A stretch of 64,000 nucleotides of DNA, taken from the NCBI GenBank assembly GCA_947462335.1, contig OX381710.1:27497772-27561771 (forward strand), given 5' to 3'. A program made the translations under genes and the position numbers. Within the stretch, counting starts at the first letter, position 1. Each line of letters starts with the position of its first letter. A model generated the notes under the pieces. That model saw nothing but the letters and a program-made list of their open reading frames with translations, ran no database searches and was not told the origin of the DNA. Shown here piece by piece: positions 1-64,000 of this stretch. Origin of the DNA: Harmothoe impar (lineage: Eukaryota > Annelida > Polychaeta > Phyllodocida > Polynoidae).

Positions 1-2
1 CC

Positions 3-3000
3 AAGAGGAAGGGGGACGTGCAGCGGCACCTCCAGCGCCACCACGGGGATCGGGGCGTCGCCCACCCCTGGTTTGCCAGCAGTAGAGAGTTCCCCGAGGC
101 ACACCCCATAGTTCCCACAGTACACGCGGCGCCGCCGCCGAGTTGTGGTGGGGGCGCACAGCAGGGACCTCAGGTGCCACCGCCGATTCCACCGCCGGTG
201 GCTCCCGCCCAGCAGCAACCTCCGATGCCACCGCCAGCGGTTCCAGGCCAGCAGCCCCTCCCGTTGCAACAACCACCGGTGGTAGCACGACCGCAGCTCC
301 CCCGGTTGCCGCCACCAGCAGCTGCGTCCCGGTCGGAGGCACCGGCTGCGGGTCACGGGACCCCGGGGACAAGGAGGACGAGGGCTTCCCTTGCCCACTG
401 TAGTGGCGCTACCCCACCACCCCGAGCCAGCACGTCGGCAGCCGGAGTACCCCCCAGGGCCGCGGCCCCTGGGCCACAGGTGGAGAGCCGTCGCCGCCCC
501 ACGAGCCCGCGGAGACGGTCGCCGCGGATCTCGTACCTCGACTGCAGCCCCTCCCTGCCTCCTCCGTCCAAGCTGAGGCGCCTCAGCACCAAGGCCGAAT
601 TGAAGACGCCGCCGGCAGGTCGCTCCATCCTGCGGACCCCGGGCTCCCTGGGAGAGTCCCCGGGCATATCCCTCGGTACCCCGGGTGGCAGCGGCAGCGA
701 GGATGGGGCCTCCCCGATGCAGCGAGAGGCCGCCTCTGCTGCAGAGAACCTCATGGCTATGAGGACACCAGACCTCCCCCGGAGGGAGAGGCCGGGCCGA
801 TCCGACGACCCGGTGAAGTACGCACGGGTCGACCTGGACAGCTCGGACCCCGACTCCCCCCCTCCCCACGAGGAGGATTCCCCCTCTGGACAGCTCGCCA
901 TCAAGGAGGAGCGTCCGGCACCGGATGCACCACCACAGGTTGCGGTACGCCCCCATCCTCCGCAGGTGGCAGCGCCCCAGGACGTGACAGGGGTGGATTC
1001 GTCAGTGCTGCACCAGCTGCACTCCCAGATGGCCGGGCAGCCAGCCATCTACAGGGAGGGGGCGACCATCAGCCCCACGTTGGCGGGTCTGCTCTTCCGG
1101 TACGATCCCACCAATAACGTGTACGTGCAGCTGCCCCAGACCACCTTACGGACCCCCTCTCCTGGGAGGGAGGGCTGCTCGGTGACGGTCCGGGTGGGGG
1201 GAGATGGCGCCGTTGTCGGGGGACCCTCTACCGGGGTGGCGCCCCACACGGCCTGCAGTACCGCCACCAGCTCGGAGGACACGGAGCGGCAGCAGGAGGC
1301 CGGGGAGGTTGGGGGACTCCATGCCGGAGTAGCGCCCCACACCCTGTCCGCACCTGCCTCGTCGGTTCCCAGCCCCCGCAGCACGGAGGCCACAACCACT
1401 CCCGTTCCCCTCGGCGCAGACGGCTCGCCCTCGTCTTTGGCCGAGCTACCGGATGCCACAGTGGCGTCCCACACCGCTGGCGTACCGGAGGTCGCCATCG
1501 CCACAGCCACTCCCGTCCCCCTCGGCGCAGACGGCTCGCCCTCGTCTTTGGCCGAGCGACCGGATGCCACAGTGGCGTCCCACACCGCTGGCGTACCGGA
1601 GGTCGCCATCGCCACAGCGGCCACAACCACTCCCGTCCTCCTCGGCGCAGACGGCTCGCCCTCGTCTTTGGCCGAGCTACCGGATGCCACAGTAGCGTCC
1701 CACACCGCTGGCGCACCGGAGGTCGCCATCGCCACAGCCACTCCCGTCCCCCTCGGCGCAGACGGCTCGCCCTCGTCTTTGGCCGAGCGACCGGATACCA
1801 CAGTGGCGTCCCACACCGCTGGCGTACCGGAGGTCGCCATCGCCACAGCCACTCCCGTCCCCCTCGGCGCAGACGGCTCGCCCTCGTCTTTGGCCGAGCG
1901 ACCGGATACCACAGTGGCGTCCCACACCGCTGGCGTACCGGAGGTCGCCATCGCCACAGCCACTCCCGTCCCCCTCGGCGCAGACGGCTCGCCCTCGTCT
2001 TTGGCCGAGCGACCGGATGCCACAGTGGCGTCCCACAACACTGGCGCACCAGAGGTCGCCACCATGCCTTCCCCCCTCGGTGCAGACGGCTCGTCCCCGG
2101 CGTTGGCCGAGCAGGGCAAGACCGCGCTCATGGAGGTGACTCTCACCGCTCCCGGGCCCCCTGGTGCAGGCGACTCATCACCACAGGCTGACCAGGCTGA
2201 AGCCGGTTCAGGCTCAGGAGACGCCGGGGAGGTGTTACTCCCGACGACTGCACCCGCCGCAGCAGTGAGTCCGGTGCGCACGCCAGTGCCCATCCACACT
2301 GCCACCAGTACCCCCGAGTCGGACACCCCGGACTCGCGGCAGCAGCCCCTGTCGGACACGCCAGTGCCCATTAACACTGCCACCAGCACCCCACACCCCT
2401 CACCACACAGCACCCCTCAGTCGGACACCCCGGACTCGCGGCAGCAGCCCCTGTCGGACACTAGACAGGTGGTCCTGGCTACGGCTACGGGGGGGGGAGG
2501 GTCCACTACACACGCCACGGGAGAGGCGCAGGACTCTCGCCAGGCGGTTCTGCAGCCCCAGGCCGGTACCTCGCGCCGGGAGGATGCGCCCCGGGCCACC
2601 GAGCAGGACACCTTCACACTCCACCCTAAGGTGATGCAGCTACTCAACCGGATGTGGGACCGGTGCTCCCCTGTGACCTTTTTGGCGGGATGCACCGAGT
2701 CCGAGACGTGGGACCGCACCATGACGGTGCGGCTTCCCCCGCGGCAGCCCACCGTTGCAGTTCGCTTCCAGCCTTACAGGCCCGACTTGCCGCCGGAGGT
2801 GACCCCCATTACGCGGGCGACGGTGGAGGAGGATGAACGCGCAGCACTGGATGCGCTGGCCGGGGGTGAGGCCGGCCCCTCGGAATCTCTTAGCGACTCG
2901 GAGATGGAGTCCCTCCCGCCGGACTGGAGGAGCCCGCGGGCGCCACCACCCCGCCTCCCACCCAGCGACCAGCCTTCAGCCAGCTCGCCCCAGTTCCATG

Positions 3001-3500
3001 CCGCAGCCACAGGCGACCGAGCGCCCGGACGCTGGGGTCGGCTGCAGACTGAGGCCAAGTACCGGGAGAGAGGGAGAAGGGACCCCCAGGCCTCACGAGC
3101 CGCTACCCCGCCCCCCAGGTCGCCTCGCCGGGGTCCGTCACCCCGTGGTTCGGGGAGGACCACCCCGGTCGGGAGCCCGCCCCCCTTCGGCACCGGTCTG
3201 CCAACCTCACCGAACGCCCCAGGGGTGTGGATGCCCTGGCTGACGGTCACAGGGCGTGACCCCGACCGTCTGGAGAGGTGGGCCGCCTTCGTCCTGCCCC
3301 CCCTCCACATGGGAGGCGACTACGAGTCGGTGGGAGGGGACATGTCTAGCCGCGTGAGGGTGGTCGGGCCGGGCGTGTTCGATGTCATCGCCTCGGTGGT
3401 AACGCGGTACCGGCGCCGCCGCCGCCAGCAGCAACGAGAGCAGCAGCAGCGGGACCAGCGGAGACAGCAGGACCAGGTGGGTCATCACCCCTTACATTAA
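3..3500 (+). CDS. Retroelement-associated ORF: C2H2 finger tail plus long Pro/Ser/Thr-rich repeat region (5' partial)
   Basis: The frame is open from the first bases, so the true start is upstream; the GTG at 18 is not a credible start. The first residues, KRKGDVQRHLQRHH, fit the second half of a C2H2 zinc finger (x5-V-x2-H-x3-H), so at least one finger precedes the window. Next comes a Pro-rich stretch (to about residue 100), an Arg/Ser/Pro-rich basic stretch (about 120-180), an acidic patch with an IKEE sumoylation-like motif near residue 300, and seven 37-residue repeats (about residues 460-700). A second small repeat based on PVPI(H/N)TATSTP and DTPDSRQQPLSDT lies near 760-820. The final 90 residues change character (Trp/Val-rich, then Arg/Gln-rich), ending GHHPLH. 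About 1165 residues are visible. I recognise no catalytic domain or family. A DNA- or RNA-binding role is inferred from the finger and basic tail only. GC-rich third positions differ from the flanking host DNA. Long open frames on the opposite strand are repeat shadows. Confidence 0.7.
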   Translation, partial: KRKGDVQRHLQRHHGDRGVAHPWFASSREFPEAHPIVPTVHAAPPPSCGGGAQQGPQVPPPIPPPVAPAQQQPPMPPPAVPGQQPLPLQQPPVVARPQLPRLPPPAAASRSEAPAAGHGTPGTRRTRASLAHCSGATPPPRASTSAAGVPPRAAAPGPQVESRRRPTSPRRRSPRISYLDCSPSLPPPSKLRRLSTKAELKTPPAGRSILRTPGSLGESPGISLGTPGGSGSEDGASPMQREAASAAENLMAMRTPDLPRRERPGRSDDPVKYARVDLDSSDPDSPPPHEEDSPSGQLAIKEERPAPDAPPQVAVRPHPPQVAAPQDVTGVDSSVLHQLHSQMAGQPAIYREGATISPTLAGLLFRYDPTNNVYVQLPQTTLRTPSPGREGCSVTVRVGGDGAVVGGPSTGVAPHTACSTATSSEDTERQQEAGEVGGLHAGVAPHTLSAPASSVPSPRSTEATTTPVPLGADGSPSSLAELPDATVASHTAGVPEVAIATATPVPLGADGSPSSLAERPDATVASHTAGVPEVAIATAATTTPVLLGADGSPSSLAELPDATVASHTAGAPEVAIATATPVPLGADGSPSSLAERPDTTVASHTAGVPEVAIATATPVPLGADGSPSSLAERPDTTVASHTAGVPEVAIATATPVPLGADGSPSSLAERPDATVASHNTGAPEVATMPSPLGADGSSPALAEQGKTALMEVTLTAPGPPGAGDSSPQADQAEAGSGSGDAGEVLLPTTAPAAAVSPVRTPVPIHTATSTPESDTPDSRQQPLSDTPVPINTATSTPHPSPHSTPQSDTPDSRQQPLSDTRQVVLATATGGGGSTTHATGEAQDSRQAVLQPQAGTSRREDAPRATEQDTFTLHPKVMQLLNRMWDRCSPVTFLAGCTESETWDRTMTVRLPPRQPTVAVRFQPYRPDLPPEVTPITRATVEEDERAALDALAGGEAGPSESLSDSEMESLPPDWRSPRAPPPRLPPSDQPSASSPQFHAAATGDRAPGRWGRLQTEAKYRERGRRDPQASRAATPPPRSPRRGPSPRGSGRTTPVGSPPPFGTGLPTSPNAPGVWMPWLTVTGRDPDRLERWAAFVLPPLHMGGDYESVGGDMSSRVRVVGPGVFDVIASVVTRYRRRRRQQQREQQQRDQRRQQDQVGHHPLH
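1385..2110 (+). repeat. 111-bp coding tandem repeat (about seven copies) inside the retroelement ORF
   Basis: The word TCGGCGCAGA recurs at 1411, 1522, 1642, 1753, 1864 and 1975, with a diverged form (TCGGTGCAGA) at 2077. The period is 111 bp (37 codons) except one 120-bp step, which carries a 9-bp insertion, and the shorter last step of 102 bp. The encoded unit contains PLGADGSPSSLAE and VASHTAGVPEVAIA. Copies differ by only a few substitutions, so the array is young or homogenised. Because 111 is divisible by 3, the frame survives copy-number change. Confidence 0.95.
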
Positions 3501-4365
3501 GGGAAACTACTGGGGTAGGCAGAAGGGACGGGAGTAGCAGCATCAGGGAACGCTCATGTGGCGCGGGACGCCGGCCAGCCAGTAGAGGCATGGCCTAGGA
3601 CGTAAGGGGAAGCTGATACGAGGGAAGGGGTTAAGTGCGCGGCGGATGGAAGTAGTGACGGGGACTGAAAAGTTGATGTTGTCTGTTCCAGTGAGCGTCA
3701 CCCAGGCGAGAGACGGGCTCCGGCGGGAGAAGGCCTGGTCCAGGCCGCCGGGTTAGGCACCCGACCATCGCACCAGCTCATCACCATTTCACCATCTTCA
3801 TTCCGTCACCCTGCGGAGGGCCGGCAGGAAGGGCCGCGTTCTTGGCCTGGAATGCCGGTCGGGCGTCCGCCATGATCAAACACCACCATCCCAGTTCCAA
3901 GTTCGAAGTGTTCAAGTTAGCAGGGGGCACCCTCGAAATTATGCGTTATGTATGCCTTAAGCGTTGTTAGTCATTCAGCTGGTTGCCCACTGGGCGCGAA
4001 GACACTAGCTTGTTCTAATTATCTAGTTCTACCTCGTATTAAGTCATGCCTTAAGCCTAAAAATTATAACTCACCACTGGCCGCCCCTGGGGCGCGAAGA
4101 AGGCTGGTGTTTCTACCTCATACTAAGTCATGCCTTAAGCATAATTAACTCACCACTGGCCGCCCCTGGGGCGCGAAGAAGGCTGGTGTTTCAATGGTTA
4201 TGTAGAAGTAAAATATTTTATCTAAGTCAAGCAAATCTGATGACCTCGTACTCATGACGCAGTTTTTAGTAAGGATGGGCCTAGCCCCATATTAAGATAT
4301 GACATCCTGTATAAACCTTTTAGCCCTCCTATTTTGTGTGGGAGAGGGCCCCACGTGTTTAGTTA
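3501..4365 (+). other. Non-coding 3' internal region of the retroelement
   Basis: This lies between the ORF stop and the polypurine tract. The first 400 bp remain GC-rich (ending near 3910) and then turn AT-rich. No credible ORF is seen. It contains the short tandem repeat described separately at 4028-4191, preceded by a more diverged relative around 3965-4020 (CACTGGGCGCGAAGA in place of GGGGCGCGAAGAAGG). It is likely the 3' untranslated or regulatory part of the element. Confidence 0.5.
4028..4191 (+). repeat. Two-copy 84-bp tandem repeat upstream of the 3' LTR
   Basis: Units start at 4028 and 4112 with TCTACCTC; both contain AAGTCATGCCTTAAGC and end with GGGGCGCGAAGAAGGCTGGT plus GTTTC. 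A third, degenerate copy can be traced from about 3965. Short direct repeats before the polypurine tract occur in some LTR elements; the function here is unknown. Confidence 0.85.
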
Positions 4366-4377
4366 GTGAGGGGAAGG
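4366..4377 (+). other. Polypurine tract preceding the 3' LTR
   Basis: The sequence GTGAGGGGAAGG abuts the TGTA start of the LTR. In LTR retroelements this purine run primes plus-strand DNA synthesis and lies directly 5' of the 3' LTR. The position is what identifies the LTR start. Confidence 0.6.
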
Positions 4378-4389
4378 TGTAGCGGGAGC

Positions 4390-4465
4390 GGCGGATCGGG
4401 TGGCGGATCCCGCGTCGTCTGGCGGATCTGGCGGATCTGGCGGATCTGGCGGATCCGGCGGATTC
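4390..4465 (+). repeat. 9-bp GGCGGATCT array in the LTR U3
   Basis: Five consecutive 9-bp GGCGGATC(T/C)-like units occupy 4421-4465, with two spaced GCGGATC copies just upstream and one more downstream of the TATA box (GGCGGATCA at 4517). Repeated short units upstream of an LTR TATA box are typical of enhancer arrays; a host factor binding GCGGATC is inferred only. Confidence 0.8.
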
Positions 4466-4492
4466 CGCTAGACGGCGCGGCGGTCGCCACCC

Positions 4493-4500
4493 TATATAAT
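4493..4500 (+). promoter_or_regulatory. TATA box of the LTR promoter
   Basis: TATATAAT lies just downstream of the 9-bp array. A start about 30 bp downstream would fall at the CACTCTCTCTCC stretch near 4525-4535. This places U3 at about 4378-4525. Confidence 0.5.
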
Positions 4501-4693
4501 GATCCGCAGCGGGGCTGGCGGATCACTCTCTCTCCTGCAGCTGAAGTGCGCGGACGTCGGCTCTCGCTCCTGTTACACCAAATTGATGTGCTCTGTGTAT
4601 CTTGTGAAGCTATAATATAACTTTCCCTGAACCTTAATTGAAGCTGTGTTGTGTTCTATTTCCTAGCGAAGTGTTTGCCCTAGTCCTTTTACA

Positions 4694-6194
4694 ATATGGT
4701 ACAAGTAAGTCGTTGTATAAGTGTTGTAAACCAGGGATATGGTAATTATCCAAGGCGCCAGCCGAGGATAATTAATATTGTCCAAGGCTTATATCACTTA
4801 TGCAGCTACTCACCCATATTATATCCGACTTACACTAGCAGTAGGAGAGGCTGTTCATTGGACCGCAGCTACATACTGCAATCATGTATTTTGTTCTCTC
4901 AGCCAACTGCACGTATAGATCTATATACTAATGCTGGGATATGCACCACATACTTCTTATACATCAATTCTTTTTTTTTTCAATTTAATCGTTTAATATA
5001 CTGAACAGAACTTTCTACAAACAAATGCAGATATCACATGCATGTGAGGTATCAAGGTGATAGTGTGGACTTTTACAAACTAACTTTTACTCTCGTTGTA
5101 AAAAAGCTAAATATGTATGAGCTATAAGTATATAACTTTATCCATAGTGAATCATGTTGCAAAATACACCTCAACTCCTGAGGGAAGATTGCACTTTTTC
5201 TGAAGATGGGTTTTCTTTTCTGTTTATTGTCTGTCGAGCACATGACTTTGTTTTAGATTGCAGTCAGAACCTATTACTAGTATGACCCTTCACATTTGCC
5301 CATACTGCACGACAGGATGAGAGTCCAGTCCTATCTTATATTAATGTCAAGGTGCAACAAAAACAAAATGTCTTGTTGTTAACGTTGGCTCAAGGACATA
5401 TATCCCGTTGTTGTATAGATGTATTATGATATTCAAATACAAACTGAATGCGAATGGTTGCCATAGTCACACGAGCTGCTTATGTAACCTGTATCGTATC
5501 CGTGGATTCAATGTATATAACCTTGAAATTCATAAGAGCAAAATGTGATGTAACCAGCTGGTAACCTGTGCGATAAAAAGGAAAAGAAAAGCAATTGACA
5601 ATAAGTTCTATGATATTTCTCTCCGGCAATACCACCCCCCCCCCCTGAAATCAGATCATGTTCAAGTCATATTGGGCACATCATACACCACACATCATAT
5701 TTACATATCATGCAATCTCAATACCGGGCCGACCTATATATATAAACAATGAGAGTTATTACAAGGAGGAGACCTTGAGTGGGGGGGGGGGGGGGGGGGA
5801 GTCCATTGTCGCTTAATTATGAGAAAGGCTATGTCCTATGCCAAATTTAAGAAATGCCAATGTCCCATGTCACTAAGCCCAAAAATGTCCCCATGTAGAT
5901 GCTAGGCGTCTGGAGCCAGAGTAAACCTTCAACAGGAGTGTGGCTGATTCACAGCTCTAAATAAGGCACATGTTGTGAATGCGACGGAGAATTGTCAAAG
6001 TGAAGGTGGCAGGGATTCAGCAAACACGATGGTTACAGAAACAGAGATGGAAGGGATTGGACAGCAACAGACACAGCAGACGACAGCCGGGGACACGTGA
6101 GACAGATGATAAAGCGCGGGAAACTCGACATAAATCCCGGCCTGTGATCTGGAGGTCGGTGCACGTAACCATACCTATCAATCCACTCCACTGG
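4694..6194. other. Gene-free AT-rich interval with homopolymer runs
   Basis: No ORF, splice-bounded exon or RNA gene is supported. It contains a 12-base C run at 5634-5645 and a 19-base G run at 5781-5799. Confidence 0.6.
5634..5799. repeat. Poly-C and poly-G runs facing each other
   Basis: A C12 run (5634-5645) and a G19 run (5781-5799) lie about 135 bp apart on the same strand. They could pair as a GC hairpin stem or form G-quadruplex-like structures. Both are length-unstable simple repeats. Confidence 0.9.
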
Positions 6195-6370
6195 GAGGCG
6201 GGCTGGGTGAAGTGCCGGCCCACTGATCATGACATCTGGGGTTCGATTTCCGGGTGGGCAGGGTCAACTGCAGGGGACATGACTAGAGTGGATCAATGCC
6301 CCTGACTAAAGGGTTTTGTCCGGCTTGCTGCCCCATGGCGCCTACCTCCATGCAGTCCTAGGGAGTAATT
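6195..6370 (+). mobile_element. Possible tRNA-derived SINE
   Basis: A box-B-like sequence, GGTTCGATTTC, lies at 6240-6250, and a box-A-like TGGGTGAAGTGCC at 6204-6216 about 36 bp upstream. These match the internal RNA polymerase III promoter of tRNA genes and tRNA-derived SINEs. The cloverleaf is not complete (no matching acceptor stem found), so this is not a functional tRNA. The following 120 bp would be the tRNA-unrelated body. Ends are approximate. Confidence 0.4.
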
Positions 6371-7200
6371 TAACTTGTACCTCCACTCTCTGTTGTCTGG
6401 TTGCATAAAATACAGTATATAATCGGCTATGTTTAACTATTCACTGTTCATAGGAAATCAAATATCCTGTAGCATTTTTGAGGGTTTCAAATTGCTTAAC
6501 TGCAATACGTAATTCTTGTTTGGCAAATGTGGTTCATAATTTGGGAGACAATTCGAGAGACAACACAACAATTTATAGAAAATAGAATCGTGTTGTATCT
6601 AGCGAGGAATTAGCGTCTAAATATAGTAGTCCTGATAGCATCAGTAAATCATAAAGGCCTCCAGGAAACAATGATAATTCCTGTGTATACATTTTGTACT
6701 CTGCCTTCATACATGCTTCTCCCGACACACATAGTGCTGTTTTCCATATTCGACCTTTGTATACATGGGCTGTAGGTTAAGCCAGAGCTTCATTGGGTAG
6801 GCAGTACACGCTGCTGTGTATGTATACCATACGGGTGTGAGAGTTATGTCTAGTGCCAAACAAAGGGGAATGTAGGTGGTATAGAGTCTACGTACCATAC
6901 AGAACAATGGATGGAATATACGGCTCGGATGTAAAGTGGGAGATGGTACTGTGTCCTTTGTTGTATGGGAAATAGTATAAGTGGCCGTAATATGAATTAC
7001 TCTCATTATCCATTGGGCTATGGGACAATGCCATGGGTCCCATCACTGGGTTTAAGGCGACACCAGTGCGGCATAATGTTATTAGTTATAATCCTCATTC
7101 CCATTTCTTCACACTCCCTACTAATTTCTTTACTTCCCACCCCCCCCTGCCCTTTGAAACCCCCTCCTTCACCCTTTGTATTCTCTCCCCTTCTCTCCCT
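6371..7200. other. Gene-free interval
   Basis: This is AT-rich sequence with no supported gene; the short open frames are not bounded by splice signals. The last 120 bp become pyrimidine-rich. Confidence 0.5.
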
Positions 7201-8240
7201 CCCACTCACTATGTATGGGTGGTGAGCAGTGGTGGGCCCTTGCTGAGCAGCTCCGGTGCAGGAGAGAGCTGCTCTCTGTGCCCGCTGGCTGGAGCAGGCC
7301 GCTGCTCACTGCTGTTGGCACCCTAAGTCGGCTGCCCGCCCGCTCTGCATCTCCACTCCTATCTCCACACTACCACACCGCCCCACCCCGCTCCACATTG
7401 TGAGCTGCTCGGCGAGCAGTACGTACGTACGCCATTGACAATTCATCCATCCGGCGGACGGCGGCGGCTGGCGGTGGGACGGGCACGGAGAGAGGAGCAG
7501 GAGGAGCAGAACCTTCATGTGACCATCCACCCATACGTGTATCACGCACACACACGCACACTGGAGGAGCACAGACCCTGGAGAAGGAGCAGGAGGAGCA
7601 TTACGTAGGCAACGTGTTGATCCTGGTGGCAGCCTGGGCAACCCCCTCAGCTAAGGTGATTAGGGGGCATCCGAGTTGCTCGGGCCTACTGTGACCAAGG
7701 CTTGGGTTATACTACTACTACTGCTGCTGCTACCCCCTGAGCTGCTCTATAGAGCATAGGAACGCCACTGGGCCCGAGCAAGCTGCTCGGCCGGTTGACG
7801 GGGAGGCCTCCACGGTGGCAGTGGTGATGGTGACGTTAGAGGGTGCTGTGTGAGCTGAGGTGAACAGATCAAACGTACGTAGGTTTACATGGCCTGCAGC
7901 AGGTGCTAGCTCACACCCGGCCCCCTCCCACCACCGCCCCTGTCACACAGGCTCCTACAGGTAGGTGCGCCACCGTAGACAGTGACACATCGACGCGGCT
8001 CACACTGGAGGATCTAATAACCCCCTCCCTTACACATCCACACCTTGTGTGACCCCTATTATCCGCCCTCCACCAGCCATCCACCCCCTAGATCCCCTTC
8101 AAACCAACATACAGACCTACAAGGCCAAGGATCAATTCAGGATCACTTTACTCTAACGCAGCGCTTGAGGGTTTGACACTGCCATCGATAAAAAAAGAGA
8201 CATCACCCATCACTCTACCCTAAAGGAAGGAGTTACTCAG
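7201..8240 (+). promoter_or_regulatory. GC-rich block with GAGC(A/T)GCTC motifs, ending in strong splice donors
   Basis: The GC-rich block contains four exact GAGC(A/T)GCTC 9-mers (7245, 7266, 7402, 7739) and the variant GAGTTGCTC (7673). Two good donor-like sites occur, CAG|GTAGGT at 7960/7961 and CAG|GTAAGC at 8240/8241. No long coding frame is convincing. The block may be a promoter plus non-coding first exon of an unannotated transcript. This is inference from composition and splice consensus only. Confidence 0.25.
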
Positions 8241-8800
8241 GTAAGCCACAGTTCCTGTGGATGTAGTGCTTTTCATGTACCTTGTAGCCTTTGTAGTTTC
8301 CCTTAACGCTGGCGGGACCACAGGATAAATTTAGGTGTCCTGATGGACTGCAATCATATTGCGGTGAGCTGCTTGCTCAGGTTTCTTACATTCTCATTTC
8401 AGCATTTCTTATCTGTGAGCTGCTCATTTCGTGTAACGTGTGTTTTGCTCAGAGGCTGGCCACACAGGAGGAAAAGGAGGAACCACAGACGTGCAGAGTG
8501 CACGTCCAGAGGGGTTGTCAATAATAGAGTGAGTGAGGAGTGAAGAGGGTGGGGTGGAGGGAAGGAGAGGGGTGGTGGCCCGTGAAGGTGGGAGTTCTTT
8601 CGGTGTGGCCCATATGGAATGCATGTGGCTGGAGGGAGGCTCCGCCGTACAGCACTGTCAGTCCCTCCATGGCTGCTGCAGCCTGTCTGTCAGTTCTTTA
8701 GATATGCATGTTAACCAGGTGGTACATTACCCTGGAGGCGTCCTGATCACCGTGGAGGAATGCTGCATCAATTACCACCGGTGCGTGCACTGTCAAAGGC

Positions 8801-8808
8801 TATAAAAG
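8801..8808 (+). promoter_or_regulatory. TATA box
   Basis: TATAAAAG in the context GGCTATAAAAGGGAGG is a close match to the metazoan TATA consensus. A start would be expected near 8830. No downstream coding exon is identified, so function is unproven. Confidence 0.3.
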
Positions 8809-11800
8809 GGAGGACTACCTGATGAAATGCATATCATTATCTGTCTAGTGGATCCTTTGACGGCCTGGAGGTGGTTAAGGGTGGTGGTTACCTTAGGTGC
8901 TGGAGGGGTTAAGGGGTGGGGGTTCTGGCGAAGTAAAGGTCAGAGGTGAACCATTAGCAGGTTTCTGTCTCACCAATCACCCTTCCAACGATCAGGAGGA
9001 ACGTAAAGCTGCCCGAAGGGGGCCCTGGGGATTGGAGCCCCTTAAAGTCCCTCTGTCTGGATGAGAACGAGTGGTGGGTAACAGGGGATACTCCAGGGTT
9101 CGTTCCATATTGATCCTATATCGTGCAGTTAGAGGGGAGGTGACCTGGGAGAGAAAAAGAAGAAAGTCATAGGGCTAAATGTCATGTCAGTGAGCACTAC
9201 GCTCTATCTCCCTTGCTCTTAAGCTGCCATCGGCCAATAATCCTACCGATTTGGACCAGATATCTTATAAATTAATTAAGATAATCAAGGAACTTTTTAG
9301 AATGTCTTTCCCAATCGTACCTCATTGCAATCTGCAAAATCAAATTATTTGAACTCTTCGCTTTGCCATCGGGAGGGAGATTACGATAGCTGATAAGAAA
9401 TGGGAGGAAGGGGCTATCTGGTTATATCTTCCAATACAGTTCCGACCAGCTGATAACTATTGACCCCATACAATACACACACCCTCCCCCCTTGCCCACC
9501 ATCCCCACAAATATTAAGCTTCCGCCTTGCCTTGCCCATCACCATCTACAAGACACCTAAGTGGACATCCAGTGAGGCAATCCATCTCATTTGCTACTGG
9601 ATGCCATCCTCATCAAAGCTAACCCTGTTAGTGCCATACTAATTTCTTCCCCGGCCTTATCCCCTCAGAAAAGGGGTCTATTGATCTTGTGGCCAAAACG
9701 AGACATCCCCTCCCCCTCCCACCTCGCATGCTGATCTCCCACCCTGCTGCTCAGGACGTTGGTGGTATGGAGGGGGAGAGGGCGATAACAAATCTTCAGT
9801 GGAGGAGCATGGGCAGGGATCTGCCAGCGGGCCTTTGGTGGGTGTGGGGAGAAAGCAAATAAGTACCACTCGCCTGACTGTAAAAAGTACTGTTCGTCAA
9901 TATCGTTACATGGGGATGTCTTTCTTGGGGCCGTGGGCATGCGTGTTACCTTGAAGATTTTAAGAGAGGCAGATGAGGGAGGAAGGGGATAGGGACGTGC
10001 GTAAAACCCCCACTGAGATCAATAGGGGAGCGCACGTAGTAGTAGCTTCATGGGATTGTGTCCCTGAGAGCCTCTGATCAATTAATGATGATACTCTCCG
10101 CATGGATGCCTCTTTAAATCCTGATCGGTCCTGGATGGTTCGCCCGAGGGTTGGAGGCAGGGATCGGATGCCCAAAGAAGCCTACAACACAAAACACTTT
10201 TAACTGTGTCTGTAAGCACATTCCCTTGTGGTAAGAATGTGGGTACTGCCCCAAGACTCTGCACTGTGTCTTTACAAGACTTGTTTTTTTTATGCATGGA
10301 CTCTTTCTCCAGGCTAGTGTCGCTCATTGGTTGCAGTTCTTTACATCTCGACTATATAGAGCCATTCAGGGCCTTACACCATATTCTGCTTTGTCATCTG
10401 CCGCTGCCTTGCAACCACGCCTTCTACTCTCTTTATCTATTCGTTTTTTTCATTCTTAGCCGTACGTTTTCTCAAGCGATTACAGGCCATTTTAAAAATC
10501 TTCTCTCAGATATTCCACCCCTGCTACACTCTAGACACAGGCGTTATTCTCAGAATAAATCACCTTTATTCTCTGGTCTGGACCAACTGTCTAGGAGGGC
10601 TAGTCTGGAGTAGGATTAAATGGTAATAAAGTACCTGTAGTGACGTCACAGAGGGCCCTTATTAGATAAGCAGTGACTGTTACTGATGTCTTGTATAGGG
10701 CCTGGAGCAGGACAAGCCACCCTCTAATGCTCTGGGGCATTACCTGGCCCTGTCTCCTGAAGGATGCTTTAGTCTTAAGACGTTAGCTGAATGGGGTTAA
10801 GATGATGTCCAGTGCTATACTATGCCACTCACTCTCTGCACTGCTAATGGTGGTGGAAACTGTTTATAGCCGGACGTCCACTGGCCCATTGAAGGGCTCT
10901 GTTGGCAGATCATTTGTTTTAAATAGTTTTACTTGGGTCAATATTACAATCGACAATAGAAATACAATGCACACAATATGCTACGTTTAATGCATTAATA
11001 TTAATTTTTGATCCATTACTATTCATTTTTACCCACATGAAATAATTAAAAGCAGGAAGATAGCCGACAAAACTCACTCCATTGGCCAATGGACGACCGG
11101 CTTATAGCGTTTCCCATCAGTAATTGTTTCATGAGTTGTGTGGGGTGTTCCAGGAATCTGTTAAGAGGCTTCCAATGATGCAACTGTAATTATCATTGGG
11201 AAGCATTAGCAACGGCGGAGCCATTGGCAAAACTAAAACACCACCACCCTGCTATCTTACAACAAAAACATACACTTTCGGAAATTACGAAACTGCGTTT
11301 TCCCGTAGACTAATTATCAGTTTGGGAATCCACTATGGGGACATAGCTATGTCCCTGAAGTACCAGCGAAGCTGATCAGATAAAACACATACACCAGCTG
11401 GACATCAGCGCCAGCTGTACCATTACACTATGGTAATTGAGTTGAAATTGGATGGGCTGGAAAAACAACCCGGCTGTCCTATTACAGGTGGTACAGTTAA
11501 GTGAATGCACCAACGCGTAAATGTCACAGAAAATGAAAATGGTACAGAAATACAGCCTTGCTCAAATTAAGTGCAGTCATTTCAAACAGCACAGTACAAG
11601 AAGCTGTAAAAAGTAATAACTTTCGTTATAAATACAAGTTTATTAACTGGAGCAACTATTATCGGAAACACATAATCACATAATAGGGACATCAGCAGCT
11701 GATCAGTTCATACGTCTTTGAAATGTCTGATGGCAAAAACAGTTCCGTGTACATGTAGTGACTAAGTGGTAGGATGTCATATACATCCCAGACGACTGTC

Positions 11801-12633
11801 ATACCCGTAAATCACCATACATGTACAGTCTATAATCATTACTAATATAGACAAGCCTTGACATTCAAATGGCTTCACACTCCCTCGGGTGTACTGCCAT
11901 ATAGAATAAATGGTATTGATTTCTTTCCCGCTTTAGATAAATGTATATTCATGTTATTAGCAGTATAGCGGATTAATCGAGACATGCAGAGTTAATTATT
12001 ATGACTAATTTAACAAAATGAGTCACTATTGTGGAGACTGCTCTGTGAGACTTTTTGATAATAATTATAATGGCTACTTTAACTGCTTCATGCTGAGCTG
12101 TCATTTTATATAGTACAACGATTATTGTGCACATGACCGCTGTAATTGCGGTAGAATACTCATAAATTTGGATTCTATTAGCCTAATGAATGGGCACGGA
12201 AATGTATTATCAATGTCCTTGATTTTCTAACGGGTCGGGCAATACATCTAATTGAATACTGACCACATGAGAATGCTTGCATAATGATATTTTAGAAGCC
12301 GCAATTGTACTCTGCAGTTGTTGACATAATGCTCATGGAAGTAAGAAACCTCTTGTCATGTGTCATATTGCCCTAGACGGATCATTGCCCTTACCCAAGA
12401 ATTGCTGAGGGTCTTCCATCAGAGTATTACACATATTTCCCATTTCCAGACTACTTATCTACATATTCCTGTTTTCTGATGGGGGGATGAGGGGCTCTCT
12501 GCATCCTTCACTGATGTTGTCCTCCACACCGCTGGTATACGGGTCAAGTTTATTGTCCTGTGGGCGCGGCCACTACCTAATCTGGTACTGGAGAGATAAG
12601 GACTGATAAGATATGTCACAATGGGTGTAAGTT
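8809..12633. other. Gene-free interval
   Basis: No supported gene. 8864-8935 has a twofold imperfect repeat of a CTGGAGG...GGTTAAGGG...TGG unit. 10.9-12.4 kb is AT-rich with many ATTA/TAAT cores and E-boxes (CAGCTG near 11395-11415), as in candidate developmental enhancers, but nothing decisive can be seen. Confidence 0.4.
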
Positions 12634-12904
12634 GTACACAGAGGCAAATATCAGAGTCACCCAATGTCGCCAATACTACTCTCATACAAGGGTCAGGCAC
12701 TGCTGGACTTTAATAGATGGGTCAAGGGCCATTCTAGTAAGGGTCAGGCTAGGCTGGACATTCAATAACAGGCTGGACCTTGGCAAACTTGCTTGAAAGT
12801 CTGGCCATGCTGGATCCTCATGCCATAGTCTGGCAATGCTGGACTCTTGGGAGAGTCTCTATCAGCCTGCACTCTGGGTGACTCTGATATTTGCCTCTGT
12901 GTAC
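12634..12904. repeat. 271-bp segment bounded by perfect 30-bp inverted repeats
   Basis: The arm at 12634-12663 (starting GTACACAGAGGCAAATATCA) is the exact reverse complement of 12875-12904 (ending TTTGCCTCTGTGTAC). The 211-bp spacer holds about four degenerate copies of a GGTCAGGC/CTGGCNATGCTGGAC unit (12687-12855). The termini are GTAC. No target-site duplication is evident outside the arms. This could be a small inverted-repeat transposon relic or a hairpin-forming element. Confidence 0.75.
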
Positions 12905-13576
12905 CCTGCAAATTCCACAGTTAATGTAGGGAATTATTTCATTGGTCTAAAAAAATAGTATATTCCACTAGTGCCCTATATAATCCCCGTGTGCTGCTGC
13001 GTTACAGTACAGTGCTAACCATGGAGCAGTTGACCTAGATCCGAGAGCAGCTCTACATAGTGGGACAGCCATCATGACAAATGGTATACGAGCCTTGGGT
13101 GCCACCTCTACTCGTTATCTCAGCTCCCGACCACCACCATGCTCAGCACCCGATAACACCACAAAACACTACATATAGCTCACCCCTCCTTGCCGTGCCC
13201 TGGAGGTGACCAGATCTATGTTAGGAGCGGTTCTGTGTGGGACAAGGCCAAAGGGGTATGGCAGGTGGCAGCGGTGGATGCATTAAGCGATTCTAGTCAG
13301 TCTAACCCTGGGATTCCCCCTTTGTAGCTATCTTTACTCTTGGTCAACTCATCACATTTCTGCCAGCAGTATATTTCCTTCCTATATTCCCTAGCTTTTA
13401 ACCTCTTAGTATAATCGTAAACTGGTCTGATTGTACTATTATTTATGATACCCGAGAATAAAGTAAGTACATGTAGTATATGTCCTGTCTGAGAACATCT
13501 CAAGATATGTGGCGGGGAGATGGTATCAAGATATGATGCCCTGTAAATGACTAAAGAGGGGTACGTTGATATGATA

Positions 13577-13881
13577 GGGCCAAATAAAAAAAAAGGTTTG
13601 TTTCAGGTTACCCGACCCTACCTACCAAAACAGGGCCGACCCTAGACATTTTTATGCAATTTTGAAAAAATATTTATATTTTGGGTCATTTTGGGGCTAT
13701 TTAAGGGTTGATCTGATAGTTCACGAGTCGAGGCGGTCGTCGGCGAGTCGGCATTGTAGTTCATGAGTCGATTTCTGGGTACTTTTCAGGCTAAAGTAAA
13801 AAAAAAAAAAAAAAAATCCGACCTACCTACCCTAGATTTTCAGACCATGTAACCTGAAACACACCTTCTTTTTTTTTGGCC
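13577..13881. mobile_element. MITE of about 305 bp with TA flanks (GAGTCG-core family)
   Basis: The left end reads GGCCAAATAAAAAAAAAGGT, then TTGTTTCAGGTTACCC. The reverse complement of the right end reads GGCCAAAAAAAAAGAAGGTG, then TGTTTCAGGTTACATGG. These are imperfect terminal inverted repeats of about 35 bp. TA dinucleotides flank both ends (13575-13576 and 13882-13883), as for Tc1/mariner-type insertions. The interior has repeated GAGTCG(A) words and a poly-A run (13798-13817). No transposase is present, so it is non-autonomous. Confidence 0.75.
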
Positions 13882-13919
13882 TAGGTGCAATTCTGTAACA
13901 TATATGAAACAGTGCATAT

Positions 13920-13925
13920 TTTATT
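13920..13925 (-). terminator. Possible polyadenylation signal for the minus-strand candidate gene
   Basis: AATAAA on the minus strand lies about 277 nt downstream of the candidate stop codon at 14202-14204 and just before the MITE. The distance is reasonable for a short 3' UTR. Chance occurrence cannot be excluded. Confidence 0.25.
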
Positions 13926-14201
13926 CCTGTATTTGACCTATGTGCTATTGCCTCCAAGTCAGTTGATAATAACCCTGAGGTTTTAATTTTCCTTTCAAGG
14001 GTTTCTCCAGTATAAAATCCTTCAGTTCATACTACTAGTATCCTCCTATACAAGTGTGCATAGTACACGTCTATCTTGAGGTAAGGCTGGACGACTTTAA
14101 TGTCTGGACTTAAAGAGATTTTACTTAAAGTTGCTTGATATTCTGTATTGTAATGTGCAGACATGTACTTTAAAGTAGGTTATTTTACCCAATTTTTCTT
14201 T

Positions 14202-14950
14202 TCAAACAGTAATATTATTGCCCCTGCCATCTTCCTGAAGAAGAGACAGGGACTGCCACCAGTGTAGGGCTTCACATCTGTCTATTATGATTGTAGTAAC
14301 ACTAATGTGCTTGCCTCTTTGAAAAGCCTTGTCTGATTCTACATCAGCACCGACCGGCTGATAACACAAGAAAACAATTATTACAGACAGACATTCTGTA
14401 CATAACACTATACAGAGCCACGTTGACGTAGGGAGTTTTCCAGAATCCCCAGACTACACTAAACATACGTGTCTACATCAAAGGCTAAATAATCAAACCC
14501 CAAATACAGCAGATAATGAAGACTGCCATGCTATACTTCACATCCAGTGCCAACAGTGCCTAGAAAAGGAAAACCCATAGAAACCCCAGAGCAGCTTCAT
14601 AGACTCCTCAGATAACTGCCATTCTATCTTACTTGCAAGTAGTTGGAGGGCACTTTCATTTCAGCCGAATTCTATATATACACGGCATACTATACGGCCA
14701 TAGAGAAAACCAGGTCGCAGCCGTCGAACTAGACAAGGATTCAGAGGAGGGGAACACAGGAAAAACATATTGACCAACGGAACCGGAAACCACTTACAGT
14801 TGTCTCCAAATCTTGCCACGGCGGCGCCACCTGCTTTGACAGATTAAACTGCCTCCCGCCTCGCGCGGTCTCGCTGGCTCTCACGTCACGTGCAGCCGAA
14901 CGAGAGGGCGCGTTGAAAGGGTTGGAGTTCCCCAGGGCGAGTGCTGCCAT
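14202..14950 (-). CDS. Candidate two-exon gene of unknown function
   Basis: Exon 1 (14950 down to 14798) starts with ATG in a CpG-rich patch and encodes 51 residues beginning MAALALGNSNPF and ending WQDLETT. It stops exactly, in phase 0, at a strong donor, ACT|GTAAGT. Exon 2 (14357 down to 14202) follows an excellent acceptor, TTTTCTTGTGTTATCAG, and is open in phase 0 for 51 codons (starting PVGADVESDK) to a TGA. An AATAAA lies 277 nt further on. The joined product would be about 102 residues and matches nothing I recognise. Support is the combination of CpG-rich start, phase-compatible splice sites and poly(A) signal. Against it: the exons are short, the Kozak context is weak at -3, and composition alone does not prove coding. 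Confidence 0.3.
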
Positions 14951-15062
14951 CTAGTGGGCGGATTGTGCTAGGTGCTCAACAGCGCGGGCAACTATGCAGT
15001 TGACGGCTAGCTATAGGTCGGCGGACAAGCCTCGTGAACACGTAACGGATGAGCACGTTTAA
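14880..15062. promoter_or_regulatory. CpG-rich, possibly bidirectional promoter
   Basis: The segment is rich in CpG relative to its surroundings. It contains overlapping CRE-half and E-box sites (ACGTCA 14883-14888, CACGTG 14887-14892) and a CTCF-like site (14944-14957). It lies between a minus-strand candidate first exon (ATG at 14950) and a plus-strand signal-peptide-like ORF (ATG at 15063). This divergent arrangement suggests, but does not prove, a bidirectional promoter. Confidence 0.35.
14944..14957 (-). promoter_or_regulatory. CTCF-like binding site
   Basis: On the minus strand CCACTAGATGGCAG matches the CTCF core consensus CCASYAGRKGGCRS at all 14 positions. It overlaps the candidate ATG (ATGGCAG) of the minus-strand gene. 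CTCF is present in many bilaterians, so the match is meaningful if the host encodes it. Confidence 0.45.
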
Positions 15063-15134
15063 ATGTCGTCTGCTGGATGGATTGTGCTTCCCGCGCTCTT
15101 ATTTTTGTTGTTATCAAGTCTTCATGTATATTGA
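15063..15134 (+). CDS. Short ORF resembling a signal peptide (possible first coding exon)
   Basis: ATG at 15063 opens 23 codons beginning MSSAGW, followed by a hydrophobic core rich in Leu (LPALLFLLLSSL), then a TGA at 15132-15134. This is the shape of a secretory signal peptide. A possible but weak donor, CAT|GTATAT, lies in phase 0 just before the stop, so it could be a first exon whose partner I cannot identify. It may equally be a chance leucine-rich ORF. It sits directly downstream of the CpG-rich patch. Confidence 0.2.
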   Translation: MSSAGWIVLPALLFLLLSSLHVY

Positions 15135-18100
15135 CTTAAATAAGAATGACACAATCGTAGTTGCGGACCATTGATTCATAGACATTGAAACTGTAGACCT
15201 GCTTATTATTGTAATACGATAGACATGTCTCACACCACTTCAATCAGTGGTTCCAAGAATGGACAAAGTAGTCAAATATCAACAATGTGAAGAAAAGTTT
15301 TTTTTATTACAGAACTAATACATTAAACCTAGCAGGTGTACGTTGCATGTTCCTGCCGCTAGGTTCCTTATTGTGACAGCACCATCGTTTTAGGTATACA
15401 AATATCCAAAGTGCTTATTTTACTGATACTGGATACAGCTATTTGCTAGGATACACCTCCTCTATTGTACAGACATGTATACATTTTAATTATATATCTG
15501 GTAATTTAACAGAATACAATAGTCTCATCCAGGCATCGAGCTTAGATGTCCTTGCTGTTCTACGTAAACAATGTACTCTCTAGCTAGTAGTGCAGCATCA
15601 TTTCCTGATTTATAAAAGAAAATGCTACAGTGACAATGGTGTCTTCATAATCCAATTAGTAGATAACGGCTGTGAGGAGCAGCATAGATTATAATTTAAT
15701 AATGTGAGTTTTGTTAGCTCAGACGTTGAAGGCAGATGAGAGTAATATTCATGCCCTTTCTTCCTTTTCTTTGTCTCATTCTAAATGTGTGTCAGCGGCA
15801 TAATACTGAAAAAATCATGGATACACTGAGACAAGTAAATGGGTCACCATGGCTCTGTTAGTAAAACTCACCCTTTGCTGTCACATGAATCTGGTAAATG
15901 CGGAGTCAAGTGAGAATGTTTCTCCTTACCTTAAGAGTCAACTGCAGTTGACCTTCAAAGGAAAGGGGGTTATAAAATGTCTGGCATACTTGAGTCGCAT
16001 GCAGGTAAGGTTGAATATGAAATTATCTCTGACATGGGCTCAAATAGGTTATTGGTGAGAAGGCCAGGTGAAGCCTTGGAGAGTAGTGAGGAGGTGAGGT
16101 TATTGCCCAAGAGGGGTCAATAACAAGACATGACTGTTTTCATGCTCACCGATCCTTCTTGTGTGAGAGGGCTAAGTTAGACCAGCCTCATATTATATTT
16201 TTCAGACCAATAGCCACATCCGTCAATGGCATAGCCTATGTGCAGGAGTCACTAATGCCATTTGGGGTGGGTTATAGGGGGTCCTGGGGGTCGGTTTCCC
16301 ATTGCCATCCCTTACCCACACCAATACGATATCGTGGACCTTTCTATAAAGAAGCAAAACCGTATAGTATGCACAGTCAGAGTCGAGTTGTACATGTAGG
16401 GCCAAGGGATATGACTAGTGTAACTGTGACCCTTCTAACAGAGATGTTAAGACTCTAAGAGTCTAATAGTCTCATATCGACACCTTTATTTTTCTCTGAC
16501 TATGTATCAGAAACACAATAGAACGGCCAGCAGTTTACCAGAAGATCCTAAATCGAGGGGATGTGTTACAACACTGCCTCGATACATGGTCGATGTCCCT
16601 TATACAACCAATCGGTTGTCTCCAAGCAACTCTCATCATAAGGTAACTTCCGTGGCCGCAATGCCACATAAGGATCCGCCGCAGTCGGGTAAGCCACCGT
16701 GACGTACCCCCCCCCCCCCTCCCCAGTACTCGCCTGATAGTTCCATGTCAGTCGAGGGATATGGACGAAAAAGACTGACGCCCGAGATGGGCCCATATGT
16801 TTTATCCTTCATCGCAAAATATGAACAAAACCCAGCTGGGACCAGTGAAAATGAAGAAACATTTCAGCTCTTTTAGCATTCGCAGTGAAAGGCCTACAGA
16901 ATGATGGGTGGCTTGTCATTTTTTTGACAGGAAATATCAGACAGCAGGGTACTGGTTCATGGAGTCCCCCCTAACGATACCATACTCAGCAATGGCTTAA
17001 AATAGTGAATGACTTGTCAGCTTCCAACTCTGGTGCTAAAACAATACATGCTCATAGGTGATTTCTTAAAATGGCCCTTTAGTCTACTTATCATGAGTAG
17101 CGATGGAATCATCATTCCTGACTAATAAAGCTGGCAGGAAACTTTAAAAAGTCTTCATGTTGAGAATCAAAAACGCATCTATCATGTCACAGACTCAACC
17201 CATTTGGCTATGCACTATTATTCACGATTAATTTGCCATCTTACGTCTAGAATGGTGATTGAACGGCCCACTTCTCGACGAGACATGCCTCTAGAGTTAT
17301 TAAAAAGCACAGCCATTCTATGGGTCAATTCTGGCGGGCCATCCCTGCATGATTTGAGAGGAAAATGAAAAGCACCTCCCGGACCACAGAGGTCATAGTG
17401 GTCCATTCCCGGATGGCAAACGGGCCCTGTATATTACGTTGATCAACCGCGCGATAAGATCAAAGTTTATTTACAGACCGCACCACAATTGAAGTAGGCG
17501 ATAAAACACAGGAGCTTCACCCAGTGGCGGCGCCACTAGGCCTTGTGCATGCGCACTGGCCATAATGTGGCATCCCTTAAATAATGACGCTTAAAGTTGA
17601 CAATGTGGACATCTATACTACATCTGCCAGTGTCAAGGACGACCCACTTAAGCTGTACGCCTGTAAGCACACAAGCCCCGGCGACTGACTGCTGTTTCTA
17701 TTCATTTTCGCCTCCTGTACCAAAGATGCATGGCAGGAGGAGGGGAGATCAGAAGGGAGGGTAATTGGTGTAAATCACATCGGTATGTGCTAGATGGAGA
17801 GGCCTGTAATAGACTCGCGAGTATATTTAATATTCACCGGCGCTGGCTGAGAGATCCGGGAGGATTATAATGGACTTGGACGTACAGGGCAGCCCGGGCT
17901 GATGAAACCAATTACCGTCTCTCTGCCTCCACCAGCCCGGCTTCTATCCTCGTTCACGCGTTTCACATTAATTATTACACAATTAAATCCAGTGATTGCT
18001 TCCGGTGCCGCTCACCTCACAGTTCGTCCGGAGGGATCTGTCTAAAAAAAGAGCAAGCTCCATTTCCCGCCTTGTATGTTTTCCGTATGTTTTATAGCTA

Positions 18101-21100
18101 CTTTATATGTGCATGTACATATATATGTGGATGTGAGTTGAATAGAATGTGATGGAATTAGAGTGAGTGGCGGTGAAGTGGAGCTAGCTTGAAGCTTATT
18201 ATGGGGTACACCATGGGGCTCTAGATGTGCTACATCAGTGACAGGCAGGGTAGAGGGATATTGGAGAGGGTTAAGCCTATGAACAACCTAGCTACCAACA
18301 GTATCCTTAGTTTCAACATCATTATATACCACCAGCTTGTACCCCAGTGTCCTCATGCATTCACCCTATACTTTCCCTTCCACTTCCTATTCGATTCCAA
18401 TATATGGAACCACAACATCCATCTCTAAAGGCCACAAATAGATTCACCATCAGTCCTGAATCAAGGACACATATACACCCACACCTCCATATATGACCAG
18501 GACAGCTGTGTTCAGTGCTACGATGCTTCTCCTCCAGGGTTGGTGTTGTCCTACTGAGGTGATCCACCAACCAGGGAGGATCCAATTAAAGGAGGTGAGA
18601 TTGCCGTGCGGGGTCCACAATGACTCATGACGCATTACCGGCGCCCAGGGTCATGGAGGGCGCGGGTGGCGGCCTCTTTTCGCCCCAGCCCCGGACCCTG
18701 GCGCCCCCCAGCCCTGGCGCCCTGGACAGGCATGGCTTCGCTCGCCCCTACTTTGGAGCATTCCGCCAGATCTGATAGACCATGACAAAGTACGCCTTGG
18801 ACAAGCTTCGAAGAGAGTCTACAGAACTTGATTACTCGACCTTTTCCCCAGCGTCCGTCCAAGTGTCCTATTCTCAATTTATCCTGGTTTGGCCTGGCTG
18901 TATGGCCTTTCTGTGTATCCTCTGATATGTCCTCCGGTCTCAGTTTGTATGCTTAGAGTCCTCCTCTAGTCTTCCATTTTCCCCTCTCCTTTCTACATTT
19001 AACCGTCCACTCTTTCCACGTGTCCACAACGATTTTGCCCCTGTCTGTATGTTCTAATCATAAGAAATAATTATTAGTATGATGATAAAAATAACTATGC
19101 AATGTTAATGTTGATCTATGCATTTTACTTTTAGAATTCGGAATGATTGAAACTGATCGGGTTTCTCTGATTGTAGATGGGATGGAGAGTTGACACATAA
19201 AAGATTCAACAATCCCTCTGAATGAGATACTTCAGACAGGGATATTGCTGAACACAGCAAGGAAAACGTTTTAGACTTGAAACCATAGTTTGTATAAAAC
19301 ATATCCTTTGTCAGCAGTATATCCATGCAATCTAGAACTTGAAAGCAGCATTGAAGTCCAGTGTGCGAATAGTGGAGACAGTGAATTATTAGTGAAAAAG
19401 GAAAGTAATGTGATAATACCCGCCATGGACTATTATTTTGAAGAGAATTGAGCCATGTATCGTTCGAGTATTTCAGACCGTCACTAAAATACCCAGATTA
19501 TACAATTCAAATGTTGATAAGTGAGATCTCGGAATAAGAATACCTGTATAGCAACTAGACATCACTCATAATGTCAACCACAAATAGAAGTACACAATGA
19601 CTTATAAGGCTTTGATGGGTACATCACTTACGTGAGTGAGTCATAACAACCCCCTTTCCCCTCTGAGGCAGAGGTTATTCGTCGATGCCAACTCCGCTGG
19701 TGCCAATTTGTGTATAACCTTGTACCATTATCACCCTGACTTCACCTCTTTCCACCCGCACATATCCTATCCCAAGAACCACCCCTTATGTTGGTTAACC
19801 TGTGCCCATCAGACTCGTATTACATTGACCCTCCAACCTCCATATAGTGCTTTCATCCAACCCCCTCCAACAAAAGTCCGCTCAGAAGTTGCCGATTGAG
19901 GGAAACTAGCGCTTAGTTACCCCCTGCAGCTCCCACGTGTTGCTACAAGATAATGCAATCAGGCCTGGGGCAATGGGTGAGGGGGTAGGGGTGAGGGGTA
20001 TAGGGGGGATGGTGTCTGGGGCAGGGCCCGCCCGATTTAATGCTGGTATATCGTGACTGGAGTGGAGGCGCTGGATGTAATTAGGTCCACATCAGACGGC
20101 CACCCCCCTTGCCCTCAGCTCCAGCCTCTCTCAGCACCACCGCCACCATGAGCTCCAACTCCTCCACAGCCACTGCCCACCCCTCTAGCTCATTGGCTGA
20201 CTGCCCATGGCCTTGGTTAGAGAGTGTTTGGTGGGATGTAGGAACATCCTGACCTTTTATCCCAGGCCTGATCTTCCACCCCACATGGTCAACCAAGCAC
20301 TATTGGGTTGTTGTAGGCAATGTGTTGTCTGCTCCTCAAAGACTTCCTACTTGGTGTAAGTGGGGGAAGTATTAGGAGCACTAGCCATGGTGGGGTAGCT
20401 AACACGCTGAAATAGGTTTACATGTTTCCAAGGGGATCTATTGTGAGGGGGGATAGCCATATCATGCCAACATGATGGCACTATAAAGCCTTGTACAACA
20501 AAGGTTTGGCGTGTAGTAGTTTCCCCTTTTTTAAAGGCTAGACTAGAGCATACAAAGGTAGTTGAATAAGAGAGTGATAGAGATTGGTTGGCGTGACAGT
20601 AGTGATTAAGGAACAAAAATAGTTTGTGGTAGTTGTAAGGCTAGGCCTACACAGCCTTAGGTTAGTGGAGTTACATTGGCTCGGGGTGGAGGTAGGACTA
20701 AGTTAAGGTAGGATGTGTAAATAAGAGATGGCTAAAGTTCACATATTATTTGTCGAATACCCAGGTGTTAGGGACGTTTGACAATATTGCAGAAGGGGAG
20801 GTGTAACAAAAGTCACCCTAAGAAACGTAAAGGGCACAAAATGGTGGACAGATGTATACATAAATACTTGCCAGCTAGTTGTAATCAACATGCGTTAATA
20901 CCAGCATGTTGCCTATTACAGGGTTGTGACAGGCGTGCAGGCATGCAGGTGGTGTTGATGATATGACGAGAACGTTCACAAGGGAGCTCGACAGTCCTGG
21001 AACCTTTTTCAGCTTCTCACTTCACCCCCTGCATATCACTATCTCCAAATATTGTTCTTTACAAATTCATAACATCAATAATAGCTCACAACACGCCCAA

Positions 21101-22094
21101 ATACCCCCTACAACCCCTCCCAACTCCACAGCCTGTGACGCCCTTTGTGAACGTCCCCTCTACAGTGTTTTTGATACAGAAGTAAAGCAATGACTGCATA
21201 TGGAAAGGTTGCATGTGAATCCCTAGTAGGACGCCGGTGGGGATGTGCATGGCGAGCAGGAGATATTGTAAGGTGGTAGGGTTATCTCCTCCATATATCG
21301 ACAATCTGTCTGGATCAACCCCAAGCCATCGCCCCGTTTGGCTGCAGCACAGTACACCTCCACATATACCTGGGCCAGCTAGGTTATCAGGTGGAGCAGC
21401 GATCTGAGAAATCACCTCGCCCGGGGCTGACGCCTTCCCGTCAGATGTTTGGATATCACGCCATGATCGTCTCACAGCCCAGGGCCCACCACTCCGTCCT
21501 CCCCCTTGGACGCTAGCCCAGCCAAAGCAAGTCTTCTATCTACCGTGCAACGGTGGGAATTATATACATATTTGATCATCTGGCCAGCCGGGTGTGCCCC
21601 TTATCCCCTAGGTCATGCCAATGCGGGGGATACACCAGGTTGGTCCGGCTGTTGGGGTTCAGGGTGATTCTGTTACCCCGCAGGCATGAAGCGGGGTTAC
21701 ACAGGTGGTCACTGGCAAGTAGGACCAAGAAAAACATGATCTAACTACATGGCTAAGTAACAACAAACCCAACGAAAAGTAAACACCAGCTGATTGCTGA
21801 TCACCGACACCTCTATGCCCCAGTATCAGTTTGCTACTAAAGCTAGGATACAATGATTAATTGATGAAGAAAGTGCCAATAGTCGGGTTGGCCACCCACG
21901 GCGCAGTCAGTTAGAGTTTGGTGGGCCGATGCCAGTGTTTTCTTTAAGCAACACATTTACTCATTACAGAATGGTCTGGTAAGTTGGCAGGCCACCCAAA
22001 ACCCATCAGTAAATTTACCTGCCAATTCCTCACTTGAACTGAATAGTTTAGGGGGTAAAGGGTACTATCATTATAAGCACTATGTTGTCATAGA
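15135..22094. other. Gene-poor interval
   Basis: No gene can be supported. An NRF1-like palindrome, GTGCATGCGCAC, lies at 17545-17556 beside a near-palindromic AGTGGCGGCGCCACT. 18640-18740 is a small GC-rich patch. A C13 run lies at 16707-16719. A segment at about 15796-16002 is framed by a good acceptor (GTGTGTCAG, 15795) and donor (CAG|GTAAGG, 16002/16003), but its reading frame is interrupted. Confidence 0.4.
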
Positions 22095-22875
22095 TGTAGT
22101 GAGTGATATACAGAAAGTGGTAATTTACCCCAGTTTCTGCCAGAGTTAACAGAGGGAAAGTGTTTGGCTCAGGCACTGTTATGGTGACTAGTTTCAGTAG
22201 TATATGAAAAGTGGTGTCGACTTCAGGCGTTGTCAGAAGGAAAAGCAAATCGAAACAAGTGTTTGGTTATACTGTCCGGGCGGGTAGTATGTGGAGAATG
22301 ATCTTTACTGCAGGTGCCTGGTAGTATATGGAAAGTGAGCTTGTCTTCAGGTGCTGTCAGAGTAAGTAGTACATATATGAAAAGTGGTGTTTAATTCAGA
22401 TACTGTCAGGGGGTGTAGTATATGGAAAGTGATGTTTGCTTCAAGCACTGTCAGAGCGAGTGGTATATGGAAAGTGGCGTTCACCTCAGGTGCTGTAAGA
22501 GTGAGTAGTTTATGGAAAGTGGTGTTTATCTCGGGTACTGTCAGTGTGAGTAGTATATGGAAAGTGGCGTTCACCTCAGGTGCTGTAAGAGTGAGTAGTT
22601 TATGGAAAGTGGTGTTTATATCAGGTGCTGTAAGAGTGAGTAGTATATGGAAAGTGGTGTTTATCTCAGGTACTGTCAGTGTGAGTAGTATATGGAAAGT
22701 GGTGTTTATCTCAGGTGCTGTAAGAGTGAGTAGTATATGGAAAGTGGTGTTTATCTCAGGTACTGTCAGTGTGAGTAGTATATGGAAAGTGATGTGTACT
22801 TCAGTTGCTGTCTCATAGATATGGTATATGAACAATTGCATTTCATTCAGGTACTATCAGAGTAGCTAGTGAGTT
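22095..22875. repeat. 45-bp minisatellite, about 17 copies
   Basis: The word TATGG(AAAGTG) recurs every 45 bp at 22466, 22511, 22556, 22601, 22646, 22691, 22736 and 22781. More diverged copies reach back to about 22097 and forward to about 22870. In the core, two unit types alternate (ending GCTGTAAGAGTGAG or ACTGTCAGTGTGAG), giving a 90-bp higher-order pattern. The period is divisible by 3 and the unit lacks stops in one frame on each strand, so long open frames arise on both strands. These are not genes. Confidence 0.95.
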
Positions 22876-25800
22876 TGAAATCAAAGTAAGCTGTTTCCTA
22901 TCAGGTACATGAAGGATCCGGCCGGTCGAGTAATGTACACGCAACTTATATTCAGACCAATTGGTGTGCCTTTCTGCAACTATCATCTAAAAAGTATAGT
23001 TCATTCGGAAGTTACATTCCCACAGATTGACATGTTTAACTAGTAGACAGAATTAACAATTTACTTTTTCATTCTCTTATTGACTACAGATAAGGAGATA
23101 ATGCCAGTTCTATGGTCTTATACCTGATAGCGTGTAGCCTATACTGACAACCTGTGCGTTACATGTATGGGAATGGCTCCGTTTCACCACCCAACTGACT
23201 AACACTGTTGCTGACATGCCCCTACCTCCCTACATAATGTATTTGTCCATAGCTGCCTTTCTATCGCCAGGCTTGTTCATACAGACATGCCAGCCTATTT
23301 AGTTCCCATCTGTTCAATATCGCTATTTGGGTAGGCATCCACATCAGGCAGCAACAAAATAACTTGTTTTTTTATTCCCTTTAGACACCAGTGGAACAGG
23401 AATGGCTGTTCTGACTACAGCCATGACCAGCAGAACAGTTACAAGCTTTCATTTTATCTGTTTACTTCACTAGGTTCCTTTCTTTTTTGGGGGACAATTT
23501 GTGGATCGCTGTGTGGTTAGCCAGATGGTAGGCAGCGAGGCGAGGAGAGTAGGAGGAACATGGGTGACCGTAGGGCCACCGCAGCAGACCATGGTGAACA
23601 GACGGGGTCGGATGACTGCAAGCCAACCGACACTAACTACCCCCATGACTACAATGCTCTACTGATCCTCTAGGAGGTCACACTAGCCTTCTTGTTGTTG
23701 TCTTGGAATTAGGCTGTAAGGCCTGGCTATATCACGGAGGGGTTGGCGGGGGGGAATACGCCCCAGTAAAACTTCGTAACCTGCCGTTTCGGCTAGGAAT
23801 CTATACTGGGACTACTACAGATCTCTAAAGGGAATCTCTCCATTTCCAGAAAAATAGTTGACTTCTGAGAGTCTCTAATGAGTTGAGCCTTCAGCAAAGG
23901 GGAATCTGTGTCACTTCCGGCCAGAGAGTCATTACTTTATTCCTGTGTATAGAGGAAGATCAATGGCATGTTTTTGGTTCTGTTTAATCAAACATGTCCC
24001 CGGAAACTGATTATCACATAATCCGATTTAAGTGAGGCTAGAAAGGAATCTGCAAGGAAGTGTGTTCCATTGCTCCCATCGACGAACAAGTGCTCCACAT
24101 CACAGACAAGATTTAAAAAGGTGGCGCCCTTTACTACGAGCCGAAGTGGATATTTTTCTGGCGTTTTAGTTTGTGTTGCATTCTTTTTAGGGTTATTCAA
24201 ATGGATGATGATTCCACTTGCCCTTCTATCGCGTTCATCGTGCAATAGCCCATATGAATATCTCCCTTTTTAGGATTGATAGACGTTACCACGATGCCTA
24301 CATAGTTCATTCCTGCTTTAGAGCCCTTGTAAGGAATAGATCATAACGGTCCTTGATATGAAGTAGTATAATCCCGAGGTTTTTATACGACACTCAAAGA
24401 CATATATCCCTTTTCAAGTACAATCCATCAGACACTGTGTCTGTGAGATGTCTCGGGTAAATATATCAGTATGAATAGATAACCAAGACACTTTACATGT
24501 TCTATAGGTCTTACAAAGGTGAAGGGGGCCGGGGTAGGAGATTTACACTGTGTTGGGGGCGGGTCTCTTATCAGATTACCAGCACCTCCAGTACAAATGC
24601 CACCAGTGTGTTAGCTGTGGTGCCTTGTAGGGAATGTCAAAGGCTGACACTCCGTCTTGCCGACAGGGGCAGGTGATTACATCTTAATGTTAGCTGGTGC
24701 TGGTGGCTGTGTGAGTGGACTAATCCATCACCTTATTGTTATAACTACAGCTGTGGCAATCCCCCTGATCCTCCTACCCCTCCCCCCTGACCGACCACCA
24801 CCCACCTCTATCCCACCTCCTCCAACCCCCCAGAGGGTACTGGTGTTGGAGGGGGCAGGGCGGTGGACAGGTGCTTGGTTACCATCCCTCCTCTAACGGT
24901 CTCATCATGGGATCATTCATAATGTCGGCCGAGCGATACCCCACCTCCTCCCTCCCTTCACCCTGTATCTAAACCAGCCCCAACCTATTCCAAGCCGCCA
25001 TCCAATCAGACGAGGAACCATCCTTCTTTCTATGCTCAGCGATTATCTCATAATCGGCGGCGGCCTGATGAGAGGGGCGGGGGCCGTTAGGTCAGGGCCC
25101 GCCGGTTGAGCGTGGACGGCCCTGTGGATAGATCAGCGAGGATCCATCATTGATACCCGTAACCATTGTAGCCAGCGATGGTCCCTCATTCCACACCTCA
25201 TTCATGCACATCAATGGCCATCTCCCTTTCTACACCCACCTCTTTTGGCCATTCTTATTTCAAGATAGACGCAATATAGAGAGAATAAGTATCCTTTGTA
25301 TTGGGGCAGCCTTCTAGGGCAACTAGGCCTGGATTCGTCTGACATAGCTGATGTTTCCTGGTTGAATCCTCATGTGATTCTGCCAGGTTTAGCACAATTT
25401 TACTTAATCATACATGCTAGGGTGTTTCCGTAAAATATGGTTGTTGAGAGTCTTTAAAAAAGATAACGGTAGAAAATATCTTGGGGCAGACAAAGTCTTG
25501 ACCACTGATGACCACCCCTAAGTATGAATAAATGTAATAACGAAGGGCGTTTGCCTCGGGGATGACTAATAAGGGAGACGTCTGGGCTCTGTCAGAGGGA
25601 GATTCCGCGGAGTTTGTTGTATTGGGGGCAATGTCCATAGTGTTTGTGTAAATATCACACGCAAACCCTGCTTTCTCGTTAATGCAAGGTAGAAAGGTGC
25701 ACAGTTTGGTTATGTATAATTAATCCAAACCACAGGTCATGTGCAAATAGGAGCTTGTCTGTGCATATAGGGCCTGCCTGTACGCTGTGGGCACTTGCAG

Positions 25801-28220
25801 GCACCAGCCAAGTTTCACTGATGGGCATAGAGCTCGTGTATTAATTTTTCACTCTATGTGTTTTGGTTAGTATTCTCAGTCTAAATATTTAATTCCTGAC
25901 AACTGTAAAGAAAATTCACATGCGGTGTTCATGCATTGAACCGTAGCAATGTTGCATCCATTTCATAGCTATAGCTTATGGCTTGAGGTGAAATGAACAG
26001 CTGATGCTTAAACATTTGAGCTCGTCACATTGCTTTGGTTATCTTTGGACGTAATGCAGCCTTGAAGCTTTGGATGCATGCATGGGATATCTTTATTTGA
26101 TGTCAAATATAATACATGTGGGTCTTTCCATATATCCGTCATCTTGCAACACTTCAAGAGTTTTTTGGCAGTGCCATTCCATATCCCATTTAAAATCCAT
26201 CAGCATGATTAGACTCCAATTACCAACTCATCAAGAGCTTTCTTTGTTCCATAGTATCAACTACCATCATCTAGGACTGTTCATGAACAGCGGTGTACAC
26301 CCAGTGGAGGGATACGGGGTGCGTGGGTATATGCATGAGTGGTCCTATTCTGTTCCTTTCCCCGAGAGAACGTATTTCTATCAGATGTTGCATGATGCAA
26401 TATGGCGTTCATTAAGAGCTCCCTGGCTTTATTAATGCCTCCTTGATGCAAGGCGGATTCAGTATGGGGCTTGTCTATCCAGGCCGTGGGTGTGTTTAGA
26501 AACCACTCAGTCAACCAAACCAGGACGGCTACAAATCACCAATTACAACATACAGTCCCTCCCTGCAGACACTCATTCATTAATCACCCAGCCACCGGGA
26601 ACTTCTCAGGGGAGGGGGCCAGCCAATGTAATACTCCAGATGCTGACGGCCGATGAATCCTTGATCTTGTGGCCTCCTGTGTCTAACCAATCCCACCACC
26701 CCAACCACCAACCTCCCACAACGTTGACCTGCCTTCTGCCGCTCCCCAGGCTCCAGGACCATTGGTGTTCAGTTTCCGAATTCTCGCATGTCATGCCCAT
26801 TTCGGGACCTGTACTCGAGCATTGCACCATCATGCCATTTTGCCAAATGGCTTCTCTGGCGGGTCTAGTGTAAATACAGAGTGCTGGTCAAGGGTCATGA
26901 AAGAAGACGGCGGCCAGTCATGCACTAGCCACGTTTGTGGTCGGGTATGAGCCAACGGAGGCTACCCCAAGCCCCTTCCAACTCTCTCCTTTTATCCTTA
27001 AGAAGGAATATACCAATAATGGCTCGGTACTTCAGGAGATGGCGACTGGAAATGAAAAGCATTTCAATGTATCCCCTTTGTGTCAAATAAGGAAATAATG
27101 GCACATTGTGAAAGGTACATAACAGGATTCCCATCTGTATTTTGCTGTCGTCTAGACAATGTGACACATGACAAATGTATAATGGCAGATTAAGGATAAA
27201 ACAGTATTGTCCTATATGTAGTACTTTGCCCTGTGAATGACATTTATGTTGACATTTATGTTGAAGTTTGTGTTTGGCATTCGTAATGTTGGGAGATATT
27301 GCGAATAGTGGTTTGCATCAAATAAAGACGTAGGGTTTGACAGAACTACTTGACATTTGATCCATGAACACTGTCCTAACCTTCATGCACTTTTCTTATC
27401 TCTGAATCCCCTCCCAATGTCATCCATCGCAAGGCCGATGCCCTTACTTGTGAGTGTCGGTAAACCTGTCATGAAGACCGATTCATTAAGGTGAATATGA
27501 AAAGACTCTTCTCTATCATAGCAGTATCTGACACGGCGCCTTCAACCATTTCATATGGGTTTGCTTCCCGCTCATATCAGTGCTGCAGAGCACCTGCTCC
27601 CCTCCAGGCACTTTGGGCTGTCAGCCTATGTATATCTAAGAAGATGGCATTTCTGGGAAGGCTTCAATACACACACTGTAGGCTGTGGAGGCATGCGTCC
27701 GCCGCCATTTTACAGAAAGTGACACCTTCTGTCAAGACAGGGGACGTGCTTTTCTGATACGTTATAAGCATGCGCCGAGACAGGTTTTGGTTATGTGAGT
27801 TATAAGAAGACTATTCCCTAACAGAATAAGGATATATACGATGTGTTTTTATAGATACGAAGTGTTGCATCTATGATGGTAAAGATTCCCTTCAGTAACC
27901 TTTAATGTCTTCAATCAGTATAGATCACACGTTAACGCACTAATGCCCTATAAGCAAGTAGTATAATGAAATGCTATATTTACACAGGTAACTTTACATG
28001 CCTGGGAATATATAGTGTCTCGTTTAAGCACCTCGGCGTTTATCAATTCCAACACCACTGTGCTCCTGGCACTTATACATGACATATGCTTATACAAGAT
28101 ACCCATTTTAGTGCAGTACGATAGGAACCCTAAGAGATTTGACACATTTAGCCTTAATGGAGATATGCATCATGTTGGTGTCGCACGGAGGTGCTGTTCC
28201 ACATTGTGGCATGGTCTACA
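22876..28220. other. Gene-poor interval
   Basis: No supported gene. A YY1-like GCCGCCATTTT lies at 27701-27711 in a locally CpG-containing stretch. Scattered C/G-rich patches occur near 24.75-25.1 kb. No repeats of note were found. Confidence 0.4.
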
Positions 28221-28263
28221 AAATGGGACAGTAGTGCTGGGTGTACTAAGGTCCCTTTCCTTA
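28221..28263 (+). repeat. Dispersed imperfect-palindrome repeat, copy 1
   Basis: It reads GGGACAGTAGTGCTGGGTGT, then ACTAAGGTCCCTTTCC. It is related to copies at 35031-35075 (minus) and 43251-43295 (plus); copies 1 and 3 also share the upstream TGTGGCA(A/T)GGT. Each copy can fold so that GGGA pairs with TCCC around an AGTGC...GCACT core. Confidence 0.6.
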
Positions 28264-29189
28264 TACACGAAGTAGTTGTAATCTATACATATAGCCTCTA
28301 GCCTCAGACTTTGCTGAGTGCTGCATTAACCTAATTACCTCACACCCATGATGTATGGAATAAGTGATATGAATGTACAGGGTCCTTCTTATATGAATGA
28401 CACAGAACAGAGGACTGATGACTACCTAGGGAAATGTCACAAAGGTACAAAATTAAGTAATCCAACATCATCCATAAAGAAAGTGTGTGGGGAATCGCGG
28501 TTGATAATATACTAGCTGTAATAAAGCACTGCACAGTAATGATGTAATAATCCGTCTTCCACTGGAGGCGTGATTAATCTACCGCTTGAAGGGGTATTAA
28601 TCTCTCGGGTGAAGACCATGAAAGAGGCCCCGAAGTAGTACGACAAGATGCAATATCCCTGGTGTTCACAGGGAGGAGAGTTGCCACTTTCCGACCGTTA
28701 ACAATAGCTATTACAGTCGCGTCAGCAAGAGCAATGTGTTCAGTGCCTCACTCTCGAACCAATAGTGTGGATGTGCATATTTACCGCCTTATATAAGGTC
28801 AGCTAACAAATAGCGGTTTCCTAATTCATGATAAAACATGGGAATAGGGGAGAGGATTAAGAGGGGGATACCTCTCTGCCAATTAGCTCAGCACTGCCAC
28901 CACAGACACCCTCACCGGTGCAAGATAGAGGACACTGTCAAGACAGGTCACTTGGTACAAATAGGATAGGGGGAGAGGAGGCTGGGTTATTAACAGCACA
29001 GTGAACCTTCACCCCAGGCCAATTAGGAAGTGTAGCCATCCGACTGGTCGCCCCCGATGTAAGACTGCGGCGAGCTCCATTTGGCCCACAGGAGATGGGT
29101 GTCTCACATTTGATTGGTCAGCGTGGGTGTGACGTCGTCGGGATGGGGTCGGAATCGGAGTGAAGGTGGAGGTGACTGCGGAGTTCTTC

Positions 29190-29345
29190 GGGAGAGAGGG
29201 AGAGAGAGATGGAGGACAGAGAGGGGAAGGGCGAACATGGGGAAATAGGGATGAGAGACAGAGACAAACAGTGACGGACAGAGACAGAGACAAACAGTGA
29301 CAGACAGAGACAGAGACAAACAGAGAGGGAGAGAGAGAGAGGGGC
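29190..29345 (+). repeat. Purine-rich low-complexity tract with a 28-bp sub-repeat
   Basis: Long GAGAGA/GACAGA stretches occur. ACAAACAGTGAC recurs with a 28-bp period around 29263-29302. Such homopurine tracts can adopt triplex DNA and give spurious Ser/Leu-rich frames on the opposite strand. Confidence 0.85.
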
Positions 29346-31646
29346 AGTGGAATGAGGATGACGTGAGAGTGAGGCAGGGAGGTAGGTTCGTGGGTGGGTA
29401 GACATAAGAATCGTGGCCGGATATTGCAGTTAATTATGGCGGACGTTTTATACTATTTTATAAGAACTGGCATTCACGGGAGCCCCAGTTCCCAGGTAGA
29501 GGAACGTATAGGGGGTAAATAGCCCATAACTTAACGTTTTACGTGCTGGAGGAGGTACAGGCAGGACGGTCGAGGCTGCTGAGAAGGTCTATTATCGGAG
29601 GATTACTTAACGTGTAATGGGGGAAGACGACGGCCGTGGGTATGACGGATTAGATCGAACAAGAAGCAGTGAAGGAGGCGGTGTATATAGTAGTGAAGGT
29701 GGAGACTTGAGGGACCCGGCGTGGGAGTAGGAGAAGGTGTGCAAGATGTAAGGAGACGGAACAGCCCCAGGCTGTAAATCCACTAAGGCGGCAGCAGCCA
29801 GACACAGCCCAAAGCCAGGCCCACACGTATGCCTCCCCTGGTGTATTGCCAGCTAATTATTACACACCCAAGCCCTATATCGTGTTGCTGATTTCTCTCA
29901 CTCCTTCACTGATTATCGCCCAAAGCTCTCTCATCGCGCAGGCTGCGTCTCCGGCAATCCCCAAGCCCATGCGGCCTCTATATTTCCCAAGCTGCGTCTG
30001 GCATCGTGCTTGATAGGTGGGTGGGTGACTGTAAAGGCGGGTTGCCAAGTGGATGGCTGGGTGTATATGACATTGGGTGTGTGAGGGTTTGTGGGCGTGT
30101 GAGTGTTGGTGGGTAGATAGACGTCCTAAGGGCCTACTCGTTAATTGTAAATTGAGAGTTACGATCGGAAAGCAAGGAGCCTCATGGCTAATTGATCCTG
30201 GCCCATCCGTCCAGACAGGGGGCCTAGAGACCATAATATAACAGCATTAAACGGTCCAGTGTCGGGCCTGCAGGCGGCAGACTACCGACACATGGCATGT
30301 CACCAGGCATGCATGTCTCTCTACCAGACAACCCTCCAACCCCCCTACACATACGCTCCTCCTCCTCCTCCTCCCTCCTTAACGCTCACATAATGACGGG
30401 TCTAGGCTGTCATTGGGACAGAAGTAGGCGCCTTGGAGAAGGCCTCTCATCTCGCCTTACTATAGAGTCCACACTTCCCCCAATGATCCTGACTGTTGTC
30501 CCTCCTACCCCCTAAAGGCGGCTCTCCAGTCCTCACCTCTAGGATGTAATTTCCTCATTGCATGCCATCTAAGGCTTGTCTAGGGTTAGATGCATTGAGA
30601 CCATTCGTTAAGTGTTATGCTTGCGTAATTAGGTTTTATATGCATTAATGATACGTCATACATTGGGCTTTACTGTCCTGCCAGCCATAACATGCAGGTT
30701 GTCGAGTCACGCAAATACATTATTACATAGCAGATGCAGGAATCAGGGGCAGATCAGCTCCTGAGTGCACCTGCATCAATCCAATGTATATGTAGTGGGA
30801 ACTCACGTGGAAGCATGTACAGTACAGTTATATACCTTTCATTTACATCATTTTATCCCACATTGATGTGAATGGAATACATGCAAACCTTTAGACCTAT
30901 TGACTAAAGGCTTTGTTCTCATAGTCACCACTGAATCACAGCTGCTCTAGTTTTTACTCTCCCTTTCCGTTTTGTCATCATCAACTGCCACTGGTGATAC
31001 TGTTTCCTTCGTTAGAATTGTCTGTAACATGGGAATTCATTGTATTTTATTTGCTCAAGCCAAGTCTGAATGGGAATTGAGTTTTATGTCTTCGGACTAA
31101 AGGTCTTATCATTCCTTGCACCTGATGCCTAAAGCCATTCAGAGAGCGGTCATTAAATGCGTTTTATTCAGTCTCCGGACTCCCTCCTTTCTAATGCCAC
31201 GGCTAAGGCTTGACGTGTTCTCTATCTTCTTCTAGATATTATAGAATAATGCTACTTCATAGTCCACAGTTGTACTAATGCATGTTTATTACTGACGGCT
31301 GCCATTATGTATATAACATAATGGGCATGGCATTTGCAAAATACTCCTCCCCTTTCTAAGGTTAATTATTATGGTCTTTAACATTTGTCAGAGATCACCA
31401 ATCTTTGCCGAGACCTTTACACTTTAGTGATATATGGTTGGCCATATGGTTGTTATGTATGGGAACGTATATTATGCAATGCAATCTTTCTCATAGCGAA
31501 GTGGATTAATCTGATTTAAGGGTCACGGACCAATCAATGACGATTCACTTAGATAAGTATATGGAACCATAATTGCATGTGGTTATGTACATGCACCATG
31601 GCATACTACTTTAAGGATGAATATAATTGAAATGTTATATCAAATT
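29346..31646. other. Gene-poor interval
   Basis: No gene supported. A CTC trinucleotide stretch lies at 30356-30374. The interval from 30.5 kb on is AT-rich with no repeat structure noticed. Confidence 0.4.
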
Positions 31647-32745
31647 GTATCTATACAAATAGGCACTACTGGGATAGTATTTGAGTCTAAGGACATGTCA
31701 CAATACGATCTTCCCAGGGTGTTAGACCTGATTATTTTTTGTGCTATTAGCGTAAACCCCTTTCCCCGTCTATTATACAGACGGTGAAAGGGATGTATAA
31801 CTTATTGCTAAAACCAAAAGTCTGTAGACAGGGTCTGAAAGTCAGCCTAATCTGAATTAGAGCTGGCTGGACACAATTCATTTGACTCCTGTGGGCGTTG
31901 AGCTTAATTACCGATACAGATCATACTGACTACTTTATTCAAATCACAACCTTTCCATGCAGCACACATTCTGTACTGTTGGATACTTTAATTTTAATTG
32001 TCAGTGGTGGGTTTCATATTATCACTCTCACATACCTTCCCCTTCCTTTGTCAAGCCTGCCATGTATTATACATACCTTGACATTATGTACAGGTAGACC
32101 TTTGTTCGCAGAAGTGAAAACGAACCCAACTCGAAATTCTCAAAGCAAAGTGGGATACTGTCCAAGTCAGGTTTGTGGTTGCGATTAGTTCAGAACAGAG
32201 GTTGTTTTCCGTTCGCTCCTATGGGATACTAGAAGTTTCATATCAAAAGCATGATACGGTTTCATAAGAATGTTTTGTATACATATGGGCACTATTGGCA
32301 TTGCATCTAGTTTTAGAGGATCAGCCTAGTGTAATCTTCACAGGATATTGCTTATATTTGTTAATAATTTTTGCAGACAGCTTTTTCACTGATTTAAACA
32401 CATTTACATACCCAATGCTCAAAATCCACTTGTATGCCAACAGGGATGTATTCAGCAATGTGGCATACCTGTTCGATGCAAAGTCGGCTGAATATAGTCC
32501 ATTTGGCTCCTGTGGACCTTGGGCATCAGGGGGTCCAGATGATACTGGTTACTTGATTCAAGCCTTACCTTTCCATCGCACCTTCTGTGTTCTCGGGGGT
32601 ATTCATTTACTCGGCAGTGGTGGGTTTCAGATCGCGCGCTTCCTTTGTCAGGCCTGCCATGTATCTAAATACTTTGACATTATGTATGGGTAGACCTTTG
32701 TCCACAGAAGTGAAAACCAACCCACCTCGGAATTCAAAGTGTTAT
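31647..32745 (+). repeat. Old diverged direct duplication, about 0.5 kb per copy
   Basis: Copy A (about 31647-32160) and copy B (about 32273-32745) share collinear words: TATACA(A/T)AT.GGGCACTA at 31653/32277, TTTG.CTCCTGTGG at about 31882/32502, GGTGGGTTTCA, CTTCCTTTGTCA.GCCTGCC, TTGACATTATGTA and GTAGACCTTTGT(T/C)C.CAGAAGTG. The GAAGTGAAAA word is at 32111 and 32707 (offset 596), while upstream offsets are about 620, so indels have accumulated. Short peptides such as EVKTNP are shared, but the change pattern does not look coding. Confidence 0.7.
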
Positions 32746-33399
32746 GTTGTTCCCGTGGGAGGCTCCGAGGACAGCCATCTAATCCTTCTCTGGCGGACAT
32801 AGCAAGGTCTTCGGTTGTCTAATACCCTACAGTTGGGAATACACAGAGGTTGATTGTTTGCACAGTTGTTAGCTCACTCCCAAAGCCCCCTCAAAGTCTG
32901 TGTTCATCCTATGATTATTCATGCCCCTCCGAAGAGCCCTATTGAATTTTGAGTCACTTAGCTTCTGACGTTACTCTATTACATCCCATATACTGTGGAT
33001 GATGAGTATGAATATCAAACACATCCATATGGATCTTATCATTTCCACCAGATAAGGCTCTTATATGGCAACACAGTGTGGGTCCTTACTAGGTCCTATA
33101 GGTAGAGTGGGGGCCTGTCTATATGCGTGCAGTAGTACTACTGTATCGTCAAGCTCTCCTTCATTTGAACCCCTACCCCCTACCCCACACCCAATTCCCC
33201 ATACCTTTCATATACAGCCCTCCCTCCCCGTGGAGGACAGTTTCGTGCAGACCTGCTTATCCTTGGCCCCTGATGCCGACCAAAAATCAATAGAGCATCA
33301 TGCCGGCCTCTCCGTGGTGAATGTCTACCAATATTGTAAATGACACGTGATTGAGACCCATGAGGGGCTCACCAGGGGCCTGAGCTACTCCGCTCACTG

Positions 33400-33560
33400 C
33401 GTCCCCTTAACTCCACCAATCATCTCCAGTCGCAGCGCGGCCATATTTTGCAAGTCTCCACCAGCACCGAAGCCTTTTTCCGAGCTCATTCCGCGAAGTA
33501 ATTGTGACAGCTGCGAAAGGAAATACTTTTCAACGTTGAGTCTTTCTTTCATTCGCATCC
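33400..33560 (+). promoter_or_regulatory. CpG-containing patch with a CCAAT box
   Basis: An NF-Y-type ACCAATCA lies at 33415-33422, followed by a GCGCGGCCATATTTTG stretch (YY1/SRF-like). CpG density is higher than in the flanks. It could be a TATA-less promoter; no downstream exon is identified. Confidence 0.2.
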
Positions 33561-34028
33561 TGGATATTTTCGTAGTTTATGTTTATATTATAGTCGGGAA
33601 TCTTTTGTAGTATGTAGAGGCGTAGGAAATAGTTGCTTTTCTATGTGGTTCAAAGGCTTAGCTTGGGGAAATGCATATACCTTTATATCAACATCCAAGG
33701 TACCTCGCCGTATTACCCATATTGTCATATCCTGGCACTTGAAGGATGTTATAGTTTGAACACATGTATTTTTCACAGTTTATTGTCTTATGACTTTTAG
33801 TTTTGCCCAGTTATTTGTTTCGACAAGAATGGCAGACTTTCTTTCAGAGTCTACCATAATAGCTTGACTGAACAGTTTTTCTCGCTTCTAATCCGATCAG
33901 AGATGAAAATCAACAGACGCAACTGATCCAATTGATAAAAGGGTAGAATTGTTCCAAACTATTTTGAATTACTGAAGTGGTTAGATATAGATTGAGTACT
34001 GTGTGACGTTGGACCATAGCAAAACCTA

Positions 34029-34033
<5 letters not shown>

Positions 34034-34111
<78 letters not shown>
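34034..34111. repeat. (TA)n microsatellite, about 78 bp
   Basis: An uninterrupted AT/TA run directly abuts the left end of the MITE at 34111. A shorter TA run (34731-34743) abuts its right end. This suggests expansion from the TA target-site duplication or insertion into an existing TA tract. Confidence 0.95.
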
Positions 34112-34112
<1 letters not shown>

Positions 34113-34731
34113 CTGTGACCAGGTGAGGGAAAAGACCCCTCCAGGGGGGAAAATAGTAATCAAAATTGGTGTCATAACTTTTTAAATGAGATATCGTGAG
34201 CTAAAAATATCCTAGTAGTTTTATGGGAATTGCTTTTCAAACATTAGTACCTATCACCAATTGAAAATGGTAAATAAGCTCTAATTGCATGATATCCCAT
34301 AGTAAATGATGATAATTATGAAAAATCGGTTTTATCTAAAAAATAACCAAATAAAGTTGGATTCATAAGTCTAAATTTGGTTCTAGAAAGAATTTCTGCA
34401 TTCTGTTTTCAGTTTTGGGTAACTGATGGGATTTTTAAAGAAATCCGGATTATTACCTCCAATTTAGGCTTTTGGGATGGTTTCCATGGCAACCAGAAAC
34501 TATCATATGTGCTAATTCTTCACAAAAACGTTATTTTTGCATTCCAAATATAGAATGTTTGCATCAAAGATGGAATTATTTCATGAAGATCATTGCATTC
34601 TACATAAAAAATGGTTTTAGAACTTTTTTCATGTATTTAACACTCTTTTGCATCTATGGTGCCTCCTGGTGGCCCAAACCAAAGCTAAAAATCCCGCCTG
34701 AAGGGGTCTTTTCCCTAGATGGGTCATAATT
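34111..34731. mobile_element. MITE of about 620 bp with about 45-bp imperfect terminal inverted repeats
   Basis: The left end contains GAGGGAAAAGACCCCTCCAG (34125-34144). The right end contains its counterpart GAAGGGGTCTTTTCCCTA (34700-34717). Aligning the left end with the reverse complement of the right end gives similarity over about 45 bp, including TGACC near the tips and a terminal TA-AT. The interior is AT-rich with no transposase. It fits a Tc1/mariner-like non-autonomous element with TA target specificity. Confidence 0.75.
34480..34493 (+). promoter_or_regulatory. RFX X-box-like palindrome inside the MITE
   Basis: GTTTCCATGGCAAC is one base from the palindromic X-box GTTGCCATGGCAAC bound by RFX factors; the right half-site GGCAAC is perfect. 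It lies in the interior of the inverted-repeat element, so if the family is dispersed, each copy may carry such a site. Confidence 0.35.
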
Positions 34732-35030
34732 ATATATATATATTATATGCCATGGAGATGGCATATGATGAGAGACCTTATCCGCCGAGAAGATCATAAT
34801 ACACTGTAGGCAAAAGGTGAATGCTCGACATTTGGGCCTCATAGTATCATATGTGCAATGTGTTCTCATCTCTGCATCAGATCGAAGCACATATATGTGC
34901 AGTCCCGGCTCAGATGCACAGTCCCACCATAGATAATCAGTGGTGTAAAGCAACATAGTACATTTCTTATCTTCAGATATAATACGAATGCGCAGCTATG
35001 GTCTTTCTGATTAGTCACCATAATAACAGA

Positions 35031-35075
35031 CTGGGAAAGGGGATCTTAGTGTACCATGTAGTGTCCCTTTCTTTA
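35031..35075 (-). repeat. Dispersed imperfect-palindrome repeat, copy 2
   Basis: On the minus strand it reads AAAGGGACACTACATGGTAC, then ACTAAGATCCCCTTTCCCAG. It is related to the copies at 28221-28263 and 43251-43295. Confidence 0.6.
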
Positions 35076-35632
35076 GATCAGGTCAATGTACAGTCTGATT
35101 CCATTAAGGATTAATCATAACATTTTTCATTTGCTGGATTTCATTCCCCCCTGGGTTTGCCCAACATCTATGCAGATACATACACAGATAAACAGCAATA
35201 CATATTTATATTAAAAGCACAGCCGTGGGTAAACATCAACGAGAAACATGATATTTCTCCTTAGGATGTGTATATCAACAGACTTTATCTATTTTCTCAA
35301 ATGCTGATAATATGCAATGTAGCTCTTGTTATTATGATTTGCCTTTTACCTAGTGTCCTAGAAGATGAAAAGAAATTCCTGTTAATTGTAGAATTGGATT
35401 TATTATGAAAACCTGGAAGGCATGTAACATGTTGCTGCACGGGAATGTTCGTATTTGCCGGCCATGTCCTGAAGCCGAATATTTGATATTCAAGTGTCTG
35501 TTTCTTGGAACTGCAAACGCAGGGTTTACTACTGAGAAAATAGCCTTATAGAATGTTTGAACTATAAATGTCTTATTTTGCAAAACATGGCCTAGATATG
35601 TTGATTCAGTTTTGAATAACACCAATATTCTA

Positions 35633-35745
35633 GGCCATTTTTGTGTCAGTTTGGCATCGATTCGATGGTCCATTAACGAGTCGACACAGGGGTCCGCGAG
35701 TCAAAAAGCAATTCAAACGATGTAAACTGAAACACACTTTTCCCG
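35633..35745. mobile_element. Short MITE (113 bp), second GAGTCG-core family member
   Basis: The left end GGCCATTTTTGTGTCAGTTT is matched by the reverse complement of the right end, CGGGAAAAGTGTGTTTCAGT. Both are flanked by TA (35631-35632, 35746-35747). The interior has CGAGTCGACA and GCGAGTCA words. Terminal sequence (TGTTTCAG) and the GAGTCG core match the element at 13577-13881, so they are one family with different interiors or deletions. Confidence 0.65.
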
Positions 35746-35747
35746 TA

Positions 35748-36320
35748 CGACGAGCACATAATGCATCATTACTAAAACCAAAATTAACTCCCATATTTGT
35801 TACGATCGCCCACACCATCATATTCTGTAAGATATACATTGTTTGGAAATAATATTAACGTTGGACCAGTGAGGAAATCATGCACTTGTATCCGTTTCTA
35901 TATTTAATTTCTCATCTACCTGCTTGGTGAGAATCATGTAGCTCGAGTTACATCCCAACCTTAGCAAATATCCCAAGTCATTGAGAATGATGGAGGGGAG
36001 GAGGGTGGGGGGCTATTCAAAAGCATTCAACAGAAGGTCTTGCAGAGTGCCAGCACAGTGTAATGTAAATCTGCAGACAGGTAATGGAAGGCACCTTGAC
36101 AGGTGAAATCGGCATAGTGTTAATTTCAATAGGGCACTTCTTATAAATACGCAAACTCTTCCAATGAGGGATCGGCTATTATTACCTCTGCTCGGTTTTA
36201 AACCTGTCCCCCAGAATGAATTAACCGCAGCCGACCTGGTAGATGAGCATTATGACAATAGTGTAACCCAATACCCGTGCTGGTGGTGGCAGTGACGTGT
36301 CCGTGCGGCAGACAATAAGG
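35748..36320. other. Gene-free interval
   Basis: No gene, repeat or convincing regulatory cluster was seen. Confidence 0.4.
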
Positions 36321-36337
36321 GAGCTACACCACCCCAT

Positions 36338-36363
36338 GAGCAGCTCACCACTCTGAGCTGCTC
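36338..36363. promoter_or_regulatory. Paired GAGC(A/T)GCTC motifs
   Basis: GAGCAGCTC (36338-36346) and GAGCTGCTC (36355-36363) are 8 bp apart, followed by CTGCTCAGC at 36368. This is the tightest pair of the motif between the clusters. Confidence 0.4.
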
Positions 36364-37171
36364 AGATCTGCTCAGCACGCCCCGGGCTCTGCACAGCACC
36401 CTCTCTGTAATCACGTACACCAGGTACCTACAGCAGTAGCTGTACCAGCTTGAGTGAGTTACTCTCAATCGTACACTGTTTGAAAATATCTCCAGTCTCT
36501 CAAAACTTAATTTGTTTTTGTGGATACCCTTTACAGTGTAAAACCATGGAATTACACAAGTATATTGCACAGATCCATAGTAAAACCCACTCCAGAGTCT
36601 GTTGTGCATGTTTCCAATGGAAATGCATTCCATGGTATGCTCTGTATATATATACATGTATTTGCCATTGTATCTTATATCATAAGCCTGCTAATCCTTA
36701 CATGACCAAACTTATAATGTCTTTGAACATTCACCAATGTCGTTACAGATACTGAATAAATGTATAAACACGAGATTCGACAGCAAATGTATAATCAATG
36801 TCAACAATCTTCGGAATCTAGACAACCTTAAAGCACTATACGTTAAAAGCGATTGTTTTCTACTCTTTTTCATCGTAATGATATTGTTCAGATCTTTATG
36901 GCTAATTAAATCCAGAAAATTGGTCTGTAGAATGCACTAACTGCAGGGCAGGGTGTATGGCGGCTGATTAGACAGCCCCCGTGTCAAACAGCAGCCTCGT
37001 TGTTACCAATTAGCTGCTGCAGCTGGCATGTGGGGTCGGGGCCTGACAGCGACGGGCCATGGTGGCAACGCACCTGCATTCCTATATGTAGCCACTTTGG
37101 AAGTAATATGCCATTCAGGGCTTGTACTTTGGATCACCGGCAACATGTTTTGAAACATGTCTGTTTGTCGG

Positions 37172-37179
37172 TATAAAAG
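37172..37179 (+). promoter_or_regulatory. TATA box candidate
   Basis: TATAAAAG in the context TCGGTATAAAAGGTCCG matches the TATA consensus. No downstream exon is assigned. Confidence 0.25.
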
Positions 37180-37457
37180 GTCCGTAAGACGTTGCAAGCA
37201 GAATAAATTACTATCGAAACATGTACCTCTATCACCTTTAACATTTGACAGTCATTAAATATTCATCATACTCATTATGATATCACAGTAAGACATGATA
37301 TAACTGCCTGTGACAGGCAGTTGGTATTAGGCATACAGGAACACAGCTGCAAACAGTGATAACTGTCTCCAGGGCCCCGGAGAGTTGAATAACGTTGATT
37401 GTACCCGCGAAAACAAACAGATGTGTTAAACGTGACTTTTCTCGTCTGAGCACATGC

Positions 37458-38285
37458 GAGTTGCTCCTGCCTTGTATAAGCCGACCTGTGCTGGGGAGGG
37501 CTGTCTGAGCTAACCCGGGATTGATGGTCAGCCACACGTCCACCAGCAGCACTGTCCTATGCAGCAGAGCAGCTCCCCCATACCTCCCCCCACCAAGCAG
37601 TCAGGGGGAGCAGCTCTTTCCTGCTCGCCGCGTGCAACAGTCCTACAGCCATCCTAGTCCCTATAACTACTTACTGCGCCATCCCATCCACCCATTCCCC
37701 TGCTCTATACTATATAGACCTCAGAGGTACGAGCAGCAATAGCCGCCGAGTGCAAGCACCTCAAGGCTAAGGTGTCACTGACAGAGCAGCTTGAGAAGCT
37801 CACGAGTAGGTCCAAATGCTCCCCGAGGGCAAGGGATGGCCATTTCTAGGACCTCTCAGAGTCGCAGATGCACCAACGAGCAAATAGTATCTATAATGAA
37901 GCCTGCAGTGTGGGGTGTGTGCACAACGCCCCAATGGAGGGTCTGGGTGAAGACGGACCGGTGGGTATTAGGTTCTAGAAGCAGCCACAGGTACCCCATG
38001 CCCCGTATCTGCCTTATCTAGAGCAGCTCAATGAACCCCCTCCCCACCTTAGCAACAGCGCCTCTCCTACACACCTGATGATCCGCGCCCCATGTCTCAG
38101 TGGGAGGAGCTGCTCTCAGTTCTCGCTGACAGCGCCATCCGCGCCAAGATCTGACATCATTCAGATTAGGATCGACTCGACTAGTGCTCACTACTGCCAC
38201 AACACCTCTGCTTGTGCAGTCCCTTCCACTAGCCCCCACAGGAGCAGCCTGATACTGATTGTTGACTGAGCTGCTCATTATAGAG
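37458..38285 (+). promoter_or_regulatory. GC-rich block with five GAGC(A/T)GCTC motifs and a terminal splice donor
   Basis: Exact 9-mers occur at 37567, 37608, 38021, 38107 and 38268, and the variant GAGTTGCTC at 37458. The last motif is followed 9 bp later by a donor-like AGAG|GTAAGG (38285/38286). Composition and arrangement resemble the block at 7.2-8.24 kb. A 5' non-coding exon is possible; no protein is recognised. Confidence 0.25.
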
Positions 38286-38659
38286 GTAAGGGAATAGGTA
38301 GCAGTCCTTATAATATAGCAGTGAGAGCACCTCTCAGGCAGAGACCCACCTACACTGTGTATATGCAAGGGTATAGGAAGAAAGGGACGAGTGGGTGGGG
38401 GTGCTCTGGAGAAGTAGTGGGGTGGAAAATGATGAAAACCAGTCGACACACAAAGAAAACACACTACTCGTCCACATCTGTCGCTGGGGGTGAGTTGCTC
38501 CCGTTTAGCAGACCTGCCCTGGAGGAGGCCCAGTGCATTAACAACATGAGGGGGCACTCCCATGGATTATGGCCCCGACCCTGAGACGCCTCCGGAGCAA
38601 GGGCCCTGGAGAAGGAACACAGGAGAAGGAGGAGCAGTCTGAAGAGGAGAACTCCAGGG

Positions 38660-39420
38660 CTGCTGAAACGGCGGCAGTGCTTTCAACAAGTAATATGACA
38701 TATTGAAGCACATGCTGGTCCGAGGACAACCGGCTAAAGGTCGTGTCACCTGACCCAATTATGATATACACTGAGGGCGTAGACGAGCACAAAGCCGGAT
38801 AGTCGTACGTTAGTGCTGTGTGCCTTTGTAATCAATGGTACCAATCTATGTGTATACTCAGTGGACTTTGAGTAACTAACATGAGTAACTAACCAAGTGT
38901 CCAGTCAAAGGATACTAGACAGCTCATGTCCCAACCTGTCGGATTACCAATACCTCATTACTACTAACCTTGACTACAGCAGCGTTAAATCTAATTGATG
39001 TGTCTTAGTTGTATCACACATCACACTCTGCCTCCTACCCAAGGACAGAATGTAGGTCGGGCCTACGTTTATAGTGCAGTAGGTCAACTGTCAACACACT
39101 TCCAAACTTGCTGACCACCGCTATGTGAGGGCAACCCTATTTCAAATCTATGCAACATTTTGCAGGCACTCAATGGAGCAGCAGAGCGGAGCATACATAA
39201 AGGAAACTTCAGACACTCAGACTGCATGTTGCCTCAACTTCTAACAAGCTGCTATCCCACACAATCAGCGATGTCCCTACATCCTATAGCCAAAACAGTA
39301 ACCACCCAACCGCACCATCCCATAGCCTGCACTACTAAACTACCCGTCCCACTTTCCCTATACTGCTAGCTACAGCACCCCGCCAGGGAGAGGCAGCAGC
39401 GGAGAGCACCAGTACAGGAG
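38660..39420 (+). repeat. 761-bp tandem duplication, copy 1
   Basis: The unit starts CTGCTGAAACGGCGG and ends CACCAGTACAGGAG. It is followed immediately by an apparently identical second copy. Small open frames repeat exactly in both copies. The unit itself holds the direct repeat GAGTAACTAAC. The junctions show only about 1 bp of ambiguity. Confidence 0.95.
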
Positions 39421-40181
39421 CTGCTGAAACGGCGGCAGTGCTTTCAACAAGTAATATGACATATTGAAGCACATGCTGGTCCGAGGACAACCGGCTAAAG
39501 GTCGTGTCACCTGACCCAATTATGATATACACTGAGGGCGTAGACGAGCACAAAGCCGGATAGTCGTACGTTAGTGCTGTGTGCCTTTGTAATCAATGGT
39601 ACCAATCTATGTGTATACTCAGTGGACTTTGAGTAACTAACATGAGTAACTAACCAAGTGTCCAGTCAAAGGATACTAGACAGCTCATGTCCCAACCTGT
39701 CGGATTACCAATACCTCATTACTACTAACCTTGACTACAGCAGCGTTAAATCTAATTGATGTGTCTTAGTTGTATCACACATCACACTCTGCCTCCTACC
39801 CAAGGACAGAATGTAGGTCGGGCCTACGTTTATAGTGCAGTAGGTCAACTGTCAACACACTTCCAAACTTGCTGACCACCGCTATGTGAGGGCAACCCTA
39901 TTTCAAATCTATGCAACATTTTGCAGGCACTCAATGGAGCAGCAGAGCGGAGCATACATAAAGGAAACTTCAGACACTCAGACTGCATGTTGCCTCAACT
40001 TCTAACAAGCTGCTATCCCACACAATCAGCGATGTCCCTACATCCTATAGCCAAAACAGTAACCACCCAACCGCACCATCCCATAGCCTGCACTACTAAA
40101 CTACCCGTCCCACTTTCCCTATACTGCTAGCTACAGCACCCCGCCAGGGAGAGGCAGCAGCGGAGAGCACCAGTACAGGAG
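39421..40181 (+). repeat. 761-bp tandem duplication, copy 2
   Basis: Base-by-base comparison with 38660-39420 over the parts I checked shows no difference. After 40181 the sequence departs (CCCGGGAGAGG instead of CTGCTGAAACGG). The copies are either extremely recent or an assembly artefact such as a collapsed or duplicated haplotype. Confidence 0.95.
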
Positions 40182-41179
40182 CCCGGGAGAGGTGGCGCCA
40201 AGCGCCGGCCGGTGCATTGATTGTGACGCGGAACGAGGTCCGGGGTTGGTCGGCGTGCTGCGGCGTCTTCCGGCGGTGTGCATGTGTAGGTGATGAGGGA
40301 GTATTCCTACGCAGCAGCCTGCGAGGAGGAAGTGCAGGAGGAGTAGAAGGGCAAGCAGGCGGAGCGGCGTTGAAGGGGCGCCGGGAGGAGGGCGCCTGGT
40401 AACCGTGGAGGGATCTGTTGGGGCTCTGATACGGACAGTAGACCCACTGGAGGAGGAGCAGCAGCAGGGAGGAGGTGGAAGCGGTGGTGGTAGAGGTGGA
40501 GGTGGTGCAGGCAGGTGGCTGAGGATTCACAAGAGTAGCTACATATGCAGCCATTGCCGAGCGCCCCCTGGCCCTACTGTCTGCAGTGTATATCGCCCGT
40601 ATGGGCCACCACAGTGGGCCCCGTGGATCATCGGGTGGCCGTGCCCAGGAGTGTAACGATCGGCGGGCGTGCCACTGCCAGCCCGCATCGGCAACCCCAG
40701 ACAGGCCAGTGCTGACTAGTTGAGCCTTAGGGGTTGAAGCTATAGGCTGTAGGTTACACACAGAAGGTGTGGCACTGTACAGGACTGTAAGCCTATAAAC
40801 AAGACCCATCTCAATCTCTCCACCCTGCCCTGCCACGCCAATAAAGACCACGAGGTATACAGCGCCTATATGTTGTCGAGGAGGGCACCTGTATTGACCA
40901 CAGAGCCTGGCTGAACATGGGAGCTGGAGGGACGGTTATATAACAGAAATAGACAAACAGACACACAGGCGACAGCATAATCCCACACCCATCACTGGCC
41001 CATTTACCTCAATGCCACCCCTCCCTGTAAATTAAGCAAAACATCGCATCAACAGGCCCACCCAGACCGTGGGTGGTCATCACTCCCCGGCCCCTTCTCC
41101 TCCATATACTGTGTCAGCCAGAGGACTGTCCTGCTACAGTGCTACACACTGACAAACAACTGCAGCAACTCCTCAAAAG
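40182..41179 (+). promoter_or_regulatory. GC/CpG-rich block ending in a consensus splice donor
   Basis: CpG-rich sequence with a GGA/GGT-rich stretch at 40446-40520 (GGAGGAGCAGCAGC, GGTGGTGG-type triplets). It ends at AAAAG|GTAAGTAG (41179/41180), a near-perfect donor; a GAGCTGCTC motif lies 49 bp further on (41229). A 251-codon frame on the minus strand across 40096-40851 runs into the duplicated segment and has low-complexity Ser/Thr/Leu runs, so I do not call it a gene. Confidence 0.25.
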
Positions 41180-41182
41180 GTA

Positions 41183-43250
41183 AGTAGATTCGCCGTCTTA
41201 CTTCAGCGAGCAGGTCGACTGGGGCCGCGAGCTGCTCGACAAACTGCTCAATGGCGGTAATTGCGACTAGCAAGACGCCGCACCCCGGGCGGGCGAGGGG
41301 GAGGGGGTGCGGGTTATGATTTGTAATCCCTGGGTTATTTCTGCGCCGCTGGCAACCGCTCTGTATCGATCTGGCTGGCGACGGAAGGGTGTGGGTGTGT
41401 TGGGGTTGGGTGGATGTGTGGGTGGAAGAAGGGAGACGCAGGCTTTGTCCGGTGCTGGCGGGTTAGTGTAGCCGCTGAGGGTCCCTCCTCACCAAGAGCA
41501 ACTCGAGTGGGCCATGTACATGCAGAGTTACTGCTCTCTGAGTCGGTGTGAGTATATCGACGCCCTCCCCCTGCTATCCCATACCCCGGCCCCCTGGTGC
41601 ATCATCTTTCTCATAGACCTGCCATCCCAGTATATACAGGCATGTACAATGTATGAGTATGAGGCTACAGGAGCCGCCCCTACACTAGAGCAGCTCATAT
41701 ACAGCAGCAGCGTCTGTGACTGAGCAGTAAGAAGTATAGCCCCCCTACACTCACACCCACCTACCCACACCCAGCCAGCAGCATCCTCCCCAGGCCCCAG
41801 GCCAAGGTGGCGCAAGGAGGAACCCGAACCAGCCACTATGATATTACAAATAATCCATATTCATAGGGACCAGTCACCCCGAGAAATGCAGACCCCAGAT
41901 TCGATTACCCAGCGTCTCCACAATACCACAGGTCCTGCAGTATGGCCGGCAGCTGACCACTCCAACTCCAGTACCTGCCCATAGGAGGCTACCCCTCAGC
42001 TCTGCTCCGGCCGCTCCAGGGTATATTTCATTAAGAGAAGCGCGCGCTGATGGATGGGTATCTCTCCCTATTATCGCCCGCACTCCTTCCCTAATCCCCC
42101 CTCCTCATCCCGCCGCCCCCGGCACATTGTTCCCATGAGAAGTCCCGCAGCCAACACTTCCGGAGAAGTCATCCAATCAGCATCGAGCGTAATCCGGATA
42201 TGACGATTTGCAGCGCTGAAGCGAGGCTTCCCTCTGGTCAGAGCTTGCTTTGTCATCTGAGAGACATTGTACCTTACCCCCTCACTGCTCCTCTCCACGT
42301 CGCGACTTCCTCCCTTTAATAGTAACCCACTATTTATTAACACGCTCATGGGGATCCCCTCTCTTTGAGTGATTCAGATATTCAGACCTCACAATTATCA
42401 CATTTACTTGCTTGCAGCGATATGTTTATACTTTGCACCAACATTATTCAGCCCCTTCTATGATGTAAATAACATTACATTTTGCTCAATTCTTTTGTGA
42501 AATGAAAAGGTGAATCTCAACATGGACGTCATGTTCATCGATTTGATTTTGAACTTTTGAACGATTTTGGATGACTATATAGAAGAAACTAATCCACGAT
42601 CTCCCAAAAGAATGACTCATTGGTGTCTGGCCGTTACATATAATTATAGACCGTAACTAAAACAGTGCCAATATATTATTTTCGGTTCATTGGCAACCAC
42701 AATGATTGTATACTAATTATTGTAGGTAAGACACTGCTCGTTTTCCTGACAAGGATTGAGAGCCTGGTGCTCTGATATCCATGGGTTCATATTTTCTTGT
42801 CTGCCAGGTTTCTCACCCTCGGAAATCCATTACAATGACCCTATGTTTGACTATGTAAAAGAGGGAAACAAACGGAGCCCATCACATAAATTTACCTGAT
42901 GAGCACTCCCTGGTTGGCAATGTTCCACCTCCACCCATCCCGAGCTCCATAAAGGTCATTATGGGACTTTTGACTTTGCTTTAAAGTACAGTTTGGAGCA
43001 CCTCCCTCCCATTAGACCGAGCGGCACCTCTCTGATGCCATTGGAGGTCTCGTGCACGTACTAGCAGCTCTCTAATGGAGAACACCCTGAGGCATTATGC
43101 CCTTCAAGTTCAAAAGGGAGAGACAGGTCGTTAAAATACTAACCTGACTCTGCCACTTCCCACTGTCTACCTCTGTGTATACTAACTTGCAGACTTTGTA
43201 TTCTAAAAGCTGCAATAATGCCCAGTGTTTAATATAAATGTGGCAAGGTG
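41183..43250. other. Gene-free interval with GAGC(A/T)GCTC copies
   Basis: 9-mers occur at 41229 and 41688, plus the variant GAGCAACTC at 41496. The first 900 bp remain GC-rich; from 42.35 kb on the sequence is AT-rich. No gene is supported. Confidence 0.4.
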
Positions 43251-43295
43251 AAAAGGGACTACAGTGCAGGGTGCACTAAGCTCCCTTTTCCCATG
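43251..43295 (+). repeat. Dispersed imperfect-palindrome repeat, copy 3
   Basis: It reads AAAAGGGACTACAGTGCAGG, then GTGCACTAAGCTCCCTTTTCCC, the most symmetric of the three copies (GGGA...TCCC arms around AGTGCAGGGTGCACT). Confidence 0.6.
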
Positions 43296-46200
43296 TCATG
43301 TCACACAGTATTAGAGGCTACGCCCAGGTTCAAGTGAATGTATTCAAATGTAGTAACCTAATATGTTGAGTCTATCTAGTGAGTAGTCTAGCTTTTTAAA
43401 CACTGCTAAAGGCAAATCAGACAAAGGTAATGCCATTAAAGGTGGCGCGTGTGTGACTGCTCCCCTGGTAAAAGGGTCAGCTGTTGGCAAAGTGGCGTTA
43501 CCTTTATAAAGGCTTCAACTATTGTAGAAGCATCGATATGTTATATCTCAACGCCAACGCTACCACTGAAATGTGCAGCTGTCTCTGTTGGATTACATTA
43601 TCTTTTATATGACCAGAACAACCCCCGTCTCGTAAAGCTGGCACTCTGTAGGGTGAATCGTAGGCCCATAGCATCATATATAATATAGGTGTGTAATGCC
43701 ATGGTCTAGTCTATAGGCCATTACATGCCATATCATCATCACACACAAGCTGTTGGTATGAATTACAAATTACTACATTACTTATATCACCGTCACCGAC
43801 TAAGGCCTGCTCGTTTCCATAAGCCTACTAGATATCTTCAGCCATAAACAAGGCCATATGTTGAATCCAGCACCCCAGCCTGCATACATATGGTCGGATA
43901 TCCCTGAAGTTGACACTATACTGCGATGTATAGTGGCAAGCCATACATAGTCACCCCGACTAGGTCTAGTTATTATTTCATACGGTTTCTGTGGAATTAA
44001 CAGTGGCAAGGCAGGTGCACGGCCATTGATTTCTGTCTCATTAGGCTTAAACATGGGAGGGTGCCGCTGTCAATACCCACCCACATGTTGGAGTGAGCTG
44101 CTCGGAGATGCTCTGGGCTGAGCATTCAGGCCACGTTCTGTGGGCGGGAGGAGCTACTAAAAACAACCGGTGTGGATGTCACTGCTTCCAACACCTAGAC
44201 TGCCAATTTATTTGTTTGCACGAACCTAGGTGCGGGTGTGATATGTCATTACGCCTATTGTCTCCCCTTGCCTCCGCCGACGTAGTGGGTTAATCGATGT
44301 GGAAATTATCTGGTAGTCTCTAATCGATATGACCCTGGGGGCCTTTACAGGGTTTTCAGTATCTCACCTCTTCAGGAAGTCTGTGTGGATGCAATCTATA
44401 CGGCATAAAAGTCCTTTTACAATATGTATTTAGTATCTAGACTAAGATGACAGCCTAATGCTCAGAATTAAACAGATTAGTTCCGACTCAGTCTCACACA
44501 ACCTAATGTTTTAACTTATATAATTGTTTGACCTCTCATATACACTGCAAGCCTGTTTGACTTTATACGACGATATCTATGTGTTTTTGTGCTCCATGCC
44601 CAACTATTGTAAGGAAGCACTGAAGTATGGACATGTATATAATAAGTGTGTATGGACTTACCAATTTCTCTCTCTATATCTGTGTCTCCATAAAATGCAC
44701 AGACATATAAGCTACCAAATGTCAACATGATTCAGATGCCCTATATATTCCACCTGGGGTCCAACAATAGCCACACATGGATATGATTGTCTCTTAGAGG
44801 TCTCAGCCATTGCAGTTGTCCCCATTTCCTATGTCAACCTGACGGAAACAGGCTTGAAATAAAAGAGTGAGAAGAATGAAATCGCTCCCGAAACGTGTCA
44901 CGAATGTTAAAAGGGTCGGAACCGGCTGCGTTTCCGTGATCGATGGGCCGGGCGTATCTGGGATCTGATCTACATTGTCCTGAAGGGGACAAAACGTCGA
45001 AGTCGCTCCGAGCCGGGCCTTGAGACGCTCATAGTCGCAGTGAGTCGGTGGAGAGCAGCTCAGGGGGCGGTGGCCTAGCCAGGGGCTCAGTTTCAGCAGG
45101 GAATCAGAGGGGAAGGAGATCGTCCTCCCGCTTCTTGAACATGAAGCATCGGCGATGACGGAAGAGCGTTGACGCTGATCAGCCAAGCACGAGGGAGATA
45201 AGTTCACGATGGGAACTTACATCAAAAACTACTCTCCCACCTTCCCCTCCACCCCAAAGGTTCTTCACCACCCCTGGAGATCTCCCTGCCTCCTCTTTCC
45301 CTCTTCCACACTCCCTTTCTTCTCTTTACCACTCGTTTCGCTGACCTAGCTGGACTATTTTGCACGCTAGTACTCTCCACCACATACCATACTTATTTGT
45401 TACTGACAATGCTCCATGAGTCGGACATATACCTTGAGTCGGACCCTTGCATTTTATTAATTCAAGAATGCTATGGCTTCTATAATGTGAGCTCACGAGT
45501 ACATGATAAGTGTGATCCTCAGCAAAAGAAGAACAATTATGGGACTTACTATGCACGTATGACATGTGTCCGACTCAATATACATACATGTGTGTCCGAT
45601 CCGTGTTGAATCTACCCTAAAGCATACTCATACCTTGAGATGTTGGCGAATGCCACTAGGCCTATTTGTTCCAGTGTTTTAATGCATAGCCGAAAGACTC
45701 CCCAACCCCCCCCCCCCCCCCATATGGAGCTGGTGAGGTCATTTGTGACGTCCATTGTTTGAAACCCCTATTGTATATGACGGGAAGAGGGGTTCAGTTT
45801 ACCATTTTGCTATTCTTATCCCTCTGCTGTCTTGGGTTTCGGATACGCCATCTCCCAGGGTCTAACGGGGGCGTGGTATACTGGTGCCGATAATAGATAA
45901 CGTTTGTCTCAAGGAAATTGACTTGGTCAGATAGCACCAGTGACCAGAGCCACAACGATGTCCCCAATGGCCAGTAAGGAAATTTTAGGAGGTCGTGTAG
46001 AGGGTTTGATGCCCGCCTCTTCTCACTATACCCCATAGACCAGGGGGCCCCCCAGGCTCTGCCACTGTTGCTGATGCTACCCGATGTTAAGCAGCCCCAC
46101 CCACACCGATGTAGCAATTTACTGCAAGTAGCCAGGGCTGGATGGAATCTGCACTCCTCTCCCCTAAAGAGTGAGCTACTATAATTATAATGTATCTTAC

Positions 46201-47836
46201 CATGTAAATGTAAGGCTACAACTGAAGGTAATGTAATGATGGTGCAATTGCCTTCTAGAAACAGTACACTGATGACGATTTTGTCTCGCAACAGCTGAAG
46301 GCAAGCAAAGTATTTTCGAGGAAATCCAATAACAAAAGCAGTGTTTTATCATATTGCAATTTCTATTCTTGTCCCTGACGATTATGAGGATGGCACCAGG
46401 AGAGTAGTTGCTAAACACAGTGAGTGAGACGAAGCTCACAGCAGGAAATGACACATTTGCTACAAGCTAATTAATAGGGTTGAAAGAGACATCCTGGCAT
46501 GTATGTGCCCAGCAAGATGATACCGTGATCTGTGAATGACGGCGCTCTATGATTATACCACATGTATACAACAGACACGTTTTGTATGAGTGATGCCTGT
46601 GGTGCTGCGGGGTCAGTATGATGATGGGGGTTATAGCCAAAAGGGGACAAGGCTTTCATACCATCCACTCCAGCACCCGCCATATGACAGAGGCACCGCC
46701 CCTATATGCTGTGTCCACGTCTAGACCAAACACACCGACTGCCTGCCATATGGGTTTTTTTTTTTACTTGGTCCATGCCACCGCTTATGTGTATTGGAAT
46801 GCTGAGGCGAAATGCTGTCAGTGGCACTGTGAATATATGGAGAATTCCGCACGATTTCTATTGTGGGCTAGACGTTTGATTTGTCTAGTATAGTAGTCCT
46901 GCTGTCGATGTGCCATATCATTTATCTCGGAATTGATGGTCTGCTGTGCTCATCTATCAGCTGTCCATATCGCATGGACATTGTGATAGCAGCAGCTACA
47001 TTTCCGATATTCTAATGGCTTTGGTGTTGGCTCATACACCTGTACACACATGAAAGTGCCTATGAACACCAAAGGGTTCATTCTACATTAGTTACTAGTT
47101 CTTGTGCCTGGTAACCTTTTTAACCAAGATGATTCCACTTCATTTCGACATTGCCTCTGCTACACGGTTAGGGTCAATATAGATTTAACTGTTCTCATTT
47201 TGGTTAACCCAAAATCAATGATTCAAATTGAAGCCTATATATGACCCGATTGCCTATGTGATGGTATCATAATGGGCTTGAGATGTCCCCTTGGTATCGT
47301 ACCAACACTTTCGCACTCATCTGGGGAGGCTGGGGGATTTGCCCGACTTCACCAGATGTCATCCGATAAAGGGCAAAAGAGGTGACTCTTATTATATAGG
47401 CACACCATAGTTGTAAAGCTGTTTCAAAATTAAAACACGATGATGCGTGAATGTAGCGAAAATGCCCAAGAAATATATACCTACTGGCTTCACTCGGGAA
47501 AAGAACGGTAAACTGTAAAGAGACGGAGACAACAATGCAAAGCCTAGAACCGCGTTGATAGATGGGTGAAATTCAATAGTATAGACAAAATGTAATACTA
47601 GTAGACATTGCTGATAGAATCCTAGGCCTTAAATGTGACTGAAAATGTCCTTTGCCTTTTAATGTCCCAGAGTGAATAATAGGTGATGCATTTAACTATT
47701 CAAATTAGAACTTATATTGTCAACATCACAAAAATGGAAACAGTTCCAATCTATAAAGGCATTCAACAGTTGAGCCATTGAAGCCGACCGTTCGCCAGCC
47801 TCTACCTTACAATTAGAATATCTAAAATACCAAGAC
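43296..47836. other. Gene-poor interval
   Basis: GAGC(A/T)GCTC copies occur at 44095 and 45053. The segment 44803-45207 has a CpG-rich open frame of 134 codons on the minus strand, split by a good internal acceptor-like TTTTGTCCCCTTCAG. It could contain an exon but is not convincing. A C16 run lies at 45706-45721. Confidence 0.35.
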
Positions 47837-47878
47837 TATAAAAGCAGGGAACCAGGACCGAGTAACGAGGTATAAAAA
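47837..47878 (+). promoter_or_regulatory. Two TATA boxes 34 bp apart
   Basis: TATAAAAG (47837-47844) and TATAAAAA (47871-47878) lie upstream of a CpG-containing patch with a GAGCAGCTC at 48057. If used, starts would be near 47868 and 47902. No coding exon is recognised downstream. Confidence 0.3.
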
Positions 47879-48065
47879 CGTTCAGAGCATGCTAAGAAAA
47901 CGAGCGAGAAAGAACAGACGCCCACAAAAACCCTTCACCAGCATGTCAGACGCTTATGATAAATCAGATAAAAAGTCGTCAAATCAACGCATGCATCATC
48001 ATCGGTCAAAAGGGCGCCGGGTTGGCTGTCGTTATAGGCGCCGCATTTGTATGTAGGAGCAGCTC

Positions 48066-51000
48066 GCTGTATATGTGAGTCGCTCTTATCTGGGCCTGCC
48101 CTTATAGGTCCTGCGGCTCGCCGGTACAGTTGGCTGAAGCTGCGCTGCTCGGCTCAGACTAGAAGGATCCACCATGGTTCTGGCCTGGGCGCGATGGTGA
48201 CCGCCTTGTGCTCAGACAGCTGGTGGGGGTGGGGTGTATCGTTGTGCACCTTTAAAGTGAGATGTATAGTGTATAGGTGCTGAAAAGGCTACACATACAG
48301 GATAACTATGCCTCGTCATATACCCAGTTTATCTCTGCACATTTTATCAGTGTCTTCACCTGAAAGCAACCGAAATTATCTGCCCACCTAATATGAAGAT
48401 GATACCTGTCAATAAGCAGCGGTGTTGGGAGTACATTGGCAGTAGTGGCGCTGGATGCATATAGACATAATAGACGAGACAGTCAGTAGCCAGTTACCCT
48501 GGTGGATATCAATTGCACGCAACATTATGACTGGCAGTGTCTAACTTCTGCTCACATAAGTCTTTCTATCGAATCTCGACTATCTTCGTATGATCTCCCT
48601 TACTGTAGCACACGTGCTCATGTCTCACGCCCCCAGGCTACCAACACAGGTCTGGCTCCAATGTCCTCATATTAGGCATGGCAGCAGGTACATATGGGCA
48701 AAGGGTTGGGGGAGGGAGAAAGAGCCGAGCCGCCGTATGAATCAATTCATAGAGGGACCTTGACGTATATTGATGGACACTGACAAGGCGTGAAACAAGC
48801 GTGCACACCTGGGTATTGGTGTCAAGAACCCTCTCCACCCCCTCCAGCACCACTGTTATATGCAATACCTTCTGCTTGTAGTCCTTTACTATGCAGCACC
48901 TACAACACTCATTCTAGTAGCATTAGCATATACCACAATCAATTCTTCAAACAGCTGTTGTTAAATTGAAACAATACCAAAAGAATAGCAGCTTATGATT
49001 GATGATAATTATAGAAAACATTTATCATGCTGATATTATAGACATGGGATGTACAATAGTCAATATTATATATTATTATAACCTAATAGTTTAGTGGGAA
49101 ATTACCATGCAATTATATGCGAGACCTTATTTCACTTGATAAAAATGAACGAAAATGTCTTATTTACTAAGCCTTCTATCCGAGTTGTAGTTGTGTATTC
49201 AACACAGGTGGCCGGCCTTGTGTTATTTCCCATTATATATCTTTTTTCACAATGTCAATATTGATTGGCGAAAAGCAGAGATGGAAGTAGACTATATACG
49301 ACTGCCACCACAGAAAGAGGGGAACCAGGATGAGGCCATCCTTGGGACGTAAATAACGTCGCAGGGGTGTAGCGGAGATTGAGGACTAAGGCAGGAGCAA
49401 TTCTCGCCACAGAATAGGAGTGGTTTCTAGATATATATCACCAAAGACCAATGTTCGCCATAGTCCTATAGTCCACATTCCCTGGAATGACTGTGTTTTG
49501 TCCGCTGGCAATTCTCACAGGGTATAGTGTAAGTGGGTTAGTGTATTTTTTCCTTGGAACATCGCCCCGGGGCCCAGTCTCTCATACCAGGCCTTTTTAT
49601 AGACGCCCCGTATAGGGAATCGATGCTTATAAATAATGGTGCAATTTCTGTAGGACCCTCTACTTATATATCATCCCTGCAACAACCACAATCTCACTTT
49701 CAACTAAGTTAGACCCTCTTCCAATCTACAAATGACTTACCCTTGCATAAACCAATAATGTATCAACTGTGCATAACTGTTGTCCAGACAGCGCAGAGAA
49801 CACTGTACGGTAACTTTTATGATACAGAGATACATTTTAACATATAATAATTAATGTGTTGATACTGAAAAGGAAGAGACCGAATGTTTATAGTACAGCA
49901 GTACAGCAGTACACTTTAATGTAACAGTATATGGCGGGGGAATGGTAGCTAGATATGTTGGTATGTCACCTGTTGTCAGTAGATGTAATACAAAACAAGA
50001 TTACACCATTACCCCGCCCCGGAGGATGGGTTGGCAGGGACGTTCATACATGCAACTGAGAGGATATGGATACCCCCTGGGATAGGTAACGATTAGATCT
50101 GTGCTTCGGTAATAGATGTCCTTCTGAAGTATTTATAACAGCTTATCTCCTATTTGTGTATTATTCAGATTACTGTCATCCACAGTTATACACGCACTAA
50201 ATATGACTATGTACATCGATCGTATATGTATGGTATTGGAAAGTGCTATTCCTAAAGTGTTTCACATAAAAAGGAAATTATTATGGTAACACCTGATTGC
50301 TTAAGGGTTGGCATTTGAAATATATTAAGTATAGCTCGGAGCTATAAATAAACAACATGATGTGCTGCATCCAATTTCTAAAGCTGTCACATATAATCTG
50401 GTCATACCCTGTACATGGACGAGTGAAATGATATGCCATGTATTTCTAAACCCATTAGGGGATTAATCTCATACTCTTCTAGAAAGGGATCTCGGGGGGG
50501 GGGCACTGCAGTTGTGCGAAGCGACACTTACACTAATTTGTGTTTCGACATGATAATCACTTGTCATGTTCTACATAAGGTCGTCTTACTACCACCTAAT
50601 GGAGGGTATACCCAGTAATTATAATAAGTGTAGATAGTAATTCATAATTCTAAGTGGTAAAGTTAAGTATCTTGACTGGTCTTTATTATCATTATTATCT
50701 CATTATCACTAGGATTAATTTCTGATACGATGCTTTAAATCGGTAAGACACGATCTGAATTATGCATATTCTTTCTCAATCCCTCATTTGCTTTGGACAC
50801 TCAATTCATAGGAGACTCTTAGGGTGGTAATAAAATATAAACCCATGCACTGTATAATTCATGAAACAGTAATATCACATCTTTATCACTCCCATAGAGA
50901 AGTTGTACACATAATATCATTAGAGTTAGAAAGAAATGTGATATTGCAAATAGCCATGATACATTAGATTAATGCCCTTAGTAATTCTTGCTGCATTTGC

Positions 51001-52620
51001 GTCATTCTAAAGTGATTAGACATCATTCTTATGGCTCTTCATGTGTCACATACTTATGACTAATAACACTGGCAGCTGATAAAAATAAAGTCCTCCTTAC
51101 GATCAAGCTGTGCCAGTCAAGGGCCGGTTCTGACAGTGCTTATATTAGACGATCTGATTTATTTTCATATACATGTTCTGAGGCTGTGCTGTTCCTGTAA
51201 TATTGATTCCCACAACTATGTTTAATTGAGTTTATTGTGACCAGTTAGTCACAAGAAAACACACAGGTTTATAATTTGATTTTTCACAAACCTGTTATGA
51301 TGATTATATGCTTTGAGTTTTTGGGAGTATGCCTCTCACTGTGGCGCTCTTTAAATTCCCGGGATAACCATGGCAATAACCGTTCAATTGTAGAAATAAA
51401 AACCATTATGATCCAGCTCGTTAGAAAATCCAGGTAACACAAAGTGTTGACTGTAAGCCCTGTCTCACTAAGCCTATTGCAAATCAGTTACTTGGATCTA
51501 ATTTCTCAGCCGGAGGAGACGAGCTATTCCATATTCAGAACTAGCTCTTTGGGAATCTCCGATTTCTCCCTATGTAGTGTCTCTTTCTCTTCCCCCTCTC
51601 TCCCCTTCTTGTGTGGAATCATCATGATGCCAAGCAAATGCAATTATGTCAACGACACTGGGCGAGCCTGGTGTGGGGAATTGACTACTGCGCCCCCTCT
51701 TGGTGGTTGATGTGGATATCTCCGCCTGAAAGGCACCCACTTGATCCACTCCTGGAGCTGTAATCAGAGTCGGGGGCAGATGACATCGCCATGCCGTGTT
51801 TTGTGGGACCTCGGTAAGGCGGTGCTGCTGTCAGGCATTAGGATGTATACGAGGGGAGATTCAGGGCTATGGTCTGACCGATGTCATTTGGAGGAGCTAC
51901 TTTGTTGATGCGTGTGAGGAGGAAAGGCAGGTAGAATATTGCATCCTACATACAACCTATTTGGTCACTGGACTGCACGTACTACTCGATGGGTTAGTAT
52001 GTAAATATTAGACAAGAAGTAGGGGATGAGATACATAGTGTTAACTGGTATGGTGAAGTAGGTGGCCTACTCTCAGGAGCCTCCTCCATCACCTGAGTGA
52101 TGACACATCGCCAGCTGTTTGGTCCTTCTCATGTGTGTACAGAGACCTACGTGCATGCATACTCACACCCTGGAGGAACGTGCCTAGTAGGCCACAGGGA
52201 CCATCTTCTTCTGCACTTAAGAGAAATTAATGCATGTGGAAGTGCAGAACAGAAATATGGTCGAGAAACACACCACGTGCTCAGGACAACTGCTTTAACC
52301 GTATGTCCCGATACCATCCTTTGCCTACCGCTGTGGACACTCTCCTTCCATAATGTCTACCTCTCACTCTGAGGGCACCTGAGGCTACTACTCCCCCCAC
52401 ACACAGCACCTCCTACTCCCCCACCTGCACGTTTCTTTCCTATCCCCATCTACTGTGGCCACCCCAAGGTCGTGATAACTCTACGGGTCCACCTTAATGG
52501 TAGGCACGAGCCGACGATTGCCTGGAGAGTAACCCGAGAGAGAAAATAACCCCTATCAGTGACCACTGCCCAGGCGATGAGGTCTACCCACACAATGTCT
52601 CACCAGCACCCAAGTCTCTG
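48066..52620. other. Gene-poor, AT-rich interval
   Basis: 49.0-51.3 kb is particularly AT-rich with many ATTA/TAAT cores and GATAA words, as in candidate enhancers. No ORF with splice support. A near-palindromic ATAACCATGGCAATAAC lies at 51364. No repeats were noticed. Confidence 0.35.
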
Positions 52621-52677
52621 TCCTTCTTGCAAACCGACTCTCCCTACCTGCTCCCCTTAAAAGGTCTTCTCCTCGAC

Positions 52678-52825
52678 ACCGGAAGCTGGCGTTGGCCCTT
52701 CCCCGGCAGAGCTAATAGCGCAGCGGAAGTTCCGCCGGAAGTGAGCTGCCCGCTTCTTCCCAGCGGACCCAGCATTAGTGGGTCATCAGGGTACCTGGTG
52801 AGCTCACTGAGGTGCAGAGATTAAG
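52678..52825 (+). promoter_or_regulatory. ETS-motif promoter with candidate non-coding first exon
   Basis: ETS sites ACCGGAAG (52678-52685) and CCGGAAGTG (52735-52743), plus an inverted GCGGAA/TTCCGC pair (52723-52735), lie in a CpG-containing stretch. 80-90 bp downstream come donor-like CTG|GTGAGC and AAG|GTGAGC (52825/52826). GABP/ETS sites mark many TATA-less animal promoters near the start site. The first exon and gene are inferred. Confidence 0.35.
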
Positions 52826-53241
52826 GTGAGCAATACACATGCACGGCAACTAATCCCTCTATCCTCACTGACATTTTCAACGTGGCCCTTTCCAAGGCAG
52901 CAGAGTGACTGGTACTCCTTTGGCTGGCGTGATGCGTGGATGCAGTACTGAGTAGGAAGCAAAGCCGCAGTGTTCTGCCTCATGCCGATCCTACTGGCTT
53001 GAAAGGCTGCCATGATGCATCAATGCAGCACTGGTTAGTAACTCGCCGATAATGGGTTGGTGCGTTATGGACATCGATCCTTATTAACGGTTGCATATGA
53101 AGCATCTTGCTGTCCTTAAATGGCTAACACTACAATCCTCTAAGCCAGCAATCAGCTTTTGCCTTTTACCTAAAAGCTTTATGGCTAGTGGATCAATTAG
53201 CAAAGGGTAACAGCCAGATGGTGGTGGTGGGGTGGGGAGGT

Positions 53242-53255
53242 GGGGGGGGGGGGGG
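53242..53255. repeat. Poly-G run
   Basis: G14, in a GGTGGTGGGGTGGGGAGG context. Similar C or G runs occur at 54787-54800 and 61091-61100. Confidence 0.9.
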
Positions 53256-53879
53256 TCGTGTATACAAAGCGTCTGGATCATAACGGGATCGAACAGGCCT
53301 TGTTAGATCCGCCGCCTGTAGCATACCATGTCCACAGGACCAGGAGGAGATGCTGGAGGATCATCGGGGCAGACCCTACTCCTGGTAAGTGATGACGCAG
53401 GGGGTGGGTAGTGAGGTGGTGTATGCATGTGTGACAGGAAGAGCTGCGATAGAGAACTAGGATTACACTCCCTTGATAGCGATACCATCCCATGTTCCTG
53501 GGACGTGGAGTGTAGGTACAGACTCATCATACTGATACTGACTCATATGGAAAACAAGGCAGAACTACTTCCAAATAATACTTGTACCCCCTCTCCCCTC
53601 ATATATAACGTCATGTTAACGTGCCAAGGAGTTGCTTTGTCCCATAACAAAAGTCTGCTGAATATGTTTGCATGCACAAAGTGGTGTCTGTTACACTGTG
53701 TGTTTACCGTATGAATAGAGTTACTCATGTGCGTGATCCTTTGTGTTTGAACAGGCATCACCTTTGGTTCTATTACAGCAAAAACCATAACACCATACAA
53801 GCCAATACCTAGCGTGATCCCTACGCTATAAAACAACATTATGGGGGCCCTTTAGAAAACATAGTCAAACGGACACCGA

Positions 53880-54103
53880 TCAAATGTCAATGAAGTTTGT
53901 TGACTGGGGGGTCCATAAAACATTCAGGTGTCCCAGGCGCCTCCTGGGGTGCACTAGCTTTGCAACCCAATCTGTTAGCATGTCCTGTGGATGTGTCCCA
54001 TCGATCAGTGTCATATGTTTAGTGTTAACATGTGGGTTCCAGCGCTGCTTAAACCACTCAATACACGCGTACGCCAGCGGATCAATTCCTAAGAGTTCAC
54101 AGT
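53880..54103 (-). CDS. Candidate terminal coding exon of an unidentified gene
   Basis: On the minus strand a good acceptor (CTCCACTACTACTCCCATCAG region, + 54104-54124) is followed by 224 nt open in one frame: two nucleotides completing a split codon, 73 codons, then TGA (53880-53882). The peptide contains LGIDPLAYACIEWFKQRWNP, then IDGTHPQDMLTDWVAKLV, and ends STNFIDI. The composition (Trp, Asp and His spread through, no low complexity) looks like a folded domain. I do not recognise the family. A 161-codon frame on the plus strand overlaps it and appears to be its shadow. Upstream exons, expected at higher coordinates, were not identified, and other apparently protein-like frames nearby lack acceptors, so this stays tentative. 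Confidence 0.35.
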
Positions 54104-54299
54104 CTGATGGGAGTAGTAGTGGAGCTGTTCATTGCCATCCCCATATAGTACCTAAGCTATTAAGCTGTGTTAAGGTCAAGCCCCGTCTGCCCATGATTAT
54201 ATATACTACTATGGTGGGAGGTAGCAGATGGGCACGATCTGTACAGTGCGCTTCATGTATGGGTGTGTGGTTAATCAATGTGCTGTTGGGATGGGTTAG

Positions 54300-54870
54300 G
54301 GAGGGAGTGGTGGATGTGGTGGTGGTGGTGGGTGATGATGAGGTGAAGTTATGGGCGTCATATATATAGCACATCCGTTCTTCTGATTCACTGTGCAAAC
54401 GGGTCTGGGTGTTGATGTGTGGTGTGTGTGTGTGTGTGTTGGCTCGTCGGTCGGTGGTTGTATAGGGGGCAGGTGGGCAGAACAGCGTATAAATACCTGC
54501 CGCCGCCCTCCTGTATCAATCATGGTGATGCCTAACACCCCACACAACCTCTACCCCCTCTCCCTACCCCCATCACACCCAATACTACTCCACCGATCCC
54601 CCACCCAAAGCCCTCCTCCCCTACCTCCATCCCCCTCCCCCAATCCCCTACATCAACCCCCTACAGTCGACACCATGCACCAAGGCCCCCTACCACCAAT
54701 TCGTCCACATCCATCAGTGCGCAGGCGTGGCCTAATATTTCCGGATCCGCTTCCCCTGTCGAACCCATAGCCTGTGCTGACGACCACCCCCCCCCCCCCC
54801 ACCCCCGCTCGGTAGACTCCACACCCTTCATCCCACTTCCTACTACATACACCCCTTTTTTTATTGACAG
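54300..54870. repeat. Low-complexity GT/GGT and C-rich tract
   Basis: A (GGT)n-like stretch at 54308-54345, a (TG)n at 54419-54440, then a C/T-rich stretch (54535-54690) and a C14 run (54787-54800). A TATAAATA box lies at 54488-54495. Proline-rich frames here come from base composition. Confidence 0.75.
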
Positions 54871-55199
54871 AACCAAGTGATCAGTTTCAGTGAGCTTTAT
54901 ATCTATAGGATCGGCGTCTTTTTGACTGGCTGGTTGACTGAATGACTGCCTGACTGATCGTCTATTGGTTCCTTCATGTACCACCAAATCGCACATAGAC
55001 CCCCAGGAGGCTTTGGATTTTCCTTTACGATCCACCTTTCCTGGATTCACACTCTAACCCCATCCCTGTTTCTGCCTCACCATTCAGACTTGCCGCCCTG
55101 CGGGTTTATTAAAGTCTCCCAATCCCGGAACCAGTAGTGCCGCCCACCATCGGATCAGATAGCCCCCTGGCGGGAACTCAGGCCACTATGTCCCCCCAG

Positions 55200-55320
55200 C
55201 GCCGCCACATGCCGTCGACGTCTACCTGCTTAGCGTCGATCACCGGAAGCTGACACACATATACCGGAAGTGATCGATGAGCGACGACTCCATCGAGGGC
55301 AGACGCGTAGATTACGTCCC
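55200..55320. promoter_or_regulatory. CpG-rich patch with two ETS sites
   Basis: ACCGGAAG occurs at 55242-55249 and again at 55263-55270 (ACCGGAAGTG), 21 bp apart (two helical turns), within a patch of many TCGA/GACG CpGs. A start codon with good context, ATCATGG, lies at 55359 and opens 49 codons to 55508. This may be a TATA-less promoter with a short first ORF. Confidence 0.3.
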
Positions 55321-55358
55321 GTCATATCTGATTAAGTTCACCAAGGTCGTTGCAGATC

Positions 55359-55508
55359 ATGGAGAGGTCGGCAGGCGCCTCCCCTAACAAATATGTCCCT
55401 TCGTGTTTGCTCCCATGGCTGTTGCTATATATACATAGACCCGCCAATGAGGAAATATGTCTTCAGTGTCACAGACAGCACAATACTTATTTGAAGTCAA
55501 TGTCTTGA
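55359..55508 (+). CDS. Small ORF (49 codons) downstream of the ETS/CpG patch
   Basis: ATG with A at -3 and G at +4; it encodes MERSAGASPNKYVPS, then a Leu-rich stretch. It contains a CLQCHRQH segment and no recognised domain. It could be a small protein, an upstream ORF or chance. Confidence 0.12.
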   Translation: MERSAGASPNKYVPSCLLPWLLLYIHRPANEEICLQCHRQHNTYLKSMS

Positions 55509-58500
55509 TAGACATTTACATATACCTATGTTCCTATATTCAACACTCTCTATACGTATCATCAAAGGGTATCGCCCAGACAACTTAAACGGTTGTCTCA
55601 AGTTACAACAATGAGCATGATGATGACAAAGACATTGAATCATATAAACAGAATAGCACTAGCAATGACAACAATGCAATCATCTTCTCCCATCCCCCAC
55701 AAAGCCATGCAGCGCAAGCTGTGTTCAAAGGACAAATCTGCTTAAAAATACTGCCGCATTATCGTTAAAAAAACGCCTGAACAAACAGCATTCCCATTAT
55801 TCCCTCTGCCTTGGTACACATGCCACTCCCAGACTGGCCTCTGAGGGCTTGAATGGAAACGTGTGGACGTTCAGCTACAGAGCCACAATTCACTCTGTAA
55901 ACCAGACTATTTATCTGGTGGTATTCAACGCACTTCTTCACTTCCCAACTCAATTAATATTGTTCCGACGCCAATAGTAATTACTGTTCTCCGTTCGCTG
56001 CTTGGAAGACACTGAATATCTGCACGGGATCAGGTTAGTGTAGTTATGCAGAAGTGAATGGCTTCTGAGAGCGGGGCTTGTGATGGCAAGGCGAAATATA
56101 GAAGTGCAATTAGCAAGCATTTATTGCAATGGCAGTGCTTTCTCTGTGTGTGCCTCTGTCTCGGGCCTCTGTGTGTCTGCCTCTGATTCCCTTTCATTGT
56201 CTATTATAACATTACACTCTTCCCTTCTTTCCTCATCCTCACCCCTCCCGCTCAGTTTACTTTTTCATCTCCCCTGTACAGATCTCACGTCTCAGCCACT
56301 GTGTATACATGGTTGGGCCTCTCGCTGTCCGCACCAATGGCTGCGTCAGCGATATATCACCGGTGGCGGTATGGGCCATGGGTCTTAGGGGAGTGTACAT
56401 TATCACTGATATCTCCATGAGACAATCGTCAGCTGATTAATGATTACAGTGCCTTACCCCTTGAGGACAGCCCTCCGAACGGTGTGAATTACAGGGCCCA
56501 TTCAGGAGCCATGGTTGAAAAATGCTGTGCATGCAGAATTTCACCCAATTTCCCTACCCTTGAAAGGGTAAGGATATCGAGAAAGTGTCGGGTTATGGCA
56601 GATTATACGATGTGTATGAGACCTTTAGTTTGAATAAAGGTTGGTTGGTGAGTATGTAGAGAATTTCTGGGAGATTGCGTTTCGTGTAGGTGATGTTTAT
56701 GAACGTTCAAGCACTCAGGGGCGATGAAGGACATACGCATCAGTGCAGGAACACCCCAGCAACGTAATATCAAGGCAATGTCAGCGACTATAGGAGCGTA
56801 TCCTGGAATCTGAAGAGAGGATGTTCAGAGAAATACTCCCCTTCCCTGCCACAGGCTCTACCCTTCTCTGCCCCCTGGTGAATTTTGTTGGTTTTTCCTA
56901 TTAGCATATAGAGTAGGACGGGTAGGAGGCGACGCAGAATTAGATGCCATCCACCAAAGGTCTCCCCTGACGATCGCCTGGCCAATCCCACTTGAAATGA
57001 TTCGAGTATCAAATCTCAGCCTGTTTTTCTTAATCATACATGGCTGATGTGCCACTCCACCACTCCAAGCCCACGTTAACTTTCAATCCACGGCCCCCGT
57101 TGTTATTATACGCAGAAAAACACTGTGGATTTGATTACCAAAGCTACTGATTGAATCAGGACCGGCCATATTGATATATTCTTCTCCCCTCGTATTCTCC
57201 GTGAGATGCTTCGGCTGTCCAATAAATCTCATCAGTCACAAGGCCAAAGACAGCCAACAAATAGGATGATTCGTTCCTGGCATTTAACACGGCGAAAACC
57301 TGATTTATTTGTCGTGGCCTTGACCTCCCATTCGTCCCTGCGAACAGCTAGGGCGGTTTGATAGCCCTTACCCCATGACACCCCCACATAATAGCCTTTA
57401 CCTTGGGGGCACATAGGGTCAGACGCTTAAGGAAGGGCAGTCCTGGGTGTGCCCGATACTTGCCTCTAATTGCCTAGCAAGCTGTATGGTATGAACAGAT
57501 GGAAACAATGGTGAGCTGCCTTTGGGACACTGCTTAGATGTGGGGGATGGAGGAAGGTGAGGGCGAGAGGCTGGAAGGTGGGGTGTCTAACCCTAAGCTG
57601 TACAAGTGACCATCATGGCTGGTCAGTTGTGGCCGGTCAATCCCCAACTCTCATCAGCTGACCATTCAGCCTCAGCTCCCCAACCCCTTTGCAAGGCCGC
57701 CTTTTAAGGCCATGCCAATATCCCCTCCAAATACCCCTCTCTACCGCCATCACCCCTTCCTCATGCCCTCATGCCGAGCCTACCACCACGTGGCCTCTGC
57801 TGCCCGACCCAAATCATCGCTGTCATTATAAACAAAATGTGGCCCGGATCAATACCCCCTGTCCCTCCCTGGTCCACCCTGGAAGGGGCTGATAATCCCC
57901 CGGGCTCCAACAGATTTGGAAAGAAGCCAATTATTCGTTGGGGGCCAAGTCAGGCTGCTTGAGGGTTCGGCTGTAAGAGTGGCATCCCTCTGGGGTGCCC
58001 GCTGCCTTTGAAGCTGCTGCAGTGTAAATCCGGAGGTATCCTGGGGACTCAAAGACACCTGTCCACACTGGTGGGCAATAAATGCGCACATTCGCTATAT
58101 TGCTGTTGGTGCCCCATAGGTTTCTACTTTAAGTTGTCCAACGCTAAGGTCTAAACTCCCTGGTGGACTGATGTTGACCAGGCAATTGCTCAGCCATTCT
58201 ATATCTGACGCTTAGTGGATCCGATACTAGCTGCATGGTAGGGCGACAAAGCATTTCTAACCATTAGTGTGTTTGACCAATTTGCAAGGCCATGGTAATC
58301 CTGCTGGCATTGTGTCATCGTCATAGGAGGCCACTGCATTACAATTGTGGTTAATTGAGTCACCAGAGGGTGAAAATCATATTGATAGAGTGTAAATTCA
58401 TAGATGGCAGTGATACAAGAGGACGCTGCTATGGCTCACACATTGGGATGCCTCCTTAATGAGAGCGCCATGGAGGTAGCCATGTACCAGGAGGTCGCAG

Positions 58501-58706
58501 TTGCCGGGACCTGATAAAGGGTGATTAGATTATCTAAAATGTAATTGATACTATCAATGTGGTTCATAATGACCACACAGTCAGTGACTCGATGATAAGG
58601 GCGAATAACTACAAAAAGAATACTTATTTGGGGGTTTAACAGCCAGTTGGACTGTCCGAGCCATTGTTTAATATGGAGTTGTCGCCATTGTTTGAAATTT
58701 CTTCCT
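55509..58706. other. Gene-poor interval
   Basis: No exon is convincing. A Gln-rich frame on the minus strand (57890-58070) starts after a fair acceptor (TTTATTGCCCACCAG) but lacks a good donor. Overlapping protein-like frames on both strands at 55.66-55.97 kb cancel each other. Confidence 0.35.
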
Positions 58707-58737
58707 GACCATGTAAGCTAAAACACATACTTTAAAA
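58707..58737. repeat. Relic of the GAGTCG-core MITE terminus
   Basis: GACCATGTAAGCTAAAACAC followed by ATACTTT resembles the right end of the 13577-13881 element (GACCATGTAACCTGAAACAC). The other end was not located. Confidence 0.35.
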
Positions 58738-59690
58738 ATTAAATGAAACTATTAAACAGTCACCAAGCAGTTTATTTCTAATTGCAATGCCCAAGTAGCC
58801 TGTTGTTAGTTTCACCTTGTTCGACTAATTAGTGCAACATGTAGATGTAGTTTAACATCATGTGTGCTTCACAGAAATGTACACATTTAGCTTATTTCCT
58901 GAGTTTATTAAGTCTGTTTAATGTACTACATGTATAGTCCTTATAAGAGTTCAGGTAATAATCATACATCTCCTTCGCTGTTGCCGTATTAAAATGGCTT
59001 GTACCTGCTGCATTGATATACAGGCAATTTACTGACCCTATTCTCCATATTTATCAGTTTCGCTTTGCCCTCTCTGAAATGAGGTCCTGGTGTATCGGAG
59101 GCGGGTGTTTCGTCTTTATAGAGGCTCTGGGTAGAGAAATTGAAATGAAAAGAGATAAATCACCTGCACAGAGATTGGTTGGATGCATTAAAATGCAGAA
59201 GTCTCCGCCCACAGAAGTAGCAGATATGATACTACCCTCAGAAAGAGAGATTAAAGGATATAGGGAGAGCACATATTCCACTGCCCAGACATAGGCTACA
59301 CTCTGATCTACTCACCCCTCTCTTTGTCCCATGATTATGTATTTCAGTTCCATGTAGGAAGAACTGCACTATGCTATGACTGATCGACAGTTCCAGGGCA
59401 CTTAATTCTGTCCTGTCATGAATCATCGATTAATCATACTTAAATCATATTTTATTAACGAACTTTCCCTCATTGACCTAATCGTAAAATCAGAGTGGAA
59501 CACGCCTTAACCACAACACTTTAGGGGCGATTTAACACAAGTCGTTCCTCATGTTCATAAAACGGGTAATGACTAACGGGACCGCCTGCTGACAGAACAA
59601 GTGGGTCAGGGTATAGGTTGATAGCAATCGACTCATAGGTGCTGAGCGAAACAACCAACTGTTTAGCCATAGGCTCATTCATGCTCAGCT
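58738..59690. other. Gene-free interval
   Basis: AT-rich sequence without supported features. Confidence 0.4.
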
Positions 59691-60320
59691 GGAGGGAGTA
59701 TAGGCTTGGAGCAGCTCAAGTTGTATGAGGGTAAACTCCGGCTCAGCAGGGGGGAATCTGACAAGGATGAGCTCACATTGGATAGAACAAACTCCTGCTT
59801 AGCTGGACTACGGTGGGTGTGGATGGGCTCAGATTGAGTTAGAACAAGCTCCTGCTCAGTTGGACTAAGATGGGGATGGATGAGCTCAGATTAGGACAAA
59901 CTCCTGCTCAGCTGGACTGAGGTTGGGGTGGATGAGCTCAGATTGTGTTGGAACAAACTCCTGCTCAGCTAAACTGAGCTGGGAATGGATGAGCTCAGAT
60001 TGGGTTAGGACAAACTCCTGCTCAGCTGTGGGGAATCTGGGCATGGGTGAGCTTATTAGATTGATTTAGGACAAACTCCTGCTCAGCATGATTGAAGTTG
60101 ACACGGAGCAGCACAGATATGAAGGACAAACTACTGCTCAACGGCGGGGACCTTGGATATGGATGAGGTCAGATTGTATGAGAACAAACTCCTGCTCATC
60201 TGGAGTAAGGGGCTGGGGGTGGCTAAAATCAGATCCTGCTCATCTGGCAGGAATTTGTGTGTGGCTGAGCTCAGATTGGGGGAAAGGTGGGCGTGGAGCG
60301 GCTTAGATTGGGTTCGGACA
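59691..60320 (+). repeat. Degenerate 57-bp minisatellite, about 10-11 copies
   Basis: AAACTCCTGCTCAGCTGG-like words recur at 59733, 59789, 59846, 59898, 59955, 60012, 60073, 60128 and 60186, and as a partial copy at 60225. Spacing is mostly 52-61 bp. Each unit also carries GGATGAGCTCAGATT. Copies are quite diverged, so the array is older than the 45-bp one. A GAGCAGCTC 9-mer sits at its left edge (59709). Confidence 0.9.
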
Positions 60321-63300
60321 GGATATAAGGGTTGAGCTTGGGTGTAGACTGTAGAAAAGTGAGTGATAGGTAGTCCAGGGGCAGGGGCGGTGTTAACGGG
60401 TAGATGTAGGTTTATAAACGATCTTTGGGTCAGGTTTAGAACAGCCCCTTCGAAATCAAGTAGGTCGGCTCATAAATGGGAGTGCCATGTCCCAAACTAA
60501 CATCAGTGACATCTGTACATACTTTGGCTATGTCTGTGGACCATAGGGCTATGGTTATAAATACGGGATAAATATACTGGTCAGCTGAATGGTGGCTTGG
60601 TTGGCAAATGCCACACAGATAAGGTCGAGAGTAGTCATTGAAATAGGGGGTTTCTGCGGGGGTTTCTGCAGGCTATCTCGAGAAACATACATAGATGACA
60701 CATAAATAGTAGTGTGTCCACCTAGATGGGACAACGATGGCATTAAATCTGAATTAACATGGAGGGATAGGGTATAGGGTTGTGCACCACCTCTGTGCAC
60801 CAACATGTGGGCCCAGGCTAAGACCCACGTTAGATGGGACGTCCCCGTGGGTGGTAACTAGCATGCGGCACGCTGACAGATTGATGACAAAATAATCACG
60901 GGGGGTGTAGGTGGCAGCACCGGCGGGGCCCCTTGTCACCCACCCAGATCTGAGTATAAATACAGGCAGGCCCAATGGCGCCCCGGGAGCGCCTACTGAA
61001 TAATGTAGGACCGCCTGGAGTCAGCAGGCTAGAGGAAAGGGCGGCGGGGGTCGGTAGGGGGAGTACATGTTGTGTAGGTGTGTGGGTGTTGGGGGGGGGG
61101 TGCAGGGATCAGCTATCTCTTTACACTTTGAGCGGGCCGGGACACATAATGAATTCAGCGGACGGATTCAGACTAAACCCTACGCCGCAATCCGCAGGCT
61201 CTGCATCTCCCTGAAGACCACTCTTCGCCTCCCACCTTCTTAAAAGGGTAAATCTAAAAGAGGCATAATATGTGCACGAGCAAAAATGTATACGTCTAGT
61301 AAAATGCGTAGGATTGCATACACACGGAATAGGCCAACAAGTCTGAGAAGGGCGGATGTACACTTCTAGTTATTTAGAATTCGTCCGGGGCCTATGGGAA
61401 TTCTATAGAATATTGAAGGTTTACGATCCCAGGCAATTCCATATGCATGACATGCAAAGGGACCTTACGCATTTCTTCCACTGCATTTGCAACCACGTCG
61501 TCCCTGCTGGATTTTCTGCATACCTAAGCTTAAACCAACACCAACAAAAGAATTTCCTTTTTAAATGCACTCTATCGACATACATATTCGACGCAGTGCA
61601 CCTGATGTGCAGTTCTAGAAGCAATGTCTACCATGAGGCAGACTATTCAGGATGTGGATAGATTAATAGAACAGAGAGCACAGTGATTATAAGAAACCTT
61701 CCTGGAAACAACAGCACGTATACCAATGGTATTACTGTTGTGATATATTTTATATATGAGACTGTGTTATAGCTCCTCATAACACAAGCAATTCGGACCC
61801 CGTTCTATTACCTTTATGTGAATCTAGATATGCTGACCCGTGTGCATTCTGAGAGAGAGTCTATGTGATGTTGCTAAGAGAGTGAGCAACTCGAGCTGTA
61901 AATGTACTGCTCACCCCAGGGACCCCTTTTGCTCCTGTTATGAAGACAACGGGCTGCCTCAGCCTCCACCAGGTCTTAAAGCTGAAAGGGAAATGGAATG
62001 TAAGCAGCTCTATATGGCTTTTATCCATATTTTATCATTCTCATATGTAGTCCCAGGATACCGCGCGGTATGTTCCACATAACAGGTTTATGTTTTGAGA
62101 GCTGCAATACCATTGCCTTTAGTATTCCCTCCTTGTATTCGTTATAATGAAAAACTGATGGCATTGGGTACAAAAAGCATCTACTGGGTATTGTTGCTGT
62201 CTAGTATAATCTCCAGGGTCTCGAATAAGCACCGGTGTGGAATAAGCGCACGAGAGTAGAGGGGTACAATAGTGTAGCATTTGTAGCTCTTGGACAGTCA
62301 CTGGTCTCATTGGTATTTAAAAAGTTGATCTCGTAGAATTAAAAAGCGTCCAGACACTCACAAGGTAGTACAATATTTTAAAGGCAGTATAAGCTGGTTA
62401 TCTACTGGCCTATAGAATTTCTTATGTCTGTCCGATTTTTTAAATTTGAATTGTTTTATTCGGGTCAATAATTACAATTATTAATAGGAATGAAATAAAC
62501 GTAGCATATATGCGAGTTGCAGTCATATTAAAAATTGTATCATGTTCCCAAATAAAACTGTTCAAAATAAAGAATGAGCACACAAACCTGTTCCAGCAGG
62601 CTAGCAGACGACTGGCTCTAAGGCTCAAACAACGTATAGGGCAAGCCATATTCGATCACGTAAGCCAACCTTCGGCTAGGACCCAGAGGCAATGAGGCGA
62701 TGGGAGACATCCAGAGGGCCAAACATGACAGGAATGAAGGGAGATGGTGCTCGAGCAACAGCTGAGAAATACAAGGGGATGTGCAAATAGACAAAGTGAG
62801 GAGGTAAGGCATTGTATGCTGAACAGCACACACATATACCCCTTTACCACAGACGAAAAGGACGGGACAATGGGACAATGGGAGACTGATAAAACTAGAC
62901 AGCAAGTACCATACACCGTGGGAGGAGGTAAAGCTGGAATATATATATACATTATTTACTGCATAGTCTTTACACCTTGAGCAGAGCTCTAGATAAAACA
63001 TTTTCAACTCAAGTAAATGTCTAACCCATACCATCAAAAACAGAGATTTAATTGTTGCAGTGTGAGGTAGCCTGCTATTTTTCGACAGAGTTTCTGATAT
63101 CTACCAGACAGGTGTATCCCAGTGTAAAGGGCGGAGGACAGTTAATTGGGCGGGGAGCATTTTGATGGGCGAGGAGCAAACCAGTAGGCCATGAACAGCT
63201 AGGAACAGTCCAACGGATGAGGGAGCAGCTCGCCAACCGTACCTAAAGTAGGCTTTCCCAGGGAGGTAACTAATCAAACGGGGTCGGGCTGCGCTTCCTA

Positions 63301-64000
63301 TCCCCCTCTCACCCCGCCCTTGTCCTGCCCCCTGGAGGATTGCTTCCTTAACAAAGACCAATGACTTCCCACCAATATCTCCTCCTGCTTCTCGTGCAGA
63401 TATTGTCTCATGACCCTCCGATGGTGAAGGGAGGGTATGGGTATGGCAATCACAGCTTTCTATACTGCGCCAGCCTATTTCCCATATTATGTGTTCCTAG
63501 CCTTCCTATTTCCTAGCGAAATCTAATTTGCAACGTGTCTAGGCTATAAAATAGAAATATATGACTTTACATTATACAATAGTAAAACAATCAATCATGG
63601 CTAGTAATGGCTTTGTGGGTCTGTCTGCGTATGGACCTATTCTGCAAGCCGCAAATTTCAATCCTATACAAATAAATGTGTCGATGCATGCCCAACGGAT
63701 TTAACAGGACTTCCCTCTCAGTCAAATCACACCCTATGATTCCCTGATGCCTTCCATGCCTGGAGTCGATAACAGGGAAATACAATAAGCAGGATTAGGG
63801 GCCAGAGCTGTTCGTTCCCTAGAGAGCTCAGGTACTTCTAGCGATGACTAAACTTAGGCCCAGATTGAAAACTGTCCTATGTTTGTTTTGAGTGTCATTC
63901 CCTAGACTCTGTCAACGATGGCCTTTGTTGAACCTATGTTCATGTTTAAAAGGCTGTGATGATAATATTTAGCAATTTAAATGGCAAGTCAAAAAGAAAG
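60321..64000. other. Gene-poor interval to the right edge
   Basis: No gene supported. A TATAAATA box at 60955-60962 lies only 20 bp before a GC-rich ORF start, too close for a normal promoter. A GAGCAACTC variant (61884) and a GAGCAGCTC (63223) are present. Confidence 0.35.

What the first reader, a model, noticed from the sequence alone, without database searches (positions are those of the whole stretch)
7245..63231. Over-represented near-palindromic 9-mer GAGC(A/T)GCTC in clusters
Exact GAGCAGCTC/GAGCTGCTC (one motif on two strands) starts at 7245, 7266, 7402, 7739, 8417, 36338, 36355, 37567, 37608, 38021, 38107, 38268, 41229, 41688, 44095, 45053, 48057, 59709 and 63223: 19 copies, where about 0.5 would be expected by chance in 64 kb at equal base frequencies. 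There are none between 8.4 and 36.3 kb. The variant GAGCAACTC/GAGTTGCTC adds 7673, 37458, 38492, 41496 and 61884. Copies sit in unrelated flanks, mostly in GC-rich patches that resemble promoters, so this is not a simple copied repeat. The symmetric half-sites GAGC/GCTC with a single central A/T suggest binding by a dimeric factor. The protein is unknown.
Basis: partly seen in the sequence, partly recalled or inferred. Interest (0 to 1): 0.75.

Follow-up and report, generated by a model that had tools for sequence, protein, structure and literature searches.

The report
Nine-base palindrome iterated across worm genome
A nine-letter near-palindrome, probably a landing site for an unknown DNA-binding protein, occurs about nine times more often than a matched control across the genome of a marine scale worm, gathers in clusters and sits at the heart of many short tandem repeats; its partner protein and its purpose are not known.

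Summary
GAGCWGCTC occurs 20 times in the window (19 listed, plus 13045) against 0.35 in shuffles, and is its most over-represented 9-mer after masking. The genome is the scale worm Harmothoe impar, chromosome 7. Genome-wide there are 92,667 copies, against 10,500 for a word with identical dinucleotides.

Copies cluster: 48 of the first 99 gaps on chromosome 1 are under 1 kb (5.3 expected; control 0 of 49). No window copy lies in a repeat shared with about 165 kb of other loci. The change GAGC to GAGT is tolerated on one or both sides. Elsewhere the word sits in minisatellites with otherwise unrelated units.

Best reading: a binding site for an unidentified, probably dimeric protein, multiplied locally by tandem duplication anchored on the site. 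Parallels: cyanobacterial HIP1 and motif-duplicating insertions at human germline binding sites. Protein, germline role and function are inferred. 'Promoter-like' is not supported: no CpG excess, and crude scans found no host gene. Two planned whole-genome counts did not complete (server busy).

The parts
7245..7253 (+). GAGCAGCTC copy (head-to-head with 7266)
7266..7274 (-). GAGCTGCTC on + (A-centred on -)
7402..7410 (-). GAGCTGCTC on +
7673..7681 (-). hybrid variant GAGTTGCTC/GAGCAACTC
7739..7747 (-). GAGCTGCTC on +
8230..8238 (.). GAGTTACTC, both half-sites GAGT
8417..8425 (-). GAGCTGCTC on +
13045..13053 (+).
33382..33390 (.). hybrid variant of the GAGTWGCTC class
36338..36346 (+). GAGCAGCTC copy (head-to-head with 36355)
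36355..36363 (-). GAGCTGCTC on +
36456..36464 (.). GAGTTACTC, both half-sites GAGT
37458..37466 (-). hybrid variant GAGTTGCTC/GAGCAACTC
37567..37575 (+). GAGCAGCTC copy
37608..37616 (+). GAGCAGCTC copy
38021..38029 (+). GAGCAGCTC copy
38107..38115 (-). GAGCTGCTC on +
38268..38276 (-). GAGCTGCTC on +
38492..38500 (-). hybrid variant GAGTTGCTC/GAGCAACTC
41229..41237 (-). GAGCTGCTC on +
41496..41504 (+). hybrid variant GAGCAACTC
41688..41696 (+). GAGCAGCTC copy
44095..44103 (-). GAGCTGCTC on +
45053..45061 (+). GAGCAGCTC copy
48057..48065 (+). GAGCAGCTC copy
53718..53726 (.). GAGTTACTC, both half-sites GAGT
59709..59717 (+). GAGCAGCTC copy, just upstream of a 57-bp tandem array (59765-60087)
61884..61892 (.). 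hybrid variant GAGCAACTC/GAGTTGCTC
63223..63231 (+). GAGCAGCTC copy

Best explanation
GAGCWGCTC (fuller consensus near TGAGYWRCTCA, near-palindromic) is the binding site of an unidentified sequence-specific protein of the scale worm, most likely a dimer with half-site (T)GAGY. The site is kept or regained as an exact word, and it multiplies locally because short tandem duplications are anchored on it, probably because the protein is bound there in germline DNA. The result is dispersed sites, homotypic clusters such as those at 7.2-8.4 kb and 36.3-45 kb of the window, and minisatellites with unrelated units that share only this word. Shown here: exact-word excess, clustering, tolerance pattern, same-orientation excess of close pairs, and arrays with unrelated units. 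Inferred: that a protein binds, that it is a dimer, that it acts in the germline, and what it does for the animal.
For: Excess over a word with identical dinucleotides: 92,667 against 10,500. The control is not clustered: 0 of 49 gaps under 1 kb, against 48 of 99 for the motif, both from first-listed places on chromosome 1. After merging copies closer than 1 kb there is still one motif locus per 37 kb against one per 167 kb for the control there. In window plus loci L001-L020 there are 79 exact sites (1.1 expected); each other single-mismatch word has 0 to 11. In the window only GAGC to GAGT (6 hybrids against 0.70; 3 double against 0.35) and, on one side, AAGC (6 against 0.83) are clearly raised. 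In eight paralogous units of L003/L004 the motif position holds the word in six, once with the centre flipped to T, and GAGCAACTC in two; it ties for the best-conserved 9-column window. Close pairs within 39 bp: 21,715 in all, only 1,879 and 2,052 in the two inverted arrangements, so same-orientation pairs dominate, as tandem duplication predicts. Inverted pairs, which simple tandem duplication does not make, are still far above the roughly 44 per arrangement expected at random (arithmetic). Arrays with unrelated units of 19 and 31 bp share the word. A 19-bp array has 0.018 substitutions per position in the motif and 0.056 in the spacer, over 80 of 83 units. Precedent: short insertions at human spermatogonial binding sites often duplicate the motif and build clusters (PMC8559717, abstract and passages read).
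Against: No protein, occupancy, expression or second-species data. In the 31-bp array L024 the motif varies more than the spacer (listing of units). None of 74 tandem arrays with period 9 or more in window plus 12 other loci holds the motif, so arrays are a minority product. The two closest pairs in the window are inverted, not tandem. Some copies elsewhere lie in local duplications or mobile elements (11 of 34), and part of the inverted pairs sit in repeated units. Signs against a symmetric dimer: A at +5 in 31 of 52 sites, T at -5 in 15 of 52 (duplicated loci not removed), though pair flanks did not repeat this (45 of 82 against 30 of 66, p 0.32); and in the cluster patches the half-word GAGCAG exceeds the exact copies (33, of which 14 exact) while CAGCTC hardly does (16, of which 14 exact; 4.0 expected each). 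The excess in the 12 other loci is modest (3 copies). A 9-fold genome-wide excess is far larger than regulatory sites usually show (recalled).
Confidence: 0.45

Rival explanations
1. Hitchhiking without binding: several mobile elements, local duplications and minisatellites happen to contain the word, and microhomology between copies drives slippage; no protein is involved.
For: 11 of 34 non-array sites elsewhere lie in sequence shared between fetched loci: a repeat with a tRNA-like T-arm (L015, L039, L044), an AT-rich repeat (L037, L042), and duplications (L028/L029, L033/L034, L035/L036). Same-orientation close pairs dominate.
Against: 0 of 20 window sites lie in shared repeats. Inverted close pairs are about forty times above random (arithmetic), though some lie in repeated units. 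The window's variants are concentrated in a few tolerated classes rather than spread as random decay would be. The comparison used only about 165 kb of other sequence, so rarer families could have been missed.
Confidence: 0.25
2. Ordinary cis-regulatory homotypic clusters kept by selection for a transcription factor, with no special mutational process.
For: Clusters, exact-word preference, variants within clusters; GC-richer surroundings.
Against: Genome-wide 9-fold excess, arrays with unrelated units, one of them beginning at what by eye is the end of a coding exon (L024/L025), and the strong same-orientation bias all point to a mutational component. Crude scans found no host gene near the window clusters.
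Confidence: 0.17
3. A chromosome-scale signal such as a meiotic recombination, pairing or chromatin-domain site, comparable in use to PRDM9 motifs or nematode pairing-centre motifs (both recalled).
For: Large genome-wide count, clustering and link to minisatellites.
Against: No map along chromosomes could be made (only first places are listed). Recombination hotspots tend to destroy their own motif (recalled). No candidate protein was sought.
Confidence: 0.1
4. Composition or coding artefact: GC-rich coding for Glu-Gln-Leu or Glu-Leu-Leu.
For: GAG CAG CTC and GAG CTG CTC are plausible codon triplets; one array seems to start in an exon (by eye).
Against: The synonymous GAGCAGCTG has 1 copy against 1.39 expected in the same sequence. 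The window clusters lie in sequence without exons that my scans could detect. The dinucleotide-matched control is nine times rarer.
Confidence: 0.03

Closest known systems
HIP1, highly iterated palindrome GCGATCGC of cyanobacteria (PMC4390886, abstract and passages)
   Same: A short palindrome far above expectation across a whole genome, with preferred flanking T/A in some genomes.
   Different: HIP1 is even-length, contains CpG, reaches 300-2700 per Mb with observed/expected 55-228 in most cyanobacteria outside one group, and goes with DNA methyltransferases. Here the word is odd-length without CpG, about 61 per Mb and about 9 times control, clustered, in an animal; no methyltransferase link was tested.
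Motif-duplicating insertions at germline-bound transcription factor sites in human (PMC8559717, abstract and passages)
   Same: Sites multiply by short tandem duplications that copy the motif and build homotypic clusters.
   Different: Shown there with polymorphism and chromatin data; here inferred from arrays and pair orientation in one assembly.
Core sequences shared by otherwise unrelated human minisatellites (Jeffreys; recalled)
   Same: Different arrays share one short core.
   Different: Here many copies are outside arrays (all 20 in the window), and the core is a near-palindrome.
Homotypic binding-site clusters in regulatory DNA (recalled)
   Same: Several exact and near-exact copies within a few kb.
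   Different: The genome-wide excess and array formation are greater than I know of for such clusters; no regulatory activity shown.

Membership tests
Highly iterated palindrome (HIP-like) | Short palindrome far above expectation genome-wide | tested here: met
   92,667 against 10,500 for dinucleotide-identical control
Highly iterated palindrome (HIP-like) | Associated orphan DNA methyltransferase for the word | not tested
   No search made; the word has no CpG
Highly iterated palindrome (HIP-like) | Cyanobacterial genome | tested here: not met
   Annelid Harmothoe impar: largest scaffold 124,100,948 bp equals C1, mitochondrial contig 15,367 bp
Homotypic transcription-factor cluster | Clustered exact and near-exact copies in unrelated flanks | tested here: met
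   Window; chromosome 1 first places:
Homotypic transcription-factor cluster | Protein occupancy or regulatory activity | not testable with these tools
   No chromatin or expression data
Homotypic transcription-factor cluster | Located at promoters or CpG-rich regulatory DNA | tested here: inconclusive
   GC raised but CpG ratio not; no host genes recognised in window by crude scans
Dispersed repeat family | Homologous flanks among copies | tested here: not met
   0 of 20 window sites in shared repeats; 11 of 34 elsewhere, in five different repeats or duplications (array loci L001-L004 and L023-L025 left out of the 34). Comparison limited to about 165 kb of other loci.
Minisatellite core | Unrelated arrays share the word | tested here: met
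   19- and 31-bp units; but 0 of 74 arrays in window plus 12 other loci hold it

The most novel reading that the evidence does not exclude
The word is a self-propagating binding site, an animal counterpart of HIP1: a germline DNA-binding protein of scale worms provokes short tandem duplications wherever it binds, so its own 9-base site has multiplied to about 90,000 copies, created clusters and founded minisatellites from any sequence, even an exon edge, that happened to contain it.
Probability: 0.2. Interest if true: 0.8.

Novelty: new variant of a known kind. Interest (0 to 1): 0.55.

Why it matters
Genome-wide over-representation of one short palindrome is known from bacteria, but I know of no animal case of this size (recall). 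In the paper library the motif strings as whole words gave 0 papers, and a search for papers holding at least five of six terms on annelids, over-represented motifs and minisatellites gave 0. If binding drives duplication of the bound site, two haplotypes and sister species can measure how fast binding sites and minisatellites are born. If not, the word is still a clear handle for finding a scale-worm DNA-binding protein.

Tried and rejected
Coding or composition artefact: rejected (GAGCAGCTG not raised; matched control). One repeat family: rejected for the window copies, within the limits of the loci held. CpG-island promoters: not supported. Helical phasing of pair spacing, suggested by the first spacings seen: for both arrangements together p about 0.03-0.06 uncorrected at periods 10.4-10.8, nothing for either alone, so dropped. 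Directional motif: 31 of 52 against 15 of 52, not repeated in pair flanks, left open. Tail-to-tail exclusion: 0 of 33 listed T..A pairs are closer than 17 bp against 8 of 46 A..T pairs, p 0.018; these are only first-listed places on chromosome 1, repeated array copies were thinned by hand, and the genome-wide count did not complete. tRNA genes: none in 7 of the 45 loci then held. Rfam at gathering thresholds: no match in the window. Pfam: 10 of the 54 ORFs scanned, one weak match below its cut-off (DUF5540); 2 ORFs of other loci, no match. C-terminal part of the 1165-aa ORF: no homologues at E 0.001 among the candidates scored. Papers. For PMC10541532 I read part 1 of 3 of the text; for PMC4390886 abstract and passages; for PMC8559717 abstract and passages; the others only as search listings.
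Full report
What the window is. The window is G000 C7:27,497,772-27,561,771 in a genome of 1,511,831,793 bases and 736 contigs. C1 is 124,100,948 bases and C8 83,397,641, C7 is 84,456,782, and the mitochondrial contig C736 is 15,367. The genome note of Harmothoe impar (PMC10541532, part 1 of 3 read) gives a longest scaffold of 124,100,948, an N50 of 83,397,641, chromosome 7 of 84.46 Mb and a mitochondrion of 15.37 kb; its total (1,512,319,410 bases, 861 scaffolds) is slightly larger than what is held here. COX1 from C736 is 98% identical to a Phyllodocida cluster and 91-93% to several named scale worms, and equally close to some other worms of that order. So this is chromosome 7 of the scale worm H. 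impar.

The observation. GAGCWGCTC occurs 20 times: the 19 listed and 13045. Shuffles give 0.35 on average and at most 2. After masking tandem arrays, the 5' GC-rich ORF and one copy of a duplication, the word is the top 9-mer of the window, 20 against 0.34; in 12 other loci it is not among the top 12. Eleven of 19 gaps are below 1 kb, against 5.1 for uniform placement.

Genome-wide. There are 92,667 copies. The tool's own control (the word read backwards) gives 2,458, but it contains CpG in a CpG-poor genome (window CpG ratio 0.57), so I used GCTCWGAGC, which has exactly the same dinucleotides: 10,500. The excess is therefore about ninefold. Of the first 100 places on chromosome 1, 48 of 99 gaps are below 1 kb (5.3 expected); of the first 50 control places, 0 of 49. 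With copies closer than 1 kb merged, there is one motif locus per 37 kb against one control locus per 167 kb, on that stretch only.

How sharp is it. In window plus loci L001-L020 there are 79 exact sites, while each other single-mismatch word has 0 to 11 copies, partly inside arrays. In the window alone, GAGT in place of GAGC is tolerated on one side (6 against 0.70) or on both (3 against 0.35), and AAGC on one side (6 against 0.83); the other single changes lie at about 1 to 3 times expectation. Centre C or G is absent (0 against 0.15, uninformative by itself). The codon-synonymous GAGCAGCTG has 1 copy against 1.39, which removes the coding explanation. In the cluster patches the half-word GAGCAG is enriched beyond the exact copies (33, of which 14 exact, against 4.0), while CAGCTC is not (16, of which 14 exact, against 4.0); this speaks for some asymmetry.

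Flanks. Over 52 non-array sites, A follows the word in 31 and T precedes it in 15 (duplicated loci were not removed). In flanks of inverted pairs the two sides are alike (45 of 82 and 30 of 66). The consensus is thus near TGAGYWRCTCA; whether it is truly symmetric is open. No window copy lies in sequence shared with the roughly 165 kb of other loci held at that time; elsewhere 11 of 34 do, in five different duplications or repeats (array loci left out).

Arrays and pairs. 21,715 pairs lie within 39 bp start to start; the two inverted arrangements give 1,879 and 2,052. By subtraction, which is approximate because I do not know how the tool counts overlapping pairs, some 17,800 are in the same orientation. 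That is the mark of tandem duplication. The same count for the swapped control did not complete. Arrays read here have 19-bp units (L023, about 84 copies) or 31-bp units (L024, L025), others 12/19/31 bp (L002) and 31 bp (L001), with spacers that are unrelated except between L024 and L025. Beside the arrays of L024 and L025 there is, by eye, a coding exon that resembles a membrane transporter, whose last codons supply GAGCTGCTC (not tested further). In L023 the motif varies less than the spacer (0.018 against 0.056 per position, 80 of 83 units), in L024 more. Of 74 arrays in window and 12 other loci none holds the motif, so arrays do not explain the dispersed copies. Inverted pairs, which simple tandem duplication does not create, are about forty times commoner than random placement would give (about 44 per arrangement, arithmetic), although some of these also sit inside repeated units.

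Conservation. In eight paralogous units of L003 and L004 the motif position holds the exact word in six (five with centre A, one with centre T) and GAGCAACTC in two, and ties for the best-conserved 9-column window. The units were cut around motif copies, which favours this result; the centre flip is the part that this does not explain.

Mechanism. The simplest account of exact-word excess, tolerance of GAGY half-sites, a centre free to be A or T, clusters in unrelated flanks, and arrays founded on the word in unrelated contexts is a binding site whose occupancy goes with local duplication. In humans, short insertions at binding sites active in spermatogonia are enriched and often duplicate the motif, building homotypic clusters (PMC8559717). 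Binding, dimerisation and germline occupancy are inferred here.

Comparison. HIP1 of cyanobacteria is the nearest known phenomenon by appearance (PMC4390886, passages): 300-2700 copies per Mb with observed/expected 55-228 in most strains outside one group, linked to methyltransferases. The scale-worm word is rarer (61 per Mb), clustered, and without a known enzyme. It looks like an iterated palindrome but is not shown to be maintained in the same way.

Limits. The whole genome could not be scanned by script; counts are those of the search tool. Lists show only first places on chromosome 1. The pair count for the control and the close tail-to-tail count did not complete. Host genes were sought only with crude scans. 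No second species, chromatin or expression data were available.

Noticed in passing
1-3500 (ORF) and upstream L048: 3' part of a GC-rich LTR retrotransposon: upstream frames carry, by eye, a gag zinc knuckle, reverse transcriptase and integrase; the window holds a further 1165-aa open frame with six copies of a 111-nt repeat and no Pfam match. Neither stretch contains a motif copy.
   Followed up: partly
38659-40180: Tandem duplication with a unit of about 761 bp, identical over at least the 300 nt reported; recent event or assembly artefact.
   Followed up: no
59765-60087: 57-bp tandem array rich in GAGCTCA and CTGCTCAG, beside the motif copy at 59709.
   Followed up: no
22283-22812: 45-bp tandem array of about 11 copies.
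   Followed up: no
L002, L003, L004, L009, L012, L013, L014, L045, L047: Dispersed palindromic repeat of about 50 bp centred on GAGTWACTC with homologous flanks, in L047 tandem at 31 and 42 bp; same frame as the motif with GAGT half-sites.
   Followed up: partly
L009:5797-5957, L016:9658-9818, L010:4497-4868, L015:7651-7823: Repeated element packed with promoter-like words: GTCACGTGAC, CCGGAAGT, GTTGCCATGGTAAC, TGACGTCAC, CCAATC, not all in each copy (factor associations recalled).
   Followed up: no
L015:708, L039, L044: Repeat carrying the motif shortly before GGGTTCGAACCC, like a tRNA T-arm; ARAGORN finds no tRNA gene there.
   Followed up: partly
L022 (C466:5071-9402): A second COX1 in the assembly that looks by eye like a parasitic flatworm's; likely a contaminant contig.
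   Followed up: no
L049:309, 338, 455: Three further motif copies just right of the window.
   Followed up: no
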